Source of the DNA: Psychroserpens burtonensis DSM 12212
Lineage (GTDB): Bacteria; Bacteroidota; Bacteroidia; Flavobacteriales; Flavobacteriaceae
Reading direction: 5' to 3'
Length of the DNA stretch: 64,000 nucleotides
Assembly: GCF_000425305.1 (NCBI RefSeq)
Contig: NZ_AUDE01000026.1
Location: 1-64,000 of the forward strand
The translations under genes and the position numbers were made by a program. Each line of letters begins with the position of its first letter. The first letter of the stretch is position 1. The notes under the pieces were generated by a model, which saw nothing but the letters and a program-made list of their open reading frames with translations, made no database searches and was not told the origin of the DNA. Shown piece after piece: positions 1 through 64,000 of the stretch.

Positions 1-2
1 GT

Positions 3-239
3 AATTTGAGAAAAGCGATGCATTTACCCTCATTATCTGCAGTAAAATATAATGAAAACCATAAAGAATTATATTTAAGATTAGTTTCTAAAAGTGGTAT
101 AAAAATGAAAGGACTGATTGCTGTTCAAAGAAAACTATTAGAATTAATTTACGTTGTTTACAAAAATAAACAAGGGTTTATTCAAAATTATGAGCAACAA
201 AAAAGAGCAACTCTATTAGAAATAGAAACTGCCCTTTAG
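3..239 (+). mobile_element. IS110-family transposase, C-terminal fragment (cut by window edge)
   Basis: The reading frame is open from the window edge to a stop at 239. The translation has the C-terminal pattern of IS116/IS110/IS902 transposases: LRKAMHLPSLSAVKYN followed by a basic helix and MKGLIAVQRKLLELIY. This domain follows the catalytic DEDD N-terminal domain, which must lie to the left of the window. The gene cannot be judged intact from here. A degraded IS3 remnant lies directly downstream in the opposite orientation, so this is an insertion hot spot. Confidence 0.75.
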
Positions 240-340
240 AAACTAGCTTAAAGCCGTTTTGAAAAACAAAAATAGAAAAAAATATAGGATTTTTGTTGTT
301 TGCTAACACAGAATCTAACCATACACATCACGTTGTAAAC

Positions 341-1291
341 ACACCTATCAGTCCTAGATATTATCTTACATTTTTTGCAATAAATTGGCTTCTGTTATCA
401 CTTCTAATCACAACATTATTAGGGTATAAATAATTCAGACAGCAATGTTATCACTTGAGCTTATTTAATTGAAAAAGCAAAAAGGTTTATTAATATTCTT
501 CGCGTGTGAACATCTATTAAAGATAGAAGATAAGCGTTTTTTTACCAGCACTAGGAATCCAAACTATCTTTATGTCCATTTCTAGACAATCAAAAGGTTT
601 TACGGTCATTACTTTTCTGAATTTAACAAACTTGCGTCCAGAACCGCTACTGTCAATGCGGTCTTCTAACTTCAATAGGTTCGCTTCTTTCATTATTCTA
701 TATAGTTTCTTGTGGTTGATTGTATAACCGTCCCGAGTCAAATAAGCAGTCATTAATCTGTAGCCACAATCTATAAAAGGATGACTTAATACGGTCTTTA
801 CAGATTCAATAACAACATATTAGGTTACTAATCCATTCTTACTATGATAGGTAAATTTATCTGGCTTGTTTCCTTTTTTTACCTAAGCTTGGCTTGCGAT
901 AATAACTGCTGTAAACCATTACTACCATATCGATTATCTTAGTTTTACTGATTTTATATTTGTTAAAAATAGTATCCACTAAATCTTTCTTGGATCTGAT
1001 GTCCCAAACTTTTTTTTTAAAAAGTTCTCACTGGACTTCCAACTCAATCTCCTTGTTACTTAAAAGCTTACGAAGTATTCTGTTCTCCTCTTCTGCTTGC
1101 TTTAACTCTTTGCTACGAGTGTCACAGGCCACTTTTAAGTCTGACTCGCCTTGGGTATCATATTTCTTCTTCCAACTATAAAAAGTTCCCATACTAACCT
1201 TGTCTTTGCGACAAGCTTCAACGATTCCTAGTTCTTCAGATGAGGATAGAATTTATAGCTTTTCTTCTAAACTCCATTTCTTATATTTCAT
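341..1291 (-). pseudogene. IS3-family transposase (OrfA plus OrfB), degenerate
   Basis: Reading the minus strand from an ATG at 1291, the OrfA start MKYKKWSLEEKL is followed at once by an in-frame TAA. The frame then continues with ACRKDKVSMGTFYSWKKKY and an OrfA-like coiled coil, then a TGA near 1074. OrfB homology follows in shifting frames: RLMTAYLTRDGYTINHKKLY and GSGRKFVKFRKV around 620-770, CLEMDIKIVWIPSAGK (first catalytic Asp region), then after another shift SLIDVHTRRIL, and VVIRSDNRSQFIAKNVR (second Asp region) down to about 341. There are several stops and at least two frameshifts at A-runs, and the final Glu region is missing. The element cannot encode an active transposase. Confidence 0.85.
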
Positions 1292-1347
1292 ATTTAAACG
1301 GTGTTAATTGAAATTTAAAATATCACTCCGAGCTTATTGGAGGCTAA

Positions 1348-1698
1348 ACTAAGACGCTGCAATCAAAAGGCATAGATATTATTTCAAACGAAAAACGAAG
1401 AAGTGACATCATCGACCTATATGAATACGATGTGCTTAGTATTGATTATGACAAATCAGAATGGGATTTATTGCAAGCTGTTGTAAATCCTTTTTTATCT
1501 AAACATATAAGAGGATTCAAAGAAAATTCAAAGCGATATGCTAAGCCAAATAACTTTGAAAGTTTGAAGGAAAACGATGAGTATATGAACATTTTAGAAA
1601 TAATCATTGCGAACCGAGAATTTGATTTAATTAGTTATAAAGATGTCATGAATTCTATAGGAATTAGTTCCATTCACAAAACCTTTGAAAGAAAATAG
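1348..1698 (+). pseudogene. Unknown gene, 5'-truncated fragment
   Basis: An open frame runs from just after a stop at 1345 to TAG at 1698. It has no good start codon (only an internal GTG at 1432). The encoded sequence starts KTLQSKGIDIISNEKRRSDI and continues as a soluble, charged protein of about 116 residues. I do not recognise the family. It begins right beside the IS3 remnant, which suggests the 5' end was lost when the element inserted or when the flanking DNA was deleted. A shorter functional protein from the GTG is possible but unlikely. Confidence 0.4.
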
Positions 1699-1823
1699 TA
1701 TTAAACAACTATTTGTACTCGTGTAATAATTAAGGTTTACTGTTAGCTGCTGAGATGACATCGGTCAGGTTTTCCTGTTTTTTTAATACATTTATTTGTA
1801 GCATAATTAGTTAGTATTATATT

Positions 1824-2276
1824 ATGGCCTATTACGACATCCTAATTAGCATCTTTATATCTTCTTGGAGTCCTTTAAGTTCTTCCGAAGAAAACCTCCA
1901 TTTGGATGTAGTACACAAATTAAAAGTAATAGGCAGTTTAAATACCGCTGGGCATATACGGGGTTTTAAAACTTACGATCAAAGTTCCTCCTCGATTAAA
2001 ACTAGAATTATAAAAAATTATAAGAATGAAATTTTAAAAGATGTTATCCTCTACTCTAATATTCAGTTATATTTTAAAGAACCTAAAAATGTTAGTACTT
2101 GCTTTTCTAGACAAGACGGAAATTTCAATACCATAATTGCCATGGGAAATCACACATTTAAAAAAATAGAATCGAAAGTAAGAGAAAACATATACGATTA
2201 CAAAATGGATGATTTAAAAAAAGCAACTATCGATAGTGGTATTATTAAATTTGAAATTTTTACTAGAAACCAATGA
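1824..2276 (+). CDS. Hypothetical protein, 150 aa
   Basis: The frame opens with ATG at 1824, overlaps the longest possible cls frame and ends 10 bases before the preferred cls start. The first 15 residues are hydrophobic (MAYYDILISIFISSW); the remainder is polar and basic with a central block SSIKTRIIKNYKNEILKD. No family is recognised. The frame sits between IS debris and a well-preserved gene, and the N-terminal 35 residues have an unusual composition, so the gene may itself be truncated or have a fused start. Coding status is moderately supported by its length only. Confidence 0.4.
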   Translation: MAYYDILISIFISSWSPLSSSEENLHLDVVHKLKVIGSLNTAGHIRGFKTYDQSSSSIKTRIIKNYKNEILKDVILYSNIQLYFKEPKNVSTCFSRQDGNFNTIIAMGNHTFKKIESKVRENIYDYKMDDLKKATIDSGIIKFEIFTRNQ

Positions 2277-2286
2277 TAGTTTAACG

Positions 2287-3717
2287 ATGACAGTAGCTCT
2301 AATTTTATATTTTCTTTTAGCAATTGCTTTAATGGGTAGACTGCTACTTTATGGCATAAGACCCACAAAAACGTTGGCTTGGTTATTAGCTATTTTTACA
2401 ATTCCTGTGGGCGGAATGCTTTTTTACTTTATCCTTGGGCGAAACAAAAGAAAGAATAAATTCTATACTCTAAAAAAAACCAAAGAGATTTCTCAATACT
2501 TAGATAAAGTCGAAGATTACTATATAACAGTAAACGAAAACGATAATATTCCTGTAGTAATTAAGAATCATATTAAACTAGCTAAACTTATAACCAAAGG
2601 CTCGAAGTTTTTACCAAGCACAAACAACGAATTAATCCCATTAAAAAATGGTCCTGCAACTTTTGAAGCTATTTTTAGTGCTATGGAAGACGCTAAAAAA
2701 TTCATACATATACAATATTATATTTTTGAAGATGGCGATTTAGCCGAAAAATTTAAGTCCATATTAATTGGTAAGATAAAAGAAGGTGTGACAATATGTT
2801 TCCTTTATGATGGACTCGGGAGCAGAACCTTAAGCAATAAATATATAAACAGTCTTAAAGCAGCAGGAATAAGAGTATATAGTTTTTTACCGATGCGTTT
2901 TGGCAGACTACTCTCTTCTATCAATTATAGAAACCACAGAAAAATTATTATTGTTGACGGTGTTGTGGGTTTTACCGGTGGAATTAATGTGTCTGACAAA
3001 TACATAAAAGGTGATCCTATTATTGGAAAGTGGTATGATATGCACTTACAATTAAAAGGTACTATCGTTAGTAGTTTGCAAGCTGTTTTTGCTATGGATT
3101 GGAGTTTTGCTAGCAACACAAACGATTTGTTAGACACCAAATTTTTTTTTAACAATTCAGCTCCAGGAAAATCTACTGCACAATTAGTAGCCAGTGGTCC
3201 AGACTCTGATTTCTCCTCTATACAGCAGCTCTATTTTTCGGTAATTAATAGTGCAAAAAAGTATGTTTATATAACAAACCCGTATGTAATCCCTGGAGAA
3301 GCCGTATTGGTAGCTTTACAAGTAGCAGCAATGAGTGGTATAGATGTTAGATTGTTACTCTCAGCTAATTCAGACAGCTTTCTAGTTAAATGGAATGTGC
3401 GTTCTTATTTTGAAAATTTACTAGAATCAGGAGTTAAAATTTACTTATATCCAGATGGATTTTTACATAGTAAAGTTATTATTTCAGATGATACTCTAAC
3501 CTCCATTGGCACAGCTAATCTAGATATTAGAAGTTTTGAACAAAACTATGAAGTAAATGTGCTTATTTACGACCGAGAGATAACCACAGAACTGAAGCTA
3601 GATTTTTTAAAAGATTGCAATAAAAGTAGACAAATGGACTATCAACAACATCTCAAAAGGTCCAAAACAGATCGTTTAAAAGAAGGCCTAGCCAAGATAT
3701 TTAGTCCCGTATTATAA
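2287..3717 (+). CDS. cls: Cardiolipin synthase (phospholipase D superfamily)
   Basis: This membrane enzyme joins two phosphatidylglycerol molecules to make cardiolipin. The ATG at 2287 was chosen over an upstream in-frame start (2236) because it begins directly with the usual two N-terminal membrane segments (about residues 1-20 and 27-50, ending GGMLFYFILGR). The resulting 476 residues match the usual family length. Two HKD motifs are visible: H217-x-K219 in NHRKIIIVDG, and H394-x-K in HSKVIISDD followed by GTANLDIRSF. Both catalytic halves look intact. The patatin-like phospholipase downstream makes a small lipid-remodelling group on the same strand. Confidence 0.93.
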   Translation: MTVALILYFLLAIALMGRLLLYGIRPTKTLAWLLAIFTIPVGGMLFYFILGRNKRKNKFYTLKKTKEISQYLDKVEDYYITVNENDNIPVVIKNHIKLAKLITKGSKFLPSTNNELIPLKNGPATFEAIFSAMEDAKKFIHIQYYIFEDGDLAEKFKSILIGKIKEGVTICFLYDGLGSRTLSNKYINSLKAAGIRVYSFLPMRFGRLLSSINYRNHRKIIIVDGVVGFTGGINVSDKYIKGDPIIGKWYDMHLQLKGTIVSSLQAVFAMDWSFASNTNDLLDTKFFFNNSAPGKSTAQLVASGPDSDFSSIQQLYFSVINSAKKYVYITNPYVIPGEAVLVALQVAAMSGIDVRLLLSANSDSFLVKWNVRSYFENLLESGVKIYLYPDGFLHSKVIISDDTLTSIGTANLDIRSFEQNYEVNVLIYDREITTELKLDFLKDCNKSRQMDYQQHLKRSKTDRLKEGLAKIFSPVL

Positions 3718-3787
3718 TCAATTGATAATAACCACTAATTATTTACAATCAACGTATTACATTTACAATAACTAATACAACTTACAA

Positions 3788-4552
3788 ATGAATACAGGTT
3801 TAGTTCTCTCTGGAGGAGGCGCAAGAGGCGCTGCCCATATAGGCGCCATAAAAGCTTTAGAAGAGTTTGGCATTTCTCCCACACATATCGCTGGCACAAG
3901 TGCTGGAGCTATCATTGGAGCTTTATACGCAGCAGGTATAAGCTGGTCTGAAATGTTGAATTTTTTCAAAACCATATCTATATTTCAAACCGCTAGATAT
4001 GCACTTAACAAACCTGGGTTTATAAATTCAGCAAAATTCTATGATGATCTCAAAATATATCTTCCAAATGATAATTTTAATGCTTTAAAAAAACAACTAT
4101 TTGTTACTGCCGCCAATATAATTGATGGTTCACTAAAAATTTTTAGCAAGGGTCAACTCATAAAACCCATTATAGCCTCTGCTTCTTTTCCAGGTGTTTT
4201 TACCCCAACTGAGATTAATGGAAAATATTACATTGATGGTGGTACTCTAAACAATTTTCCCGTTGAACCATTAAAAAAGGACTGTGATAAAATCATAGGC
4301 ATATACGTTAATCCTTTAAAAAAAATTAGCATTGAAGATTTAAAGCATTCTTATACTGTAGTAGAAAGAGCATATAAAATTAAGGTGGCTTCAGAGTCTA
4401 TGTTAAAATTCCCCGATTGTGATTTGGTTATTTATCCTGAGGAATTAATTAATTATGGCACTTTTGATATGAACAGTATAGAAGCTATTTTTAATTTAGG
4501 CTATACAACCACAAAAAAAGTTCTAGAAGAAAAAGGAAGTCTGTTCTGCTAG
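3788..4552 (+). CDS. Patatin-like phospholipase family protein (RssA type)
   Basis: This is a predicted serine lipid acyl hydrolase with a Ser-Asp dyad. The oxyanion loop SGGGARG lies at residues 8-14, the nucleophile elbow GTSAG has Ser38, and the catalytic Asp is D150 in IDGGTLNNFP. At 254 residues it is a compact single-domain member without a signal peptide, so it is probably cytoplasmic or peripheral. It lies 70 bases after cls and probably shares its promoter. The physiological substrate cannot be deduced from the sequence. Confidence 0.9.
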   Translation: MNTGLVLSGGGARGAAHIGAIKALEEFGISPTHIAGTSAGAIIGALYAAGISWSEMLNFFKTISIFQTARYALNKPGFINSAKFYDDLKIYLPNDNFNALKKQLFVTAANIIDGSLKIFSKGQLIKPIIASASFPGVFTPTEINGKYYIDGGTLNNFPVEPLKKDCDKIIGIYVNPLKKISIEDLKHSYTVVERAYKIKVASESMLKFPDCDLVIYPEELINYGTFDMNSIEAIFNLGYTTTKKVLEEKGSLFC

Positions 4553-4658
4553 CAGTCATTTTATTTTTAAACTTAACTTTTCAATTTTGGTAGGATATTA
4601 AAAGAATGATATTGGTCATTTCTATGATAAAAGTATTGTTCTATTTTCACAAAAAAGC

Positions 4659-5705
4659 ATGAAAACCAACCATTTAAAAACACCATTTAATCTAGAATCT
4701 TGGGTAACTTACAGTATACTAATCCTAGGTTGTGTTTTGTTGGGCCTTGCCTTACAATGGGTTTTGTTTTCACTTCTCAAACTTTCTAACAAAAGAAAAC
4801 CAAGCATTTTAAAAGCGCAACTGCCAAAACACCTAAAAACTCCATCTAAATTTCTTTTACCTCTTTTATTAATTTACAGTTCCCTTTCTTTTCTTGATTT
4901 ATACACCTTTTGGCACAAAATAGTTGAAAGCTTTATTATCGTTAATTTCTCTTGGCTAGTAATTGCATCCTTAAATGTGGTAGAAGAAGTCGTAAAACAA
5001 AAATTTGATGTTAGTAGCATTCATAAGGTAAAAGACAGAAAAGTATTGACCCAATTGCGATTTATAAAGAGTATATCTATTGTAATCATAATCACACTTG
5101 CCATAGCTGCAATTTTATGGAATATCCCTACAGTAAGAAAGCTGGGCACGACCATACTCACTTCTGCTGGAGTTATAGGTATCATTGCAGGTGTTGCAGC
5201 CCAAAAATCAATTGCCAATCTTATTACTGGTTTTCAAATAGCTTTTACCCAACCAATTAAAATTGATGATGATATTGTTATTGAAGGAGAGTTTGGTACA
5301 GTAGAAGATATAACGCTCACTTACGTAGTTATAAAAACTTGGGATTGGAGACGACTGGTTTTGCCTCTTAATTATTTTAGTGATAACTCTTTTGTAAATT
5401 GGACCTTCAGCTCTACAGAATTAATTGGCAGCATATATCTCTATATGGATTACACTGTTCCAATCGAAACTCTAAGAACAAAACTACTATCCATTCTTAA
5501 TGATAATCCACTGTGGGATAAAAAAATAGGTGAGCTTTTAGTTACCAATACAAATGAACGAGTTATAGAATTACGTGCCACATTTAGTGCAAAAAACGCT
5601 TCGGATACCTGGAATATGCGTTGTGAGGTAAGGGAGCAACTTATTGAGTTTATCCAAAAAGAATATCCAAATTCGTTACCAAAATTACGACAAGAACAAG
5701 TATGA
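4659..5705 (+). CDS. Mechanosensitive ion channel, MscS family
   Basis: MscS channels open under membrane tension to release solutes during osmotic downshock. The 348 residues show about four membrane segments (near residues 17-38, 62-80, 88-108 and 130-150). The pore helix follows (TSAGVIGIIAGVAAQKSIANLITG), and then the beta domain with IKIDDDIVIEGEFGTVEDI and the strand VLPLNYFSDNSFVNWT. A weak FNR-like half-matching palindrome (TGATATTGGTCA, 4607-4618) lies upstream. The stop is followed within 5 bases by the start of a broken two-component gene remnant. Confidence 0.9.
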   Translation: MKTNHLKTPFNLESWVTYSILILGCVLLGLALQWVLFSLLKLSNKRKPSILKAQLPKHLKTPSKFLLPLLLIYSSLSFLDLYTFWHKIVESFIIVNFSWLVIASLNVVEEVVKQKFDVSSIHKVKDRKVLTQLRFIKSISIVIIITLAIAAILWNIPTVRKLGTTILTSAGVIGIIAGVAAQKSIANLITGFQIAFTQPIKIDDDIVIEGEFGTVEDITLTYVVIKTWDWRRLVLPLNYFSDNSFVNWTFSSTELIGSIYLYMDYTVPIETLRTKLLSILNDNPLWDKKIGELLVTNTNERVIELRATFSAKNASDTWNMRCEVREQLIEFIQKEYPNSLPKLRQEQV

Positions 5706-5709
5706 AATT

Positions 5710-6247
5710 GTGAAAAAAGCAGACTTTTTTAAAAGCATTTTCCAAGCTTCAGCGGAAAGGATTTTAGTAGTTGATGATGCCCGAATTAGATGGATATGGC
5801 GTATTTGAAAGCCTAAGCAGGAATCCAAAAACAACTAGTGTTCCTTTTATTTATCTAACTTCAAAATCAGACAAATCAGAAATAAGAAATAAGAAAAGGA
5901 ATGAATATTGGTGCAAATGATTACACAACCATACCTATTGAAGAGAACGAGTTGTTGAAGGTTATAAAATGTCGACTAAAAAAAAGGAATTATCGAAAAA
6001 TACTCAAGGTGTAAGTGCCTTTTTTAACGAAGCATCTAACTATTTAAACCTCGAAGATCTATCAAAAGATTACAATCTTAAAAAATACAAAATCAAGGAA
6101 TATTTTTTTGCTGAAGGCGCTGTAGCGAATCAATTATTTTTTATTCAGAGTGGTAATGTAAAGACGTTTAGAAGTGCAGAAGAAGGAAAAAATTTTGCTA
6201 TCGGTTTGTATGATGCAGGTCATTCTCGTATATTTTTTATTAACTGA
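5710..6247 (+). pseudogene. Fused remnant: PAS histidine kinase N-terminus joined to receiver-Crp response regulator
   Basis: From a GTG at 5710 the frame reads KKADFFKSIFQASAERILVVDD, which is the start of a PAS domain of a sensor kinase. At the bases GATGATGCCC this joins, one frame off, to MPELDGYGVFESLSRNPKT, the middle of a CheY-like receiver just after its phospho-acceptor Asp. Two further frame changes follow (KSEIRKGMNIGANDY is in another frame). The frame from 5969 then encodes a cNMP-binding-like region (ASNYLNLEDLSKDYNLKKY, NQLFFIQSGNVKTF) and stops at 6247 without the DNA-binding helix-turn-helix. The kinase core and half the receiver are gone. It cannot work as a two-component system. 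Confidence 0.75.
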
Positions 6248-6256
6248 TCTATATCA
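6245..6256. promoter_or_regulatory. FNR/Crp-like palindrome upstream of sigma-like gene
   Basis: TGATCTATATCA is a perfect 12-bp match to TGATnnnnATCA, the core of FNR-type operators. Its centre is about 63 bases upstream of the start at 6314. The same core recurs with A/T flanks at 10421, 16060 and 35090, each upstream of a gene start. Binding is inferred, not shown. Confidence 0.45.
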
Positions 6257-6313
6257 TATTATCTAAAATAAAAAGTTAGCACCTTTACAACTAACCCTTT
6301 AAGCAAACTGATT

Positions 6314-7084
6314 ATGCAAACTAATATTTCTTATTACCAAAATAAAAAGGAGTTTCGTGTTTTCGTAACTAAAACATTCTCTGATCTTATTAAACTAAAA
6401 AAAGAAGGCAATCAGGCCTCATTTAATGCCTTAGTATTAAAAATAATACCCCAAATAAGACAGTATATCAATAGACAATTGAATACCGCTATAAAAAAAG
6501 GGAATTTCTCCAAGAACAAGTATAAGGCTGATGATTTTATCGATCAATTATTTATTGAAATCTACGACCATATTGAAGATGTTAAAAATGAAAAACATTT
6601 TTATCTCTGGTTATTCAAAAAAACCAATGAATTGTTAGAAGATGTCATTATAGAAGAAGAATTTGATGACTTATTCTTTAAGAATATAGATGATTATAAA
6701 AAGCCTATATGGGATGAAATGCAGGAAAAATACAGCACAGATGGTGGTGGAGATTTACTGATGATTGAAGAATTAGACGATATGTCTTACAATCATAATG
6801 ACTACACCTTAAACCATGTATTTATAGAAGATAACGAAAAGGCCTTGATTGAAAAAATTGATAAAGATTTAAGTACTAAGGAAATTCAACATCATATAAC
6901 GATGGTAGTACATAATTTACCTTTAGCAATGCGTAATGTTTTTGAGTTGTTTACAAATGAAAAGCTCGAACTAGAAGAAATTGCTCAAATGAGAAATAAT
7001 ACACTCGAAGAAGTTGAACAACTTTTAAAAGAGGCTAAGAAAGCCTTACAAGTCAGTTTTTTTAATAGATATCCAGTTAATTAA
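6314..7084 (+). CDS. Sigma-70-like (ECF-type) RNA polymerase sigma factor family protein
   Basis: The 256-residue protein has a region 2-like helical block (DDFIDQLFIEIYDHIEDV then KHFYLWLFKKTNELL, residues ~75-115) and a C-terminal region 4-like block (LPLAMRNVFELFTNEKLELEEIAQM, then LEEVEQLLKEAKKAL, residues ~205-250). They are separated by an unusually long acidic linker rich in Asp and Glu. Divergent members like this are known in Flavobacteriia next to stress chaperones. The acidic linker and basic start make it atypical, and whether it binds core polymerase is unknown. A J-domain gene follows 15 bases downstream. Confidence 0.65.
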   Translation: MQTNISYYQNKKEFRVFVTKTFSDLIKLKKEGNQASFNALVLKIIPQIRQYINRQLNTAIKKGNFSKNKYKADDFIDQLFIEIYDHIEDVKNEKHFYLWLFKKTNELLEDVIIEEEFDDLFFKNIDDYKKPIWDEMQEKYSTDGGGDLLMIEELDDMSYNHNDYTLNHVFIEDNEKALIEKIDKDLSTKEIQHHITMVVHNLPLAMRNVFELFTNEKLELEEIAQMRNNTLEEVEQLLKEAKKALQVSFFNRYPVN

Positions 7085-7099
7085 TCACCATGGATGTAA

Positions 7100-7480
7100 T
7101 TGAACTACAAGGATTATTATAAAATAGTAGATATTAATAACAATGCCTCGGCAAAAGAGATTATAAAAGCGTATCGAAAACTTTTGGCTAAATGCCATCC
7201 AAATAAAAATCCAGATGATAAAACTGCGGAAGAAAAGTTTAAAGCAATAAAAGAAGCTGGTGAAGTACTAAGTCATAAAGAAAAAAGGGAAAAGTATGAT
7301 TCATTGAGATCCCATTGGGAAGCTTACCAGAACACAGGAGATGATTGGCTAGATTACCCGAATCGTGCCAACGAAAGTCAAAGAAGTAGGCGTTATTCCC
7401 AAGATGACGATTCATACTTTTTAGGCAAGGTGCTCCAAATGGCGATTTTTTTTTTTAAAGTAAGGCTATTTCTTAAGTAG
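7100..7480 (+). pseudogene. DnaJ/CbpA-like J-domain protein, truncated and with HPN in place of HPD
   Basis: A TTG at 7100 starts NYKDYYKIVDI, a typical J-domain beginning, with an in-frame TAA immediately upstream. The J domain spans residues 3-68. The invariant HPD tripeptide reads HPN (H33 P34 N35), followed by the normal KNPDDKTAEEKF. In DnaJ the Asp35-to-Asn change is the classical mutation that abolishes DnaK stimulation. The protein ends at 126 residues after a T-rich stretch, whereas CbpA-like relatives are near 300 residues with C-terminal client-binding domains. No ATG start, loss of HPD and truncation together point to a decaying gene. Confidence 0.7.
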
Positions 7481-7510
7481 TTATATCAACTAAAATTTAA
7501 AACACGAACT

Positions 7511-7870
7511 ATGCAATTATTAAGATACACAAAACCGTATGATGCATCTAATGGCATTCATGATTTTATGGGCTTTTACTACTCTATAAACATGAAGTAT
7601 TTGGCAAGTGATTTATTAGACAAAGGCTTATCACCTGAACAAATTAGAGATGCAGTCTCAGTTGCCATTAAAATAGCTCATTCTTCAGGTATTGAAGTTC
7701 ACAAACATTTTTTGCCAGTTTTCAGCGGTATAGAACAAGGAATCATTCAGGATTGTAAGCTCTCACACTTGGGATATGGATTGGTGTTGATGAATGCAAA
7801 TGTAAACCTATCTATTGTAGGAGAGTTTCAAGTGGATGTTTTAAAAGGGTATTTAAATATTAGTTTATAA
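7511..7870 (+). CDS. Conserved hypothetical protein, 119 aa
   Basis: The ATG at 7511 starts a compact soluble protein without a signal peptide or membrane segment. Residues 18-28 read HDFMGFYYSIN. A helical region follows with LLDKGLSPEQIRDAVSVAIK, and the protein ends VGEFQVDVLKGYLN. I do not recognise a named domain, although from memory similar short proteins occur near ackA and usp genes in Flavobacteriia. It is well formed compared with the damaged J-domain gene 30 bases upstream and could be the surviving end of the sigma/J-domain operon. Confidence 0.6.
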   Translation: MQLLRYTKPYDASNGIHDFMGFYYSINMKYLASDLLDKGLSPEQIRDAVSVAIKIAHSSGIEVHKHFLPVFSGIEQGIIQDCKLSHLGYGLVLMNANVNLSIVGEFQVDVLKGYLNISL

Positions 7871-8483
7871 GTTAAAAAATCTGTGAATATTTAGGAAGTC
7901 ATTTAATCTTTCTAAATACTTTTACTTACTTTTTAGAATTGATTCAGGCACCAAATACTACTAAAACAGATAACGCTGCTATAAAAATAATTTGTTCCTA
8001 TTCCCTTGTAAACGATCACTATAACATCAATATCCTACCTAATTTAGGTACTAAAATAGAACGTGCTATTATGAGCTTTGGAGAATTAATCTTATCTCTT
8101 ATATGATAATTTGTACTTTTAATTAAACATATATTTATAGTCCTAAGATATTGTAGTTTTACAAGCACTAAAAATGAACCACATAAGTATATATTATTTA
8201 TTAAAAAAAATTAACAGAGCATTAAAATTAAATACGCTAAAACTGAGAACCTAAATAATAAAGATGTGAGTTTTCTATTAATTAGTATCATTTAACTTTG
8301 GTTGGTTTTATAGCTTTTCCTTTCTGTAAATTCAAAACTTGTGGATAGAACTCCTCCCCTAATTACTTCTCTAATTACTTCTCTAATTAAGGAAAGAATA
8401 TTGCTTTTGTTTCCGCCTTAAAAGGAATTACTATACTATTTATCATTTTCTATCTTTTTAAATAGTCATACTAATGCGCATTT
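7871..8483. other. Long gene-free stretch with possible coding remnant
   Basis: No convincing gene is present. A frame from about 7877 to 8106 is open for roughly 75 codons (it includes ELIQAPNTTKTDNAAIKIIC and ends in TGA) but has no start codon near its beginning and no recognised family. The tail from 8340 contains the tandem phrase taattacttctc. The whole stretch looks like eroded coding DNA, fitting the other pseudogenes nearby. Confidence 0.35.
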
Positions 8484-8569
8484 GCGTGAAGGATTGTAGT
8501 GAAAATCCCGCAGCTCGACGCAGGAGATGCGAGGAATTGCAGCGAAAAGCCTGACCCCTTTGGTCACGC
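8484..8569 (+). repeat. Structured intergenic repeat, copy 1
   Basis: An 86-base GC-richer element is bounded by GCGTGA (8484-8489) and TCACGC (8564-8569), which can pair as a terminal stem. Inside, GGATTGTAGTGAAAATCCCG (8491) and GGAATTGCAGCGAAAAGCCT (8533) are an imperfect internal duplication. A second copy on the opposite strand at 20107-20182 keeps the same ends with a compensating change (GCGTTA/TAACGC). Both carry GACC before the closing arm and are followed by CCAA. It lies just past the 3' end of the MgtC-like gene. Confidence 0.65.
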
Positions 8570-8594
8570 CCAAATTTTGCGTAAAAAAAATTAA

Positions 8595-9869
8595 TTAGCC
8601 TCTACTAGCAAGAATATATATAATACCCAATAAAATAACACTTCCAAAAGCATAGCTAACAAATTTCCCTGTAATTTTTGAACCTTTAAATAACGTAATC
8701 CCAAGTTTTACTAACATATTACTTATAGTCGCTGCGATGATGACAGATGACGCGAGTTTTAGTTGTTCTCCATCTAAAGAAAACTTTGCCATACTTATGG
8801 TAATAGCATCGGTATCTGCCAAACCAGCAATTAATGCAGAATAGTACAAACCACTCTCTCCTAGAATTTTCTCACTATAAAAAACCGCGTATAATATTAA
8901 GACATAGACAACCCCAAAACCGATGGCATTCAACATATTTAGAGGGTTTCCTAATTTAATATTGGTATCAGGTTTATGATCATCCTTTCTCATCAATATC
9001 AGAGTCGCAATAACACATACCAGCGTTAATAACCCGAAGGGTAATGCTAAATATTTCAAAAGGGCATTATTAAAAATATAGGATAATAAGGCCAGTCTTG
9101 GAAACATAATGGCTGAGGCTACAATAATGCCTGCACTATATTTTTTGGAAAGATCTGGAGATGCCTTACTTCTTGATGCGTAATTCCAAGCTACTGCTGT
9201 ACTGGATATTAATCCGCCAAGTATAGCCGTAAGAATTATACCTTTTTTGGAACCTACAAACTTAACTAAAAAATATCCAATGAAATTTAAAAAGGAGACA
9301 ATGACTATAATAGAACCAATCTCAAAAGGATTTAGTAAATGATCTGGACCATATTCCTTATTAGGTAAAAAAGGTAAGATCAATAAAGCGATTATTGAGA
9401 ATTTTATAAATGCAAAAAGTTCTTCGGAAGTAATATTACTGATGACTGAACGGAATCGCGTCTTAAGAGAAAGAAGGGTAACAATAATGACCGCTATGGC
9501 TAAGGCATCTCTATAATATTCAACAGACACCATTATACCTAAAACAAAAGTTGCTATTAAGGCTAAATTGGTAGTTAAACCTTGTCCATATTCCTCTTGC
9601 TTTTGAGAGAACTGATTAACTGCTAAGAACAAAATAAAGGCACCTAAACTTATAATTAATAACCAAGGTGTAAATAATTTGGTAAGGCTCGCCAACGAAA
9701 AACCAAGAATAGCAACGATAGGAAAGGTTCGTATTCCAGCAATACCTTTTTCTTCCTTAAGTTTATCGTATTCTCTTTCTAGACCAATAATAAGACCTAT
9801 ACCCAGACTCATTAATACACCTAAAATATTAGACCCAATGAGTTCGTTAATTCCTTGGTAAATTTGCAT
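8595..9869 (-). CDS. MgtC/SapB family membrane protein with DUF4010 domain
   Basis: A polytopic membrane protein of 424 residues. The N-terminal MgtC/SapB-like domain carries LGIGLIIGLEREY and GIAGIRTFPIVAILG (residues ~20-60). A C-terminal DUF4010 region holds GGLISSTAVAWNYASRS (~220-240) and LIAGLADTDAITISMAK (~345-365). About 11-12 hydrophobic segments are visible. MgtC relatives are tied to magnesium limitation and ATP synthase control, but the role of DUF4010 members is not established. It is monocistronic by layout, with its own 100-base upstream gap. Confidence 0.88.
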   Translation of the reverse strand: MQIYQGINELIGSNILGVLMSLGIGLIIGLEREYDKLKEEKGIAGIRTFPIVAILGFSLASLTKLFTPWLLIISLGAFILFLAVNQFSQKQEEYGQGLTTNLALIATFVLGIMVSVEYYRDALAIAVIIVTLLSLKTRFRSVISNITSEELFAFIKFSIIALLILPFLPNKEYGPDHLLNPFEIGSIIVIVSFLNFIGYFLVKFVGSKKGIILTAILGGLISSTAVAWNYASRSKASPDLSKKYSAGIIVASAIMFPRLALLSYIFNNALLKYLALPFGLLTLVCVIATLILMRKDDHKPDTNIKLGNPLNMLNAIGFGVVYVLILYAVFYSEKILGESGLYYSALIAGLADTDAITISMAKFSLDGEQLKLASSVIIAATISNMLVKLGITLFKGSKITGKFVSYAFGSVILLGIIYILASRG

Positions 9870-9973
9870 ATATTTTTAATAAAAAATAGAAAGGCTCTTA
9901 CACCATTTTTAACATAAATTCGCCTCAAAACTGGTATTAAAAGAGTCTATCTCTGTAATACTTGTAACTCATT

Positions 9974-10360
9974 TTACATATACTTTTCAAGAAACCTAAA
10001 AAACTCTTTTTTAAGTTCTGAGTATATGTGTCTTTGGGTTTCTAAACGATTTCTAAACTCTAAATGCTTTTTAACCATTTGAGTATCTAGTGCGTCTGCA
10101 CCTGTTTTACTTTGTCCAGCAATACGTGTTTCGTGTTCTTCTATATCTTCAAGCATCTCTTCTATTACCTCATTGTGAAGAACAAATTCATTCTGGTAAT
10201 GCTCTAATTGAGCAAGTACGTCTTTGTTTGTCCAACGTGTTACTAGTTCACTCAAACGATTATTAAAAAATTTTAACTCGTCTTTCCAAAAGGCAAGTTC
10301 TCCTTTCCATCGTTGGTGTTCAAAGTGTAAATTGGAGTTGTATATAATTCCATTTTCCAT
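9974..10360 (-). CDS. Conserved hypothetical coiled-coil protein, 128 aa
   Basis: The protein is almost entirely helical and charged, with Trp-rich start HQRWKGELAFWKDELKFF and heptad-like stretches to the end (EFRNRLETQRHIYSELKKEF). No signal peptide or membrane segment is visible and no named family is recognised. It lies downstream of ackA on the same strand but is separated by 264 bases. That gap contains a perfect FNR-like palindrome 61 bases before its start, so it probably has its own oxygen- or stress-responsive promoter. Confidence 0.65.
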   Translation of the reverse strand: MENGIIYNSNLHFEHQRWKGELAFWKDELKFFNNRLSELVTRWTNKDVLAQLEHYQNEFVLHNEVIEEMLEDIEEHETRIAGQSKTGADALDTQMVKKHLEFRNRLETQRHIYSELKKEFFRFLEKYM

Positions 10361-10420
10361 AGTATTTGGTATTTGTGTTTATACTTATTTCAAAGTTGAA
10401 GTTTTATTGACAAGTTTAAA

Positions 10421-10434
10421 ATGATTTAAATCAT
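10421..10434. promoter_or_regulatory. FNR/Crp-like 14-bp perfect palindrome
   Basis: ATGATTTAAATCAT is a perfect palindrome of the form ATGATnnnnATCAT, centred about 67 bases upstream of the minus-strand start at 10360. The same 10 defined bases occur at 16060 and 35090. It fits the TTGATnnnnATCAA consensus of FNR-type regulators with A/T at the outer positions. Confidence 0.6.
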
Positions 10435-10624
10435 ACTTGATTTAAAATAACCTCAACCATATTAAAGATCTTACTCATCCTTTTAAAGTAAAAGGATAGA
10501 GTGCACTGACCTGTATTTATAAATACTTAAAGCAGTCTTACGATTAGGGATTATCCTATTGAAAATAATGCATAAGAAGAAGATTGAACGCACATAATGT
10601 GAGTGATGCAAGAACCCGAAGAAA

Positions 10625-11815
10625 TTATGTCAGTAAGACAAAAGCCTGCTTCGCTATTTCTAATTCTTCATTGGTAGAAATAACTAGTATTTTCACTTCG
10701 GAAGCAGATGTATTAATTTCCTTTATATCATTTAATGGCTGTTCGTTTTTTATGTCATCTAAAACAATTCCGAAGACATCCATATCAGTACATACAAGCT
10801 TTCGAATCACACTCGAATTCTCTCCAATTCCTGCAGTAAATATAATGGCATCTAATCCGTTCATCGTTGCAGTATATGCGCCAATGAATTTTTTTATGCG
10901 ATAGGCATTCATCTCTAAGGCTAGAGTGCAGTCTGAATTACCATTTTCAGCTTCCCTTTGAATGTCTCTTAAATCGCTATATCCTGTAAGCCCTAACATA
11001 CCACTTTCTTTAGTAAGTAGCGCATTTACTTTATCCAAGTTATATCCTAAATTATTAACTAAATAAAATACAATTGAGTGGTCTATATCACCACTCCTGG
11101 AACCCATTATAAGTCCGTTAGAAGGCGCAAAACCTAAACTATGGTCGATGCTTTTACCGTCCAAAACTGCTGTTATACTGCAACCGTTGCCTAAATGAAT
11201 GGAAATAATCTTAGATTTTTCCAACTGTAGATATTCAATAGCCTTTTCAGATACATACTTATGACTCGTGCCGTGGAAACCATATACCTGAATATTTTGT
11301 TCCTTATAAAGACTGTTGGGAATAGCGTATTTTTTGGCTTTTTCAGGAATGGTTTGGTGAAAGGCGGTATCAAAAACAGCGATTTGCTTCGCTAAGGGAA
11401 AAAGTTGCTCTGCAATAAGAATTCCTTCAAGATTATTAGGATTGTGCAAAGGTGCTAAGGCAGTATATGCTCGAATCTCTTCCTTAACTTCAGAATTAAT
11501 TAGAGTGGTATTCGAAAATGAATTCCCACCGTGTACTACGCGATGTCCTACAACTTCAATGTCATCCGTATCCTGAATAACTCCTTTATCTGGGTGGAGT
11601 AACAATTCTACAATTTTTTTTAACCCTTCCTTATGTGTGCTTATGCTTTCAGTTTTCTTAATACTAACGGTATTCGCTTTATATTGTAGAATGGCATCGT
11701 CGTGACCAATACGTTCCAAAAGACCGTGACATATTAATTCTTCGGAAGGCATTTTTATAAACTGAAATTTTATTGAAGAGCTTCCAGAGTTGATTACCAA
11801 TATATTCATAGACAT
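10625..11815 (-). CDS. ackA: Acetate kinase
   Basis: The enzyme interconverts acetyl phosphate plus ADP and acetate plus ATP, the second step of the acetate overflow pathway. The 396 residues match the family. Visible motifs are the N-terminal NSGSSSIKFQ (residues ~9-18), GHRVVHGG (~87-94), FDTAFHQTIP (~148-157), LGNGCSI (~208-214) and GSRSGDIDHS (~235-244). The start ATG lies 9 bases after the pta stop, so the two genes form an operon. All expected catalytic segments look intact. Confidence 0.96.
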   Translation of the reverse strand: MSMNILVINSGSSSIKFQFIKMPSEELICHGLLERIGHDDAILQYKANTVSIKKTESISTHKEGLKKIVELLLHPDKGVIQDTDDIEVVGHRVVHGGNSFSNTTLINSEVKEEIRAYTALAPLHNPNNLEGILIAEQLFPLAKQIAVFDTAFHQTIPEKAKKYAIPNSLYKEQNIQVYGFHGTSHKYVSEKAIEYLQLEKSKIISIHLGNGCSITAVLDGKSIDHSLGFAPSNGLIMGSRSGDIDHSIVFYLVNNLGYNLDKVNALLTKESGMLGLTGYSDLRDIQREAENGNSDCTLALEMNAYRIKKFIGAYTATMNGLDAIIFTAGIGENSSVIRKLVCTDMDVFGIVLDDIKNEQPLNDIKEINTSASEVKILVISTNEELEIAKQAFVLLT

Positions 11816-11824
11816 TCTTTAGTT

Positions 11825-13933
11825 TTAAAATCCTTGCGCCTGAATTGCCGTAACGATAACCGTATTAAAAACATCATCTACCGTACAACCTCGACTTAAA
11901 TCATTCACAGGTTTATTTAATCCTTGAATTATTGGCCCGATAGCCAATGCTTTTGTTTCTCGTTGCACCGCTTTATACGTATTATTTCCAGTATTTAGAT
12001 CAGGAAAAATAAAAACAGTAGCTTGACCGGCTACTTCAGAGTTCGGCATTTTGGTCTTACCAACCGCCGCATCAACCGCAGCGTCATATTGAATAGGACC
12101 TTCAATTTTTAAATCAGGTCTTATTTTCTTGACAATTTCTGTTGCCTTTCGCACACGTTCCACATCTTCTCCAACACCCGAAGTCCCTGACGAATAGGAT
12201 AACATTGCGATCTTAGGCTCAATGCCAAAGGATAAACTAGTAGCCGCAGATGACATTGCAATTTCAGCCAACTGCTCTGATGTAGGGTTGGGATTAATAG
12301 CACAGTCTCCATACACAGACACGCGATCTTCCAAACACATAAAAAAGACGGAAGAGACTAAAGATGTTTCTGGTTTAGTTTTAATAAATTGTAATGCGGG
12401 TAGAATGGTATGCTGTGTGGTATGCACTGCTCCTGAAACCATACCATCTGCATCGCCCATATGCACCATCATTGTGCCAAAATAAGACACGTCTTCCATC
12501 AAATCTTTAGCCATTGCAAGATTGACATTCTTATGTTTTCGCAGCTCGTACAACGCTTTCGCATAAGCTTCAAAACACTTAGATTCAATAGGATTGATAA
12601 TCGTTATTCTATCTAAATCTAGCATAATGTCTAAAGTCGCGATTTTATCTTCTATTTGTTTTTCATCTCCAAGAAGGGAGATATCAACCACATCTAAATC
12701 AATCAATTGTTTTGTAGCCCTAAGAATACGCTCGTCTAATCCCTCTGGTAATACGATATGTTTTTTATTCGATTTTGCTTTTTGTAATAAGTTATACTGA
12801 AACATTCTAGGTGTAATTCCGTTCGTTTCAAAAGTAATCAAGCGCTCTACCAGAGCTTCCACCTGTACATGTTTTTCAAAATCCTTTATTGAGGTTAGTA
12901 TCTTTTGTGTATTCTGCGCATATATCTGCGATTTTATGGCACCTATCCTATTTGCGACTGAGAATGTGCCTTCTTTTACCGAAATAATTGGAACAACATC
13001 TGAAAGCCCTTCAATCAGTTTAATGATTGAATCTTCAGGTATTAATCCACCTGTAAGTACAATACCAGATATAGAAGGATAATTAGCTGAAATATTTGCC
13101 TGTAGCGCTCCTAAAATGATATCGGCTCTATCGCCTGGTGTTATGACCAAACCATTCTCTTTTAAATGGGTGAGATAGTTACGTAATTGCATGGCTCCAA
13201 CACTAAAATATCCAGCTTGGTTGTTAATATAAGATTCTCCAAAAAGCACAGTTGCCTCTAGTTCTTCGACAATCTCCTTTATGGACGCATTTGCCAAAAT
13301 GGGATTTAACGGAATCGCGTTTACGATGACTTCGGAAGGCAGATGCTTCTCCAACTCAGCAACTACTAAAGATTGATTTTTTAGTTCTACTTTGTTGGCT
13401 ATAATAGACAAAACCTCAACACCTTTATCTCTAAATGAATCATAAGCTATTTGTAAACTTCCCACGAGTTCTTCAATCGTTTTCCCAACACCACTAGCCA
13501 GAATAATTGCTGGGACACCTAAGTTTTTAGCAATCAATACATTGATATCAAATTCTATAATAGAGCCTTCACCAGTAAAACTAGTGCCTTCTATTAAGAC
13601 AAAATCAAAGCGCTCTTCAAGAGCTTTATACTTTTCAATAATCTTGCTGATAATCTCATCATCTTTATTTTCGTTTTTCATTCTTATGACCTCACTTCGA
13701 CTAAAGGCATAGGCCTCTTCAAATTTCAAGTCCAAGTTAAAATAAGTCTTAACTGTATTGATATGATTATCGATTTTACCTTTCTTGAAGTCATCAATGA
13801 TGGGTCTAAAATAGCCCACTTTAGCTGCCTTACCCAATAAGAGTTGCATCAATCCCAGTGATACAATAGACTTCCCGCTATTAGGTTCGATTGTAGTAAT
13901 ATAAATAGCTTTATTAGTTGGTTTATTTGTCAT
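11825..13933 (-). CDS. pta: Phosphate acetyltransferase
   Basis: The enzyme converts acetyl-CoA and phosphate to acetyl phosphate. At 702 residues it is the long, E. coli-like form. It has an N-terminal BioD-like P-loop domain (TTIEPNSGKSIVSLGLMQLL, residues ~13-32), a central DRTGG-type domain (~220-340) and a C-terminal PTA/PTB catalytic domain from about residue 375 (MVHMGDADGMVSGAVHTTQH, YDAAVDAAV). It is coupled to ackA downstream and preceded closely by two small genes, giving a four-gene minus-strand unit from 14542 to 10625. Confidence 0.96.
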   Translation of the reverse strand: MTNKPTNKAIYITTIEPNSGKSIVSLGLMQLLLGKAAKVGYFRPIIDDFKKGKIDNHINTVKTYFNLDLKFEEAYAFSRSEVIRMKNENKDDEIISKIIEKYKALEERFDFVLIEGTSFTGEGSIIEFDINVLIAKNLGVPAIILASGVGKTIEELVGSLQIAYDSFRDKGVEVLSIIANKVELKNQSLVVAELEKHLPSEVIVNAIPLNPILANASIKEIVEELEATVLFGESYINNQAGYFSVGAMQLRNYLTHLKENGLVITPGDRADIILGALQANISANYPSISGIVLTGGLIPEDSIIKLIEGLSDVVPIISVKEGTFSVANRIGAIKSQIYAQNTQKILTSIKDFEKHVQVEALVERLITFETNGITPRMFQYNLLQKAKSNKKHIVLPEGLDERILRATKQLIDLDVVDISLLGDEKQIEDKIATLDIMLDLDRITIINPIESKCFEAYAKALYELRKHKNVNLAMAKDLMEDVSYFGTMMVHMGDADGMVSGAVHTTQHTILPALQFIKTKPETSLVSSVFFMCLEDRVSVYGDCAINPNPTSEQLAEIAMSSAATSLSFGIEPKIAMLSYSSGTSGVGEDVERVRKATEIVKKIRPDLKIEGPIQYDAAVDAAVGKTKMPNSEVAGQATVFIFPDLNTGNNTYKAVQRETKALAIGPIIQGLNKPVNDLSRGCTVDDVFNTVIVTAIQAQGF

Positions 13934-13942
13934 GTGCTCAAA

Positions 13943-14308
13943 CTATATTTTAATGATATCTGTGGGAGTTTCAACTAAGATAGTAGTATCTCCTCGTAAA
14001 GCAATAGGTTGTTTCATAATCTGCGGATTATGTTGTATCATTTTTATCCAATCGTTTGTCGAAAAATTATGATATTCAAAATTTGATGTATACGAAGGGT
14101 GTTCTTGGTTTACAAGATTAGCTACATCCATATGCAATCTTTCTGCAAGTTCGACTATTTGAGTTCCTGTTAATTTTGTTTTTAAGATATCTATGTCTTG
14201 AATAGGTAATCCTTCCGCTTTAGCAAAAGCCAAGGTTTGTTTTGCTCTTATAGACTGAGAACTGTAAAACAATGTTATTTGTCTATTTGACGTAGCTATT
14301 TCTCCCAT
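13943..14308 (-). CDS. ArsC/Spx-like thioredoxin-fold protein without catalytic Cys
   Basis: The 121-residue protein follows the arsenate reductase/Spx fold: a first strand ITLFYSSQSIRAKQTLAFAK, a middle helical region LTGTQIVELAERL, and the C-terminal MIQHNPQIMKQPIALRGD, where ArsC has its conserved Pro and Arg. The Cys expected in the first loop (CxxS/CxxC position) is replaced by Ser in SSQS, and the protein has no Cys at all, so reductase activity is unlikely. It lies 9 bases upstream of pta and probably has a regulatory or structural role. Confidence 0.75.
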   Translation of the reverse strand: MGEIATSNRQITLFYSSQSIRAKQTLAFAKAEGLPIQDIDILKTKLTGTQIVELAERLHMDVANLVNQEHPSYTSNFEYHNFSTNDWIKMIQHNPQIMKQPIALRGDTTILVETPTDIIKI

Positions 14309-14329
14309 AATATTGACTCTAAAGTTTAC

Positions 14330-14542
14330 TTATTTGTTTTTGTGTGTCGCCAAATGATGTTCTAGTAATTGCTTTAGACTCTCTAAATACTCTTGCATTG
14401 CCCTCTTATCAACGTGTGGATGATTAGAAGTTGCTATGGTCATTGGATTTTCATCTAATGTGCGATAGAGCTCTGGGTAATTGGTTTCGATATTAGTTGT
14501 GATTTCAGAAATCTCTCTAATCTGATTATGTAAATGCTTCAT
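14330..14542 (-). CDS. Small hypothetical protein, 70 aa
   Basis: A short, soluble, His-rich helical protein (MKHLHNQIREISEITTNIET; later LLEHHLATHKNK). It lies 21 bases upstream of the ArsC-like gene and is probably the first gene of the pta-ackA operon. No family is recognised. The DNA immediately upstream is occupied by a dead ABC permease gene, so its original promoter may have been replaced. Confidence 0.55.
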   Translation of the reverse strand: MKHLHNQIREISEITTNIETNYPELYRTLDENPMTIATSNHPHVDKRAMQEYLESLKQLLEHHLATHKNK

Positions 14543-14578
14543 AATAGGTATTTTAACAAATATTATTTATTTTATGTC

Positions 14579-15045
14579 TTACTCATATCTTAGAGTATCA
14601 ATAGAATTCAATTTTGCTGCTTTTCGTGCAAAAAAATACCCAAAAGCAAAACCTACATCTCAAAACGTGTTCCTATTTCTCTATTTCTATTGAATAAAAA
14701 GCTGCTCATATAAAATACGGTTATTTAAAAATAATCTAATTTCCAACAACACCAAATACAATCTATATAGGACTACCAACCAAGCTTGATACGATCGCTT
14801 CCATTAAAAATGGTGCGATAATATCACTTTCCCCAGTATGGATTGCTAATCACATGCCAATTTCAAGGCTTCTTTCAGTTACAAAAACTAAGATAATATT
14901 CGTAATTCTAATGCCAGCAACAATTAATAAAATACTGATAATTGCTCCTAATAGGATATTTAAAATACCAGTGCTATTTCCCATGATTTCCTGAAATTCA
15001 ACTTGTATTGTAATTTCAAAATCATCTCCGACTCCATTCTTAATC
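14579..15045 (-). pseudogene. MacB-type ABC transporter permease, C-terminal remnant
   Basis: The minus strand encodes, with several interruptions, the last third of a MacB/FtsX-type permease. It begins GVGDDFEITIQVEFQEIMG, continues ILNILLGAIISILLIVAGI and ERSLEIGM, has a TGA where an Arg is expected, then AIHTGESDIIAPFLMEAIVS, another stop, and the closing GYFFARKAAKLNSIDTLRYE ending at 14579. In MacB these correspond to the last three membrane helices and the cytoplasmic tail. The N-terminal part and ATPase are absent. This explains the whole gap between the small 14330 gene and usp. Confidence 0.8.
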
Positions 15046-15168
15046 TTATGTGATTATAGCAAAAGCTCGGTAGTTTCTATTAAGGGATGAAGCGTATTAG
15101 CGAGTAATACTAATATTCAAATCACAAGACCTTTAGAGAACATGCTATGTTATTACTGCAGCATCACC

Positions 15169-16005
15169 TTAATTCTCCATAACTAATAATGGCACTTTTA
15201 AATCAAAAGTGAAACGCTCTACAGGATGCGTAATAAACAGACGTTCTAAAAAAGAATGTCTCCGACTCATCATAGCTAATAAATCTATGCTATTCTCTAC
15301 AATATGTTTTGTGATCACGTTGTATAAATTTCCTTGATCCAGTTCAAGAAAAGAATGATCAATATTTGTAAAACAAACATCTAAAAATGCTCTATTATTT
15401 TCTTGATTTCCTGTAAGATGTTCAGAATCTTTAACATGAATAACATGAACAACGTAATCGTATTTATTAGCAAGGCCCACTAATGTTGATAAATCGTTAG
15501 GTTTATACTCAGAATAATAATTAGTTGGAAAAACGATATCTTTAATTTCTGAATATTTATAATCATTAGGGATTACTAATACCGAACAACTACAACGCTG
15601 AATCACTCTAATGGTATTAGACCCAAAAATACGTTTATCTAATTTAGAATTCCCTCTAGTCCCCATAACGATCAACTCAATATCCTCAATATCTACAAGT
15701 TGATTAATCGCATCAATAAAATTATCATAATCAACATTAGATTTAAAAACATGCAAGCCGTTTCCAAAAGTGTTCTCTAAGTTATTAATCAAAAGTTTAA
15801 TTTGTTCTATAGAAGAACTAATTAATGAATTAAAAATAGTATCTGAAGGCTTCATCGATATCAAATCATCACTCACAAAAGAAGAGACCTTTTGTACATT
15901 CAAAACATAAAACTCACAGGCTTCATTTTTAAAAAATTCTAGTGCATAGTGAATAGCGTTAATAGAGTTCTCAGAGAAATCAGTTGGCAATAAAATTTTT
16001 TTCAT
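15169..16005 (-). CDS. Universal stress protein, two UspA domains
   Basis: The 278-residue cytoplasmic protein has two tandem Usp folds. The first (residues 1-145) opens KKILLPTDFSENSINAIHYA and keeps the ATP-binding signature G-2x-G-9x-G-S as GTRGNSKLDKRIFGSNT. The second (about 150-278) is more divergent and ends with the partner motif ERLFITHPVERFTFDLKVPLLVM. Tandem Usp proteins respond to starvation and low oxygen. A perfect FNR-like palindrome lies 55 bases upstream of the start, in line with oxygen-linked control. Confidence 0.92.
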   Translation of the reverse strand: MKKILLPTDFSENSINAIHYALEFFKNEACEFYVLNVQKVSSFVSDDLISMKPSDTIFNSLISSSIEQIKLLINNLENTFGNGLHVFKSNVDYDNFIDAINQLVDIEDIELIVMGTRGNSKLDKRIFGSNTIRVIQRCSCSVLVIPNDYKYSEIKDIVFPTNYYSEYKPNDLSTLVGLANKYDYVVHVIHVKDSEHLTGNQENNRAFLDVCFTNIDHSFLELDQGNLYNVITKHIVENSIDLLAMMSRRHSFLERLFITHPVERFTFDLKVPLLVMEN

Positions 16006-16059
16006 GACATAATGAGATTTAATTCGATGCGAAATTACTAAGTATTCTTCAAAAAAGTC

Positions 16060-16073
16060 ATGATAAATATCAT
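16060..16073. promoter_or_regulatory. FNR/Crp-like 14-bp perfect palindrome upstream of usp
   Basis: ATGATAAATATCAT is a perfect palindrome of the same form as the site at 10421, centred about 61 bases upstream of the usp start at 16005. Position and sequence suggest an activator site for a Crp/FNR-family regulator. It could also serve the divergent gene at 16199, but at a greater distance. Confidence 0.6.
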
Positions 16074-16198
16074 CTAGAAATAAGACTTTAAATGGAATAG
16101 AAACTTTAATAAAAAATTAGTTAGATAATTAATAGAGAACATTGTATTTTCGGCATAATAAATGCTTCATCATACGTTATTGAACCAAACTAACAATT

Positions 16199-16981
16199 AT
16201 GAGATTACTTTTAGTACCCGCTTTTGTTTTATGCCTTTTTTCAAGCGCCTCTTCTCAAAATAACACCATTACTGCAGGAGAAACCCTAATTTATACAGCA
16301 TCTTATAACATGTCTGGATTGCTTAACGAATTAGCGCAAGTCACCATGGAGACTAGTGCAGTCAAGACATCAAAATCTACCTTATTAAAATTAAAATGTA
16401 CTGCTACAACCTATAGTAAATGGGATAGCTTTTTTAAAATTAGAGATTTATATGAAAGCTATGTGAGCCCAAAAACCTTAAAGCCCTATCTACATAATAG
16501 AGATATTAGCGAGGGTGGTTATGAGAAATTCATGAAGTATACATTCAATCATACGGCTAATAATGTGTCGAGCTTAATGCGTAAAAAAAGAGGTGATGGG
16601 ACGACTTGGGAAGAAAAGAAAACGGTTAAGATAGGGGCGTCCACTCGTGATATAGTAACAACGCTTTACCATATAAGAAACTTAGACATTCACAAGGCTA
16701 GTATTGGTGATAATCAAAATTTCACAGTACTTTTTGACAATAAAGAAACAGTCGTAAGAATAAAATATCTTAGTAAAGAAACTATAAATACCGCTTTAGG
16801 TAAAAAAGAGTGTTACAAACTTGCCATCTCAGTAAGCAATAGTAACCTGCTTAAAGGTAATAACGATAATGTATTATGGCTTACAGCAGATGACAATAAA
16901 ATATTAGTCTATGCAAAGTTTAAAATAGCAGTTGGTAACGGAGAATTAAAAATTAAGTCGGCTACAGGTCTAAAACACTAA
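16199..16981 (+). CDS. DUF3108 domain-containing exported protein
   Basis: The N-terminus MRLLLVPAFVLCLFSSASSQ is a signal peptide with cleavage likely around residue 20. The mature part has the DUF3108 pattern: GETLIYTASYNMSGLLNELA, a central YTFNHTANNV region, and the strand KIKYLSKETINTALGKKECYKL, ending with LWLTADDNKILVYAKFKI. Family members are predicted periplasmic beta-rich proteins in Bacteroidota and Proteobacteria; no activity is established. A small membrane protein gene follows 4 bases downstream. Confidence 0.85.
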   Translation: MRLLLVPAFVLCLFSSASSQNNTITAGETLIYTASYNMSGLLNELAQVTMETSAVKTSKSTLLKLKCTATTYSKWDSFFKIRDLYESYVSPKTLKPYLHNRDISEGGYEKFMKYTFNHTANNVSSLMRKKRGDGTTWEEKKTVKIGASTRDIVTTLYHIRNLDIHKASIGDNQNFTVLFDNKETVVRIKYLSKETINTALGKKECYKLAISVSNSNLLKGNNDNVLWLTADDNKILVYAKFKIAVGNGELKIKSATGLKH

Positions 16982-16985
16982 TCAT

Positions 16986-17324
16986 ATGAAAAAGTTATTT
17001 TTAATTTTAGGTTTCATTACTGCAATTCTAGCACTTATTCTAGCTGTAACACCATTATTTAAAATTGCATACATACCATCTATAGCTACCTTGACATTTG
17101 GCTTACTCGCATTATTTACTTTCAAAGAAAAGCAACACAACAAAAAACCCATTCAACTTATCTTTTTAATGACCATAATAGCTTTAGCACTTACAACTTA
17201 TAAAGCAGTGTTCAGTAAATCTGAAGTTGGAAACACCGAACAACTTGAGCTAAAAGAAGAACAACTCGAAGAAGAATCAATTGAAGAGCTCGATGGTTTA
17301 GAAATTGATCTAAGTACAGAATAA
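16986..17324 (+). CDS. Small membrane protein, 112 aa
   Basis: Three hydrophobic segments (about residues 4-24, 28-45 and 52-72) are followed by a strongly acidic C-terminal tail of about 35 residues rich in Glu (LKEEQLEEESIEELDGLEID). No family is recognised. It begins 4 bases after the DUF3108 stop and ends just before a terminator hairpin, so the two genes form one transcript. Confidence 0.65.
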   Translation: MKKLFLILGFITAILALILAVTPLFKIAYIPSIATLTFGLLALFTFKEKQHNKKPIQLIFLMTIIALALTTYKAVFSKSEVGNTEQLELKEEQLEEESIEELDGLEIDLSTE

Positions 17325-17331
17325 ATTATTT

Positions 17332-17362
17332 AAGGTATCCTTTGGGTATTACCTTTTTTTTT
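17332..17362 (+). terminator. Rho-independent-type terminator
   Basis: AAGGTATCC, a short loop and GGTATTACCTT can pair imperfectly, followed by an uninterrupted T-run. It is well placed after the DUF3108/small membrane protein pair. Confidence 0.65.
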
Positions 17363-17404
17363 GTTTAATTTTACTGTGATTCAGTTCACTATCCCCAAAT
17401 TACA

Positions 17405-18439
17405 ATGAAATTTCTACTTATTACTTTATCACTTACGTTAGTTGGCTCTTGTGCTACATTGCGACATACCGAAAAAATAGATCAACTCAAAGAAAGTATT
17501 GTTTTTGAAGATTCACAAACCGTAAACTCCTATATCAATACGATTTCTAAAGAAGAACTTAAAAATCATGTTTATGCGTTTTCAACAGATAAATTCCAAG
17601 GACGTAGAACAGGAGAACCAGGACACCATAAAGCCTCTAAATTTTTAAAGGATTACTACATAAAAGAACAAATACAATCCCCATTAGGATCTAAATATTA
17701 TCAACATATCCCTAAGTCTTTTTTTTCCGGAGATATAAAAAACTCTCAAAACGTCATCGCCTATGTAAAGGGCAACGAATTTCCTGAGGAAGTGATTATC
17801 ATATCAGCACATTCAGACCATGAAGGCTACACAGATACAGAAATTTATAATGGTGCAGATGATAATGGAAGTGGCACTGCTGCAGTAATGGAAATGGCGC
17901 AGGGATTTAAAAAAGCAGCTTTAGAAGGTCATGGGCCAAAACGCAGTATTGTTTTTTTACATCTTACAGGTGAAGAAGTTGGACTGAGAGGATCAAGATA
18001 TTACGCTAAATATCCGGTGTTCTCAATGAAAAATACTGTTGCGAACCTTAATATAGATATGATTGGTCGAGTGGACGACGCTCATAAAAACAATCCTAAT
18101 TATATTTATCTTATTGGAGCAGATCGTTTAAGTACTCAATTACATTATATATCAGAAGCTGCTAACGCTCAGTTTACAAACCTAGAACTAGATTATAAAC
18201 TTAATAGCGATAAGGACCCTAACCGCTATTATTTTAGATCAGACCATTATAATTTTGCTCAAGAAGGCGTCCCTGTAATTTTCTATTTCAACGGTGAACA
18301 TGAAGATTATCACCAGCCTACAGATACTCCAGAAAAAATTGACTATGCCTTACTCGAAAAACGAACAAAACTAATTTTCGCAACCGCCTGGTATTTGGCA
18401 AATTCAGAAAACAGAATCATCGTAGATCAAGACTATTAA
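17405..18439 (+). CDS. M28 family zinc peptidase, lipoprotein
   Basis: A predicted surface or periplasmic aminopeptidase. The N-terminus MKFLLITLSLTLVGSCATL is a lipoprotein signal with the lipidated Cys at residue 16. Metal and catalytic segments of the M28 family are visible: SAHSDHEG (first His/Asp), GADDNGSGTAAVMEMA (bridging Asp), LTGEEVGLRGS (catalytic Glu), NIDMIGR (Asp), and FNGEHEDYHQPTDTPEKI (final His). At 344 residues it lacks the protease-associated insert of its tandem paralogue at 18537. The two share closely similar C-terminal halves. Confidence 0.92.
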   Translation: MKFLLITLSLTLVGSCATLRHTEKIDQLKESIVFEDSQTVNSYINTISKEELKNHVYAFSTDKFQGRRTGEPGHHKASKFLKDYYIKEQIQSPLGSKYYQHIPKSFFSGDIKNSQNVIAYVKGNEFPEEVIIISAHSDHEGYTDTEIYNGADDNGSGTAAVMEMAQGFKKAALEGHGPKRSIVFLHLTGEEVGLRGSRYYAKYPVFSMKNTVANLNIDMIGRVDDAHKNNPNYIYLIGADRLSTQLHYISEAANAQFTNLELDYKLNSDKDPNRYYFRSDHYNFAQEGVPVIFYFNGEHEDYHQPTDTPEKIDYALLEKRTKLIFATAWYLANSENRIIVDQDY

Positions 18440-18536
18440 TATCTTGTTAAAATTTATATAAAGCCTCATAGGGTTCACGAGAAATCAATTGGATTTTTCG
18501 TAATATCGTGTTATAAATTCATGTAACACTTAAATA

Positions 18537-20099
18537 ATGAAAACATCATTAAATATCTTGGCTGCAACTTTACTTTTAGTAGGTTGTGGAAGCTTTAATC
18601 AAAAAAAAGTAAATAAGGCACCTGCTGACCCAACAATTTACGGTAACACAATTACCTCTGCCGAATTAAAAGACATGCTTTACACCTATGCTTCAGATGA
18701 TTTTGAAGGACGAGAAACGGGAGAACCTGGTCAAAAGAAAGCAGTTAATTATTTAAAGAATCAATATGTAAATATGGGGATCCCTTCACCGCTCTCTGGT
18801 GATGACTATTTTCAAGAAGTACCTTTAGAAAAACAAAAAGCTCCAGAAGTAGATATGTCCATCAATGGAACAGCCATGGAAAACTACACAGACTTTCTAA
18901 TTCTAGGTAATACAAAAACACAACAATTAGACATCAATGAAGTGATTTATGCTGGTTACGGTATTGACTCAGACACCTATTCAGATTATAAAGATTTAGA
19001 TGTTAAAGGAAAAGTTGTAATTATAAAAGTTGGAGAACCTAAAGATGCCGATGGGAATTATATAACTTCTGGTACTACCGAAGATACAAAATGGAGCACA
19101 GGACGTTCATCAATCTCATCAAAAAGAGATGCTGCAAACGATAATGGCGCAAAAGCAATGATCTTTGTTAATGAAGAAATGATTGCTCAATATGGGCCTT
19201 ATTATAAAGAAATTGCAATATCTGGAGAAGCGGGCAGAATGTCACTAAAAAGTAATGAACCATCTATGGTATTCATGATGGCAAACGAGAAAATGGCAAA
19301 AGCGATTTATCCACAAATTATGGAGTCTGATGCGCCAAAAACAATAGCTATACAAATATCATGTGCTATTAAAAGTCAAGCAGAAGCTGTAAGTTCTGAA
19401 AACGTAGTCGCATTCTTAAAAGGAACAGAGAAACCAGATGAGATTCTTGTAATCTCAGCTCATTTAGACCATGAAGGCATTAAAGACGGTCAAGTTTATA
19501 ATGGTGCAGATGATGATGGGTCTGGTACAGTTGCTATTTTAGAAATTGCAGAAGCTTTCAAAGCTGCAGCAGATAAAGGAGATGGACCAAAACGTTCTAT
19601 CTTATTTTTACACGTTACAGGAGAAGAAAAAGGGCTTTTAGGATCTAGACATTATTCAGATAATGATCCTATTTTCCCTTTAAAAAACACGGTTGCAGAT
19701 TTGAACATTGATATGATTGGACGTACAGATCCAAAACGTGAGGGAGACAGAAATTACGTATATCTTATTGGTAGTGATAAACTGAGTACAGATTTACATA
19801 ACATTTCCGAAGAAGCAAATAAAAAATATACCAATATCATACTCGATTATACCTATAACGACGAGAATGACCCCAACCGTTTCTATTATAGAAGTGACCA
19901 TTATAACTTCGCTAAAAACAATATCCCAGTTATTTTCTATTTCAATGGGACGCATGACGATTATCACCAACCAAGTGATACTCCAGATAAAATTCAATAT
20001 GATTTATTAGAAAACAGAACCCGCTTGGTATTCTATACGGCATGGGAAATTGCAAACCGCGTAGATAGACTTGTTGTCGATAAAGCAGACACTGAGTAA
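18537..20099 (+). CDS. M28 family zinc peptidase with PA-like insert, lipoprotein
   Basis: The signal MKTSLNILAATLLLVGCGSF predicts a lipoprotein lipidated at Cys17. Compared with its upstream neighbour, this 520-residue protein carries an extra block of about 175 residues (roughly 105-285). It includes YAGYGIDSDTYSDYKDLDVK and GKVVIIKVGEP, the pattern of a protease-associated domain. The catalytic half repeats the family motifs SAHLDHEG, GADDDGSGTVAILE, VTGEEKGLLGS, NIDMIGR and GTHDDYHQPSDTPDKI. The pair arose by tandem duplication with gain or loss of the insert. Confidence 0.92.
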   Translation: MKTSLNILAATLLLVGCGSFNQKKVNKAPADPTIYGNTITSAELKDMLYTYASDDFEGRETGEPGQKKAVNYLKNQYVNMGIPSPLSGDDYFQEVPLEKQKAPEVDMSINGTAMENYTDFLILGNTKTQQLDINEVIYAGYGIDSDTYSDYKDLDVKGKVVIIKVGEPKDADGNYITSGTTEDTKWSTGRSSISSKRDAANDNGAKAMIFVNEEMIAQYGPYYKEIAISGEAGRMSLKSNEPSMVFMMANEKMAKAIYPQIMESDAPKTIAIQISCAIKSQAEAVSSENVVAFLKGTEKPDEILVISAHLDHEGIKDGQVYNGADDDGSGTVAILEIAEAFKAAADKGDGPKRSILFLHVTGEEKGLLGSRHYSDNDPIFPLKNTVADLNIDMIGRTDPKREGDRNYVYLIGSDKLSTDLHNISEEANKKYTNIILDYTYNDENDPNRFYYRSDHYNFAKNNIPVIFYFNGTHDDYHQPSDTPDKIQYDLLENRTRLVFYTAWEIANRVDRLVVDKADTE

Positions 20100-20106
20100 T
20101 AGTTGG

Positions 20107-20182
20107 GCGTTACCCTCAATGGTCGCGCTTTCCGTAGTCGCTCTCTCCGAGGAGCTTCAACACCTACCTCAATCGCTAACGC
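20107..20182 (-). repeat. Structured intergenic repeat, copy 2
   Basis: Read on the minus strand this 76-base element begins GCGTTA, carries GATTG and CGGAAAGCGCGACC, and closes with TAACGC followed by CCAA. It mirrors the element at 8484-8569 (GCGTGA ... AGCGAAAAGCCTGACC ... TCACGC, then CCAA). The terminal stem differs between the copies by a base-pair exchange that keeps pairing. It lies just past the second M28 peptidase. Confidence 0.65.
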
Positions 20183-20190
20183 AAAAAACA

Positions 20191-20231
20191 AAAAGGTTCA
20201 AGATATATTTTAAATATCTTGAACCTTTTTT
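20191..20231. terminator. Strong bidirectional terminator hairpin
   Basis: AAAAGGTTCAAGATAT pairs with ATATCTTGAACCTTTT around a short AT loop, with A- and T-runs on the two sides, so it can end transcription in both directions. It closes the M28 peptidase unit. Confidence 0.8.
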
Positions 20232-20273
20232 AATAAAATCTCTTTTTAGTGAGTGATCACAAACTTAAAATAG

Positions 20274-20408
20274 ATGAAAGGAAAATTAATAGTCATCTCT
20301 CTGTTTCTAGCCAGAGTATCGTTAGGATTTATAATATGTGCGTATTTTGCAGATACGTTTACAACCAAGAGCTTTAGAGAAATCTATAACCCTCAAAAAA
20401 TTCACTGA
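20274..20408 (+). pseudogene. Possible short membrane-protein remnant, 44 codons
   Basis: ATG at 20274 opens a 44-codon frame with one hydrophobic segment (KLIVISLFLARVSLGFIICA) and a TGA stop at 20406. The LARVSLGFI phrase recalls the first helix of DoxX-like membrane proteins, but the rest of such a protein is absent. It lies between two hairpins and may be a truncated gene or a chance frame. Confidence 0.25.
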
Positions 20409-20438
20409 CTACAAGTCAACACTAGAGCAATCCTATTT

Positions 20439-20482
20439 ATAACAAAAAAGTATTCAATTTCTATTGAAGACTTTTTTGTTAT
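20439..20482. terminator. Long hairpin, probable terminator
   Basis: ATAACAAAAAAGT-TTCAAT pairs with ATTGAA-ACTTTTTTGTTAT, giving a long stem with one interruption. A- and T-runs are part of the stem, so it could act in either direction. Confidence 0.5.
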
Positions 20483-20573
20483 AAAATTCGAAAAATAGCT
20501 TCGATTAATCTAAAATCAGCATATTGCAAAATTAAGATCCCAAACCCTATCCTTTGGTTGTGAATTAGATGCA

Positions 20574-20605
20574 CAAAAAAAGCTCCTCATTTCTGAGAAG
20601 CTTTG
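20574..20605 (-). terminator. Terminator of the tRNA-His gene
   Basis: On the minus strand AAAGCTTCTCA, a short loop, TGAGGAGCTTT and a T-run form a clean intrinsic terminator 9 bases beyond the tRNA 3' end. Confidence 0.8.
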
Positions 20606-20613
20606 ATATTCTG

Positions 20614-20688
20614 GGTGGAAGACCGGTCTCGAACCGGCGACCTTCGGTACCACAAACCGACGCTCTAACCAACTGAGCTACAACCACC
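20614..20688 (-). tRNA. tRNA-His (anticodon GTG)
   Basis: The minus strand folds as a tRNA. The D-arm is GCTCAGTTGGTTAGAGC, the anticodon stem TCGGT/ACCGA holds loop TTGTGGT with anticodon GTG, and the T-arm is GCCGG TTCGAGA CCGGT. An extra G at the -1 position facing C73, the identity mark of tRNA-His, is encoded. CCA is not encoded in full. The acceptor stem GTGGTTG/CTTCCAC contains two adjacent T-T oppositions at pairs 5-68 and 6-67, which is unusual for a functional tRNA. Confidence 0.9.
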
Positions 20689-21022
20689 ATTTGGACACAT
20701 TTTTCAATGCGTGTGCAAATGTAAAATAATTCACAGTTACTACAAAGACTTTTTTTTAAAATTATTAGTTAAAATAAAATATATCGCCATACAAATGATA
20801 CTAGCGTCTACAATAGTAGTTTTAACATTCAATATGCTAATGTTAATATTACCACCAACATTATGACCATAAATGCTTTATAAATTTCACCCACAAAACA
20901 CCAACAAAAAGCAGACTAACAGATCACAAAAGATTTAAGCATTTTCTAACATATTTTATTCAAGAATAATTTGAAACTTTATTATCTTTCGTTCTTGATT
21001 TAACAATCTAAAACAGAACCTT
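20689..21022. other. Gene-free AT-rich stretch
   Basis: No convincing gene or repeat is seen. On the minus strand a short interrupted hydrophobic phrase (EIYKAFMVIMLVVILTL, stop at the next codons) hints at an eroded membrane protein, but it is too short to support. The stretch should hold the promoter of the tRNA (minus) and of the gene at 21023 (plus). Confidence 0.3.
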
Positions 21023-21631
21023 ATGGCCTTCTTTAATAAAGTAAAATGGATACTTGGAATTCTTATAGTCTTTGTACTTATTGTCACAACAAACCTCATA
21101 GACAAAAATAATTTTATTAGAGTAAGAGATGCGGTTGTTACGATATATGAAGACAGAGTTGTTGCTAGTGACCTGATTTTTGATTTATCAAAATCTGTCC
21201 AAGAAAAAGAAATAGCTGCTGCATTATTAGACACCACTTTTTTTTATAATAGAAGTGAACAATTAGATAAAAATATCTTAGAACTCCTATCTAGATATGA
21301 TCAAACAAAGCTTACAAAAAAAGAAAAGAAGACTTTAAATAATCTTAAGAGCGATTTTGAAGACTTAAAAGTATCTGAAAACATTCTGATAAATTCTAAT
21401 TTTATTGAAAAACGTTCTTTTTTCAATACCATTTCAGACATTCAAGAAAATCTTTATAATTTATCTAAAATTCAGTTAAGTGAAGGTAAAAGACAAATGT
21501 CAATCAGTAAAAAAGCAGTTGATAAGCTTGAAATTTTTACCCAAATAGAAATTTATCTTTTAGCGCTTCTCGCTATAGTCATTCAAATTATCATACTTTA
21601 TAAACCTAAACAAAGACAAGAAACAGAATAG
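21023..21631 (+). CDS. Membrane protein with chemoreceptor-like four-helix-bundle sensor domain
   Basis: The 202-residue protein has an N-terminal membrane segment (about residues 8-27, WILGILIVFVLIVTTNLI), a long helical extracytoplasmic region (30-175) with the layout of MCP four-helix-bundle (4HB) sensors, and a second membrane segment (177-195), ending in a short basic tail. No kinase, HAMP or signalling domain follows. It is therefore an orphan sensor-like module; the periplasmic ligand is unknown. Assignment to the 4HB group rests on helix layout rather than clear motifs. Confidence 0.6.
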   Translation: MAFFNKVKWILGILIVFVLIVTTNLIDKNNFIRVRDAVVTIYEDRVVASDLIFDLSKSVQEKEIAAALLDTTFFYNRSEQLDKNILELLSRYDQTKLTKKEKKTLNNLKSDFEDLKVSENILINSNFIEKRSFFNTISDIQENLYNLSKIQLSEGKRQMSISKKAVDKLEIFTQIEIYLLALLAIVIQIIILYKPKQRQETE

Positions 21632-21747
21632 TTTTATTTAATAATGATTGGGGCGATTATACCAATTGCGCATAAAATAGTGATATTATCAGTAAAATTA
21701 TTCTTGTTCTCAATAATAACAAGTGCACATTTCCCTCCTTTATAAGG

Positions 21748-22464
21748 TTATTTTAAATCAAACAAACTATCCACAGCAACATGGCGCTCAACAGTAAAAC
21801 CTTCGGCATAATCTACGCCTATTAAACGCCCTAAATCACTAGCTCTATATTTTATACTATCTGTAAAATTTTTACTTGTTATAGGTGTTTGGGGCTCCTT
21901 ACTATTTGGATCATAGAACTGGGTTTTATAGGCCGCTACAGAAGCCATTTTAATATCTATATATCCTGAAATATCCACAGCTAAATCAGGCTCTAGATTC
22001 TTCCATTGGATATAATGATAGACTTGCTTTGGTCGCCATTTGTCTTGTACTTTCCCATCAAGGTCTGTTTCTATTTTTAGGAGTCCACTTAAAAAACAAG
22101 CATCACTTACCAATTTACTTCCTTTCCCATGATCAATATGTCTATCATCAATGGCATTACACAATACAATCTCTGGTTGATATTTACGTACCATTTGAAC
22201 AACTTTGAGCTGGTGCTCTTTATCATTTATAAAAAACCCATCTGCAAAACCTAAATTTTCTCTTACAGTAACACCTAATATTTTCGAAGCATCATTAGCC
22301 TCTTGATCTCTAGTTTGCGCTGTACCGCGTGTTCCTAACTCTCCGCGAGTTAAATCTATAAGACCTACTTTTTTACCGTTAGCAATTTCTTTAGCGACTG
22401 TGCCTCCACATCCTAATTCTATATCATCTGGATGTGCTCCAAATACGAGTATATCTAATTTCAT
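21748..22464 (-). CDS. bshB1: Bacillithiol biosynthesis deacetylase BshB1
   Basis: The zinc enzyme removes acetate from GlcNAc-malate in bacillithiol synthesis. The LmbE/PIG-L fold is evident from AHPDDIELGCGGT (H11, D13, D14) and DDRHIDHGKG (H109, D111, H112). The family-specific GELGTRGTAQTRDQEANDA (residues 41-59) and the C-terminal GVDYAEGFTVERH distinguish BshB1 from other LmbE enzymes. The length of 238 residues is typical. Bacillithiol is the expected low-molecular thiol in Bacteroidota, and the glutathione peroxidase at 59.6 kb may depend on it or on thioredoxin. Confidence 0.95.
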   Translation of the reverse strand: MKLDILVFGAHPDDIELGCGGTVAKEIANGKKVGLIDLTRGELGTRGTAQTRDQEANDASKILGVTVRENLGFADGFFINDKEHQLKVVQMVRKYQPEIVLCNAIDDRHIDHGKGSKLVSDACFLSGLLKIETDLDGKVQDKWRPKQVYHYIQWKNLEPDLAVDISGYIDIKMASVAAYKTQFYDPNSKEPQTPITSKNFTDSIKYRASDLGRLIGVDYAEGFTVERHVAVDSLFDLK

Positions 22465-22496
22465 TGAAAGTTCTTATTTTCATTTCCGTGAACCTA

Positions 22497-22512
22497 CCTG
22501 TCGGCAGACAGG
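22497..22512. repeat. Small perfect palindrome upstream of bshB1
   Basis: CCTGTC GGCA GACAGG is a perfect 6-bp stem with a 4-base loop. A related shorter form (CCTG ctgt CAGG) is at 28485-28496. Such GC-rich mini-palindromes are scattered in many flavobacterial genomes; the function is unknown. Confidence 0.45.
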
Positions 22513-22562
22513 AACAGGAAAACATGTTTATTTAATATAACTGTTACAAATTATAATATGAA

Positions 22563-23453
22563 TTACGAGATCCATTGGGCTTGCTCCTCTTCCGTTAAAA
22601 AGGTCCATGCTACGACTCTACTTATTTTGTTACCTAAAGAAATCTGCAAAATCTTAAAATCTGTCGCTCCAAGTTTTTTTAGTGATGTTTCCATACTTAA
22701 AACATGTTGTGTTTTGGAAACTAAACAAGTATACCAAAAGCAGTTGGTTTTTAGAAGTGAACTTTGATACAAATAATTATGGACAAAAGCCTTCTCTCCT
22801 CCGGGATACCACAGTTCTTTTGCAGTACCACTAAAATTACGAGCCACTTTATCGGTTTGCTTTCCTAATCCTTTTTGTTTGAGTAATGTATTTTCATCGG
22901 CCTCTGCTTCGTCTTTATAGAATGGAGGATTGCACATCGCAGCACTCACCTTTTCTTTGGATTTAAAAATTCCGGTGAGGATATTCTGTTCGTTATCTTG
23001 ATAGCGCAATTTGATGGACTTGCTCAACTTATTTTTTGCTACTATTTTTTCAGCAGACCTCATAGCTTGTGAGTCAATTTCCGTAGCAATAAAATTCCAT
23101 CCGTATTCTGCTTGTCCCAATAGTGGATAAATACAAGTTGCTCCTGCACCTATATCTAATACTGTAATGTTTTCTTTGACTTCTGAACGTTTTAGCAAAG
23201 CATTTAATAAATGAATATACTCAACACGACCTGGAATTGGCGGACATAAATTCGCATCAGAAAATTCCCAATAGTCAATGCCGTAATGTACTTTCAATAA
23301 AGCTGTATTTAACAATTTTACTGCTTTAGGATTAGCGAAGTCAATGGTTACATTTCCGAAGGAATTAGTAAAAACGAATTCTTCTAATTTTGGAGAACTC
23401 TTCACTAAAAGATCAAAATCATAGCCTTTAGAATGTTTATTATTTTTATGCAA
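22563..23453 (-). CDS. rlmF: 23S rRNA (adenine(1618)-N(6))-methyltransferase
   Basis: This SAM-dependent enzyme methylates A1618 of 23S rRNA. The 296 residues carry the SAM-binding motif VLDIGAGATCIYPLLG (98-113), the acidic motif TEID (124-127) and the N6-adenine catalytic motif NPPF (175-178). The family start NNKHSKGYDFDLLVKSSPKL is also present. The ATG overlaps the end of the trans-sulfuration gene by 8 bases, so the two are translationally coupled. Confidence 0.95.
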   Translation of the reverse strand: MHKNNKHSKGYDFDLLVKSSPKLEEFVFTNSFGNVTIDFANPKAVKLLNTALLKVHYGIDYWEFSDANLCPPIPGRVEYIHLLNALLKRSEVKENITVLDIGAGATCIYPLLGQAEYGWNFIATEIDSQAMRSAEKIVAKNKLSKSIKLRYQDNEQNILTGIFKSKEKVSAAMCNPPFYKDEAEADENTLLKQKGLGKQTDKVARNFSGTAKELWYPGGEKAFVHNYLYQSSLLKTNCFWYTCLVSKTQHVLSMETSLKKLGATDFKILQISLGNKISRVVAWTFLTEEEQAQWIS

Positions 23454-24612
23454 AAGATGTAGTTTTAGTATTAATTATTGCGTGTTCAATATCTATTTTT
23501 AAATCTCTAAATGTTTCTATACCTACTGAAAATCGTATCAACTGATCACTAATCCCAACAGCATCGCGTTGCTCTTGAGTTAATAATGAGTGAGAGGTTT
23601 TTGAAGGTAATAACATGGTGCTTTCTACACCTGCCAAACTCATGGAAGGTTTGATTAAATTAAGTTGTTTCATGAATGCCATAGCATCAATACCATCTAC
23701 CAATTCAAAAGATAACATCGCACCAAAATCATGCATCTGTTCTTTTGCTAATTGGTGCTCGGGATGACTTTTTAAACCAGGATAATACACTCTTGCAATA
23801 GCCTCATGTTTGTCTAAAAACTTAGCCAGTTTGCGAGCATTTTTATTTTGTGCTTTCACGCGAAGTGCTAGTGTTTTCATACTACGTTCTAACATCCAAA
23901 CAGTCATATCACTTAAGTTTCCACCGAGATTTTTAGAGACATTCCAAATACGATCCATATGTGCTGCAGAACTCGCAACTGCACCTGCCGAAATATCACT
24001 GTGACCACCTAAATATTTAGTTGCAGAATGCATCACGATATCTATACCAAAATCTATTGGATTTTGATTTACAGGACTTGCAAATGTATTATCAATAGTC
24101 GTAACGATGCCTTTTGATTTTGCTAAATCTGCAACTCCCTTTATATCTGTGATTGTTAATAAGGGGTTAGAAGGTGTCTCGATATGAATCAACTTTGTAT
24201 TGGATTGGATTGCTGCTTCAAAATCTGAAACCGCATATCCATTAGTAAATGTATAGTCGATTCCATATTTATGGAATTCCTCCCGAATAAAATTACTAGT
24301 ACCACCATACAAAGTGTTTTGAACAACGATATGGTCTCCTTTTTGTAAGAAGGCCAAAAACATGTGACTAATCGCTGCCATACCACTACTAAAAATCATA
24401 GCCGTTTCGGTATGCTCAAGTGCTGCAATTTTCTTAGCTAAAAACTCTTGATTTGGTGTATTGAAGTATCTTGGGTAACGCTTAACATCAACACCATCAA
24501 ACTCATACGATGTAGATAAGTAAATTGGTGATACTGCACCTTTAAACTGCTCATCTTTTATTTCACCTACGTGAGTGCAAATAGTATTTAAGCCTTGTTT
24601 TTTCTTTGACAT
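23446..24612 (-). CDS. Trans-sulfuration enzyme family protein (cystathionine gamma-synthase/lyase type)
   Basis: A PLP enzyme of Cys/Met metabolism, 388 residues. The PLP lysine is K199 in SATKYLGGHSD. Other family motifs are SSGMAAISHMFLAFLQKGD (75-93), YGGTSNF (102-108), ETPSNPLL (145-152) and DNTFASP (174-180). The subgroup (gamma-synthase, gamma-lyase or methionine gamma-lyase) cannot be settled by eye. A likely role is methionine or cysteine synthesis, feeding thiol production next to bshB1. Confidence 0.9.
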   Translation of the reverse strand: MSKKKQGLNTICTHVGEIKDEQFKGAVSPIYLSTSYEFDGVDVKRYPRYFNTPNQEFLAKKIAALEHTETAMIFSSGMAAISHMFLAFLQKGDHIVVQNTLYGGTSNFIREEFHKYGIDYTFTNGYAVSDFEAAIQSNTKLIHIETPSNPLLTITDIKGVADLAKSKGIVTTIDNTFASPVNQNPIDFGIDIVMHSATKYLGGHSDISAGAVASSAAHMDRIWNVSKNLGGNLSDMTVWMLERSMKTLALRVKAQNKNARKLAKFLDKHEAIARVYYPGLKSHPEHQLAKEQMHDFGAMLSFELVDGIDAMAFMKQLNLIKPSMSLAGVESTMLLPSKTSHSLLTQEQRDAVGISDQLIRFSVGIETFRDLKIDIEHAIINTKTTSFA

Positions 24613-24682
24613 GAATTATATATTTGTAGCTCTAAAATTACAAAAAAGAATCGCATCAAAATCAATATTAAATAGCGTTTTA

Positions 24683-25498
24683 CTATTTGGATATAATCAA
24701 TCGTTTATTAAATTTCCCTGTTTTAGTTTTTAGACTAACCAAATAGGTGCCTTTTGAGATATTAGACATTGAAATAGTATAATTACCAAATGTGTTAGAT
24801 TCCAAATTAGACCATTGCCTTAAGTTTTGTCCCAAAATATTATAAAGATGAATATCATCAATATCTAAACCATTTGGTGAGATAATTTGTAATTCTTTGG
24901 TTGAACTAATATAACTAATTTGAGGTGTTGCTAATTGAGTCTCTGAAGTTGATAAGGTACTATCTGTAAAAACCATAGTACTAATATTATTGGTAAACGT
25001 CACATAGAATCGATTTGTGCTATCACCTTCTGGCATAGTTTCTATAAAATTACTATCTGAAATTGATGTTGTAGTATTGGTAAAGGCATCATAAATAAAA
25101 ACTTCTATGATCTCATCAAAATGCTCTAGTCCTGTGAGTGAAAATACTATATTCCCAGCATTAGAAAGAAATAAACCTAAAGGATAAGCTTTTGTATTAA
25201 GAAATGCTCCAACACCTTGTATAACGCATCGCTGCTCACCAACCATCCAGCTACTATCATTTGAATAATTATCACTATTTAAAGCATCATAACCGTAATC
25301 ATAAGCATCTGTTGCAGCATTATTAGGTGTAAACGCTAATAATAAATGTCTTGTATATCCCAATGAAGTTGTAACATCAATGCGAACACGCTGAACTTGA
25401 TTACCTGTTGTAGTAATAACATCATCAAACGATGTACAGATGCCTTTAGTAGGTATTAAAAAAAGAACAGCGAAACATAAGTAGTATAAAGCTTTCAT
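24683..25498 (-). CDS. T9SS type A sorting domain-containing secreted protein
   Basis: The N-terminus MKALYYLCFAVLFLIPTKGICT is a signal peptide. The C-terminal ~75 residues show the type IX secretion sorting domain: IHLYNILGQNLRQW, ISMSNISKGTYLVSLKTKTG and the closing KRLIISK. The middle (about residues 25-190) is beta-rich and Thr/Ser/Asn-rich, with no recognised catalytic motif. It is probably exported to the cell surface or medium. It appears monocistronic. Confidence 0.85.
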   Translation of the reverse strand: MKALYYLCFAVLFLIPTKGICTSFDDVITTTGNQVQRVRIDVTTSLGYTRHLLLAFTPNNAATDAYDYGYDALNSDNYSNDSSWMVGEQRCVIQGVGAFLNTKAYPLGLFLSNAGNIVFSLTGLEHFDEIIEVFIYDAFTNTTTSISDSNFIETMPEGDSTNRFYVTFTNNISTMVFTDSTLSTSETQLATPQISYISSTKELQIISPNGLDIDDIHLYNILGQNLRQWSNLESNTFGNYTISMSNISKGTYLVSLKTKTGKFNKRLIISK

Positions 25499-25811
25499 TT
25501 ATTTGGGGATTAATGAAGTATTATTTAGTTCATGCTAATGTAGTACTAAAAAAGGAATGAACACCACGAAATGCTTAAATAATCGATGAAATGCATTAAG
25601 ACTTATTGTTTATTTTTCTTTAATGGGTTTGAATAAGCATATATATAAAAAAGCATAGGAGTATATTCACAAGAGTGAAGCGTAAAAAAAATAAAATAAC
25701 ACTTTATCGAACATATCTGCAAATAATCTAGAGTCCACGTAATTGTCAACCAAACCTATTGATATTCAATACGTAATTACATATATTCGTAATGCTAATT
25801 AATTCAACCAC
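25499..25811. other. Divergent intergenic region, no gene seen
   Basis: This 313-base AT-rich region separates the minus-strand T9SS gene from the plus-strand HAD gene and must hold both promoters. No repeat, hairpin or coding remnant stood out. Confidence 0.4.
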
Positions 25812-26483
25812 ATGTTTAAAGCTGTATTATTTGATATGGACGGTGTCATCGTAGATACTGAGCCTCTTCATCATAAAGCCTATTTCCAAATGTTTAACGA
25901 TGTCAACATCGATGTATCGGATGCTCTTTATGCCTCTTTTACAGGTCAGTCCACTATGGAGATTTGCAAACAACTCATTTCCTATTTTAAATTGCCCTTA
26001 TGTGCTCAAACGCTAACCGATATTAAACGGAAGCATTTCAAAGCGCTTTTTAAAAGTGATACCTCTCTCCAATTATTAGATGGTGTTTTAACTCTCATCA
26101 AAGATTACCATGCCAACGGTGTGACTTTAGTCCTTGCCTCTTCTGCATCTATGAAAAACATAAATCGTATTTTTAAGCGTTTTGATTTAGATCAATATTT
26201 TGATGCTAAAATTAGTGGTGCCGATTTAAAGGCCTCCAAGCCTCATCCTGAAATATTTATTAAGGCAGCAGAACTATCTGGTAAACAACCCAAAGAATGC
26301 TTTGTAATTGAAGACTCTACTAACGGCATATCAGCTGCTAAAGCTGCCAATATATATTGTATAGGCTACAATAGTTTACATAGTAAAGATCAAGATTATA
26401 GTAAGGCAGATTTGGTAGTGTCATCGTTTGAGGAGATTTCTTATGAGAAACTCAAGGGTTTGCTTGCTCAAAGCCTAGCTTAG
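25812..26483 (+). CDS. HAD-superfamily phosphatase, beta-phosphoglucomutase-like
   Basis: The 223-residue protein has the HAD motif I FDMDGVIVDTEPLH (nucleophile Asp at residue 8, acid/base Asp at 10). A four-helix cap follows (LYASFTGQSTMEICKQLI), then motif II LASSAS (~105-110), motif III Lys in ADLKASKPHPEIF, and motif IV VIEDSTNGISAAKAA. The cap type fits sugar phosphate phosphatases or phosphomutases. The substrate is not determinable by eye. Confidence 0.9.
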   Translation: MFKAVLFDMDGVIVDTEPLHHKAYFQMFNDVNIDVSDALYASFTGQSTMEICKQLISYFKLPLCAQTLTDIKRKHFKALFKSDTSLQLLDGVLTLIKDYHANGVTLVLASSASMKNINRIFKRFDLDQYFDAKISGADLKASKPHPEIFIKAAELSGKQPKECFVIEDSTNGISAAKAANIYCIGYNSLHSKDQDYSKADLVVSSFEEISYEKLKGLLAQSLA

Positions 26484-26541
26484 CTTTTTCAAGATATTTT
26501 ACACTTCAGAAAATAATACATATTTTCACAAACCTTAATCA

Positions 26542-26688
26542 ATGGCAAAACCGAAAGGACAAAAAAACGGTAACAATAAATCCAAGCACTCTAAGCTCAT
26601 GGATCAAAAGAAGAATAAACTTAGACAAGAGGCAGGGTTAAGAAAAGAGCGTTTGAGAGCGATTATTAATAAAGCGAAAGAAGCGTAG
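26542..26688 (+). CDS. Small basic protein, 48 aa
   Basis: ATG at 26542, 58 bases after the HAD gene, opens a 48-codon frame. The protein is very basic and soluble (MAKPKGQKNGNNKSKHSK; ending RAIINKAKEA). I recognise it only as a type of short, Lys/Arg-rich protein common in Flavobacteriia, possibly nucleic-acid or ribosome associated. The composition is clearly not that of a random AT-rich frame, which supports coding. Confidence 0.55.
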   Translation: MAKPKGQKNGNNKSKHSKLMDQKKNKLRQEAGLRKERLRAIINKAKEA

Positions 26689-26985
26689 TTACCCATGTTT
26701 ACTTTTTGAGAAAAAATAAAGTTATAATTCTATTTTAACTTACAATACTTAAGCTTATTAGGTGTCTTGTTTTTAAAAGAGGAAGACTATAGTACATAAT
26801 TCCTATTCCATTAATTATCTAATCTACTGATTACACGCTGAGTTCACCCCTCCACCCTTTGAAAAAACAATAAATTTTGAACTAATAAAAATCCCAAAGA
26901 CGTCTTGGTAACAAAACATATCTAGTTAAATATCTTAGTAGAATTAAAACGTGTGGAACAAACGAATAAGAAATAGAATACAGTA

Positions 26986-27096
26986 TTAACTATTTTTATC
27001 TATTTTATCATAAACCCGAATAATCCAAACTGCCCATATTACTACACAAACAGACACAAATACCGAGAAGTATATTACAATATCGTTAGCGTCCAT
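26986..27096 (-). CDS. Single-span membrane peptide, 36 aa
   Basis: On the minus strand ATG at 27096 starts MDANDIVIYFSVFVSVCVVI, continues with WAVWIIRVYDKIDKNS and stops at 26986. It is one membrane helix with an acidic start and a charged end, overlapping the stop region of the 61-residue membrane protein upstream by 11 bases. The tight overlap and matching membrane character suggest a translationally coupled pair. No family is recognised. Confidence 0.45.
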   Translation of the reverse strand: MDANDIVIYFSVFVSVCVVIWAVWIIRVYDKIDKNS

Positions 27097-27271
27097 TTTT
27101 AATTTGTTTTATGAATATGACAACTAGAAGTAGTGTTGGTGCCCAAAGTCCAATAAATATAGCATGTAACTTATCTCCTCTTAGAAAGAGGTATTCTGCA
27201 ACACCAATAATAAGAACACACAAGGCTAATAGAAACAAATTAGCTGGACCTATCTTTTTAATAAAATTCAT
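27086..27271 (-). CDS. Small two-span membrane protein, 61 aa
   Basis: The ATG at 27271 (MNFIKKIGPANLFLLALCVL) was preferred to a longer frame starting at 27352, because the extra N-terminal part covers AT-rich intergenic DNA. Two hydrophobic segments (about 11-29 and 39-56) flank a short positively charged loop FLRGDKLHA. The gene overlaps a 36-residue membrane peptide downstream. The function is unknown; the pair could form a small membrane complex. Confidence 0.5.
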   Translation of the reverse strand: MNFIKKIGPANLFLLALCVLIIGVAEYLFLRGDKLHAIFIGLWAPTLLLVVIFIKQIKNGR

Positions 27272-27595
27272 GATTAAACAATTAACTCTACTAAGATAAA
27301 ATAAATTTATTGATAATAATAAATACCTCCATTTTAATTTTAACATTTCCATTGACTTCTATGCTTAAAAGTCAGAAATCTTATCGCCTATTAATTTACA
27401 CTAGAATTAACAACAGATATTCCCCCTAGTAATTGTGACTGTAAAACATATAAAAGGAAATAGTATTAGCATCCAAGATTTTAGTTTCAATAATTAGTTT
27501 AAGAAGAGCGTTCTCGACTTGACTAAAAAATTAAAGCGTATTTAACCACTATGAATAAAATGTGTGCTTTATCTTTGCAAAAAAGAATGTTGACT
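27272..27595. other. Divergent intergenic region with a TAnnTTTG element
   Basis: No gene is seen. TATCTTTG at 27570-27577 matches the Bacteroidota -7 consensus TAnnTTTG. A transcript starting a few bases later would have a leader of about a dozen bases before the ATG at 27596, which supports that start over an upstream ATG at 27551. Confidence 0.45.
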
Positions 27596-28027
27596 ATGTC
27601 TCAAGACAAAAAACCAGACCAGATTGTATTTAATAGAGACACGCAACGTTATGATGCAGCGCTAAAACCGTATGCAACTAATGTTGGTGCTCCTGCTATT
27701 AAAGTCACAGATAATTCATCTTGGAAAAACAGGAACATCCTTAAAGCCAACAAACAAATCCAGTCTAAATATCTAGAACTTAAAGCTGCCTATGATAAAA
27801 TGATGGAAGAATTAGAATATAATAACCTCGTTTATAACGCGCGTTATAATTTTGAGCCTATTATTGGTGAATCTTATCATCTTTATCGCGATAAAAAGGA
27901 ACAACCCTTCTTATCTATTATTGCGCCTAGCGATTGTAACTTTGATTTTATTGGAAGTTTTAAGCTTAATAGCGAGCATGTATGGAAAAAAGTGAATGGT
28001 ACTGACAATGGACTTAGAACGACTTAG
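27596..28027 (+). CDS. DUF2452 domain-containing protein
   Basis: The start at 27596 (MSQDKKPDQIVFNRDTQRYD) is chosen because the -7 promoter box lies between the longer start and this one. The 143 residues show the DUF2452 pattern: YDAALKPYATNVGAPAIKV near the start, a helical middle (LKAAYDKMMEELEYNNLVYN), and a C-terminal YHLYRDKKEQPFLSIIAP. It is soluble with no signal peptide and an unknown function. The next gene starts inside its 3' end. Confidence 0.85.
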   Translation: MSQDKKPDQIVFNRDTQRYDAALKPYATNVGAPAIKVTDNSSWKNRNILKANKQIQSKYLELKAAYDKMMEELEYNNLVYNARYNFEPIIGESYHLYRDKKEQPFLSIIAPSDCNFDFIGSFKLNSEHVWKKVNGTDNGLRTT

Positions 28028-28418
28028 AGTACTTTTAGATTTTGGACTCGTAGTGCTCATCTGGATCGTACAATTGCTTATCTATCCTAGTTTTAAGCAC
28101 TTCCCTTCTAACGCACTTTTCAAATGGCATAGTCGCTATACCTTTAATATGGCTTTGGTTGTAATGCCTTTGATGCTTGGTCAACTCAGTATTTATACGA
28201 TTCAAATATTCTTAGAACAGACGCTTTTTTCTATTTGCGGAATGCTCGTCGTTCTCACCTTATGGGTATCTACCTTTATACAATTTGTACCGTTGCATCA
28301 ACAGATAAGCGATAATTCTTTTTCTAATAAAACGATAGACCTTTTGGTGTCTCGCAATTGGATTAGAACCGGCTTATGGACTGGTTTATTTATTTCAAGC
28401 TTAGTTTCATTTTTTTAA
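28008..28418 (+). CDS. Small four-span membrane protein, 136 aa
   Basis: The start ATG at 28008 (MDLERLRVLLDFGLVVLIWI) overlaps the end of the DUF2452 gene by 20 bases, so the two are coupled. Four hydrophobic segments are seen (about 9-28, 45-65, 73-95 and 115-134), with HSRYTFNM after the first. The overall layout recalls DUF4149 or anthrone oxygenase-like small membrane proteins, but I cannot place it firmly. Confidence 0.65.
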   Translation: MDLERLRVLLDFGLVVLIWIVQLLIYPSFKHFPSNALFKWHSRYTFNMALVVMPLMLGQLSIYTIQIFLEQTLFSICGMLVVLTLWVSTFIQFVPLHQQISDNSFSNKTIDLLVSRNWIRTGLWTGLFISSLVSFF

Positions 28419-28547
28419 TGTTAGCCTTTTTAGCGTTATTCTGAAATTAGACGATTCTAAACGCTCTTCCTTTTGAACGAGTAACCTGCTGTCAGGCAAA
28501 CTAGGCTTTGAGCTAGCAAAAACTAAAAATAAAAAAAAACCAGTCGA

Positions 28548-29000
28548 TTATGAATTATAATTATTAGATTTTAGTAACTTATTTTGCTCTTTCATTAACT
28601 CGGTAAGCTGAGATAACAACTCAATATCTTTAGGTGTTTTTACGATGACGTTTTTGGGGTCTTGGGCTTTATCTTTAAGTCTGTTCATGGCTTTTACAAC
28701 TATAAAAACTGTGAGTCCGACGATTATAAAATCTAAAAAGGTTTCAAATAATATTCCATACTCCACAGCGACTTCCGTTACTGTAGCATCGCCTTGCGTA
28801 TTGTAAACAGCATCTCTTAAAATATAGCGTTTATCCTGAAACTCAAGTCCATCTGTCATTAACGATAATGGAGGCATAAAGACCTTTTTCACCAGTACAT
28901 CTATTACTTTATTAAAAGCGGCTCCTATGATGATACCGATGGCCATATCCATCATATTACCTTTAACTGCAAACTCTTTGAATTCTTTTAAAAACTTCAT
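28548..29000 (-). CDS. mscL: Large-conductance mechanosensitive channel MscL
   Basis: The homopentameric channel releases solutes under strong membrane tension. The start at 29000 (MKFLKEFKEFAVKGNMMDMA) gives 150 residues and the standard N-terminal amphipathic helix; a longer start at 29027 adds nine atypical residues. TM1 carries the pore-lining MAIGIIIGAAFNKVIDVLV, and TM2 is FLDFIIVGLTVFIVVKAM. The periplasmic loop is somewhat long (DAVYNTQGDATVTEVA). The C-terminal helix bundle is present. Confidence 0.95.
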   Translation of the reverse strand: MKFLKEFKEFAVKGNMMDMAIGIIIGAAFNKVIDVLVKKVFMPPLSLMTDGLEFQDKRYILRDAVYNTQGDATVTEVAVEYGILFETFLDFIIVGLTVFIVVKAMNRLKDKAQDPKNVIVKTPKDIELLSQLTELMKEQNKLLKSNNYNS

Positions 29001-29192
29001 ATCCTCTGATTTAAATTTGTACCACAAAACTATTTTATAATTAATCTATTTACTAACCTTATCACTAAAAACTTAAACACTTTTACTTCGGAAATTGAAC
29101 AACTTTGAATTTAATTTATATATCCGTTTAGGAATCAAAGAAAGCATTATTTCACATTATCAGTACCCCTTTACACAACCAATACTCTCGTT

Positions 29193-29276
29193 TATTAGCT
29201 ATTTAATTGATAATTAATCTTATTAGCTATTTAGATGATATTTAAAAATATTAGCTATTTAGATGATATTTTAGCA
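29193..29276 (+). repeat. Three tandem 28-bp repeats upstream of the SatD operon
   Basis: TATTAGCTATTTA begins at 29193, 29221 and 29249, an exact 28-base period. Copies 2 and 3 share TTAGCTATTTAGATGATATT in full; copy 1 diverges after TTAGCTATTTA. Each contains the self-complementary TAGCTA. The last repeat ends about 30 bases before the satD ATG at 29307, a placement typical of multiple operator sites for an autoregulator. Confidence 0.8.
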
Positions 29277-29306
29277 TTTATAAAGAAATTATTATATATT
29301 TATATC

Positions 29307-29909
29307 ATGACTATAGCAATCATCACAGCAGATCTTGTAAACTCCAGAGCACAACAACCTCAACTTTGGATGACACATCTCAAAACTATTTTGAACTCCT
29401 TTGGTTCAACTCCAAAAAACTGGGAAATCTACAGAGGTGATAGTTTTCAACTAGAAATAGAACCACAGCGTGCATTATATACCGCAATCGTTATTAAAGC
29501 ATATTTAAAATATACTGCAAATCTAGACCTCAGAATCGCTATTGGTATTGGAGACAAAACATACAATAGTGATACCATTACCTCATCTAACGGAACCGCC
29601 TTCATCAACTCTGGCACTTGTTTTGAATCACTAAAAAAGAACCTTTTAGCTATAAAAACAGCACATATAGATTTGGACAACACCCTAAATCTTATGTTTT
29701 ATTTGGCATCATTTACCTTTAATAACTGGACACAAACTACTGCGCAACTTATTGCATACACACTCACACATCCAAATAAGAACCAGAAACAACTAGCAAG
29801 TCATTTTGAGACCACTCAAGGTAATATTAGTCAGAGTTTAAAACGTGGTGGCTATGATGAACTTAAAGCCCTAATCCAGTACTACGAATCAAAATTAAAA
29901 GCGATATGA
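29307..29909 (+). CDS. SatD family protein with C-terminal helix-turn-helix
   Basis: The start at 29307 (MTIAIITADLVNSRAQQ) is preferred over one at 29235 that lies inside the repeats. The 200-residue protein has ADLVNSR at the end of the first strand (D9), RGDSFQLE (G44, D45), LRIAIGIGD (R76-D83) and NGTAFINSGTCFESLK (95-110). This order resembles class III nucleotide cyclase folds. Residues ~150-190 form a helix-turn-helix (NQKQLASHFETTQGNISQSL). SatD was named from an acid-tolerance locus; its biochemistry is not established. It overlaps the DUF3307 gene by 4 bases. Confidence 0.8.
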   Translation: MTIAIITADLVNSRAQQPQLWMTHLKTILNSFGSTPKNWEIYRGDSFQLEIEPQRALYTAIVIKAYLKYTANLDLRIAIGIGDKTYNSDTITSSNGTAFINSGTCFESLKKNLLAIKTAHIDLDNTLNLMFYLASFTFNNWTQTTAQLIAYTLTHPNKNQKQLASHFETTQGNISQSLKRGGYDELKALIQYYESKLKAI

Positions 29910-30625
29910 TAGCACTTTTTATATCACTTATATTAGCACATCTTATTGGTGATTTTTTATTGCAACCACAATCTTGGGTAACGCATAAAAACAAGCATAA
30001 ACAAAGATCAAAATACCTGTATCTGCATATTGCAATACATACCGCAGCTCTTTTAGTGACCTTGCAATTTGATAGACGCTACTGGTTAGGATTTTTTATT
30101 ATTATTGTAAGCCATTTTGGTATAGATCTCGCAAAACTTCATCTCCAAACTAAAAAAAATAAGCGTTTACTTTTTGGATTAGATCAATTAGCTCACCTTG
30201 TTGTTATTGCACTTGTAGTCAATCTCTACGAACCCTATCTTAGTAACTTCGCCTCTTATAACTATACTAGTATATTACTACTCGCTTGTTGTTTTATAGG
30301 CCTCAGCAGCATGTCATCTATAATTATGAAAACCGTTATTTCTAAATGGAATATAGAAAACAAAAAAAACACAAATGGTTCTCTAGAACATGCTGGGTCC
30401 TATATTGGTATTCTAGAACGCCTTTTTGTGTTTTTATTTGTAGTATTAAATTTTTGGGAAGGTATAGGTTTTTTACTCGCAGCAAAATCAATTTTCAGAT
30501 TTGGTGATCTTTCTAGAACTAAGGATAGAAAATTAACCGAATATGTGCTCATAGGAACACTCATCAGTTTTGGAATTGCCATGCTCATAGGGCTTATATT
30601 CAACTACCTCATAACCCAATTATAA
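29906..30625 (+). CDS. DUF3307 domain-containing membrane protein
   Basis: ATGA overlap with the SatD gene indicates translational coupling. The 239 residues have six to seven membrane segments. The DUF3307 signature sits at the N-terminus: LAHLIGDFLLQPQSWVTHKN, then LHIAIHTAALLVTL, and HFGIDLAKLHLQ with conserved His and Asp residues within the membrane. The C-terminal half (residues 130-239) adds further helices, including HAGSYIGILERLFVFLFVVL. The biochemical role is unknown; SatD plus DUF3307 is a recurring gene pair. Confidence 0.85.
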   Translation: MIALFISLILAHLIGDFLLQPQSWVTHKNKHKQRSKYLYLHIAIHTAALLVTLQFDRRYWLGFFIIIVSHFGIDLAKLHLQTKKNKRLLFGLDQLAHLVVIALVVNLYEPYLSNFASYNYTSILLLACCFIGLSSMSSIIMKTVISKWNIENKKNTNGSLEHAGSYIGILERLFVFLFVVLNFWEGIGFLLAAKSIFRFGDLSRTKDRKLTEYVLIGTLISFGIAMLIGLIFNYLITQL

Positions 30626-30643
30626 ACAAGCCTATTAAACCTA

Positions 30644-30680
30644 AATCTCCTCCTTGAATAAAGAAGGAGATTGTTTTTTA
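30644..30680. terminator. Terminator after the SatD/DUF3307 operon
   Basis: AATCTCCTcCTT pairs with AAGaAGGAGATT around GAATA, followed by TGTTTTTT. It stands between the plus-strand operon and the convergent ccsBA gene. Confidence 0.75.
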
Positions 30681-30708
30681 CTAGTAAAAGCTCACAAAAA
30701 TGAGGTGT

Positions 30709-33700
30709 TTATTTTCTGTAATATTTCTTATACTTCCAATAGGCTACTGATGCAATCACGGCTATGACAGCAAGCGTACCGACTATATATTGAACGCTTA
30801 AAATCTGTTGACCTGACTGGTATGAGTGTAGACCTGCTAAATAGAAATTTACTCCAAAATAGGTGAATAAAATACTAGCAAATGCCAATATAGATCCAAG
30901 ATTAAACCCAAAGCGACCTCTAAGTCCTGGCATTAATCTCATATGAATAACAAAGGCATAAATAATAATACTAATCAATGCCCAAGTTTCTTTTGGATCC
31001 CAACCCCAATAACGTCCCCAACTTTCGTTGGCCCACATTCCACCAAGGAAGTTCCCTATTGTTAACATGACCAATCCAACGGTTAGTGACATTTCGTTAA
31101 TTAATGTAAGTTCTTTTATATTAAGCAACATTTTATCTTTGTTCTTTTCCGTAGTAAAAATCATTAATAGCAATACGGTCAACCCTAGAATCATCCCTAA
31201 AGCAAACGGTCCATAACTGGCTACAATAACTGCGACATGAATCATTAACCAATAACTATCTAGTACAGGAGATAAGTTACCAATAGCGGGATCCATCCAA
31301 TTCATGTGTGCCACTAATAATATCATAGCAGTCACAAATGCAGTTGCTGCAAGAGTAAGCATACTTTTTCTCCCAAAGGCAATACCAAAAAACATGGTTG
31401 CCCAAGCGACATAAATCATAGACTCATAAGCGTCACTCCAAGGCGCATGCCCAGAGATATACCAACGCACAATTAAACCTCCTGTATGAACTAGAAATAA
31501 CACAAAAATGACAACCCCTAGACCTTTAACAATCACATCTAAGACTTTACTTTTTGACTTAAAAATCTGTATGATAAGCAAAACAAAAAGCACCAGTCCA
31601 GTTAGCATATAATAGGAATACAACTTTTTAAAGATGTCGTATTTATTATATAAGATTTCGGTTTTTACTTTTTCATCAGATAACATGACTTCGCTCCCAA
31701 CTTCAGCTTGACTATTTTTAAATCCTGTCAACAGTTTGTCTGCAAGTTTATAGTCACCCGATTGTTTCGCATTATATAATTCTCCTATATAGAAACCAAA
31801 ACTGTTTTCAATAAACTTTCCGTAGAGTGTATCTTTAATTTGTTCGCGATAGTCTTCCTTGTATTCGGTTTGTGAAATCCATGTATTGACCTCGTCATTT
31901 GGGACCGGAAAAATTTTAATTGATCGACCATCAAGCGTATTAAACAATAGACTCATACGATCATAAGCTTCCTTTAACTGACTTTGATAACCATTAGGGA
32001 TTTCAGCAGCATAAGCCTCTTTAAGATAAGGTCCTATTTTATTTCGCCCTTCATCGGTTAAGAAATCTGTGATAGACACATACTTTTGATCTTTATCTAC
32101 ACCTATTATTTTACGAATAGAATCGCCTTTACTCTTTGCTAAATAAATGATGGGTACGTTGTACCAAAACAAGGGACTCTCCTGCATGGACAGTAACACC
32201 TGATTAGCATCAAACTCTTCATAGTGATCACGTTTACTTAATTTTCTAAGTATTTCTGAAGCGAATGTATTCATTGGCATCATGCGTCCGCTATAATCTT
32301 GTATCACTAACTCACCAAACTTATCTGAGTGTGATTTTGGTGTCACATTAGAGCGTATTACAGAATCAATTTCTGCTTTTGAAGGGCGATCAATTTTAAT
32401 CTTAGGTCTTTCTTTTGCGCTATGGTCATGACCGTCACCTTCAAAATGTTCTTGAACTGTTTTAGTTTTATGATCGTGCCCATCATTTGCTGAGTGTTCT
32501 TGCGATTGTTCTTGTTGCACTGGTGTCTCATGATTGTGTCCATCATTTGGACCATGTTCTTGAGAAAAACCGACCATACTCGAAGCAAGTAAAAGAATCG
32601 TTAACAACTTTGCTTTGCTCGCTTTCACTTTTTCAAGCATGCGCTTTAAATCTGCAAAACGAGTTCCTTTACTAAATAGAATAGACATTAAACCAAAGTA
32701 TAATAACATATACCCAAAATAAGTGACCCATGTTCCCCATTGATCATGATTTACAGAAAGCTTGGTTCCTTTTTCATCTGGAAAAAAACTAGATTGAAAA
32801 AACCGATAGCCTTCCTCATCTAAAACGTTATTCATAAAAATCTTATAATCGTAAGGTGTTTCGTTAGGTTTTATGACTGTGACTTCACTCGAGAACGCAG
32901 AGAAATTATCTTCCGTTCCCGGATAACGATCCGCAACAAAATCATTGAGTTTAATACTAAATGGCAATTCTTTAACGATAGAACCATATTTTACGGCAAT
33001 GTCTAAACCGCCTACTTTGACTTGTTCAAAGCGTCCGTTGACGTATTGCCCACCTAATAAATTGACCGTTTTAGTTTCTCCGTTAGCAGTCACGTCGACA
33101 ATAACACCATCTTCTCGACTTTGCAACATCTCTGATTTTTTCACAACTCCAAACTCTCCTTGCATCACTGGCTTAGGAAACACGATCGCCATATTTGCAA
33201 CCTGATAACGTGACCTTAATTTTAGTGGTTGAATCGAATCCTTCACTAATTTCCCGGTGACTTGCGTTGCCATTGTCATATAATCTCCCTCAAAAGGGGA
33301 CTCTATAAACATGAGATTGTCTTTTGTAGTTATATTAATAGCACCTGCTGTTGGACTATTTAGTGTAAATACGATATTATGAATCAGCTCACCATCTTTA
33401 TCGCCATCCTTGATGTAATGACTATGTGGGCCCTGATCCCCAGCTTCTACCAATTTAAGGTAAGCGTCACCAACATCACCTGGAATAATATCTAATTCTG
33501 CATCTTTTACAAACTTTTTAACTTGGATGGTTACTGGTGTTCCGTTGTATTCTGTATTTAAAGTAAGATCATTATCCAATCGTTCTGAAAAATCAACACG
33601 CTCCTGCTCTACCCGTCTTTGTTGTTGTCCGTTGACAACTAAATCGCCATCAATAAACGTGGTTAAGAAAACATCTCTTGTAAGGTACGTGTTTTCTGTT

Positions 33701-34041
33701 TCGCCTTCACCAATTGGCATCCAACCTTCAAAACCTATATATCGTGTAATTCCTGCTCCTATAAAAATAAATATAAAAGACAAATGCAGTGTTAATGTAG
33801 CCCATTTCGCTTTTTTATAGAGCCTGTATCTAAAGATATTACCGATGAAATTTATAACAAACATCATCTGGATAGCCTCAAACCACCAGGAATTATAAAT
33901 ATAATACCTTGAGTAGGGTGTTGGAGATGTATCTTGGCCAGCGTCCATAAACGTACCAATAATCATAGATACAAAATAGACAATAAATAAAATACCAGTT
34001 AGACGTGTAGAAAAGAGAATATTAGCAAGTTTCTTTTGCAT
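30709..34041 (-). CDS. ccsBA: Cytochrome c biogenesis fusion protein (ResB/CcsB plus CcsA) with His-rich linker
   Basis: System II cytochrome c synthase: it moves heme outward and attaches it to apocytochrome c. Residues 1-470 are the ResB/CcsB part with four membrane segments and a large periplasmic domain. Residues ~472-490 look like a second signal peptide or membrane helix (LLTILLLASSMVGFSQ). Residues ~490-542 hold three DGH(D/N)H motifs within EHGPNDGHNHE, EHSANDGHDHK and HFEGDGHDHS. A periplasmic domain follows, then from about residue 800 CcsA, with WGWDPKETWALI, the tryptophan-rich heme-handling motif. The 1110-residue length is typical of Bacteroidota fusions, the His-rich insert less so. 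Confidence 0.92.
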   Translation of the reverse strand: MQKKLANILFSTRLTGILFIVYFVSMIIGTFMDAGQDTSPTPYSRYYIYNSWWFEAIQMMFVINFIGNIFRYRLYKKAKWATLTLHLSFIFIFIGAGITRYIGFEGWMPIGEGETENTYLTRDVFLTTFIDGDLVVNGQQQRRVEQERVDFSERLDNDLTLNTEYNGTPVTIQVKKFVKDAELDIIPGDVGDAYLKLVEAGDQGPHSHYIKDGDKDGELIHNIVFTLNSPTAGAINITTKDNLMFIESPFEGDYMTMATQVTGKLVKDSIQPLKLRSRYQVANMAIVFPKPVMQGEFGVVKKSEMLQSREDGVIVDVTANGETKTVNLLGGQYVNGRFEQVKVGGLDIAVKYGSIVKELPFSIKLNDFVADRYPGTEDNFSAFSSEVTVIKPNETPYDYKIFMNNVLDEEGYRFFQSSFFPDEKGTKLSVNHDQWGTWVTYFGYMLLYFGLMSILFSKGTRFADLKRMLEKVKASKAKLLTILLLASSMVGFSQEHGPNDGHNHETPVQQEQSQEHSANDGHDHKTKTVQEHFEGDGHDHSAKERPKIKIDRPSKAEIDSVIRSNVTPKSHSDKFGELVIQDYSGRMMPMNTFASEILRKLSKRDHYEEFDANQVLLSMQESPLFWYNVPIIYLAKSKGDSIRKIIGVDKDQKYVSITDFLTDEGRNKIGPYLKEAYAAEIPNGYQSQLKEAYDRMSLLFNTLDGRSIKIFPVPNDEVNTWISQTEYKEDYREQIKDTLYGKFIENSFGFYIGELYNAKQSGDYKLADKLLTGFKNSQAEVGSEVMLSDEKVKTEILYNKYDIFKKLYSYYMLTGLVLFVLLIIQIFKSKSKVLDVIVKGLGVVIFVLFLVHTGGLIVRWYISGHAPWSDAYESMIYVAWATMFFGIAFGRKSMLTLAATAFVTAMILLVAHMNWMDPAIGNLSPVLDSYWLMIHVAVIVASYGPFALGMILGLTVLLLMIFTTEKNKDKMLLNIKELTLINEMSLTVGLVMLTIGNFLGGMWANESWGRYWGWDPKETWALISIIIYAFVIHMRLMPGLRGRFGFNLGSILAFASILFTYFGVNFYLAGLHSYQSGQQILSVQYIVGTLAVIAVIASVAYWKYKKYYRK

Positions 34042-34067
34042 AGCAAGAAAAGTTCATTTTAGTTTTT

Positions 34068-34075
34068 CAAAGATA
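34068..34075 (-). promoter_or_regulatory. TAnnTTTG -7 element of ccsBA
   Basis: On the minus strand TATCTTTG lies 27 bases upstream of the ccsBA ATG and matches the Bacteroidota -7 consensus. No clear -33 TTG at the usual spacing was found. Confidence 0.5.
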
Positions 34076-34649
34076 ACTAATTTAGTTCGTTTAGTATTGG
34101 ACAAATTGTGTCAAAAATGTGTTAAATATATATATTAGTGGTGAGTTACTTTATATGAATTTAGATGTCGTAATTTCATCAACTCATATCTACTTTTCTG
34201 ATCTTCAATTTATCTTAAAACAAAACGAACATTAGAAATCAAAACCTTACATTCAGAATTACTCATACCTTCTATTTTATGCAAAGGTAATCGTGACTAT
34301 TTATATAGGGCGCCGCCTATCGTTTGCTCTTAATTTTAGTAATTATCGAAAAGTATAGTATTATTTAGAATAATGATCCAGTGAATTTATTAATCAAGTT
34401 TGTTGATACGCTCTATTACTTAAAAAATAGTTACTCATATGCTTTACTCGCATGGTTTTCTCCAATACTATAAGTCGTGTTTGACGTTCACGATAGACTG
34501 CTTTGGTTATTTTTTAGATACCCAAACTGCAAGCACAGTAAGAATTACCATTACAATAAGTGGGTAAGAATAAAAAAATATTAAATAGCTATACAGTCGT
34601 CAATTTACTTCCCTAGGTTTTAGGTATTATTTATAAAATCAAAGCGCTA
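34076..34649. other. Long gene-free region with small hairpin and a membrane-peptide remnant
   Basis: No intact gene is seen in these 574 bases. ATAGG/CCTAT arms around GCGCCG form a small GC-rich hairpin at 34305-34320. On the minus strand around 34510-34600 a frame without a start codon encodes YPLIVMVILTVLAVWVSKK and a stop, resembling the tail of a single-span membrane peptide. The rest looks like spacer or eroded DNA. Confidence 0.35.
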
Positions 34650-35060
34650 TTATAATTTGGCTTGTCTTGCCTCAAAAATCTTTAAGTACATAAAGGTTCC
34701 CATTTTTCGGGCGCGACGTTTTGCAGTTTCTGTGACATCTCCTTTAAAAAGTTCTTCGAGTGTTTCATACCAAAGGTTGAGCCAAATGCCAAAGTGAAGC
34801 TCTGAGATACTATGATCAAAATACTTATCTACCTTTACGTGAGCTTCTAGCGGATTTCCATAGTACTTCTTATCCAGCTTTTTGGCTATAAATAAACTCG
34901 TTTCCCAAAAGGTTGTCAAGTGCTCTAAATGCGCATCCCAATCTTTAATCATTTCATTAAAAAAAGGTCCTAGTATGTTGTCTTTACGTACCTTTTTATA
35001 AAACGTATCCACTAATAAAAACACATCCTCTCGATTACTAATATCTTGGTTCATAGCCAC
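34650..35060 (-). CDS. Group III truncated hemoglobin
   Basis: A 2-on-2 globin of 136 residues. Family features: FLLVDTFYKKVRKDNILGPFF (helices A-B), HLEHLTTFWETSLF (C-E region), NPLEAHVKV with H74, and SELHFGIWLNLWYETL with the proximal His H89. Group III proteins are linked to oxygen or nitric oxide handling under low oxygen. The start ATG lies 30 bases from a perfect FNR-like palindrome, which makes oxygen- or NO-dependent control likely. The gene is divergent from the DUF2520 gene. Confidence 0.92.
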   Translation of the reverse strand: MAMNQDISNREDVFLLVDTFYKKVRKDNILGPFFNEMIKDWDAHLEHLTTFWETSLFIAKKLDKKYYGNPLEAHVKVDKYFDHSISELHFGIWLNLWYETLEELFKGDVTETAKRRARKMGTFMYLKIFEARQAKL

Positions 35061-35089
35061 AAATGTAATTACTCAAGATAAATTAAAGC

Positions 35090-35103
35090 ATGATAATTAT
35101 CAT
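35090..35103. promoter_or_regulatory. FNR/Crp-like 14-bp palindrome between truncated hemoglobin and DUF2520 genes
   Basis: ATGATAATTATCAT has the same ATGATnnnnATCAT form as the sites at 10421 and 16060. Its centre is about 37 bases upstream of the hemoglobin start and 34 bases upstream of the divergent start. Such proximity could mean repression or a class II activator position. Confidence 0.6.
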
Positions 35104-35130
35104 TTCTTATTTCTATTGTATTTTAGCGGT

Positions 35131-35916
35131 ATGATTACAATAGTTATTTTAGGAGCAGGTAATGTTGCTCATCATTTATATAAGGCTTTTTTTTCTGCGG
35201 AAAACGTCACCATCAAGCAATGGTACAATCGAGACATAAAAAGCATGCGCCCTTTTAACAGCGAAGTGCTATTAACAAATGATCTGTCGCAACTCGTTGA
35301 AGCAGATATTTATATCATTGCAGTTAGTGATGATGCTATAGCTCAATTATCTGAACAATTACCCTTTGAAGACCGCTTGGTCGTGCATACTTCAGGGAGT
35401 GTAAGTCCTTATGATATAGATAAAAAGAATAGACGCGGTATTTTTTACCCGTTACAGACGTTTTCTAAAGGCGCAGAGATTAATTTTATAGAAGTTCCAT
35501 TATGTCTAGAAACCCTAATGCGTAAAGATTATCAGCAGTTGAAAGACTTAGGGCAATCAATTTCAAACCATACAAAACGGGTCAATAGCGATCAACGCGC
35601 TGCCTTACATTTAGCAGCAGTATTTGTGAATAATTTTACAAATCAATTATTTAGAGTAGCGCATGAAATCACAGAGTCTCAAGGTGCCGAATTTGATTTA
35701 CTCAAACCTCTCATTTTAGAAACTGCAAATAAAATTCAAAACCTATCCCCTTTTAGAGCTCAAACTGGTCCTGCCAAACGCAACGACAAAAAAACAATTA
35801 AAAGACACTTAAAAATGCTCGATAATGAGCATCATAAAGACATTTACAAGTTAATGACTGCTTCGATAAAAAAAACTCATGCTTCGACAAGCGCAACAAC
35901 TAAAAAAAACAGATAA
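35131..35916 (+). CDS. Rossmann-like and DUF2520 domain-containing protein
   Basis: The start at 35131 (MITIVILGAGNVAHHLYKAF) begins exactly at the nucleotide-binding strand; a start five residues earlier is less likely. The N-terminal Rossmann part has GAGNVA (7-12), then DIYIIAVSDDAI and VVHTSGSVSP. The C-terminal helical DUF2520 part (about 130-255) contains AALHLAAVFVNNFTNQLF and FRAQTGPAKRNDKKTIKRH. It resembles NADP-dependent short-chain reductases of the F420/ketopantoate type, but the substrate is unknown. It is the first of a block of functionally mixed but commonly linked genes. Confidence 0.88.
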   Translation: MITIVILGAGNVAHHLYKAFFSAENVTIKQWYNRDIKSMRPFNSEVLLTNDLSQLVEADIYIIAVSDDAIAQLSEQLPFEDRLVVHTSGSVSPYDIDKKNRRGIFYPLQTFSKGAEINFIEVPLCLETLMRKDYQQLKDLGQSISNHTKRVNSDQRAALHLAAVFVNNFTNQLFRVAHEITESQGAEFDLLKPLILETANKIQNLSPFRAQTGPAKRNDKKTIKRHLKMLDNEHHKDIYKLMTASIKKTHASTSATTKKNR

Positions 35917-35920
35917 TTAA

Positions 35921-36451
35921 ATGGACGATAAAAGTTATAAAGAATACCTAGAACACATTACCACTTTTATTTTTGATGTGGATGGTGTACTTACAGATGG
36001 AACTGTTACAGTAATGACCAACGGTGATATGCTAAGGCGTATGAATATTAAAGATGGTTATGCCCTTAAAACAGCTATAGATGCTGGATTTAACATCTGT
36101 ATTATTTCTGGAGGAAGTAATCTTGGTGTGCAAAAACGTTTGGAAAGCCTGGGCATTACAGATATTTATTTGGGTGCTCACCAAAAGGTCAATCAATTTC
36201 ATGAGTATGTGACGAACAACAATATAGAGGCAAAAAACGTATTGTATATGGGAGATGATATTCCAGATATTCCTGTCATGAAATTAGTTGGATTGGCTGT
36301 TTGTCCGCAAGATGCTGCCATAGAAGTCAAAGCTGTAAGCCATTATATTTCTCACAAAGGAGGTGGACAAGGTGCTGTACGAGACATCATTGAGCAAATC
36401 ATGAAAGTGCAAGGCAAATGGGACGGGAATTTTGATGCCAAGTATGATTAG
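35921..36451 (+). CDS. kdsC: KdsC-like 3-deoxy-D-manno-octulosonate-8-phosphate phosphatase (HAD)
   Basis: A capless HAD of 176 residues with FDVDGVLTDGTV (nucleophile D19, acid D21), GYALKTAIDAGF, motif II IISGGSNLGVQKR and motif IV MGDDIPDIPVM; the tail GGGQGAVRDIIE closes the tetrameric active site. In KDO synthesis the enzyme frees KDO from KDO-8-phosphate for lipopolysaccharide. It starts 4 bases after the DUF2520 stop. Confidence 0.88.
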   Translation: MDDKSYKEYLEHITTFIFDVDGVLTDGTVTVMTNGDMLRRMNIKDGYALKTAIDAGFNICIISGGSNLGVQKRLESLGITDIYLGAHQKVNQFHEYVTNNNIEAKNVLYMGDDIPDIPVMKLVGLAVCPQDAAIEVKAVSHYISHKGGGQGAVRDIIEQIMKVQGKWDGNFDAKYD

Positions 36452-36579
36452 TATAAGTTTCAACTTTAACTTCTAGCAAACCTGATTCGATTAAAAAAGA
36501 AAAGACTGAAGACTCAAGATCATTTAGAATTCAGCACTCATCAAAATTAGTATAATACAAGTTAACACCTAAAAGCACA

Positions 36580-37497
36580 TTGCACATTTTAAATCTCATT
36601 CGTTGGAAAAATCTGGTACTGATTATCATTGCACAAGTACTTATCAAATATGCGCTTTTTGAATCTTTTGACGTACCCACAACTTTAAATACATTAGGTT
36701 TTTCGCTTTTAGTCATTACGACGCTTTGTATCGCTGCTGCAGGTAATATCATTAATGATATTTACGATGTTGAAACAGATACTATTAACAAACCCAACAA
36801 AGTCATTATTGGCAAACAAGTTTCAGAAAACCTGGCCTATAATCTATTTTTTACTCTAAATATTACAGGTATTATTCTAGGCTTTTTCTTAGCACAAAGC
36901 ATTGGTCAGGGTTCATTCTTTGCCATTTTTGTTATTATTTCTTTAGCGCTTTATGTATATGCGTCTTATTTGAAAGGGACGGTATTATTTGGAAATATTC
37001 TCATCTCTTTTTTAGTAGCAATGAGTATAATTATTGTTGGCATTTTTGATTTATTACCAGCAATAAACCCTCAAAACAGAGCTACTCAACTCACTTTTTT
37101 TGATATTATTTTTGATTATGCCATTTTCGCCTTCTTAATTAATTTAGTTCGGGAAATGGTCAAGGATATACAAGATGTTGATGGCGATTATAAAGCAGGC
37201 ATGACGACCTTACCCATCGTTTTAGGTCGTGAGCGTACAAACAAAATTGCGTTTGTCATAAGTATGATACCTATTGGTGCTGTTATTTATTTCATGGTGA
37301 CTTATTTATATACACAACCAATTGCAATTGGCTATTTCCTGCTTTTTGTTATTGCGCCTTTAATCTATGCTACCATAAAAATTTTTGGAGCTGCCGACAA
37401 CTTTCACTACAAGCAAATTAGCTTGGTTTATAAATTGGTAATGCTTTTTGGGATTTTATCATTGTTACTTTACCCTCTTATAATTAAAACGACTTAA
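36580..37497 (+). CDS. UbiA-family prenyltransferase (geranylgeranylglycerol-phosphate geranylgeranyltransferase-like)
   Basis: An integral membrane prenyltransferase of 305 residues with eight to nine membrane segments. The first Asp-rich motif is NDIYDVETD (residues ~60-68), and the second is DIQDVDGDYKAGMTTLP (~198-214), both needed for Mg-prenyl diphosphate binding. A TTG at 36580 is the only usable start, since an in-frame TAA lies at 36553 and no ATG falls between. Flavobacterial members are usually annotated as GGGP geranylgeranyltransferases by similarity to archaeal lipid enzymes; the actual acceptor is untested. Confidence 0.82.
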   Translation: MHILNLIRWKNLVLIIIAQVLIKYALFESFDVPTTLNTLGFSLLVITTLCIAAAGNIINDIYDVETDTINKPNKVIIGKQVSENLAYNLFFTLNITGIILGFFLAQSIGQGSFFAIFVIISLALYVYASYLKGTVLFGNILISFLVAMSIIIVGIFDLLPAINPQNRATQLTFFDIIFDYAIFAFLINLVREMVKDIQDVDGDYKAGMTTLPIVLGRERTNKIAFVISMIPIGAVIYFMVTYLYTQPIAIGYFLLFVIAPLIYATIKIFGAADNFHYKQISLVYKLVMLFGILSLLLYPLIIKTT

Positions 37498-37499
37498 AA

Positions 37500-38087
37500 A
37501 TGATTCAAGACAAACTCAAAAATTACACTCTAATTCTCGCGTCAGGATCACCTCGCCGTCAGCAATTTTTTAAAGATTTAGGATTAGATTTTGAGATTAG
37601 GTTAAAGCCCATTGATGAAGTGTATCCAAACAAATTACATCATTCTGAAGTTAGTGATTATTTAGCTCAATTAAAGTCAGAACCTTTTAAAAACGAATTG
37701 AAAGACAAGGACATTCTAGTGACTAGTGACACTATTGTTTGGCATAACAATAAAGCCTTAGGAAAACCTAAAGATTACGATGATGCATTTCAAATGTTAT
37801 TCTCTATGAGTAACTCCTCTCACGAAGTGATTACCTCTATTACGTTTACCACCAAAATATCTCAAAAAACAGTAAATGCTGTTACAAAAGTGACTTTTAA
37901 TGCGCTCACTACAAACGAAATTGATTATTACGTCAAAACCTTCAGACCTTATGATAAAGCTGGCGCCTACGGAATTCAAGAATGGATTGGCCAAATAGGA
38001 ATCACTGGTATTGAAGGCTCTTACACGAACGTCGTAGGCCTGCCAACACACCTCCTTTACAAAACGTTAAACAGCATGGTTTTATAA
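37500..38087 (+). CDS. maf: Maf family nucleotide pyrophosphatase
   Basis: Maf proteins hydrolyse non-canonical or pyrimidine nucleotide triphosphates. The 195 residues start two bases after the UbiA stop. The signature LASGSPRRQQFFKDLG (14-29), SDTIVWHNNKALGKPKDYDDA (~76-96) with the catalytic Asp, and the C-terminal DKAGAYGIQEWIGQIGITGIEGSYTNVVGLP region are all present. The SDTIV and YGIQ motifs favour the dTTP/UTP subgroup (YhdE-like). Confidence 0.93.
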   Translation: MIQDKLKNYTLILASGSPRRQQFFKDLGLDFEIRLKPIDEVYPNKLHHSEVSDYLAQLKSEPFKNELKDKDILVTSDTIVWHNNKALGKPKDYDDAFQMLFSMSNSSHEVITSITFTTKISQKTVNAVTKVTFNALTTNEIDYYVKTFRPYDKAGAYGIQEWIGQIGITGIEGSYTNVVGLPTHLLYKTLNSMVL

Positions 38088-38121
38088 GGTTTGATTTGTA
38101 ATTTTACCAAAATTTATAGCC

Positions 38122-39057
38122 ATGAATAAACGCTATTTAGTATTACTTGTTTTCTTCGGAATATTTATGTCTTGTAGGGACAATACGATACCAAAAGACC
38201 AAGCCTTACAAAGCGAGCCAATTTCCGAAGCACCACAAACGCTTACGAAGTCACCTGCCTTTGAACCATCTCAAGAATTTAAAGACTACTGGTATGCTGG
38301 AGAAGCAGAAATATCATCCTATCAATTAAAACAAGCACGTTATGGAGAAATGCGAGATGGCAACGCTGTTTTAGTGTTTGTTACAGAAGATTTTCTCCCA
38401 CAAAAACAAGTCAAAGCAGATCGCTATGACAAAGCCAATACGTCTCTTTTAAAATTAAATTTCACGAAAAATTTCAACACTGGTGTGTATCCGTATTCTA
38501 TAATGCAATCTACGTTTTACCCTGTGAGCAATAACCAGCATGCACTAAAAGTAAGTTGCTCTGTGCAAGAATGGTGCGGACATGTCTATTCGCAACTTAA
38601 TAATCGTGGGAAATTTGAAATGACATCATACAGTTATTTTGAAAGTGAAGGAGATGAAGAGGTCACTTTAGATAAAGCCATTTTAGAAAATGAATTGTGG
38701 ACAAAATTACGAATAGACCCTAAAAGCCTACCTACTGGTGAGTTAAAAATTATTCCGTCCATGGAATATATTCGATTAAAGCATATAGAAACGAAACCCT
38801 ATTTTGCAAAAGCGATTAATAAAGACGGACAATATATCATCTATTACAATGGGCTTGATCGTAAATTAACCATTAATTATAATCCAGAATTCCCTTATGA
38901 CATAACGAGCTGGGAAGAGACCTACAAAGACGGTTATGGTGCACGTTCTAAAATGCTTACAACAAAAGCGACAAAACTTAAAACCATCAAATCTGCTTAT
39001 TGGAGTAAAAACTCAAATGCAGATGAAAATTTACGCAAAACTCTTCAACTTAAATAG
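38122..39057 (+). CDS. Conserved lipoprotein next to maf
   Basis: MNKRYLVLLVFFGIFMSCRDN is a lipoprotein signal with lipidated Cys18. The mature part (about 290 residues) shows YWYAGEAEISSYQLKQARYG, VFVTEDFLPQKQ, SCSVQEWCGHVYSQ (two Cys close together) and KAINKDGQYIIYYNGLDRKL. From memory, database entries for this family are often mislabelled as septum formation inhibitor Maf because of gene neighbourhood. The sequence has none of the Maf motifs. The function is unknown; it is probably on the periplasmic side of a membrane. Confidence 0.7.
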   Translation: MNKRYLVLLVFFGIFMSCRDNTIPKDQALQSEPISEAPQTLTKSPAFEPSQEFKDYWYAGEAEISSYQLKQARYGEMRDGNAVLVFVTEDFLPQKQVKADRYDKANTSLLKLNFTKNFNTGVYPYSIMQSTFYPVSNNQHALKVSCSVQEWCGHVYSQLNNRGKFEMTSYSYFESEGDEEVTLDKAILENELWTKLRIDPKSLPTGELKIIPSMEYIRLKHIETKPYFAKAINKDGQYIIYYNGLDRKLTINYNPEFPYDITSWEETYKDGYGARSKMLTTKATKLKTIKSAYWSKNSNADENLRKTLQLK

Positions 39058-39072
39058 CAAACTATTTAAGTT
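39047..39072. terminator. Perfect 11-bp hairpin spanning the lipoprotein stop codon
   Basis: AACTTAAATAG, loop CAAA and CTATTTAAGTT are perfectly complementary and include the TAG stop at 39055-39057. No long T-run follows. It may act as a terminator or stabilise the 3' end. Confidence 0.5.
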
Positions 39073-39109
39073 GTACTATATCTTTGAATGACCAACTAAA
39101 CTCATCTTT

Positions 39110-39652
39110 ATGTTTTTTGAAACTTACAAATCTCAATTGATTATTACTGGTTTTGTGCTACTTATCATACTATTGATTCGTTTTATAAGTCACGAGCTCG
39201 TTAAGAAAATGGGAAGAAAAAGCGGAGTTAACGACGCTCGTATTAAACTAATACGCAGATATATAACTGTAACACTGTTTATTATAACTTTAATAATTCA
39301 ATCTTTTGTTTTTGGTGCAGAATTCAAAGACATGGCAGTTGTATTCTCTTCTGTTTTTGCGGTTATAGGGATTGCACTTTTCGCTATTTGGTCTATTTTA
39401 AGTAATGTTACTTCGGGAATTATTATGTTCTTTTCTTTTCCATATAAAGTAGGAGATAAAATCAAAATCCATGATAAAGATTTCCCAATTGAAGCCATTA
39501 TAGAAGATATTAGAGCATTCCAACTGCACTTAAGATTAGACAGTGGAGATCTTGTTACATATCCTAATAATTTGATTCTCCAAAAAGCGGTGACTTTGTT
39601 AGAGAAAGACGCAATTGAAGGGCTTCATGATGACGGGAGTGATTCTATTTAA
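39110..39652 (+). CDS. Small MscS-type mechanosensitive channel domain protein
   Basis: A 180-residue protein with membrane segments at about 8-27, 47-68 and 73-100. The last carries the MscS pore-like FAIWSILSNVTSGIIMFFSFPY, then the beta domain start KVGDKIKIHDKDFPIEAIIEDI and LVTYPNNLILQKAV. It lacks the C-terminal vestibule of full MscS proteins, so it is one of the minimal MscS forms. A TATCTTTG box at 39079-39086 lies 24 bases upstream of the start. Confidence 0.85.
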   Translation: MFFETYKSQLIITGFVLLIILLIRFISHELVKKMGRKSGVNDARIKLIRRYITVTLFIITLIIQSFVFGAEFKDMAVVFSSVFAVIGIALFAIWSILSNVTSGIIMFFSFPYKVGDKIKIHDKDFPIEAIIEDIRAFQLHLRLDSGDLVTYPNNLILQKAVTLLEKDAIEGLHDDGSDSI

Positions 39653-39658
39653 GAAACT

Positions 39659-39865
39659 ATGAGTAAAACGTTTTATAAATTACTTTCTTTTTTCTTCGGA
39701 ATATTTTGCTTTGGAGGAATAAAGCAGACCTATAGAGTACTAACATCCAGTGCTCCAGATATTGTTTCAAAGCGCACGTACCTAACAATTATGGCGCTTT
39801 TAATTACAGGAGCCTTTTTAAGTTTAACTATTTATTTTTATCGCAAAGGAACCAATAAACACTAA
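39659..39865 (+). CDS. Small membrane protein, 68 aa
   Basis: Begins 6 bases after the small MscS gene. Two hydrophobic segments (about 8-24, FFFGIFCFGGIKQTY, and 42-62, TIMALLITGAFLSLTIYFY) are joined by a short polar loop. No family is recognised. The gene spacing suggests co-transcription with the channel. Confidence 0.5.
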   Translation: MSKTFYKLLSFFFGIFCFGGIKQTYRVLTSSAPDIVSKRTYLTIMALLITGAFLSLTIYFYRKGTNKH

Positions 39866-39869
39866 CAGT

Positions 39870-40204
39870 GTGACACCAACAAACAGCCACATCAATTACA
39901 TAGAATTGTATGCCAACAACCTTGAAAGCATCAAAATATTCTATACGAAAGTATTTGGCTGGATGTTTACAGATTATGGTCCAACTTACACCTCCTTTTC
40001 CAATAGTGGATTGACTGGTGGATTCGAAAAAACAGAAAAACCAATTACAAATGACGCCTTAGTTATTATTCATAATGAAAATTTAAAAGATATCAAACAA
40101 AAATCATTGCCCTTGGTGGTGCGATCTCTGTAGATATATTTTTGTTTCCTGGAGGAAGGCGTTTTCAGCTTACAGACCACTCAGGTAACGCGTTAGCCGT
40201 TTAG
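39870..40204 (+). pseudogene. VOC family (glyoxalase-like) protein, frameshifted
   Basis: A GTG at 39870 opens a VOC-type protein: INYIELYANNLESIKIFYTK, FGWMFTDYGPTYTSFSNSG, then KDIKQKSLPLV, where the frame stops at 40131. The remaining family sequence continues one frame over as GGAISVDIFLFPGGRRFQLT and DHSGNALAV with TAG at 40204. In intact relatives these parts are contiguous, so a single indel near 40105-40115 breaks the gene. The damage is recent, since both halves are well preserved. A sequencing error is the alternative explanation. Confidence 0.75.
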
Positions 40205-40474
40205 AAAGAAGAGTAACTATATGATTCATTAAAAAATTATTTACATGACATTGGGTATAACAGTAAAAATTCAACATCGGGCGACTCATCAATGTGTTAC
40301 ACAAGACGCTCATAAAATAATTGATACTGCTAAGTTTGCGATATTTAAATTGTAAGACAGCATGACTGATCGCATGTAGCTTAACCTATCTACTCTTAAT
40401 AGACAGACGTCATTTTCCTTTATTTTCTAACGTTAAAGAAATCTAAAAACACAGACTCACCTATCATACTTTAT

Positions 40475-40482
40475 TATATTTG
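40475..40482 (+). promoter_or_regulatory. TAnnTTTG -7 element before the PIG-L gene
   Basis: TATATTTG lies 22 bases before the ATG at 40504, the usual place for a Bacteroidota -7 box. It also argues against the upstream in-frame start at 40480, which would fall inside the promoter. Confidence 0.45.
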
Positions 40483-40503
40483 ATTCTAGCTAAATATCAA
40501 ACA

Positions 40504-43029
40504 ATGAAGACACGATTACATCTCCTGCTTTTATCCCTATTTTCAATAACGCTAATAACAGCCCAACAACCAAAAAAACCTACATCATCTGAGATTCATG
40601 AGTCTCTAAAAAAGTTGAATTTCTTAGGCTCTGTGCTATATGTTGCTGCACATCCCGATGATGAAAACACTCGGTTAATTTCCTATATGTCTAACGAAGT
40701 AAAAGCAAGAACTGCTTATCTATCGTTAACTCGAGGTGATGGCGGACAAAATCTAGTTGGACCAGAAATTAGAGAGCTATTAGGTGTAATTAGAACGCAA
40801 GAACTTCTTGCTGCTCGTCGTATAGATGGTGGCGAACAATTATTTACAAGAGCAAACGATTTTGGATATTCTAAACATCCTGATGAGACGTTAGCTATTT
40901 GGAATAAAGAAGAAGTTTTAAGTGATGTTGTTTTAGCTATTAGACAGTTTCAACCTGATGTGATAATTAATCGTTTTGATCATAGAAGTCCAGGAAGCAC
41001 ACATGGTCATCATACAAGTTCTGCGATGTTAAGCGTAGAAGCTTTTGATCTAGTAAGTGACAAAAATGCGTATCCAAAACAATTATCACGAACCGAAATT
41101 TGGCAACCACAACGTTTATTTTTTAATACATCTTGGTGGTTCTATGGAAGTCAAGAAAAATTTGACGACGCAGATAAATCAAACTTATTAGAGGTCGATA
41201 CTGGCGTATACTTCCCGAGTAGCGGATTAAGTAATCCTGAAATTGCAGCTTTGAGTCGCAGTCAACATAAATCTCAAGGATTTGGTAGTACAGGAAGTCG
41301 CGGCGCACAAATAGAATATATTGAACTCATAAAAGGAGATTTACCAACAGACAAGACCAATATATTTGAAGGTATAGACACCTCATGGAATCGTTTAGAA
41401 GGCGGAAAATCTATTGGAGAGATTCTTAACGCTGTTCAAAAAAACTATGATTTCAAAAACCCGTCAGCGTCTATATCAGAACTAGTTAGAGCTTATAAAG
41501 GGATTCATAATTTAAAAAATGAGCACTGGAAAAACATAAAAACAAAGGAAATAAAAGATATTATCGCTGCTTGTGCTGGTTTATATCTAGAAGCTACAGT
41601 CAATTCGAACCATGCCACTGCAGGATCTAATATCGATTTAAACTTAGAGATTATTAATCGTAGTGCTTCAAAAATTATTTTGTCAAGTATCATAAATCCT
41701 AACGGGATTAAAATAGATAAAAACATCACATTAGATAATAATACCGATTTTGATTTCAAAGAAACGGTAGCTATCAAAACAGACCAACAAGTTTCTACTC
41801 CCTATTGGTTAATAAAAAAAGGAACTTTGGGAATGTATGACGTTGAAGACAAAAGCCTAATAGGCAAGCCTGAAACACCTAGAAGGCTCAATATTACATT
41901 TAATTTAAATATTGAAAACGTTGACATCTCTTTTACGAAAGCCATTGTTTACAAAACTAATGATCCCGTAAAAGGTGAAGTGTACAAACCTTTTGAAATC
42001 ATCCCTGAAGTATCTGCTAAAATTTCAGAAAAAGTCATCATTCTTGATACTGATAAACAGCGAGATATTGAAGTTATCATTAAAGCAGGTAGAGATAATA
42101 TTGAAGGTTATGTTCAAATTGCACATCCAAAAAACTGGAATGTATTACCTGAAAAGCAAAAAGTAATTATCGTTAATAGAGGTCAAGAGCAGCGTTTAAT
42201 TTTTACTGTTATTCCTCCAAAAGAGCAAAGCGAGGGTTTATTAACACCTATGGTACATATTGGAGATATGATATACACCAAAGAGCTTATTGAGATAGAT
42301 TATGATCACATACCGTTTCAAACGGTTTTATTGCCGAGTGAGACAAAAATCGTACGTCTAGACATCAAAAAAAGAGGTCAAAATATTGGCTATATCGAAG
42401 GTGCTGGTGATATTGTTCCAGAGAGCTTAAGACAGATTGGTTATAATGTAGCTATTTTAAAACCCGAAGATATTTCTGCAGAAAATTTAAAACGTTTTGA
42501 TGCCATCGTAGTTGGAATTAGAGCCTACAATACTGTAGAAGAATTAAAATTTAAACAAGAACTACTGTTTGACTATGTTGCACAAGGCGGAAATATGATC
42601 GTACAATACAACACAAGTCGTGGCATTAAAGTGGATCAAATTGCGCCTTATAACTTAAAACTTTCAAGAGATCGTGTAACTGATGAATTTGCAGATGTTA
42701 AATTATTAGCAACGAATCACGAAGTTTTAAATGTTCCAAATAAAATAACAGCAAAAGATTTTGAGGGCTGGACGCAGGAACGTGGTTTATATTTTCCTGA
42801 CGAATGGTCTAGTGAGTTCATACCCATTCTATCTATGAATGATGAAGGCGAAACGCCTAAAACAGGAAGCTTACTAGTTGCGAAATATGGAAAAGGACAT
42901 TACATCTATACAGGTCTCAGCTTTTTTAGAGAGTTTCCTGCTGGTGTTTCTGGAGCATACCGCTTGTTTGCTAATATACTATCTTTAGGTAAAAATGATT
43001 TGAACGACGCAGAACAAATCAAAAACTAA
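40504..43029 (+). CDS. Large secreted PIG-L/LmbE family deacetylase
   Basis: The start at 40504 gives a clean signal peptide (MKTRLHLLLLSLFSITLITA). Residues ~40-250 form the PIG-L domain with AAHPDDENTR and the metal-binding STHGHHTSSAM; the family extension TRGDGGQNLVGPE is present. Residues ~370-600 are beta-rich. The C-terminal ~200 residues (KRFDAIVVGIRAYNT; QYNTSRG; GKGHYIYTGLSFFREFPAG) resemble a glutamine-amidotransferase-like (ThuA-type) domain. The combined enzyme of 841 residues is probably periplasmic and acts on N-acetylated sugars, upstream of a symporter and oxidoreductase. Confidence 0.85.
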   Translation: MKTRLHLLLLSLFSITLITAQQPKKPTSSEIHESLKKLNFLGSVLYVAAHPDDENTRLISYMSNEVKARTAYLSLTRGDGGQNLVGPEIRELLGVIRTQELLAARRIDGGEQLFTRANDFGYSKHPDETLAIWNKEEVLSDVVLAIRQFQPDVIINRFDHRSPGSTHGHHTSSAMLSVEAFDLVSDKNAYPKQLSRTEIWQPQRLFFNTSWWFYGSQEKFDDADKSNLLEVDTGVYFPSSGLSNPEIAALSRSQHKSQGFGSTGSRGAQIEYIELIKGDLPTDKTNIFEGIDTSWNRLEGGKSIGEILNAVQKNYDFKNPSASISELVRAYKGIHNLKNEHWKNIKTKEIKDIIAACAGLYLEATVNSNHATAGSNIDLNLEIINRSASKIILSSIINPNGIKIDKNITLDNNTDFDFKETVAIKTDQQVSTPYWLIKKGTLGMYDVEDKSLIGKPETPRRLNITFNLNIENVDISFTKAIVYKTNDPVKGEVYKPFEIIPEVSAKISEKVIILDTDKQRDIEVIIKAGRDNIEGYVQIAHPKNWNVLPEKQKVIIVNRGQEQRLIFTVIPPKEQSEGLLTPMVHIGDMIYTKELIEIDYDHIPFQTVLLPSETKIVRLDIKKRGQNIGYIEGAGDIVPESLRQIGYNVAILKPEDISAENLKRFDAIVVGIRAYNTVEELKFKQELLFDYVAQGGNMIVQYNTSRGIKVDQIAPYNLKLSRDRVTDEFADVKLLATNHEVLNVPNKITAKDFEGWTQERGLYFPDEWSSEFIPILSMNDEGETPKTGSLLVAKYGKGHYIYTGLSFFREFPAGVSGAYRLFANILSLGKNDLNDAEQIKN

Positions 43030-43091
43030 GCATCCATAGATTATAAAATATTTGGTAACTAATCTTGTCAAAGTCACAAAAACCACCAACC

Positions 43092-43187
43092 ATGGAAAAA
43101 TACAAATGGAATAAAATGTATACCATAGTACTTGCTGCTAATATTGTATATATCATCGCATTTTACATCATCACAAAAGCCTTTTAA
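43092..43187 (+). CDS. Single-span membrane peptide upstream of symporter, 31 aa
   Basis: ATG at 43092 encodes MEKYKWNKMYTIVLAANIVY then IIAFYIITKAF and TAA, ending 2 bases before the symporter ATG. One membrane helix with a Lys/Trp-rich start is visible. From memory, short proteins of this kind precede sodium/solute symporters in other Flavobacteriia, and the spacing supports translational coupling. It may be a small symporter subunit. Confidence 0.6.
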   Translation: MEKYKWNKMYTIVLAANIVYIIAFYIITKAF

Positions 43188-43188
43188 A

Positions 43189-44892
43189 ATGCAAACATTA
43201 GATTGGATTGTACTCATTAGCACATTGTTACTTATAGTTGTCTACGGAACATACCAGTCACGAGGCAGTAAAAATGTTCAAGATTATTTAAAAGGTGGAA
43301 ACACCTCAAAATGGTACACGATAGGATTATCTGTCATGGCTACTCAAGCCAGTGCCATTACCTTTTTATCAACACCTGGACAGGCTTTTAACGATGGGAT
43401 GGGATTTGTGCAATTCTACTTTGGCTTACCCATAGCCATGGTCATAATTTGCATGGTATTTATTCCTTTATATCACCGTCTTAAAGTATATACAGCCTAT
43501 GAGTTTCTAGAGAATAGATTCGATTTAAAAACCAGAACGCTCACTGCTATTTTATTTTTAATTCAACGTGGATTAGCTGCGGGTATTACCATTTTTGCTC
43601 CTGCAATCATTCTGTCTGCTTTGTTAGGTTGGAATTTATTGTTACTTAATGTTATCATTGGATTTCTAGTAATTATTTACACGGTTTCTGGAGGAACAAA
43701 AGCAGTAAATGTCACCCAAAAACATCAGATGATTGTGATTTTTACAGGAATGATTATCGCATTCTGTTTAATTATTGATAAGCTTCCAGAAGGCATCACA
43801 TTCTCAAAAGCATTAGATATCGCTGGAGCAAGTGGTAAAATGGAAGTTCTTGACTTTTCATTTAGTCTCGATAATCGTTATACGGTTTGGAGCGGACTTA
43901 TTGGTGGTACATTTTTAATGCTCTCTTACTTTGGAACCGACCAAAGTCAAGTACAACGCTATTTATCTGGGAAATCATTGAAAGAGATGCAGATTGGAAT
44001 GATGTTTAACGGACTCCTAAAAGTACCAATGCAGTTCTTTATTTTATTGGTTGGTGTTATGGTCTTTGTGTTTTATCAGTTTAATCAAGCACCTTTAAAT
44101 TTCAATCCTAATGCTACTGATATTGTTTTAAACTCTATATATGCAGCAGAGTACAAAGCTATTCAGGAAAAACAAAATGACGTTTTCGCAATGAAAAAAG
44201 CTTCTATTACTGAATTTTCAAATACAAGCGAAAAAGTCAATCCAGATGTTATAGCACAATATAATGCGCAAAGTGATGCCTTAAGAGCAGAAGCTAGAAT
44301 TTTAATAGATAAAGCTGGAGATTCTCAAAATATTAAAGTAGAAAGTAATGATAAGGATTATGTATTTTTAAATTTCATTTTACACAACCTGCCTCGAGGA
44401 TTAATTGGTTTATTACTCGCTGTAATTCTAAGTGCTGCTATGTCAAGTACCGCAAGTGAATTAAATGCTTTGGCAAGTACCACAGCTATGGATTTATACA
44501 AAAGAAACACATCTAAAAAGTCTGATAAACAAATGGTTACAGCATCTCGATTTTTCACTTTAGCTTGGGGAATTATAGCTATCGGTGTCGCTTGCGTAGC
44601 CAATCTTGCGGAAAATTTAATCCAACTTGTAAATATCATCGGTTCTATTTTCTACGGAAATGTGCTAGGTATTTTCCTTTTAGGCTTCTTTTTCAAGTTC
44701 GTGAAAGGAAATGCAGTATTTGTGGCAGGTTTAATTACTCAGGTATTAGTTATCGGACTATTTTTATTAAATGAATATGAATATATCAATTTACCCTTTT
44801 TATGGTTGAATTTTGTTGGGTGTGCTATCGTGATTGCTATTGCGTGTCTCATACAATCATTAACATCAAAAAATGACTACACAGCAGCATAA
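43189..44892 (+). CDS. Sodium:solute symporter (SSS family)
   Basis: The ATG at 43189 (MQTLDWIVLISTLLLIVVYG) is chosen because it abuts the 31-residue peptide gene. The 567 residues form about 13 membrane helices. Family features include SVMATQASAITFLSTPGQAF (sodium-site region, ~55-74), GGTFLMLSYFGTDQSQVQRYL (~240-260) and LLAVILSAAMSSTASELNALA. A large soluble loop lies at about 330-390. The group with a PIG-L deacetylase and a Gfo/Idh oxidoreductase suggests uptake of a sugar or related compound. Confidence 0.9.
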   Translation: MQTLDWIVLISTLLLIVVYGTYQSRGSKNVQDYLKGGNTSKWYTIGLSVMATQASAITFLSTPGQAFNDGMGFVQFYFGLPIAMVIICMVFIPLYHRLKVYTAYEFLENRFDLKTRTLTAILFLIQRGLAAGITIFAPAIILSALLGWNLLLLNVIIGFLVIIYTVSGGTKAVNVTQKHQMIVIFTGMIIAFCLIIDKLPEGITFSKALDIAGASGKMEVLDFSFSLDNRYTVWSGLIGGTFLMLSYFGTDQSQVQRYLSGKSLKEMQIGMMFNGLLKVPMQFFILLVGVMVFVFYQFNQAPLNFNPNATDIVLNSIYAAEYKAIQEKQNDVFAMKKASITEFSNTSEKVNPDVIAQYNAQSDALRAEARILIDKAGDSQNIKVESNDKDYVFLNFILHNLPRGLIGLLLAVILSAAMSSTASELNALASTTAMDLYKRNTSKKSDKQMVTASRFFTLAWGIIAIGVACVANLAENLIQLVNIIGSIFYGNVLGIFLLGFFFKFVKGNAVFVAGLITQVLVIGLFLLNEYEYINLPFLWLNFVGCAIVIAIACLIQSLTSKNDYTAA

Positions 44893-45859
44893 AACCATAA
44901 ATTGGGGCATTATTGGTCTTGGTAAAATTGCCCATAAATTTGCGCAAGATTTATTACACATCGAAGACGCACAACTCTATGCCGTAGCTTCTAGAAATCA
45001 AGATAAAGCGAATGCTTTTGCTCTAACATATAGTGCTAAAATAGCTTTTGGTGATTATGAATCTCTAGTAAAAGACCCAAACATTGATGCTGTTTATATC
45101 GCTACACCTCATGTATTTCACCATGAACATTCCATTTTATGTCTAACTCATAAAAAAGCAGTGTTGTGTGAGAAACCTTTTGCTATGAATTTGAGCGAAG
45201 TTGATGACATGATTGCAACTGCGAAAGCAAACCATACTTTATTGATGGAAGCAATGTGGACTTATTTTTTACCACATTATCAATTTGTATTACAACATAT
45301 TAAAGATGAAACTTTCGGAAAGGTTCTTACTATTGAGGCCGATTTCGGTTTTAAACCTGAGATAGACATGACTTCTAGAGTATTTAATAAATCACTTGGA
45401 GGCGGAAGTTTATTGGACATTGGTATCTACCCTATTTTTGCCGCATTATATACTCTAGGAGCACCCATTCATATTGAATCTAAAGCAACATTTTTTGATA
45501 ATGACGTAGATTCATCATGCTTAATGTTGTTTAGTTATGATAATGGTGTAGAAGCACGCTTAAAAAGCACATTGTTACAAAACACGCCTACAGAAGCTAT
45601 TTTTTATTGTGAATATGGTACCATTAAAATTAATTCAAGATTTCAAGAACCTTCTAATGTGACGCTTATTTCCGAAGGGAAAGAAAGCACTACTAACTTT
45701 GATTATACCACTAATGGATATTATTACGAAACTGTTCATTTTAACCAGCTTCTAAAAGACCACAAAACAGAAAGTGATATAATGACGTTTAACTTCAGTA
45801 GGACACTCCTTAGGCTACTCGATACTGTTAGATTACAAATAGGTCTTAACTACAAATAA
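44873..45859 (+). CDS. Gfo/Idh/MocA family oxidoreductase
   Basis: An NAD(P)-dependent sugar oxidoreductase of 328 residues overlapping the symporter end by 20 bases. The Rossmann motif GLGKIAHKFAQDL (15-27), the active-site EKPFAMN (~96-102) and the C-terminal sheet with GGGSLLDIGIYP (~180-191), where Asp and Tyr are catalytic candidates, are all present. It resembles the dihydrodiol dehydrogenase / trans-1,2-dihydrobenzene-diol subgroup. The substrate is inferred only to be a sugar-like compound. Confidence 0.88.
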   Translation: MTTQQHKTINWGIIGLGKIAHKFAQDLLHIEDAQLYAVASRNQDKANAFALTYSAKIAFGDYESLVKDPNIDAVYIATPHVFHHEHSILCLTHKKAVLCEKPFAMNLSEVDDMIATAKANHTLLMEAMWTYFLPHYQFVLQHIKDETFGKVLTIEADFGFKPEIDMTSRVFNKSLGGGSLLDIGIYPIFAALYTLGAPIHIESKATFFDNDVDSSCLMLFSYDNGVEARLKSTLLQNTPTEAIFYCEYGTIKINSRFQEPSNVTLISEGKESTTNFDYTTNGYYYETVHFNQLLKDHKTESDIMTFNFSRTLLRLLDTVRLQIGLNYK

Positions 45860-45861
45860 AA

Positions 45862-45898
45862 AAAAGACCTTTTGAGATTTCAATAGGTCTTTTTTTTA
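45862..45898. terminator. Bidirectional terminator
   Basis: AAAAAGACCT and AGGTCTTTTT pair around a 14-base loop, with A- and T-runs on both sides. It separates the converging oxidoreductase and DUF2911 genes. Confidence 0.8.
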
Positions 45899-45913
45899 TT
45901 ATTTTATTAAAAC

Positions 45914-46762
45914 TTACATTGCTCCCCATTCTTTAAGAGAGTCCATGTTTTGCTTTACATAATTTTGATTTCCAGCTTCTTTAGCTGCAGCCATAGACTT
46001 CTTAGCTAAATCGATGGCACCTTTTTTATCTCCAGCAGCAGCATAAATTAACGATTGCTGTCTTACTTGCCAAAATCCTGGCTTTTCAGTCATGAACATC
46101 GCTTTATCCATCCACATTTTTGCTTTTTTAATGTCTTTCCCAGATTCTAAGTAATACACAGCAGAAGCGTAATAGTCCCCTGCACTTGGTCCTGACATTA
46201 TTTTATCAATTGCAGTTGAAACCGTTTGATCTGTTGGCACAGTAAAAGGAATACCCGCATAAGAGGTTTCCCAAATAATATCGATGGTTCCACCCGTAGA
46301 TGTAATATTATTGATATCAATTGTTAATGTTTCAATACTCATAGGCATTTTCATAACATCAACCTTAGCAGTTGCAGCGACCTTACTATCATCCCACTCT
46401 GCTGGTGTTCCCCAATTTTCTGTATCACTATAAAACATAACATCCCATTGCGTAGCAGAATTTAATTTCGTGAATATGGCATAAGATCCAGCCTTAACTG
46501 ACTGACCTGCAATAGTAACATCATCACTAAAAGTGATTATTGAGTTTTTATTGGCGCCTGTTCTCCACATGCCTCCAAAAGGCTCTAAATCTCCAAATAT
46601 TGTTCTCCCTTTAACACTAGGGCGAGAATACTCAATAGTAATATCTGTTAATCCAACCTTTTGTTCAAACTTAGCAGAAGGACTTGGCGCTGGTGTTTCA
46701 ATTTGCGCATATGTAGCGAAAGACATAGCAAACACTGCAAACATTAATAATAATTTTTTCAT
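45914..46762 (-). CDS. DUF2911 domain-containing exported protein
   Basis: MKKLLLMFAVFAMSFATYAQ is a signal peptide. The DUF2911 core reads TIEYSRPSVKGRTIFGDLEP, GGMWRTGANKNSIITFSDDV and FYSDTENWGTPAEWD (residues ~42-140). The C-terminal ~90 residues are helical with TPR-like packing (AKMWMDKAMFMTEKPGFWQ; IDLAKKSMAAAKEAGN). It is periplasmic or secreted with an unknown function. It is monocistronic. Confidence 0.9.
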   Translation of the reverse strand: MKKLLLMFAVFAMSFATYAQIETPAPSPSAKFEQKVGLTDITIEYSRPSVKGRTIFGDLEPFGGMWRTGANKNSIITFSDDVTIAGQSVKAGSYAIFTKLNSATQWDVMFYSDTENWGTPAEWDDSKVAATAKVDVMKMPMSIETLTIDINNITSTGGTIDIIWETSYAGIPFTVPTDQTVSTAIDKIMSGPSAGDYYASAVYYLESGKDIKKAKMWMDKAMFMTEKPGFWQVRQQSLIYAAAGDKKGAIDLAKKSMAAAKEAGNQNYVKQNMDSLKEWGAM

Positions 46763-46874
46763 TGTATTAGATTTAATGGTTATTTTTTAAATTCACGTAA
46801 ATTTACAAACTAGCAAACGGGTTGCTTGTTAAGAAAACCTTAAATTAAAAGAAGCCTTCTAAAGACGACATAAA

Positions 46875-47531
46875 ATGAAAAAATATTACGCAGAAACGAT
46901 TGGAACTTTCGCAATGGTATTTTGTGGTTGTGGAGCAATGACCATTAATGAAATTACTGGAGGAAGTATTACTCATGTGGGAATTGCTATGACTTGGGGA
47001 TTAATTGTAATGAGTATGATTTATGCTTTTGGCGATATTTCTGGAGCACATTTTAATCCTGCTGTGACGTTTGGATTTGCTTATGCAAATAAATTTCCAT
47101 GGAAGGAAGTCCCAAAATATTTTATTGCACAAGCTATTGGTGCTTTTTTAGCTTGCCTTATTCTACTGTTCCTATTTCCGCAGAGTGAAACATTAGGTAG
47201 CAGCTTACCCGCTCAAGGTTTTGAACCCTATAGAGCCTTTGTATTAGAAATCCTGCTTACATTTTTCTTAATGGTTGTGATCATAAACGTCTCAACAGGA
47301 AGCAAAGAAATTGGAACCATGGCTGGCATTGCTATTGGAGCTGTGATTTTATTGGAAGCCATGTTTGCTGGCCCTATGACGAAAGCATCTATGAACCCTA
47401 TTAGATCTCTTGCTCCAGCTCTTGTGTCCGGAAACTTACAGCATTTATGGCTCTATTTAACGGCTCCTTTTATAGGAGCATTTCTAGCAGTTATGAGTTG
47501 TTCCTTTGTTAAAGAGGAAAATTGCTGTTAA
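46875..47531 (+). CDS. Aquaporin / MIP family channel with NPI second motif
   Basis: The 218-residue protein has six membrane segments and the MIP double-half layout. The first half keeps the canonical SGAHFNPAVT (N61-P62-A63). The second half reads ASMNPIRSLAPAL (N174-P175-I176-R177), so Ala is replaced by Ile while the selectivity Arg is kept. This is seen in some bacterial and plant subgroups, and the substrate may be water or small neutral solutes such as glycerol. It ends with a Cys-containing tail. Confidence 0.85.
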   Translation: MKKYYAETIGTFAMVFCGCGAMTINEITGGSITHVGIAMTWGLIVMSMIYAFGDISGAHFNPAVTFGFAYANKFPWKEVPKYFIAQAIGAFLACLILLFLFPQSETLGSSLPAQGFEPYRAFVLEILLTFFLMVVIINVSTGSKEIGTMAGIAIGAVILLEAMFAGPMTKASMNPIRSLAPALVSGNLQHLWLYLTAPFIGAFLAVMSCSFVKEENCC

Positions 47532-47580
47532 AACGCGTGCTATTTAAATGTTACCTAAACTGTAATGTCTTGTTAATTTT

Positions 47581-47623
47581 TGTTTAACTTTTATAGTTAA
47601 TAGTTAAACATTTTGTATCTTTA
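47581..47623 (+). promoter_or_regulatory. Palindromic operator plus -7 box before the TetR gene
   Basis: TGTTTAAC (47581) and GTTAAACA (ending 47610) are perfect inverted arms spaced by 14 bases. After TTAAACATTTTGTA comes TATCTTTA, a near-consensus -7 box. The same architecture, with identical spacings, occurs at 56944-56986. This one lies 19 bases before the TetR start, so it may be the site of autoregulation and of the photolyase-cluster regulator. Confidence 0.65.
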
Positions 47624-47641
47624 CTGCATAATCAACTAGTC

Positions 47642-48298
47642 ATGGCAAAAAAAAAAAACATAACAAAAAATGACATTATTTCATTCTACATGGACTATGT
47701 CTTAGAGCACAATCATCAGCCCAAAACGGTGTACGCTTTTGCAAAAGTAAATAACTTTGAAGAACAAAAATTTTATGATCATTTTGGATCATTTGAAGCT
47801 GTTGAAAAGCATGTATTCACCGCCTTTTATCACAATACAATTACGGTACTTGAAAAAAGCGATGACTATAAATCTTTTGATGCTCGTAACAAGTTACTAA
47901 GTTTTTACTTCACATTCTTTGAAAATCTAACCGCAAACCGCAGTTATGTAAAGTATGCCTTAGAGCATCATAAAAGTGACCTAAAAAGTTTGAGTTTACT
48001 AAAAGATTTAAAACGTGTTTTCACTGATTACATAGCCAGTTTAGAGATTGATCTTATAGAAATTAAACAAGAACAAATTGATAGAATTCAACAACGGGGA
48101 CTCAAAGAGACAGCTTGGTTTCAACTATTATTGACCTTAAAGTTTTGGATAGATGACACCTCTCCAGGATTTGAAAAGACAGATATTTTTATCGAGAAAT
48201 CGGTTAATACGAGTTTTGATGTTTTAAACGTTGCTCCGATAAGAACTTTAATAGACTTTGGGAAATTTATTTTCAAAGAAAAAATACAAATGAACTAA
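47642..48298 (+). CDS. TetR/AcrR family transcriptional regulator
   Basis: The 218-residue protein has a basic start and an N-terminal helix-turn-helix (TKNDIISFYMDYVLEHNH; then PKTVYAFAKVNNFEEQKFYD with HFGSFEAVEK), typical of TetR DNA-binding domains (residues 5-58). The C-terminal helical domain (60-215) should bind a ligand or partner; family similarity there is loose. It is the first gene of the plus-strand run leading to the photolyases, and an autoregulatory palindrome lies directly upstream. Confidence 0.82.
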   Translation: MAKKKNITKNDIISFYMDYVLEHNHQPKTVYAFAKVNNFEEQKFYDHFGSFEAVEKHVFTAFYHNTITVLEKSDDYKSFDARNKLLSFYFTFFENLTANRSYVKYALEHHKSDLKSLSLLKDLKRVFTDYIASLEIDLIEIKQEQIDRIQQRGLKETAWFQLLLTLKFWIDDTSPGFEKTDIFIEKSVNTSFDVLNVAPIRTLIDFGKFIFKEKIQMN

Positions 48299-48308
48299 GC
48301 AGTCCTTA

Positions 48309-49619
48309 ATGAAAACTATAGACAAAATACCTACATCCAAAATTCAACGCGCATCGAAACTGGTTTCAACAGGAGCAAAAGTTGGTGTTAATTATCTCAA
48401 ATATTATGGAGATAAATTAACAAAAACTGAAATTGAAGCTAAGGATCGTTTAAACCAAAATAATGCAGAAGACATTTATGATGGTTTAAAACAGCTCAAA
48501 GGAAGTGCGCTTAAAGTTGCACAAATGCTGAGTATGGAAAAAAGTATTTTGCCACAGGCTTATGTAGAAAAATTTTCATTGGCTCAATTCTCTGTTCCGC
48601 CTTTATCGCCTCCACTGGTTTTAAAGACGTTTAAAAAATACTTTGGCAAATTGCCAAATGAAATATATGATACCTTCAACGCAACTTCTGTAAATGCTGC
48701 AAGTATTGGACAAGTCCATATTGCAGAAAAAAATGGGAAGAAACTTGCTGTGAAAATCCAATATCCAGGAGTTGCGGAGAGTATCGCATCAGATCTTGCA
48801 ATGATAAAGCCTATCGCTGTGAGCATGTTTAATATCAAAGGAAAAGATTCTGATAAGTACTTCAAGGAAGTTGAAGGTAAATTAATTGAGGAAACAAATT
48901 ATATTTTAGAAGTTGAGCAAAGTAAAGAAATCGCTCTCAAGTGTGCTCATATTCCTAATTTATCGTTTCCTAGTTATTATGAAGAGTTATCCTCTGAGCG
49001 CATCATCACTATGGATTATATGGCTGGTGAGCATCTATCAGAATTTACTGCATATAACACAAATCAAGAACACTCAGATAAATTAGGTCAAGCCCTTTGG
49101 GATTTCTACATGTTCCAGATGCATACTTTAAAAAAGGTTCATGCAGACCCACATCCTGGTAATTTCTTAGTATCTAAAGACGCTGGGTTAATTGCATTAG
49201 ACTTTGGTTGTATGAAAATAATTCCTGACGAATTTTATATACCTTATTTTGAATTGGCTGATGTCAATAAAATAAATGATCGTAAATATTTTGTTGAAAC
49301 ACTGTACCAGCTTGAAATATTAAGAGAAGACGATACGCCTAAAGAAATTGCATTTTTTACCGACATGTTCTATGAAATGTTGAGTTTGTTTACACAACCG
49401 TTGCAGGCTGATGTATTCGACTTTTCTGATGGTACTTTCTTCGGAAAAATAACAGAATTAGGTGAGCGCTATTCAAAAAGTACAGAACTTAGAAAAATGA
49501 ATGCAAATAGAGGATCTACGCATTTCATCTATATTAACCGTACCTTCTTTGGGTTATATAACTTAATGTTTGATTTAAAAGCAAAGGACATTAAAATAAA
49601 TAACTATAAAACCTTATAA
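48309..49619 (+). CDS. ABC1/UbiB (AarF) family atypical kinase
   Basis: The 436-residue protein has the UbiB-type kinase fold. The N-terminal extension carries GSALKVAQMLSMEKSILPQA in the place of the KxGQ motif. The ATP-binding strand has KKLAVKIQYPG, the catalytic loop reads VHADPHPGNFL, and the metal loop is ALDFGCMK. Family members support ubiquinone or other quinone/lipid metabolism by ATPase activity. It starts 10 bases after the TetR stop, and its stop overlaps the next start by one base. Confidence 0.9.
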   Translation: MKTIDKIPTSKIQRASKLVSTGAKVGVNYLKYYGDKLTKTEIEAKDRLNQNNAEDIYDGLKQLKGSALKVAQMLSMEKSILPQAYVEKFSLAQFSVPPLSPPLVLKTFKKYFGKLPNEIYDTFNATSVNAASIGQVHIAEKNGKKLAVKIQYPGVAESIASDLAMIKPIAVSMFNIKGKDSDKYFKEVEGKLIEETNYILEVEQSKEIALKCAHIPNLSFPSYYEELSSERIITMDYMAGEHLSEFTAYNTNQEHSDKLGQALWDFYMFQMHTLKKVHADPHPGNFLVSKDAGLIALDFGCMKIIPDEFYIPYFELADVNKINDRKYFVETLYQLEILREDDTPKEIAFFTDMFYEMLSLFTQPLQADVFDFSDGTFFGKITELGERYSKSTELRKMNANRGSTHFIYINRTFFGLYNLMFDLKAKDIKINNYKTL

Positions 49620-50233
49620 TGGCGTATATTACTAATAAAGACATTGACAACCTTGATTATATATACCGAATTAACTTAATTAATAGTTGCTCTGGTTATA
49701 AATCTGCTAATTTATTAGGAACAAAATCTAATGAAGGTATTGAAAATGTTGCTGTATTTAGTTCTGTTACGCATATAGGTTCAAATCCGCCAATGTTAGG
49801 TTTCTTTTGTAGACCAACGACGGTAACACGTCATACATATAATAACATCAAGAACACAGGTTTTTATACGATCAATCATATACATAACGCTATTTTAGAA
49901 GACGCACATCATACATCTGCTAAATATGATTCTGATATTTCTGAATTTGACAAAACTCAACTCATTTCAGAATATAAAAAAGAATTTCATGCACCTTTTG
50001 TAAAAAGTGCTCCAGTTCAATTGGCTATGGAGTTTGTTGAGGAATACCATATCAAAGCAAACGGAACACTTCTAGTTATCGGTAAAATTGTAGGGTTGCA
50101 TGTTAATGACGAGCTACTTGAAGCTGACGGATTTATAAATCTATCAAAAGGAAAAGTCGCAGCTATTAATGGGCTTGACGCTTATGCTGTTTCGCCGTCA
50201 AATACGCGGTTTAACTATCAAAGACCTAAATAG
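49619..50233 (+). CDS. Flavin reductase family protein (FMN-binding split barrel)
   Basis: The 204 residues show the flavoprotein pattern INLINSCSGYKSANLLGTKS, NVAVFSSVTHIGSNPPMLGF, TVTRHTYNNIKNTGFYTINH and, towards the end, INGLDAYAVSPS. Proteins of this kind bind FMN and reduce flavins or serve oxygenases. In this cluster it could supply reduced flavin, a cofactor theme shared with the photolyases. ATG overlaps the ABC1 stop (TAATG). Confidence 0.85.
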   Translation: MAYITNKDIDNLDYIYRINLINSCSGYKSANLLGTKSNEGIENVAVFSSVTHIGSNPPMLGFFCRPTTVTRHTYNNIKNTGFYTINHIHNAILEDAHHTSAKYDSDISEFDKTQLISEYKKEFHAPFVKSAPVQLAMEFVEEYHIKANGTLLVIGKIVGLHVNDELLEADGFINLSKGKVAAINGLDAYAVSPSNTRFNYQRPK

Positions 50234-50316
50234 ATTTTGACAATTTCCATTTTTAAGAACTTAAAAAACTAACATGATGCTTCCCTCTCGGAAACTATCA
50301 AAAACACAATCGATAA

Positions 50317-51741
50317 ATGAAGATTCTCGTAACAGGTGCAACGGGTTATATTGGCAAGCGGTTAATTCCGCTATTATCCAATAGTGAGCATCATGTTGTC
50401 TGTGCTGTTCGTGATAAATTAAGAGCTGACAAAAGTTATATTGAAGATGACACTATAGATGTTATTGAAGCCGATTTTTTAAAACCAGAAACACTACACA
50501 GCATTCCAAAAGATATTGATATTGCATTTTACCTTATTCATTCGATGTCTAATTCTTCAACAGATTTCGAAGCTCTAGAAGAACGTTGTGCTATTAATTT
50601 TAAACAGCAGCTAGAGAAAACTAATGTCAAACAAGTCATATATCTCAGTGGCATTACTAATGATGACAATCTATCCAAACATTTACAATCTCGTAAAAAT
50701 GTGGAAAGCAGATTAGCCTCTGATCATTATGCTTTAACAGTTTTCAAAGCAGGTATTATTGTTGGATCTGGAAGCTCTTCATTTGAAATCATAAGAGATT
50801 TAGTAGAGAAGTTACCATTCATGATTGCGCCGAAATGGCTAGATACAAAAACACAACCTTTAGGTGTTAGAAATGTGCTTTCATTTTTACATAACAGTGT
50901 TGGTCGTAAGGAGGTATACAATCAATCCTACGACGTTTTTGGCCCTGAAGTTCTCACCTATAAAGACATGCTATTGCAATTTGCAGAGGTACGTGGATTA
51001 AAAAGATACATTTTAACGGTTCCTGTAATGACTCCAAAATTATCATCGTATTGGTTGTATTTCGTAACGTCAACATCTTACAAATTAGCATCGTCACTGG
51101 TGGAAAGTATGGGTGTTCAAATCGTAGGAAAACCAAGCCATATTAATCGTTTACTAGATGTAGATCCCATGGACTACAAGACTGCGGTTGCGCTTGCTTT
51201 TGAAAAAATTGAACAGAATAGTATTATCTCAAGTTGGAAAGACTCAATGGTTAGTAGCGGACGTTTAAGAAATCAACTTCACAAATATATTAATGTTCCA
51301 AAATACGGTTGTTTTAAGGATTATAAAGAACGACAAGTCACAGATGCTCCTAAAACAATTGACAAAATTTGGAGTATAGGAGGAACTAATGGTTGGTATT
51401 ATGGAACCATACTTTGGAAAATAAGGGGATATATTGACAAGCTTTTTGGAGGTATAGGATTACGTCGCGGAAGAACAAGCCCTACAGATTTAGATGTTGG
51501 AGATGCACTTGATTTTTGGCGTGTCATCTTTGCTGATAAAACACAACAAAAATTATTATTATATGCCGAAATGCGCCTTCCTGGTGAAGCTTGGTTAGAG
51601 TTTAAAATAGAGGATGGCATACTCAAACAAACCGCCACGTTTAGACCTCGCGGACTTTGGGGACGACTCTATTGGTATAGTGTTTTTCCGTTTCATGGGT
51701 TTATTTTTAATGGTATGATAAACAAGCTCGTAGATGTCTAA
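50317..51741 (+). CDS. SDR-like NAD(P)-binding protein with DUF2867 C-terminal domain
   Basis: The 474-residue protein starts with the Rossmann motif [16 protein letters not shown] (5-20). [20 protein letters not shown] is typical of the atypical SDR group linked to DUF2867, and [15 protein letters not shown] follows. The C-terminal ~150 residues (from [20 protein letters not shown]) form the DUF2867 part, a START-like fold. Such two-domain proteins recur beside photolyase and carotenoid genes in bacteria; the substrate is unknown. Confidence 0.85.
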
Positions 51742-51883
51742 ACATAAAAAGCCACACTTACCAACAAAAATCTGTCAAACTTGTGGCTTGCCATTTAGTT
51801 GGCGCAAAAAATGGGAAAAGAATTGGGAAAACGTAAAATATTGTAGTGAAAAATGCAGGAGAAACAAAACAACAAAGGATTAG
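51734..51883 (+). CDS. DUF2256 domain-containing small zinc-ribbon-like protein, 49 aa
   Basis: ATG at 51734 overlaps the DUF2867 gene end by 8 bases, and the 3' end overlaps the DASH cryptochrome start by 31 bases. The sequence [20 protein letters not shown] and [15 protein letters not shown] has two CxxC pairs spaced for a zinc ribbon, the hallmark of DUF2256. The family is found next to cryptochrome/photolyase genes in many bacteria. The function is unknown. Confidence 0.9.
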
Positions 51884-53163
51884 TATGGTTTAGAAATGAC
51901 TTAAGAGTCCATGATAACGCTGTCTTAGCTGGCGCTATTAAAAACCATAAATCTGTAATAGCATGTTATTGCTTTGATCCGAGACATTATGAAATGTCAA
52001 GATTTGGATTCAAAAAAACAGAAAAATATAGAGCTCAATTTTTAATTGAAACAGTTAAAAATTTAAAAGCCAATCTCAAAATACTACATATTGAGTTGTT
52101 TGTGTTTTCAAAGACACCTGAAGCCACGATCCATGCACTTATCGAGCAACACGACATCAGCTCTATTTATTTACAAACAGAGTGGACTAGTGAAGAACTG
52201 ACCGTTTTAGAAGGCGTAAAATTGACTGTTGCAGACCACATTAAATTTCATGACTATTACGATCAATTTTTATATCATCCAGAAGACATCAATATGTCAT
52301 ATTCTGACATACCCAAAGTATTTACTGTTTTCAGAAAGAAAGTTGAAAAATACAGTAGCATTCGAATTTCTGAAGACAACGATTCTATAGAAAAAATTGA
52401 CAGTTTAGAAAATGACACTCATATTCCAAATCTTGATGATTTAGGTTTTGATTCGTTTGAAGCACATCCCAAGTCCGCCTTCCCGTTTCAAGGCGGAGAA
52501 ACGAGTGCTGCAGACAGATTAAATGACTACTTTTTTGAAACTAAGAAATTAGGAGTCTATAAAAAAACAAGAAATGGTTTAATAGGCACAGACTTTAGCT
52601 CAAAATTTTCTCCTTGGCTGGCAAATGGTAGTCTTTCAGCAAGAACAATTTATTGGAAAATTAGAGAATTTGAGGATGATTATTTCAAAAACGAATCCAC
52701 CTACTGGCTCATTTTTGAACTAATTTGGAGAGATTATTTTAAATATGTGTCCCTAAAACATCAAAATGATATTTTTAAGATTGGCGGTATTTTGAATAAA
52801 GACTATGAGTGGAAATCTACTGACCGTCAAGTTCAAAAATGGATCGATGGAGAAACAAGATCTGCTTTTGTAAATGCTAATATGATTGAGCTCAAAAAAA
52901 CAGGATGGATGAGTAACAGAGGCCGTCAAAATGTAGCTTCATTTTTTGCCAAAGAGTTATTCTTAGATTGGCGTATTGGTGCTGCCTATTTTGAGACTAT
53001 GCTTATCGATTATGATGTACATAGCAATTATGGAAATTGGATGTATGTCGCAGGTGTAGGAAATGACCCAAGAGACAGAAAATTTAATGTGGATTTACAG
53101 GCAGAACGTTATGACAGCAATGGAAAGTTTCAACAACTATGGCTTCAGGAGACCCTGTTCTAA
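51853..53163 (+). CDS. DASH-type cryptochrome/photolyase
   Basis: A flavin-dependent light-driven enzyme for CPD repair in single-stranded or looped DNA, or a photoreceptor. The N-terminal domain opens [21 protein letters not shown]-domain motifs are [49 protein letters not shown] and [23 protein letters not shown]-specific features at the C-terminus are [35 protein letters not shown] and WLQETLF. The 436 residues match short DASH proteins. It overlaps the DUF2256 gene. Confidence 0.93.
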
Positions 53164-53278
53164 AAATGAAATGGAAGTTGAAGTCGAAAAAACGAAAACA
53201 TCCAACGAGTAGCAATAGAATTAATTAAAAAGCAAAGCTAGAAGCTCATATAAAAACGCCTATAGCTATTTAAAAAAA

Positions 53279-54811
53279 ATGAAAATACTCAGACTTATAC
53301 TTGGCGACCAACTCAATATCAAGCATTCGTGGTTTAATAAACCTAACGACGACGTTATCTATTGTCTTTTTGAAATGCGTCAAGAAACAGATTATGTCAA
53401 ACACCACATTCAAAAAGTCATTGGTTTTTTTGCATCAATGCGTCAATTCGCAGAAGAGTTAAAAACACAAGGCCACACGGTTGATTATTTTAAAATAAAC
53501 GACAAAGAAAATACTCAAAGCCTAGTGGCTAATGTAACTACGCTTATAAAATCGCATAACGTAGAGCGTTTTGAATATATGTCTCCCGATGAATATCGCC
53601 TAGACAAACAACTTTCTGATTTTTGTGACAATTTAGATAAAGAGACCCTTGTGGTTGCTTCAGAACATTTTTACACCAAACGAGATGATCTAGCAACCTT
53701 CTTTAAGGGTAAAAAGCAATATCTGATGGAGAATTTCTACAGAGATATGCGTAAAAAACACGATATCTTAATGGTAGCCGGTCAACCAGAAGGGGGAAAA
53801 TGGAATTACGATAAGAGTAATAGGAATAAATGGAAAGGTGATGTTCCTATTCCGAATTACTTGTTGTTTAAAAATGATATTTCCGAAGTGAAAAAAGATA
53901 TAGAAACTGCAGGAATCACTACAATTGGTAGGTTTGATACGTCAACATTCTCCTACCCTATTAATAGAGTTCAAACTTTAGAGCAACTTAAATATTTTTG
54001 TAAAGAATTGCTAGTTCATTTTGGAGATTATCAAGATGCAATGCATACCGATGAGGCGTATTTATTTCATTCGCGATTGTCGTTTGCTATGAATATAAAG
54101 CTCATTTCTCCTAAGGATGTGGTGACTACGGTAATGAATTACTATCGTATCCATGATGATGACATTAATATATCTCAGGTTGAAGGCTTTGTTAGGCAAA
54201 TAATTGGGTGGAGAGAATATATGAGAGGCATGTATTGGGCGTTTATGCCAGAATACAAAACGAAAAACACACTAGACAATCATAATACACTTCCTGATTT
54301 TTTCTGGACGGGTGATACGAAGATGAATTGCCTAAGTAAAACCATTAATAATTCATTAGATAATGGCTATGCTCATCACATCCAGCGCTTAATGATTACT
54401 GGTAATTATGCTTTACTTACTCAAACGCATCCAGACGAGGTTGATGCCTGGTATTTGGGCATTTATGTAGATGCCATTGAATGGGTTCAACTTACTAATA
54501 CTAGAGGTATGAGCCAATTTGCAGATGGTGGCAAAATAGCTACAAAACCTTATGTATCGTCGGGATCCTATATCAATAAAATGAGTAATTATTGTAGTGA
54601 TTGTCATTATAATAAAAGCAAAAAGACTGAAGATGACGCGTGTCCATTTAATAGTTTATACTGGAATTTTCTGGATGATAAACGCCCACAATTGGGTAAA
54701 AATTTCAGAATGGGAATGATGTATAGTTTATTAGATAAAATGGATAAACAGGTACTTCAAGACATTAAAAAGAAAGCACAACATATTATAGAACATCAAG
54801 ATGATTACTAA
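53279..54811 (+). CDS. Iron-sulfur bacterial cryptochrome/(6-4) photolyase (FeS-BCP)
   Basis: The 510 residues follow the FeS-BCP family: RLILGDQLNIKHSWF at the start, MENFYRDMRKKHDILM, GGKWNYDKSNRNKW, then FVRQIIGWREYMRGMYW and FADGGKIATKPYVSSGSYI. Four Cys for the [4Fe-4S] cluster are C351, C439, C442 and C455. The spacing 88-3-13 is, as I recall it, that of Agrobacterium PhrB. These enzymes repair (6-4) photoproducts and bind FAD plus a ribolumazine antenna. Its presence next to GTP cyclohydrolase suggests pterin-linked cofactor supply. Confidence 0.93.
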   Translation: MKILRLILGDQLNIKHSWFNKPNDDVIYCLFEMRQETDYVKHHIQKVIGFFASMRQFAEELKTQGHTVDYFKINDKENTQSLVANVTTLIKSHNVERFEYMSPDEYRLDKQLSDFCDNLDKETLVVASEHFYTKRDDLATFFKGKKQYLMENFYRDMRKKHDILMVAGQPEGGKWNYDKSNRNKWKGDVPIPNYLLFKNDISEVKKDIETAGITTIGRFDTSTFSYPINRVQTLEQLKYFCKELLVHFGDYQDAMHTDEAYLFHSRLSFAMNIKLISPKDVVTTVMNYYRIHDDDINISQVEGFVRQIIGWREYMRGMYWAFMPEYKTKNTLDNHNTLPDFFWTGDTKMNCLSKTINNSLDNGYAHHIQRLMITGNYALLTQTHPDEVDAWYLGIYVDAIEWVQLTNTRGMSQFADGGKIATKPYVSSGSYINKMSNYCSDCHYNKSKKTEDDACPFNSLYWNFLDDKRPQLGKNFRMGMMYSLLDKMDKQVLQDIKKKAQHIIEHQDDY

Positions 54812-54912
54812 TACATCTTTAGGACATAGTGTTTGGTTAATGTATAATAGTTGAAATTAAATTTCAATTATTAATTATTAATTATTAATAGAATTAGAAA
54901 TTAAACTTACAC

Positions 54913-55377
54913 ATGAAAGAGACTCTTTACAAACTTGATAGGAGAACGATTAGAATTATGAGAAGCGTTAGCAGACCTGCCATTCGTTTATCATTTGGTA
55001 TTATATTTATTTGGTTCGGGATATTAAAACCACTAGGTCTTTCATCTGCTGAGGGTTTACTAAAAGCAACAGTAGTGTGGCTGCCCTTCGGTTCTGCAGA
55101 AAACTGGTTAATAGTAATTGGATTATGGGAAGTGGTCATTGGCGTTTTCTTTTTCTTTAGAAAAACAACACGATTAGCGATTATACTTTTACTATTACAA
55201 ATGGTAGGTACGTTCATGCCTCTTGTATTTCTTCCTGAGGTTACTTTTCAATCAAATAATATTTTTGTTCCTACTTTGGAAGGACAGTATATTATTAAAA
55301 ATTTAATGATTATATCAGCTGCTTTAGTTCTTGGTGGAGAAATTAATAAACCGAAAGATTTAAAAAAAGATTTATAA
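54913..55377 (+). CDS. DoxX/DUF417-like membrane protein
   Basis: The 154-residue protein has four membrane segments (about 22-40, 62-82, 87-110 and 127-147). The N-terminal SRPAIRLSFGIIFIWFGILK and the second-segment GLWEVVIGVFFFFRKTTRLA match the DoxX/DUF417 pattern. Members are small redox-linked membrane proteins with no clear enzyme function. It sits between two photolyase genes and may be part of the same transcript. Confidence 0.7.
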   Translation: MKETLYKLDRRTIRIMRSVSRPAIRLSFGIIFIWFGILKPLGLSSAEGLLKATVVWLPFGSAENWLIVIGLWEVVIGVFFFFRKTTRLAIILLLLQMVGTFMPLVFLPEVTFQSNNIFVPTLEGQYIIKNLMIISAALVLGGEINKPKDLKKDL

Positions 55378-55396
55378 TATATTTTAGAATAATAGA

Positions 55397-56866
55397 ATGA
55401 GTAAAAATAAGCCTCAATTACATATCGTTTGGTTAAAACGCGATCTTCGTTTAGAGGATAATGAGGCTATAGTGAATGCATTAGCTACGGGAGAACGAAC
55501 GCTTCTACTCTATGCCTTTGAGACAATATTACTAGAAGATAATCATTACAGTGAGCGTCATTGGAACTTCATTAGAGAATCAATTAAAGACTTAAATAAG
55601 CAACTTAAACCTTTAAATTCTAAAATTCTTGCTGTTGAGGCAGATATTATTTCAATTATTAACCAATTGATGTCAAAGTATATGATTCGTGATATCTATT
55701 CCCACCAAGAAACAGGAATACTTGTAACTTATAACAGAGACAAATCATTTAAGCGTTATTGTAAAAATAATTTAATCATATGGCATGAAAACATTCATAA
55801 TGGTGTACAACGTGGTTTAAAAAATCGCGCGCTTTGGGCACAACATTGTAATGCCTATTTTGAAATTGATCCATTGGTGTTTTCTCCTTCGGAAAATCAA
55901 TTACTCAACAATCAAGAAATTGAAGAATTAGAAGTCTTACTTCCCGTAGCGTCTCTCGACACACCTAAAGATGCTATTTTTCAAAAAGGTGGCCGTAGTA
56001 TCGGTATAAAGTATTTGGATTCATTCCTTACCAAACGGTATGTGAATTATATGTATCATATTTCTAAGCCTGAATTAGCACGGAAAGGATGCAGTAGAAT
56101 CTCACCATATATTGCTTGGGGAAACTTATCAATAAGAGAAGTCTATAGGAAAGCTTACGTATTGAAAAAGACGTCGTCCAGTAAAAAACCTTTAGAGGCC
56201 TTTATGTCTCGTTTAAGATGGCAAGCACACTTTATCCAAAAGTTTGAAATGGAACATACTATGGAAACTGAAAGTGTGAATAAAGGGTTCCATAAATTAA
56301 AGAAAGATGTTTCTGGGCACTATCAAATCGCTTGGGAAACCGGACAGACAGGATTTCCACTTGTTGATGCTTGTATGCGTTGTTTAAATGAAACTGGCTA
56401 TTTAAATTTTAGAATGCGCGCTTTAGTTGTGTCCTTTCTAACACATAATCTCTGGCAACCTTGGCAAGCAGCCTCAAAGCATTTATCAAAAATGTTTTTA
56501 GATTTTGAGCCAGGAATTCATTTTCCACAATTGCAGATGCAAGCTGGAGAAACGGGCACCAATATGCTTAGAATTTATAATCCGATTAAAAACAGTTTGG
56601 AGCACGATCCTGACGCTACTTTTATAAAAAAATGGGTTCCCGAGCTGAAAGATTTAGACCTACCTTTTATTCATGAACCGTATTTAATGACCGAAATGGA
56701 ACAACAATTCATTAATTTTCACCTTGGTAAAGATTACCCATATCCTATCGTTGATATGGAAGTAACAAGAAAAAAAGCTAGTGACACTCTCTGGAACCTT
56801 AGGAAAAACAAAAAAGCAAGAGAAGAAAGTCAACGAATACTAAAAAAGCACACTCTTAAAGGCTAA
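55397..56866 (+). CDS. Cryptochrome/deoxyribodipyrimidine photolyase family protein
   Basis: Third photolyase paralogue, 489 residues. The N-terminal antenna domain opens HIVWLKRDLRLEDNEAI. FAD-domain motifs are GCSRISPYIAWGNLSIREVY, SRLRWQAHFIQKFEMEH, WETGQTGFPLVDACMRCLNE and LNFRMRALVVSFLTHNLW. GETGTNMLRIYNPIKNSLEHDP follows. The C-terminal ~60 residues (LGKDYPYPIVDMEVTRKKAS) form a tail typical of a separate bacterial cryptochrome-like group rather than class I CPD photolyases. The repair specificity is unknown. Confidence 0.88.
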   Translation: MSKNKPQLHIVWLKRDLRLEDNEAIVNALATGERTLLLYAFETILLEDNHYSERHWNFIRESIKDLNKQLKPLNSKILAVEADIISIINQLMSKYMIRDIYSHQETGILVTYNRDKSFKRYCKNNLIIWHENIHNGVQRGLKNRALWAQHCNAYFEIDPLVFSPSENQLLNNQEIEELEVLLPVASLDTPKDAIFQKGGRSIGIKYLDSFLTKRYVNYMYHISKPELARKGCSRISPYIAWGNLSIREVYRKAYVLKKTSSSKKPLEAFMSRLRWQAHFIQKFEMEHTMETESVNKGFHKLKKDVSGHYQIAWETGQTGFPLVDACMRCLNETGYLNFRMRALVVSFLTHNLWQPWQAASKHLSKMFLDFEPGIHFPQLQMQAGETGTNMLRIYNPIKNSLEHDPDATFIKKWVPELKDLDLPFIHEPYLMTEMEQQFINFHLGKDYPYPIVDMEVTRKKASDTLWNLRKNKKAREESQRILKKHTLKG

Positions 56867-56943
56867 CACAAGATAGTTAACTAGCTTAATTACAGAAACT
56901 TATAATCATTATTGATAAAATCTATCATACTATGTTAATGTTT

Positions 56944-56986
56944 TGTTTAAACATAGTTTCAAAACATTAAACATTTTGTAAATTTG
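56944..56986 (+). promoter_or_regulatory. Palindromic operator plus -7 box inside the photolyase cluster
   Basis: TGTTTAA (56944) and TTAAACA (ending 56973) span 30 bases, as at 47581-47610. TTAAACATTTTGTA is followed by the consensus -7 box TAAATTTG (56979-56986), again at the same offset. It lies 22 bases before the TTG start at 57008, so it starts a second transcription unit. Confidence 0.65.
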
Positions 56987-57007
56987 AGTAATAAATAAAA
57001 GAGACGA

Positions 57008-57433
57008 TTGATACTAGACACAACACATAATAATAAAGAACACAAAAACATTATAACAGATTTAATAGGCCGCCCCTACACGTTTATGGAATCTATTAAA
57101 ATGAGAGGAGTCGGCTCAAAGCGAATGATTATTGAAAATGTGAGCCCTAACTTACAACAGCATTTAAATACGATTGCAGATATTAATTATGCTAACATCG
57201 AAATGAGACCGAGTGGTATTTTAATTTATATCAATAAAGGTCTAAAAAATTACACTTGGGTGATTCCTTTTTATCAATTGGTGATTTATAAAACCAACGG
57301 AATTAGTATTCATGCTCAGGGCAAATTTGTTCATTTTAAAAACAATACCATGTTTAAAGAAAATAAGGTATATATGGATAAGTTATTTGATGCTAAGGTC
57401 AAATTTGATGAACGTTATAGTTTTCAATATTAA
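57008..57433 (+). CDS. Conserved hypothetical protein in photolyase cluster, 141 aa
   Basis: The TTG at 57008 lies 21 bases beyond a good promoter box. A later ATG at 57087 would drop the first 26 residues and is less likely. The protein is soluble and mixed alpha/beta: LIGRPYTFMESIKMRGVGSK, MIIENVSPNLQQHLNTIADI, NIEMRPSGILIYINKGLKNY and WVIPFYQLVIYKTNGISI. The family is not recognised. The TIGR03643 gene follows 4 bases later, so it is co-transcribed with it. Confidence 0.6.
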   Translation: MILDTTHNNKEHKNIITDLIGRPYTFMESIKMRGVGSKRMIIENVSPNLQQHLNTIADINYANIEMRPSGILIYINKGLKNYTWVIPFYQLVIYKTNGISIHAQGKFVHFKNNTMFKENKVYMDKLFDAKVKFDERYSFQY

Positions 57434-57437
57434 CTGT

Positions 57438-57710
57438 ATGGAATTAGACACAATAGCGACAGATAGAATTATAGAAATGGCATGGGAAGATAGAACTACG
57501 TTTGAAGCTATTCAGTTTCAATTTGGTTTGAAAGAGCAAGATGTAATTCAATTAATGCGTCGAGAAATGAAACCTAAAAGTTTTAGGATGTGGCGTAAAC
57601 GTGTACAAGGTAGAAAGACAAAGCACGAAAAACTAAGAGTATTTCAAGAGGGACGTTTTAAATGTTCTAGACAAAAACAAATTACGCATAACTCAATATC
57701 TAAACGATAA
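57438..57710 (+). CDS. TIGR03643 (DUF2805) family protein
   Basis: The start at 57438 (MELDTIATDRIIEMAWEDRT) removes a long upstream overlap with the previous gene. The 90-residue protein carries the family core DRTTFEAIQFQFGLKEQDVI, LMRREMKPKSFRMWRKRVQG, and RKTKHEKLRVF. The helices resemble a small DNA-binding domain, and family members sit beside photolyase/cryptochrome genes. The function is unknown. Confidence 0.85.
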   Translation: MELDTIATDRIIEMAWEDRTTFEAIQFQFGLKEQDVIQLMRREMKPKSFRMWRKRVQGRKTKHEKLRVFQEGRFKCSRQKQITHNSISKR

Positions 57711-57766
57711 CGTGCTTTGACATTGGAGATGAGTTCCTTTGGACAGCAAGTTAAAAAGACAAAAAA

Positions 57767-58462
57767 ATGAATACAGACACATTAAAGATTAAACAAAATG
57801 GTCATTCTTTAAATGATTTTAATATCACTGATATTGGTGACGATCATCTGTTTACAGGACTAGAAACTCCTATGAAAGCAGACGCTTTTAAAATTAGTGA
57901 CGAAGAGAAAAAACAACGTATCGCTATATTGTTTGAAGAAATAATGGATGTGATGGGATTGGATCTTACAGATGACTCTTTAAAAGGGACTCCTAAGCGT
58001 GTCGCTAAAATGTATATCGATGAAATATTTTCAGGATTAAATCCTGCTAATAAGCCTAAAGTCGCCCTATTTGACAATAAATATCAATACAACCAGATGG
58101 TTGTAGAAAAAAACATTACATTCTACTCCAATTGCGAACATCATTTTGTGCCAATTATTGGAAAAGCACATGTATCCTATATATCATCAGGAAAAGTAAT
58201 TGGATTATCAAAACTGAATAGAATAGTGCAGTACTACGCTAAGCGTCCTCAAGTACAAGAGCGATTGACTAATCAAATAGCAGAAGATTTAAAGGCTATT
58301 TTAGAAACAGAAGATGTAGCAGTTATTATAGATGCTAAACATTTATGTGTATCTTCAAGAGGGATTAAAGATGATACATCGGCAACGGTCACAACCTATT
58401 ATGGTGGTCAATTTAATACACCTGCAAAAATTGCAGAATTACACAATTATATAAATAATTAA
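57767..58462 (+). CDS. folE: GTP cyclohydrolase I
   Basis: The enzyme makes dihydroneopterin triphosphate, the root of folates and pterins. In the 231 residues, zinc ligands C123 and C194 with H125/H126 lie in SNCEHHFVPIIGKAHVSYIS and KHLCVSSRGI. KRPQVQERLT (159-168) contributes to the active site. The N-terminal ~40 residues form an acidic, variable extension. The location inside a photolyase cluster fits a role in supplying pterin or folate antenna chromophores (for instance MTHF). Confidence 0.95.
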   Translation: MNTDTLKIKQNGHSLNDFNITDIGDDHLFTGLETPMKADAFKISDEEKKQRIAILFEEIMDVMGLDLTDDSLKGTPKRVAKMYIDEIFSGLNPANKPKVALFDNKYQYNQMVVEKNITFYSNCEHHFVPIIGKAHVSYISSGKVIGLSKLNRIVQYYAKRPQVQERLTNQIAEDLKAILETEDVAVIIDAKHLCVSSRGIKDDTSATVTTYYGGQFNTPAKIAELHNYINN

Positions 58463-58465
58463 GAT

Positions 58466-58690
58466 ATGGATTTAATAAACAAAGCCTTAGAATTTGAGAA
58501 GCGCAAAATGAAGTCGCTCTCCACCAGTGATCGCGTTAAGATTTCTCGCGAAGCTAAAGACCTAGTGTTAGATTTAAACCAAATTTATAAGGAAAAGAAA
58601 GATGAGAAAATCATGGATATAATGAAACGCATAACTGCCATAAAACGCAAGGTTGAAAAGCGCTTAAAAGGAGCACCTTTAACTGCATAA
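58466..58690 (+). CDS. Small basic helical protein downstream of folE, 74 aa
   Basis: Starts 3 bases after the folE stop. It is highly charged and helical throughout (LINKALEFEKRKMKSLSTSD; ITAIKRKVEKRLKGAPLTA) with no membrane segment. No family is recognised. The tight spacing implies co-transcription with folE. It resembles small Lys-rich accessory proteins of unknown function. Confidence 0.6.
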   Translation: MDLINKALEFEKRKMKSLSTSDRVKISREAKDLVLDLNQIYKEKKDEKIMDIMKRITAIKRKVEKRLKGAPLTA

Positions 58691-58711
58691 ATCATATTTA
58701 TCCTTAATTAA

Positions 58712-58759
58712 AATTAAGCGCAGTAGATAACAAATAATGTGTATCTGTTGCGCTTAATT
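58712..58759. terminator. Inverted repeat, possible terminator
   Basis: AATTAAGCGC and GCGCTTAATT pair, and AGATA/TATCT extends the stem across one mismatch region. No clear T-run follows, so it may be an mRNA-stabilising hairpin rather than a strict terminator. Confidence 0.5.
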
Positions 58760-58778
58760 ATTTAAAATATATTATTAA

Positions 58779-59462
58779 ATGAAAACATATATAGTTGTAG
58801 GTGGTAGTAAAGGGATAGGGAATGCTATCGTACAAAGCTTACTAGAAAACAATAAAGTCGTAAATTTAAGTAGATCTAAGCCAGATTATACGCATGCCAA
58901 TTTAACGCATCATGATTGCGATATTTTAAGTGATGAACTGCCTGAAATTGAACATGCAGACGGTTTGGTATATTGCCCTGGCAGCATTAATTTAAAGCCT
59001 ATTAAGCGATTGAGCTTAGAAGATTTTAGAGCAGATTACGAAATTAATGTCATAGGCGCTGTGAAAGCCATTCAACAATACCTTGCTATTTTAAAAAATG
59101 GTAATGATCCATCTATTGTATTATTTAGTACAGTTGCTGCAAAACTAGGAATGCCTTTTCACGCAAGTATTGCTGCTGCAAAATCTGGTGTTGAAGGCTT
59201 AGTAAAATCCTTAGGTGCTGAGTTAGCAACTACACTTAGAATAAATGCAATTGCGCCTACAGTCACTAATACAGAATTGGCTTCTAAATTACTTAGAAAT
59301 GACAAGATGATTGAAAATATCACAGAACGTCACCCAATGAAAAAAATATTGGAACCTCAAGACGTTGCTGGTATGGCTGAATTTCTATTGTCTGAAAAAG
59401 CAGGATCAATTTCAGGACAAGTCTTTGAAATGGACTATGGAATTGTTAGTTTTAAGATATAA
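58779..59462 (+). CDS. SDR family oxidoreductase without the catalytic Tyr
   Basis: Classical SDR of 227 residues: GGSKGIG nucleotide motif (8-14), YCPGSI in the NNAG position, NVIGA (90-94), and SIVLFSTVAAKLGMPF. The active-site region reads ASIAAAKSGVEGL, with Lys135 kept, but Ile131 stands where the catalytic Tyr of the YxxxK motif belongs. RINAIAPTVTNTEL follows normally. Activity by the usual proton transfer is doubtful, so a binding or modified role is possible. Its place after folE could link it to pterin metabolism. Confidence 0.85.
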   Translation: MKTYIVVGGSKGIGNAIVQSLLENNKVVNLSRSKPDYTHANLTHHDCDILSDELPEIEHADGLVYCPGSINLKPIKRLSLEDFRADYEINVIGAVKAIQQYLAILKNGNDPSIVLFSTVAAKLGMPFHASIAAAKSGVEGLVKSLGAELATTLRINAIAPTVTNTELASKLLRNDKMIENITERHPMKKILEPQDVAGMAEFLLSEKAGSISGQVFEMDYGIVSFKI

Positions 59463-59590
59463 ATTAGAATTTTACAATAAGAAGATTCTATTTATAGAAA
59501 CTTTTTATTTCATTATATTATGGCATTACATCACATTAAGAATCACTTTTAATGTTCACAAATTAGTGAATACTGAACACGCAATATAAA

Positions 59591-60130
59591 ATGAATCCAT
59601 TTAAAATTTTTATGGCTACACTCTTTTCAAAATCAAGTAATTCTGAATCACCTGACCCTTCATCTATTTATGATATCGAAATTAATGGGCTCACAAGACA
59701 GCCTTTAACGCTTTCAGATTATAAAGGAAAATATGTTTTATTTGTGAATGTTGCTTCAAAATGCGGGTTTACGCCTCAATACAAGGAGCTACAAACCCTC
59801 TATGAGACACATCAAGATAAACTAGTGGTCATAGGAGTGCCTTGCAATCAATTTGGAAAACAAGAGCCAGGAAACTCAAAGGATATTGAATCGTTTTGCG
59901 AAATCAATTATGGTGTTAGTTTTCCCATAACAGAAAAAGTAGAAGTGAAAGGCTCCAAACAGCACCCTTTATATCAATGGCTCACTCAAAAACAAAAGAA
60001 TGGTGCTAAAGATTCTAATGTAAAATGGAATTTTCAAAAATACTTAGTTGGTCCAAAAGGAGACCTTATTGATTTTTACTTTTCAATGACATCACCAACA
60101 AGTTCAAAAATTACTAAACATATTAAATAG
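59591..60130 (+). CDS. Glutathione peroxidase family protein
   Basis: The 179-residue peroxidase has NVASKCGFTPQYKELQTLY with peroxidatic C58, GVPCNQFGKQEPG (a second Cys at C85 suits thioredoxin-dependent recycling), and KWNFQKYLVGPKG with the catalytic Trp/Asn. The start at 59591 gives a short N-terminal hydrophobic segment, FKIFMATLFSKS, which is weak for a signal. It detoxifies hydroperoxides, fitting photo-oxidative stress. Confidence 0.93.
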   Translation: MNPFKIFMATLFSKSSNSESPDPSSIYDIEINGLTRQPLTLSDYKGKYVLFVNVASKCGFTPQYKELQTLYETHQDKLVVIGVPCNQFGKQEPGNSKDIESFCEINYGVSFPITEKVEVKGSKQHPLYQWLTQKQKNGAKDSNVKWNFQKYLVGPKGDLIDFYFSMTSPTSSKITKHIK

Positions 60131-60136
60131 ATACCT

Positions 60137-60307
60137 ATGTTCAATTTATTCAAAAAGACAAGTGAAGTTGATAAGCTTCAAAAAAAATACGAAAAACTAA
60201 TGAAAGAATGGCATACGCTATCCACTACAAATAGAGGTGAAAGTGATAAAAAATATGCTGAAGCTGAAAAGATTCAACAACAAATTGCACAACTTCAAAA
60301 AAAATAA
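60137..60307 (+). CDS. Lacal_2735-family small protein, 56 aa
   Basis: ATG at 60137 follows the GPx stop by 6 bases. MFNLFKKTSEVDKLQKKYEK followed by LMKEWHTLSTTNRGESDKKY is the pattern of the Lacal_2735 family, a short helical protein known mainly from Flavobacteriia. The function is unknown. The next gene starts 2 bases after its stop, so the GPx, this gene and TspO are an operon. Confidence 0.8.
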   Translation: MFNLFKKTSEVDKLQKKYEKLMKEWHTLSTTNRGESDKKYAEAEKIQQQIAQLQKK

Positions 60308-60309
60308 CC

Positions 60310-60771
60310 TTGAGATTTTTTAGAGTACTCATAGCCTTTATTGTATTAAATTTTGGAGCGCTTGGATTAGGCGCTCTTTTTATGGGAAAAGGTGCACAGT
60401 CTACATGGTATTTAGAACTAGAAAAAGCACCTTGGACACCAGACGGTTGGATTTTTGGTGCGGCTTGGACACTCATAATGATTTGCTTTTCGGTGTACAT
60501 GACTTTCTTGTATCTCAAACGACCAACTAATACGGTCTTTATACTCTTCATGATACAGTTTATTTTAAATATAAGTTGGAACTTATTGTTTTTCAATCAG
60601 AAACTAATAGATTTCGCATTAGTTAATATTCTATTATTAACAGTAATGGTTGCAGGGTTTTTCATTACTTACCTTAAAGACTTAAAGGGTAAATCAATAC
60701 TCATACTGCCTTATTTTATTTGGTTGTGTATTGCCACGTCTCTTAACCTTTATATCGCATTATATAATTAA
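60310..60771 (+). CDS. TspO/MBR family protein
   Basis: Five membrane helices in 153 residues with the TspO signature KAPWTPDGWIFGAAWTLIMI (~36-55), FLYLKRPTN, and LNISWNLLFFNQKLIDFALV in helix 3-4. The start is a TTG at 60310, 2 bases after the previous stop. Bacterial TspO proteins bind porphyrins and act in oxidative stress or light-dependent regulation, which fits the photolyase setting. Confidence 0.9.
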   Translation: MRFFRVLIAFIVLNFGALGLGALFMGKGAQSTWYLELEKAPWTPDGWIFGAAWTLIMICFSVYMTFLYLKRPTNTVFILFMIQFILNISWNLLFFNQKLIDFALVNILLLTVMVAGFFITYLKDLKGKSILILPYFIWLCIATSLNLYIALYN

Positions 60772-60794
60772 TATACACCGTACTTGCTAAAAGT

Positions 60795-60822
60795 GTTACC
60801 AAATAAGTAAATAACTGGTAAC
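60795..60822. promoter_or_regulatory. Inverted repeat GTTACCA/TGGTAAC
   Basis: Seven-base arms GTTACCA and TGGTAAC are spaced by 14 bases, the same spacing as the arms of the TetR-gene operator but with a different sequence. It lies 40 bases upstream of the SRPBCC start. Confidence 0.4.
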
Positions 60823-60862
60823 GCAGAGCATATAACCGTTGAAACATACTACATATATACAC

Positions 60863-61330
60863 ATGAAAATTTATACACTACACAAAAAACAAAAATTACC
60901 GATAACTTTAGATGAAGCTTGGTCCTTTTTGTGTAATCCTGCTAATCTATCTAAGTTGACACCTTCAAAAATGAATATGAAAATCATTACTGGAGCAGAC
61001 AGACCAATGTATGCAGGTCAAGTATTGCAGTATAGTGTAACACCTTTAGCAGGAATTAAGACCAAATGGGTTAGCGAAATAACGCAATTTGAAGACCATA
61101 AATACTTTGTTGACGTACAACTGTATGGACCTTATGCTTTTTGGCATCACAAACATTTTATAACTGAAATTGATGGAGGCGTTGAGATGGAAGATATTAT
61201 TGATTATAAGGTTCCCTTCGGAATACTAGGCCAACTCGTTCAGCCTTTAATTGTGAAACCCAAATTGGAAGAAGTTTTCAATTATCGTAGAGAGCAACTA
61301 GAGAAGCTATTCGGAACATATTACACTTAA
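60863..61330 (+). CDS. SRPBCC (START-like) family protein
   Basis: The start at 60863 (MKIYTLHKKQKLPITLDEAW) is chosen over one eight codons upstream because it begins at the first predicted strand. The 155 residues follow the SRPBCC pattern for the group that accompanies photolyases: LCNPANLSKLTPSKMNMKII, GAYDR-like DRPMYAGQVLQYSV, YGPYAFWHHKHFITEID and VEMEDIIDYKVPFGILG. It has a ligand-binding cavity fold; the ligand is unknown. Confidence 0.85.
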   Translation: MKIYTLHKKQKLPITLDEAWSFLCNPANLSKLTPSKMNMKIITGADRPMYAGQVLQYSVTPLAGIKTKWVSEITQFEDHKYFVDVQLYGPYAFWHHKHFITEIDGGVEMEDIIDYKVPFGILGQLVQPLIVKPKLEEVFNYRREQLEKLFGTYYT

Positions 61331-61406
61331 TTATCGTATTTCTAATACATAAAAATACTATTTATAACTTATGATTTCTATTTTTGTAGAAGGTCTCATT
61401 AGGCCT

Positions 61407-61434
61407 TTTTAATACGATGAAAAGCGTATTAAAA
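61407..61434. promoter_or_regulatory. Perfect inverted repeat before phr
   Basis: TTTTAATACG, an 8-base loop and CGTATTAAAA are perfectly complementary, 24 bases upstream of the photolyase start. It could be an operator or an mRNA leader hairpin. Confidence 0.45.
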
Positions 61435-61458
61435 TTTCCGAAATAAAAATTTTATATA

Positions 61459-62763
61459 ATGAAACAACCACTATCTATTTTTTGGTTTAGACGTGATTTA
61501 CGTTTAGATGACAATCACGGGTTTTTCAAAGCTCTGAAAAGCGACTATCCAGTCTTACCTATTTTTATTTTTGATTCTGATATTTTAGATAAATTACCAA
61601 AAGATGATGCAAGACTAACCTTTATCTACGATACGCTTCAGCAAATGCGATCTACTCTAGAAAAAAAGCATGATAGCAGTATAGCTATTTTTCATGGGAA
61701 ACCTATTGATATTTATAAGCAATTAGTTACTAATTATAAAATACAAGAAGTCTATACCAATCATGATTATGAGCCTTATGCAACAGAACGTGATATCGAA
61801 GTTGAACAATTCTTAAAAGATGAACATATAGCATTCAAAACTTTTAAAGATCAGGTCATCTTTGAAAAGGACGACGTTGTCAAAAAAGATGGATTACCCT
61901 ACAAAGTGTACACCCCTTACATGAACGTTTGGAAAGCACAATTCAGGCTACAAAAACTAGAGATATACGATACCGAATCCCATTTTGGAAATCTAATTGA
62001 TGATGATACGTTACCCAATTTAAGTTTATCAGACATTGGCTTTAAAAAATCAAATCAGCACATTGTAGATTATACGGTCACCCCGACTCTTATCCAAAAC
62101 TATGAAGATACCAGAAACTTTCCAGCAAAAGATTCTACTTCTAAGGTAGGACCACATTTAAGATTCGGGACTGTTAGTGTTCGTAAAATGATACAAAAAG
62201 CAATTGCCGAAGAGAATGAAATATTTTGGCAAGAGCTTATTTGGAGAGAATTCTTTATGCAAATCTTATGGCATTTTCCACATACTTCAAAAGATGCCTT
62301 CAAATCAAAATATGATAGAATAGAATGGCGCAATAATGAAGAAGAATTTAAGCTTTGGTGTGAAGGCCAAACTGGTTACCCATTAGTAGACGCAGGTATG
62401 CGACAACTTAACGAAACCGGGTTTATGCACAATCGTGTACGCATGTTAGTTGGTAGCTTTTTATGTAAGCACTTACTCATTGACTGGCGTTGGGGAGAAG
62501 CTTATTTTGCTGAAAAATTACATGATTATGACATGTCTAGTAATGTAGGTAACTGGCAATGGGTTGCAGGTTCTGGTGTGGATGCATCACCTTACTTTAG
62601 AATATTTAATCCTACATCACAAATACTTAAGTTTGATAAAAACTTAACATATATACAAAAATGGGTTCCAGAGTTTCAAGAACTGACCTATGCAAAACCT
62701 ATGGTAGATCATAAAATGGCGCGCGAACGCTGCTTAAAAACTTATAAGGAAGCTGTTAGCTAA
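61459..62763 (+). CDS. Cryptochrome/deoxyribodipyrimidine photolyase (class I type)
   Basis: Fourth paralogue, 434 residues. The antenna domain starts SIFWFRRDLRLDDNHGFF. The FAD domain carries STSKVGPHLRFGTVSVRKMI, FWQELIWREFFMQILWHFP, CEGQTGYPLVDAGMRQLNE and GFMHNRVRMLVGSFLCKHL. The substrate/FAD core LHDYDMSSNVGNWQWVAGSG and ASPYFRIFNPTSQ are as in CPD photolyases. The Trp chain positions look plausible. CPD repair in double-stranded DNA is the expected role. It has its own upstream gap with an inverted repeat. Confidence 0.93.
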   Translation: MKQPLSIFWFRRDLRLDDNHGFFKALKSDYPVLPIFIFDSDILDKLPKDDARLTFIYDTLQQMRSTLEKKHDSSIAIFHGKPIDIYKQLVTNYKIQEVYTNHDYEPYATERDIEVEQFLKDEHIAFKTFKDQVIFEKDDVVKKDGLPYKVYTPYMNVWKAQFRLQKLEIYDTESHFGNLIDDDTLPNLSLSDIGFKKSNQHIVDYTVTPTLIQNYEDTRNFPAKDSTSKVGPHLRFGTVSVRKMIQKAIAEENEIFWQELIWREFFMQILWHFPHTSKDAFKSKYDRIEWRNNEEEFKLWCEGQTGYPLVDAGMRQLNETGFMHNRVRMLVGSFLCKHLLIDWRWGEAYFAEKLHDYDMSSNVGNWQWVAGSGVDASPYFRIFNPTSQILKFDKNLTYIQKWVPEFQELTYAKPMVDHKMARERCLKTYKEAVS

Positions 62764-62931
62764 CACAAAATGAATACCTTTTCAAATCTCAGCGTTTGAT
62801 TTTTAGTTTTTAGAATGCGTAAGATAACAAATGGCAAAACCCTTTTACCGTATAACAGAGGAAAAAACAGTTCTTGAGTCAGGTTTTATCCTGCATACTG
62901 CTAGAGTTAAATTAAAACGAGTGCTATTTCT

Positions 62932-63297
62932 ATGACGACATGTGCGCAAGATACAGATAAGAGATCTGTCACTCAAGGTTACCGCAATGATGGTAACTGA
63001 TACACTATTTGTGAGATGGTAGCACAACCATATTCGAATTATAGGTTTAAAAAATAGAAAGCATCAAAACGAAAAGGCAAAAAATATCACAAGAGTTCCA
63101 ATCCTGATATATCCCCTTAAAAAATAAAAAAAGATAGCTCGTATGATATTCATTTAAAATATGTGGATAGCAAAGCAACAAACGATTATTTGATTTCTAG
63201 ATCATCTGACAAAAAAATAATTTTCTATTAGGAACACGATGATGGATATTTAGAACGTATGAAGCGTATTAACGAACCACTTCGATTTATTTCATAA
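62932..63297 (+). pseudogene. Unknown protein gene with four in-frame stops
   Basis: One reading frame from ATG 62932 to TAA 63295 stays coherent through 121 codons except for four stops (TGA near 63001, TAG near 63058, TAA near 63121 and TAG near 63232). Phrases such as DTDKRSVTQGYRNDGN, KIKKDSSYDIHLKYVDSKAT and DGYLERMKRINEPLRFIS have protein-like composition. No family is recognised. The preservation of frame with only point stops suggests recent inactivation. Confidence 0.45.
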
Positions 63298-63324
63298 TAA
63301 AGCCTCGACGAATCGAGGCTTTAT
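63297..63324. terminator. Perfect 12-bp terminator hairpin between phr side and murA
   Basis: ATAAAGCCTCGA, loop CGAA, TCGAGGCTTTAT. The stable stem with flanking A/T-rich ends can terminate murA on the minus strand and transcripts coming from the plus strand. Confidence 0.8.
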
Positions 63325-63354
63325 TATGTATGTTAGTATCCTTCCGAAGAAAAA

Positions 63355-64000
63355 TTAATTCCCTTCTATACGTGTGATTTTCGCACCAATAGCACGTAAA
63401 CGTTTGTCAATATTTTCATACCCTCTATCTATTTGTTCTATATTATGAATTGTAGATGTACCTTTTGCGGATAATGCTGCAATTAATAAAGACACACCTG
63501 CTCTAATATCTGGAGAGGTCATTGTCGTTGCTTTTAATTGTGATTGAAAATCATGACCAATTACGGTTGCTCTATGCGGATCACAAAGGATAATTTTCGC
63601 TCCCATATCAATCAATTTATCAACGAAGAATAAACGGCTTTCAAACATTTTTTGGTGTACAATTGCACTACCTCTAGCTTGTGTCAAAACCGTAAGTATA
63701 ATACTTATCAAGTCTGGCGTAAAACCAGGCCACGGTGCATCTGAGACTGTTAATATAGAACCGTCAATATAATTTGAAACTTCATAGCCATCTTTATGTG
63801 CAGGAATATGAATATCATCGCCTTGACGCTCAACTGTAATTCCAATTTTTCTAAATACATTTGGTATTTGACCTAAGTCATCCCAACTCACATTAGTAAT
63901 TGTTAATTCACTTTTTGTCATTGCGGCTAAACCAATCCAGCTTCCAATTTCAATCATATCTGGAAGCATTCTATGGTTTGTACCACCTAATGTATCTACA
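63355..64000 (-). CDS. murA: UDP-N-acetylglucosamine 1-carboxyvinyltransferase, C-terminal part
   Basis: First committed step of peptidoglycan synthesis. The frame is open to the window edge (LGGTNHRMLPDMIEIGSWIG), so the 5' half lies outside. The visible part includes PWPGFTPDLISIILTVLTQA, VHQKMFESRLFFVDKLIDMG, SPDIRAGVSLLIAALSAKG and the end NIEQIDRGYENIDKRLRAIG, matching the last ~215 residues of MurA with the substrate-binding Arg in the DIRAG segment. The catalytic Cys loop is off the window. Confidence 0.95.
   Translation of the reverse strand, partial: VDTLGGTNHRMLPDMIEIGSWIGLAAMTKSELTITNVSWDDLGQIPNVFRKIGITVERQGDDIHIPAHKDGYEVSNYIDGSILTVSDAPWPGFTPDLISIILTVLTQARGSAIVHQKMFESRLFFVDKLIDMGAKIILCDPHRATVIGHDFQSQLKATTMTSPDIRAGVSLLIAALSAKGTSTIHNIEQIDRGYENIDKRLRAIGAKITRIEGN

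Follow-up and report, generated by a model that had tools for sequence, protein, structure and literature searches.

A shared palindrome points to a probable CarH-like light regulon of photolyase and proteorhodopsin genes in Flavobacteriaceae

In the analyzed window, a 64,000-nucleotide stretch of the Psychroserpens burtonensis DSM 12212 genome, a photolyase cluster with its accessory genes occupies the (+) strand from 46875 to 62763, and the promoters of its two gene runs (47642-56866 and 57008-62763) contain the same 30-bp palindrome, TGTTTAA-N16-TTAAACA. The two runs are probably operon-like parts of one light regulon, each presumably made as one transcript. A CarH-like MerR protein encoded on another contig is the rather likely binder of the palindromes heading both runs, crtI and proteorhodopsin. 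Genome comparison shows a conserved palindrome, the genes that follow it, and a MerR with which it is associated and co-varies. Since the operator is defined and a candidate regulator can be named, the proposal is directly testable.

The initial annotation placed four photolyase/cryptochrome-family genes and a set of named accessory genes on one strand, and the open reading frames together with Pfam and NCBIfam searches agree with it (Table 1). Most accessory identities were confirmed in the same way, except for the SRPBCC gene at 60863, which gave only a sub-threshold Pfam hit. The DASH protein exceeds the TIGR02765 cut-off (494 versus 317 bits). The protein at 53279 is nearest to the solved structure of an FeS-BCP (7ykn, E 1e-161), with which four cysteines align that we take to be the FeS ligands. 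The nearest structure to the protein at 55397 is only distant (6ptz, E 2e-38), and no NCBIfam model scored above its own cut-off. The protein at 61459 has 4u63 and 1owl as its closest structures (E about 1e-84); its top PDB matches are DNA photolyases, and it scores 360 bits against TIGR03556, below the cut-off of 884.6.

Among the remaining genes, the MIP channel gene lies upstream of operator 1 rather than behind it, and is a recurrent neighbor (8 of 20 loci picked by X57, the protein at 57008, and 12 of 80 picked by TIGR03643). The DUF2256 frame overlaps the start of the DASH gene at 51853. The predicted TetR structure has a pLDDT of 85.6, and the ABC1 and TetR genes occur together in 39 of the 41 loci holding either one. 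X57 has no family match in Pfam, NCBIfam or PHROG, nor s74 in Pfam or NCBIfam (E 0.001); a PHROG search with the two proteins lacking a family gave no match. The PH-domain matches of the X57 model are all weak (best E 0.04), and a PH-like fold is thus only predicted.

Table 1. Genes and predicted operators of the photolyase cluster
Feature	Position	Strand	Basis or remark
MIP/aquaporin-like channel	46875..47531	+	PF00230
Operator 1 (predicted), TGTTTAACTTTTATAGTTAATAGTTAAACA, then -7-box-like TTTTGTATCTTTA	47581..47610	.	exact palindrome, before TetR
TetR-fold regulator (TetR_C_23), opens run 1, behind operator 1	47642..48298	+	PF17931
ABC1/UbiB-family kinase-like protein	48309..49619	+	PF03109
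Flavin reductase-like protein	49619..50233	+	PF01613
SDR with DUF2867 domain	50317..51741	+	PF13460, PF11066
DUF2256 small protein	51734..51883	+	PF10013
Cryptochrome DASH	51853..53163	+	TIGR02765 above cut-off; closest structure 1np7
FeS bacterial (6-4) photolyase/cryptochrome type (PhrB, CryB, CryPro)	53279..54811	+	PF04244; 7ykn, 4dja
DoxX-like membrane protein (weak)	54913..55377	+	sub-threshold Pfam hits
Cryptochrome/photolyase-family protein, class uncertain	55397..56866	+	PF00875, PF03441
Operator 2 (predicted), TGTTTAAACATAGTTTCAAAACATTAAACA, then TTTTGTAAATTTG	56944..56973	.	exact palindrome, before X57
X57, opens run 2, predicted PH-like fold	57008..57433	+	predicted structure, pLDDT 92.3
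TIGR03643/DUF2805 protein	57438..57710	+	Pfam/NCBIfam
GTP cyclohydrolase I (FolE)	57767..58462	+	Pfam/NCBIfam
s74, conserved 74-aa protein	58466..58690	+	recurs in 19/20 X57-picked loci
Short-chain dehydrogenase (SDR)	58779..59462	+	Pfam/NCBIfam
Glutathione peroxidase (GPx) family	59591..60130	+	PF00255
Lacal_2735 family small protein	60137..60307	+	NF033487
TspO/MBR	60310..60771	+	PF03073
SRPBCC-like protein (weak)	60863..61330	+	Polyketide_cyc E 0.038, sub-threshold
Class I-like photolyase	61459..62763	+	PF00875, PF03441; 4u63, 1owl, 1dnp

The gene order recurs in other Flavobacteriaceae, at 20 loci chosen for the best X57 homologues: all 20 have the 61459-type photolyase, 19 TetR, 19 TIGR03643, 15 folE and 11 DUF2256. 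At 80 loci found by the TIGR03643 protein alone, a photolyase-family gene is present in 49 (37 of 55 among loci of at least 20 kb), compared to none of 16 same-family control loci, which together with the repeated order indicates clustering beyond chance. The postulated co-occurrence of TIGR03643 with photolyases is supported by these loci within Bacteroidota, and DUF2256 (39/80) and X57 (35/80) share these loci as anticipated. That FolE supplies antenna pterin, the flavin reductase reduced flavin, and DUF2256 and TIGR03643 proteins help in assembly or DNA access are guesses.

Across relatives, the arms of the palindrome before the TetR and X57 genes are conserved and its spacer has diverged. 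A perfect operator 1 precedes TetR in 18 of 21 rows and 24 of 39 named loci, and a perfect operator 2 precedes the X57 gene in 20 of 25 and 17 of 34, respectively, with none after shuffling in either case; every other cluster gene has 0 to 2 perfect palindromes upstream. The P. burtonensis genome contains six exact palindromes and none of the reversed pattern, and 46 genomes gave 87 directional exact matches (a few palindromes being counted on both strands) versus one for the control. When two mismatches are allowed, matches within the window are no rarer than expected by chance (3 versus a mean of 2.05), and only exact matches count there. One-mismatch sites in the own genome number 11, compared to 6 for the control, and for this reason the ones upstream of crtI, of a fasciclin gene and of a UbiA gene are all that we cite. 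Scans for sigma-70-type promoters (86 versus a shuffled mean of 73) and terminators (7 versus 8) were of no use.

The palindrome also marks light genes outside the cluster. In genomes where the cluster is scattered, it precedes orthologues of TetR as well as genes for an SDR, a cryptochrome, SRPBCC and flavin reductase. With at most one mismatch, it lies within 150 bp upstream of 31 of the first 34 rhodopsin genes (those most closely related to the P. burtonensis gene, and nine more from another search), and before 57 of 93 overall, measured among 99 genomes with a rhodopsin match after leaving out L273, whose stretch is too short, and five more. At the same tolerance it is found on the crtI side of the MerR gene in 20 of 30 genomes, then in 15 of 23 genomes lacking TetR and in 6 of 11 further genomes possessing it. 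One operator type thus heads both runs and light genes elsewhere, in line with the dedicated programme proposed initially. The genes were very improbably (if at all) clustered for shared inheritance only, without common control: the gene content between the DUF2867 gene and X57 does vary, but the same palindrome stands before both runs and unlinked light genes with conserved arms. In Dokdonia PRO95, proteorhodopsin expression is termed constitutive in the cited part of PMC3587595, an observation that counts against a light-regulon model.

The MerR protein is encoded beside crtI (G000:C13:14230-15126). It has an N-terminal MerR-type helix-turn-helix (PF13411, E 4e-18) and a B12-binding helix bundle (PF02607, E 1e-7), and it aligns with CarH 3whp and 5c8d (E 6e-13 for 5c8d). 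Its best NCBIfam match is CarH (NF052513, E 5e-20), with 71.8 bits against a cut-off of 400, and it falls below the PF02310 threshold in the Pfam search; we therefore call it CarH-like, not CarH. Residues W143, E153, H154 and H193 are conserved in all 57 homologues examined, and H193 is by alignment the equivalent of His177, the cobalt lower ligand of CarH. Because this histidine is kept, we infer that MerR may be a B12-type light repressor linking photorepair, carotenoids and proteorhodopsin. At the aligned position of the upper ligand His132 of CarH, all 30 canonical homologues have Gln; CarH H132A is still mostly tetrameric in light according to the cited section of PMC10442372, which also cites an earlier report of disassembly.

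The Gln substitution and the missed CarH and PF02310 cut-offs would also suit a MerR that binds the operator in the manner of CarA or class II LitR, without cobalamin light sensing, and is relieved by an antirepressor, a cryptochrome, a LOV or a redox signal. A LOV partner relieves class II LitR and CarS relieves CarA, as stated in the cited parts of PMC9758184 and PMC8156234, and the cluster itself holds a cryptochrome-like gene of uncertain class (55397). We consider this unlikely, as every homologue examined keeps both the cobalt lower-ligand histidine and the W, E and H residues in the helix bundle. MliR of Bizionia was also set aside as regulator, being described in the cited portion of PMC9478572 as lacking an effector domain; this comparison is by description only.

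TetR as the palindrome binder was our first hypothesis, disfavored by genomes with a single regulator and by an operator variant that follows the MerR helix. Taking absence as no match at E 1e-20 for MerR and E 1e-25 for TetR, at least one exact palindrome occurs in 26 of the 27 MerR-only genomes searched (of 72), in 1 of 10 with neither (of 64), and in none of five TetR-only genomes at least 95% complete (four genera). All 13 TetR-only genomes were searched, and six contain palindromes, which counts against MerR; those six are all at most 93% complete. If residue I26 of the MerR recognition helix is replaced by K, the sites read TGTCTAA-N16-TTAGACA, found exactly in 14 of 21 K genomes versus 1 of 33 others; in 13 of 21, this variant also lies upstream of the MerR gene. 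The exact variant is missing in the other 7, the reversed control matched in 3 of 54 genomes, and the I26K switch is a single event on the tree. The presence of I26 was established by inspection of 30 canonical genomes; of the 27 used in the variant test, nine belong to these 30 and the rest were classed by match score. No column of the TetR helix-turn-helix separates canonical from variant-operator genomes.

Less probable again is thus a cluster TetR that represses itself and the regulon until a lipid-like compound such as an acyl-CoA, an isoprenoid or a quinone releases it, a ligand suggested by its FadR/COQ9-like fold and ABC1 neighbor. Its predicted structure resembles FasR, FadR and COQ9 in Foldseek, with no match below E 0.001, and 15 of 29 members show weak COQ9 likeness. 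The operator lies directly before TetR in most loci, also where the cluster is scattered, and at rhodopsin promoters, taken alone, TetR is the better site predictor (51/65 with versus 6/28 without, p 4e-7) than MerR (54/77 versus 3/16, p 3e-4; 5/15 in MerR-only genomes). An operator wherever TetR occurs and none without it was not the pattern across genomes, although this association at rhodopsin promoters remains strong, and genomes lacking TetR still have the palindrome next to the MerR gene. The evidence makes the cluster TetR a probable target of the regulon. The initial annotation listed it as an accessory gene and named no regulator; the evidence points to the CarH-like MerR elsewhere.

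For control by the CarH-like MerR, we infer binding, repression and roles of cobalamin and light as follows. In the dark, with adenosylcobalamin, MerR would occupy the promoter-overlapping palindromes and block RNA polymerase; light would break the cobalt-carbon bond and free the promoters, allowing joint production of the photolyases, of the enzymes for pterin and flavin, and of crtI and proteorhodopsin. We lean, by a smaller measure, towards the wider proposal that in Flavobacteriaceae one B12 light receptor of the CarH kind uses a palindromic operator to co-switch the photorepair cluster and phototrophy, the latter comprising proteorhodopsin and the carotenoid pathway that leads to retinal, with residue 26 setting the operator base. 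If true, DUF2256, TIGR03643, X57, s74 and Lacal_2735 would be placed in a light programme by their promoters.

A photolyase gene cluster is enriched in proteorhodopsin-bearing Flavobacteriia genomes (PMC5932025, cited part). It is probably the same cluster, likened by description and not by gene list, and its cited account mentions no shared operator or regulator; our model, if true, would provide a shared cause for this enrichment. Open-access literature searches returned neither this type of operator nor a link to rhodopsin; LitR control of photolyases is already known elsewhere. Vibrio cholerae has a MerR/ChrR blue-light response with light-induced photolyase/cryptochrome genes, but belongs to another phylum and uses the sigma-E/ChrR motif TGATC-N18-CGTAT (PMC5241685, in the section cited). 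In Pseudomonas, class II LitR (PplR/PmlR) co-controls photolyase, cryB, folE, SDR and unknown genes, as proposed here; it differs in the operator TGTACA-N12-TGTACA, the LOV partner and the accessory genes ufaM, folM and folX, with rhodopsin absent from the gene lists in the cited part of PMC9758184. The closest likeness in parts is to CarH/CarA, the light-controlled carotenoid-gene repressors of Thermus and Myxococcus: the MerR helix-turn-helix, B12-binding_2 bundle and cobalt ligand motif are the same, as are, going by the cited parts of PMC8156234 and PMC9304148, a gene beside a crt gene, a TnnACA-form half-site and an operator over the promoter. CarH is there described with tandem 11-bp direct repeats, in contrast to the 30-bp palindrome, which agrees only in the TnnACA half-site, and the regulon predicted here would extend beyond that of CarH/CarA to include rhodopsin and a large photolyase cluster.

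ORF and family searches recovered all the genes that the initial annotation had named at 46875-62763, on the + strand of the 3.98 Mb draft genome (G000; flavobacterial, judging from related genomes), where they form two tight runs, each probably read as one transcript. The first run opens with a TetR regulator gene and the second with the gene of the protein X57 (Table); over ~590 bases past the last photolyase gene, no + strand ORF of at least 50 aa was found. Gene order is largely repeated across 20 loci selected for the best X57 homologues: the SDR, SRPBCC and last photolyase genes are each present in 20/20, TetR, ABC1, TIGR03643 and the SDR with DUF2867 (D2867) each in 19/20, folE in 15/20 and DUF2256 in 11/20. 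In six of these 20 (L043, L050, L051, L052, L055 and L056), the D2867-X57 interval lacks a photolyase gene, but the final photolyase of the cluster and most of the accessory set are still present. The expected co-occurrence of TIGR03643 with photolyases was borne out by a TIGR03643-only search of Bacteroidota records, in which 49 of the best 80 loci (37/55 of those of at least 20 kb) hold a photolyase-family gene; the other 31 hold none at the tblastn threshold used, with some loci ending at contig edges. Of the 80 loci, 39 have both TetR and ABC1, one has TetR alone and one ABC1 alone, so that the weakly COQ9-like TetR and the ABC1/UbiB gene of 47642-49619 are together in 39 of the 41 loci holding either.

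A photolyase is present in 0/16 control loci around remote X57 relatives (~30-40% identical; L061-L076), and 14/16 have an SDR-DUF2867 homologue at the same locus, which suggests that X57 and DUF2867 form an older pair. In two genomes (G056 and G126), a remote-type X57 lies ~2 kb from a rhodopsin gene.

The intervals upstream of TetR and X57 each hold the palindrome TGTTTAA-N16-TTAAACA, a putative operator, followed by TTTTGTAnnTTT(G/A), which resembles the flavobacterial -7 box as its consensus is quoted in PMC3587595. G000 contains six exact palindromes, and none of the reversed control. Perfect copies precede TetR in 18/21 rows (window plus 20 loci) and X57 in 20/25 rows, with dissimilar spacers between the arms before both genes. 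Among the TIGR03643 loci, perfect palindromes lie within 150 bp upstream of TetR in 24/39 and of X57 in 17/34 (shuffles, 0); each remaining cluster gene has 0 to 2, counts in which the photolyase rows include cross-hits among paralogues. Across 46 genomes, palindrome plus -7 box gave 87 directional matches, a few being a single palindrome counted from both strands, vs 1 for the reversed pattern. In 20 inspected loci outside the cluster, the palindrome precedes a TetR orthologue in seven; other copies precede an SDR, a cryptochrome, an SRPBCC and a flavin reductase gene, the targets being named from the next ORF, and several have no clear target. An exact copy in G000 sits ~260 bp ahead of a catalase-peroxidase gene; further copies lie before a UbiA-family prenyltransferase gene of G000 (one mismatch), and at fasciclin-domain genes of two Kordia records (by reading) and of G000 (one mismatch; Pfam).

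Coordinates of the cluster genes, the MerR gene and palindrome copies
Feature	Sequence	Position
Run 1	window	47642-56866
TetR	window	47642-48298
ABC1	window	48309-49619
D2867	window	50317-51741
Run 2	window	57008-62763
X57	window	57008-57433
Last photolyase	window	61459-62763
Interval past last photolyase	window	62764-63354
Palindrome before TetR	window	47581-47610
Palindrome before X57	window	56944-56973
MerR gene	L319	577-1473
Palindrome, catalase-peroxidase	L004 (G000:C10)	55298-55327
Palindrome, UbiA family	L311	842-871
Palindrome, fasciclin	L138	14447
Palindrome, fasciclin	L164	14376
Palindrome, fasciclin	L313	1501

One exact G000 palindrome outside the cluster lies between blh (TIGR03753 over cut-off) and a rhodopsin gene (PF01036 over cut-off), which we read as a proteorhodopsin gene. 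In G000, a copy with one mismatch separates crtI (NF058655 over cut-off) from a gene for a MerR protein of 299 aa. The stretch behind this gene was compared in 30 genomes: 17 hold a perfect palindrome, and 20 hold a site that is perfect or differs at one base. Within 150 bp of the first 34 rhodopsin genes, 21 sites are perfect and 31 have at most one mismatch. The set was then enlarged by 59 genes and the genomes split by regulator, giving sites with at most one mismatch in 49/62 with both TetR and MerR, 2/3 with TetR only, 5/15 with MerR only and 1/13 with neither.

MerR is present in 320/397 genomes, TetR in 261/397 and both in 248. At least one exact palindrome occurs in 26/27 genomes with MerR only, 6/13 with TetR only (those six being 73 to 93% complete) and 1/10 with neither, counts that include incomplete genomes and related, non-independent ones; none occurs in the five TetR-only genomes at least 95% complete (G059, G180, G228, G383 and G297; four genera). 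TetR promoters of TetR-only genomes carry no palindrome in G059 and G297, where TetR and ABC1 still adjoin, none under 3 mismatches in G158, and perfect ones in the incomplete G365, G371 and G271. Behind the MerR gene, a site with at most one mismatch is kept in 15/23 TetR-minus vs 6/11 further TetR-plus genomes. From the single-regulator counts and this retention, we conclude that the palindrome follows MerR. The rhodopsin-promoter counts alone run counter to this conclusion and favour TetR (51/65 with TetR vs 6/28 without); most TetR-minus rhodopsin genomes are small or incomplete, which would explain this in part at most. Binding by the cluster TetR is improbable, and no column of its helix-turn-helix separates the operator types (29 vs 8 rows).

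MerR itself co-varies with the operator. It is diverged in 27 genomes, 21 of which have K for I at recognition-helix position 26 (L319 numbering). Before TetR, TGTCTAA-N16-TTAGACA is exact in four of eight K genomes read (G038, G261, G262 and G345), near-variant in three (G040 with one extra base, G066 and G230) and absent from G014. Upstream of the MerR gene itself, 13/21 K genomes carry the variant (one mismatch allowed), and 3/5 diverged genomes retaining I26 carry the original palindrome. Genome-wide, the exact variant occurs in 14/21 K genomes vs 1 of 33 other genomes, of which 27 have a canonical MerR and 6 a diverged one lacking K; the control pattern in reverse matched in 3/54. As the K genomes form one clade, this counts as one event.

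The best NCBIfam match of MerR is CarH, under cut-off. Among proteins of known structure it comes closest to CarH (3whp and 5c8d; E ~6e-13), and in a profile search it stayed below the PF02310 threshold. The helix-bundle tryptophan, glutamate and histidine and the equivalent of His177, which in CarH ligates cobalt from below (PMC10442372), are kept in 57/57 homologues. The position of the upper ligand His132 is Gln in 30/30 canonical flavobacterial homologues, which may alter the light response.

By eye, the palindrome overlies sequence upstream of the -7 box at the cluster promoters, and at the rhodopsin and crtI promoters it overlies the box itself. Placement this variable would be expected of a repressor more than of an activator. 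Judging from the likeness to CarH and from published work on CarH, MerR would be a dark repressor freed by light. TetR, first in run 1, could act at a second regulatory tier or sense lipids; its predicted model resembles FasR, FadR and COQ9, all at weak E-values, 15/29 members give a weak COQ9 Pfam signal, and its gene neighbours ABC1.

Altogether, the sequence comparisons make a two-run light regulon under a CarH-like MerR repressor probable, and lean towards a single B12 light receptor of the CarH kind that would jointly switch phototrophy and photorepair, with helix residue 26 setting the operator base. Confidence in both is slightly lowered because MerR scores below the CarH cut-off and one paper calls proteorhodopsin expression constitutive. 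Searches of open-access literature turned up no account of this palindromic operator, nor any of proteorhodopsin being under CarH/LitR control. Enrichment of a photolyase cluster in proteorhodopsin-bearing Flavobacteriia is already known (PMC5932025), as is the control of photolyase, folE and cryB by LitR in Pseudomonas (PMC9758184).
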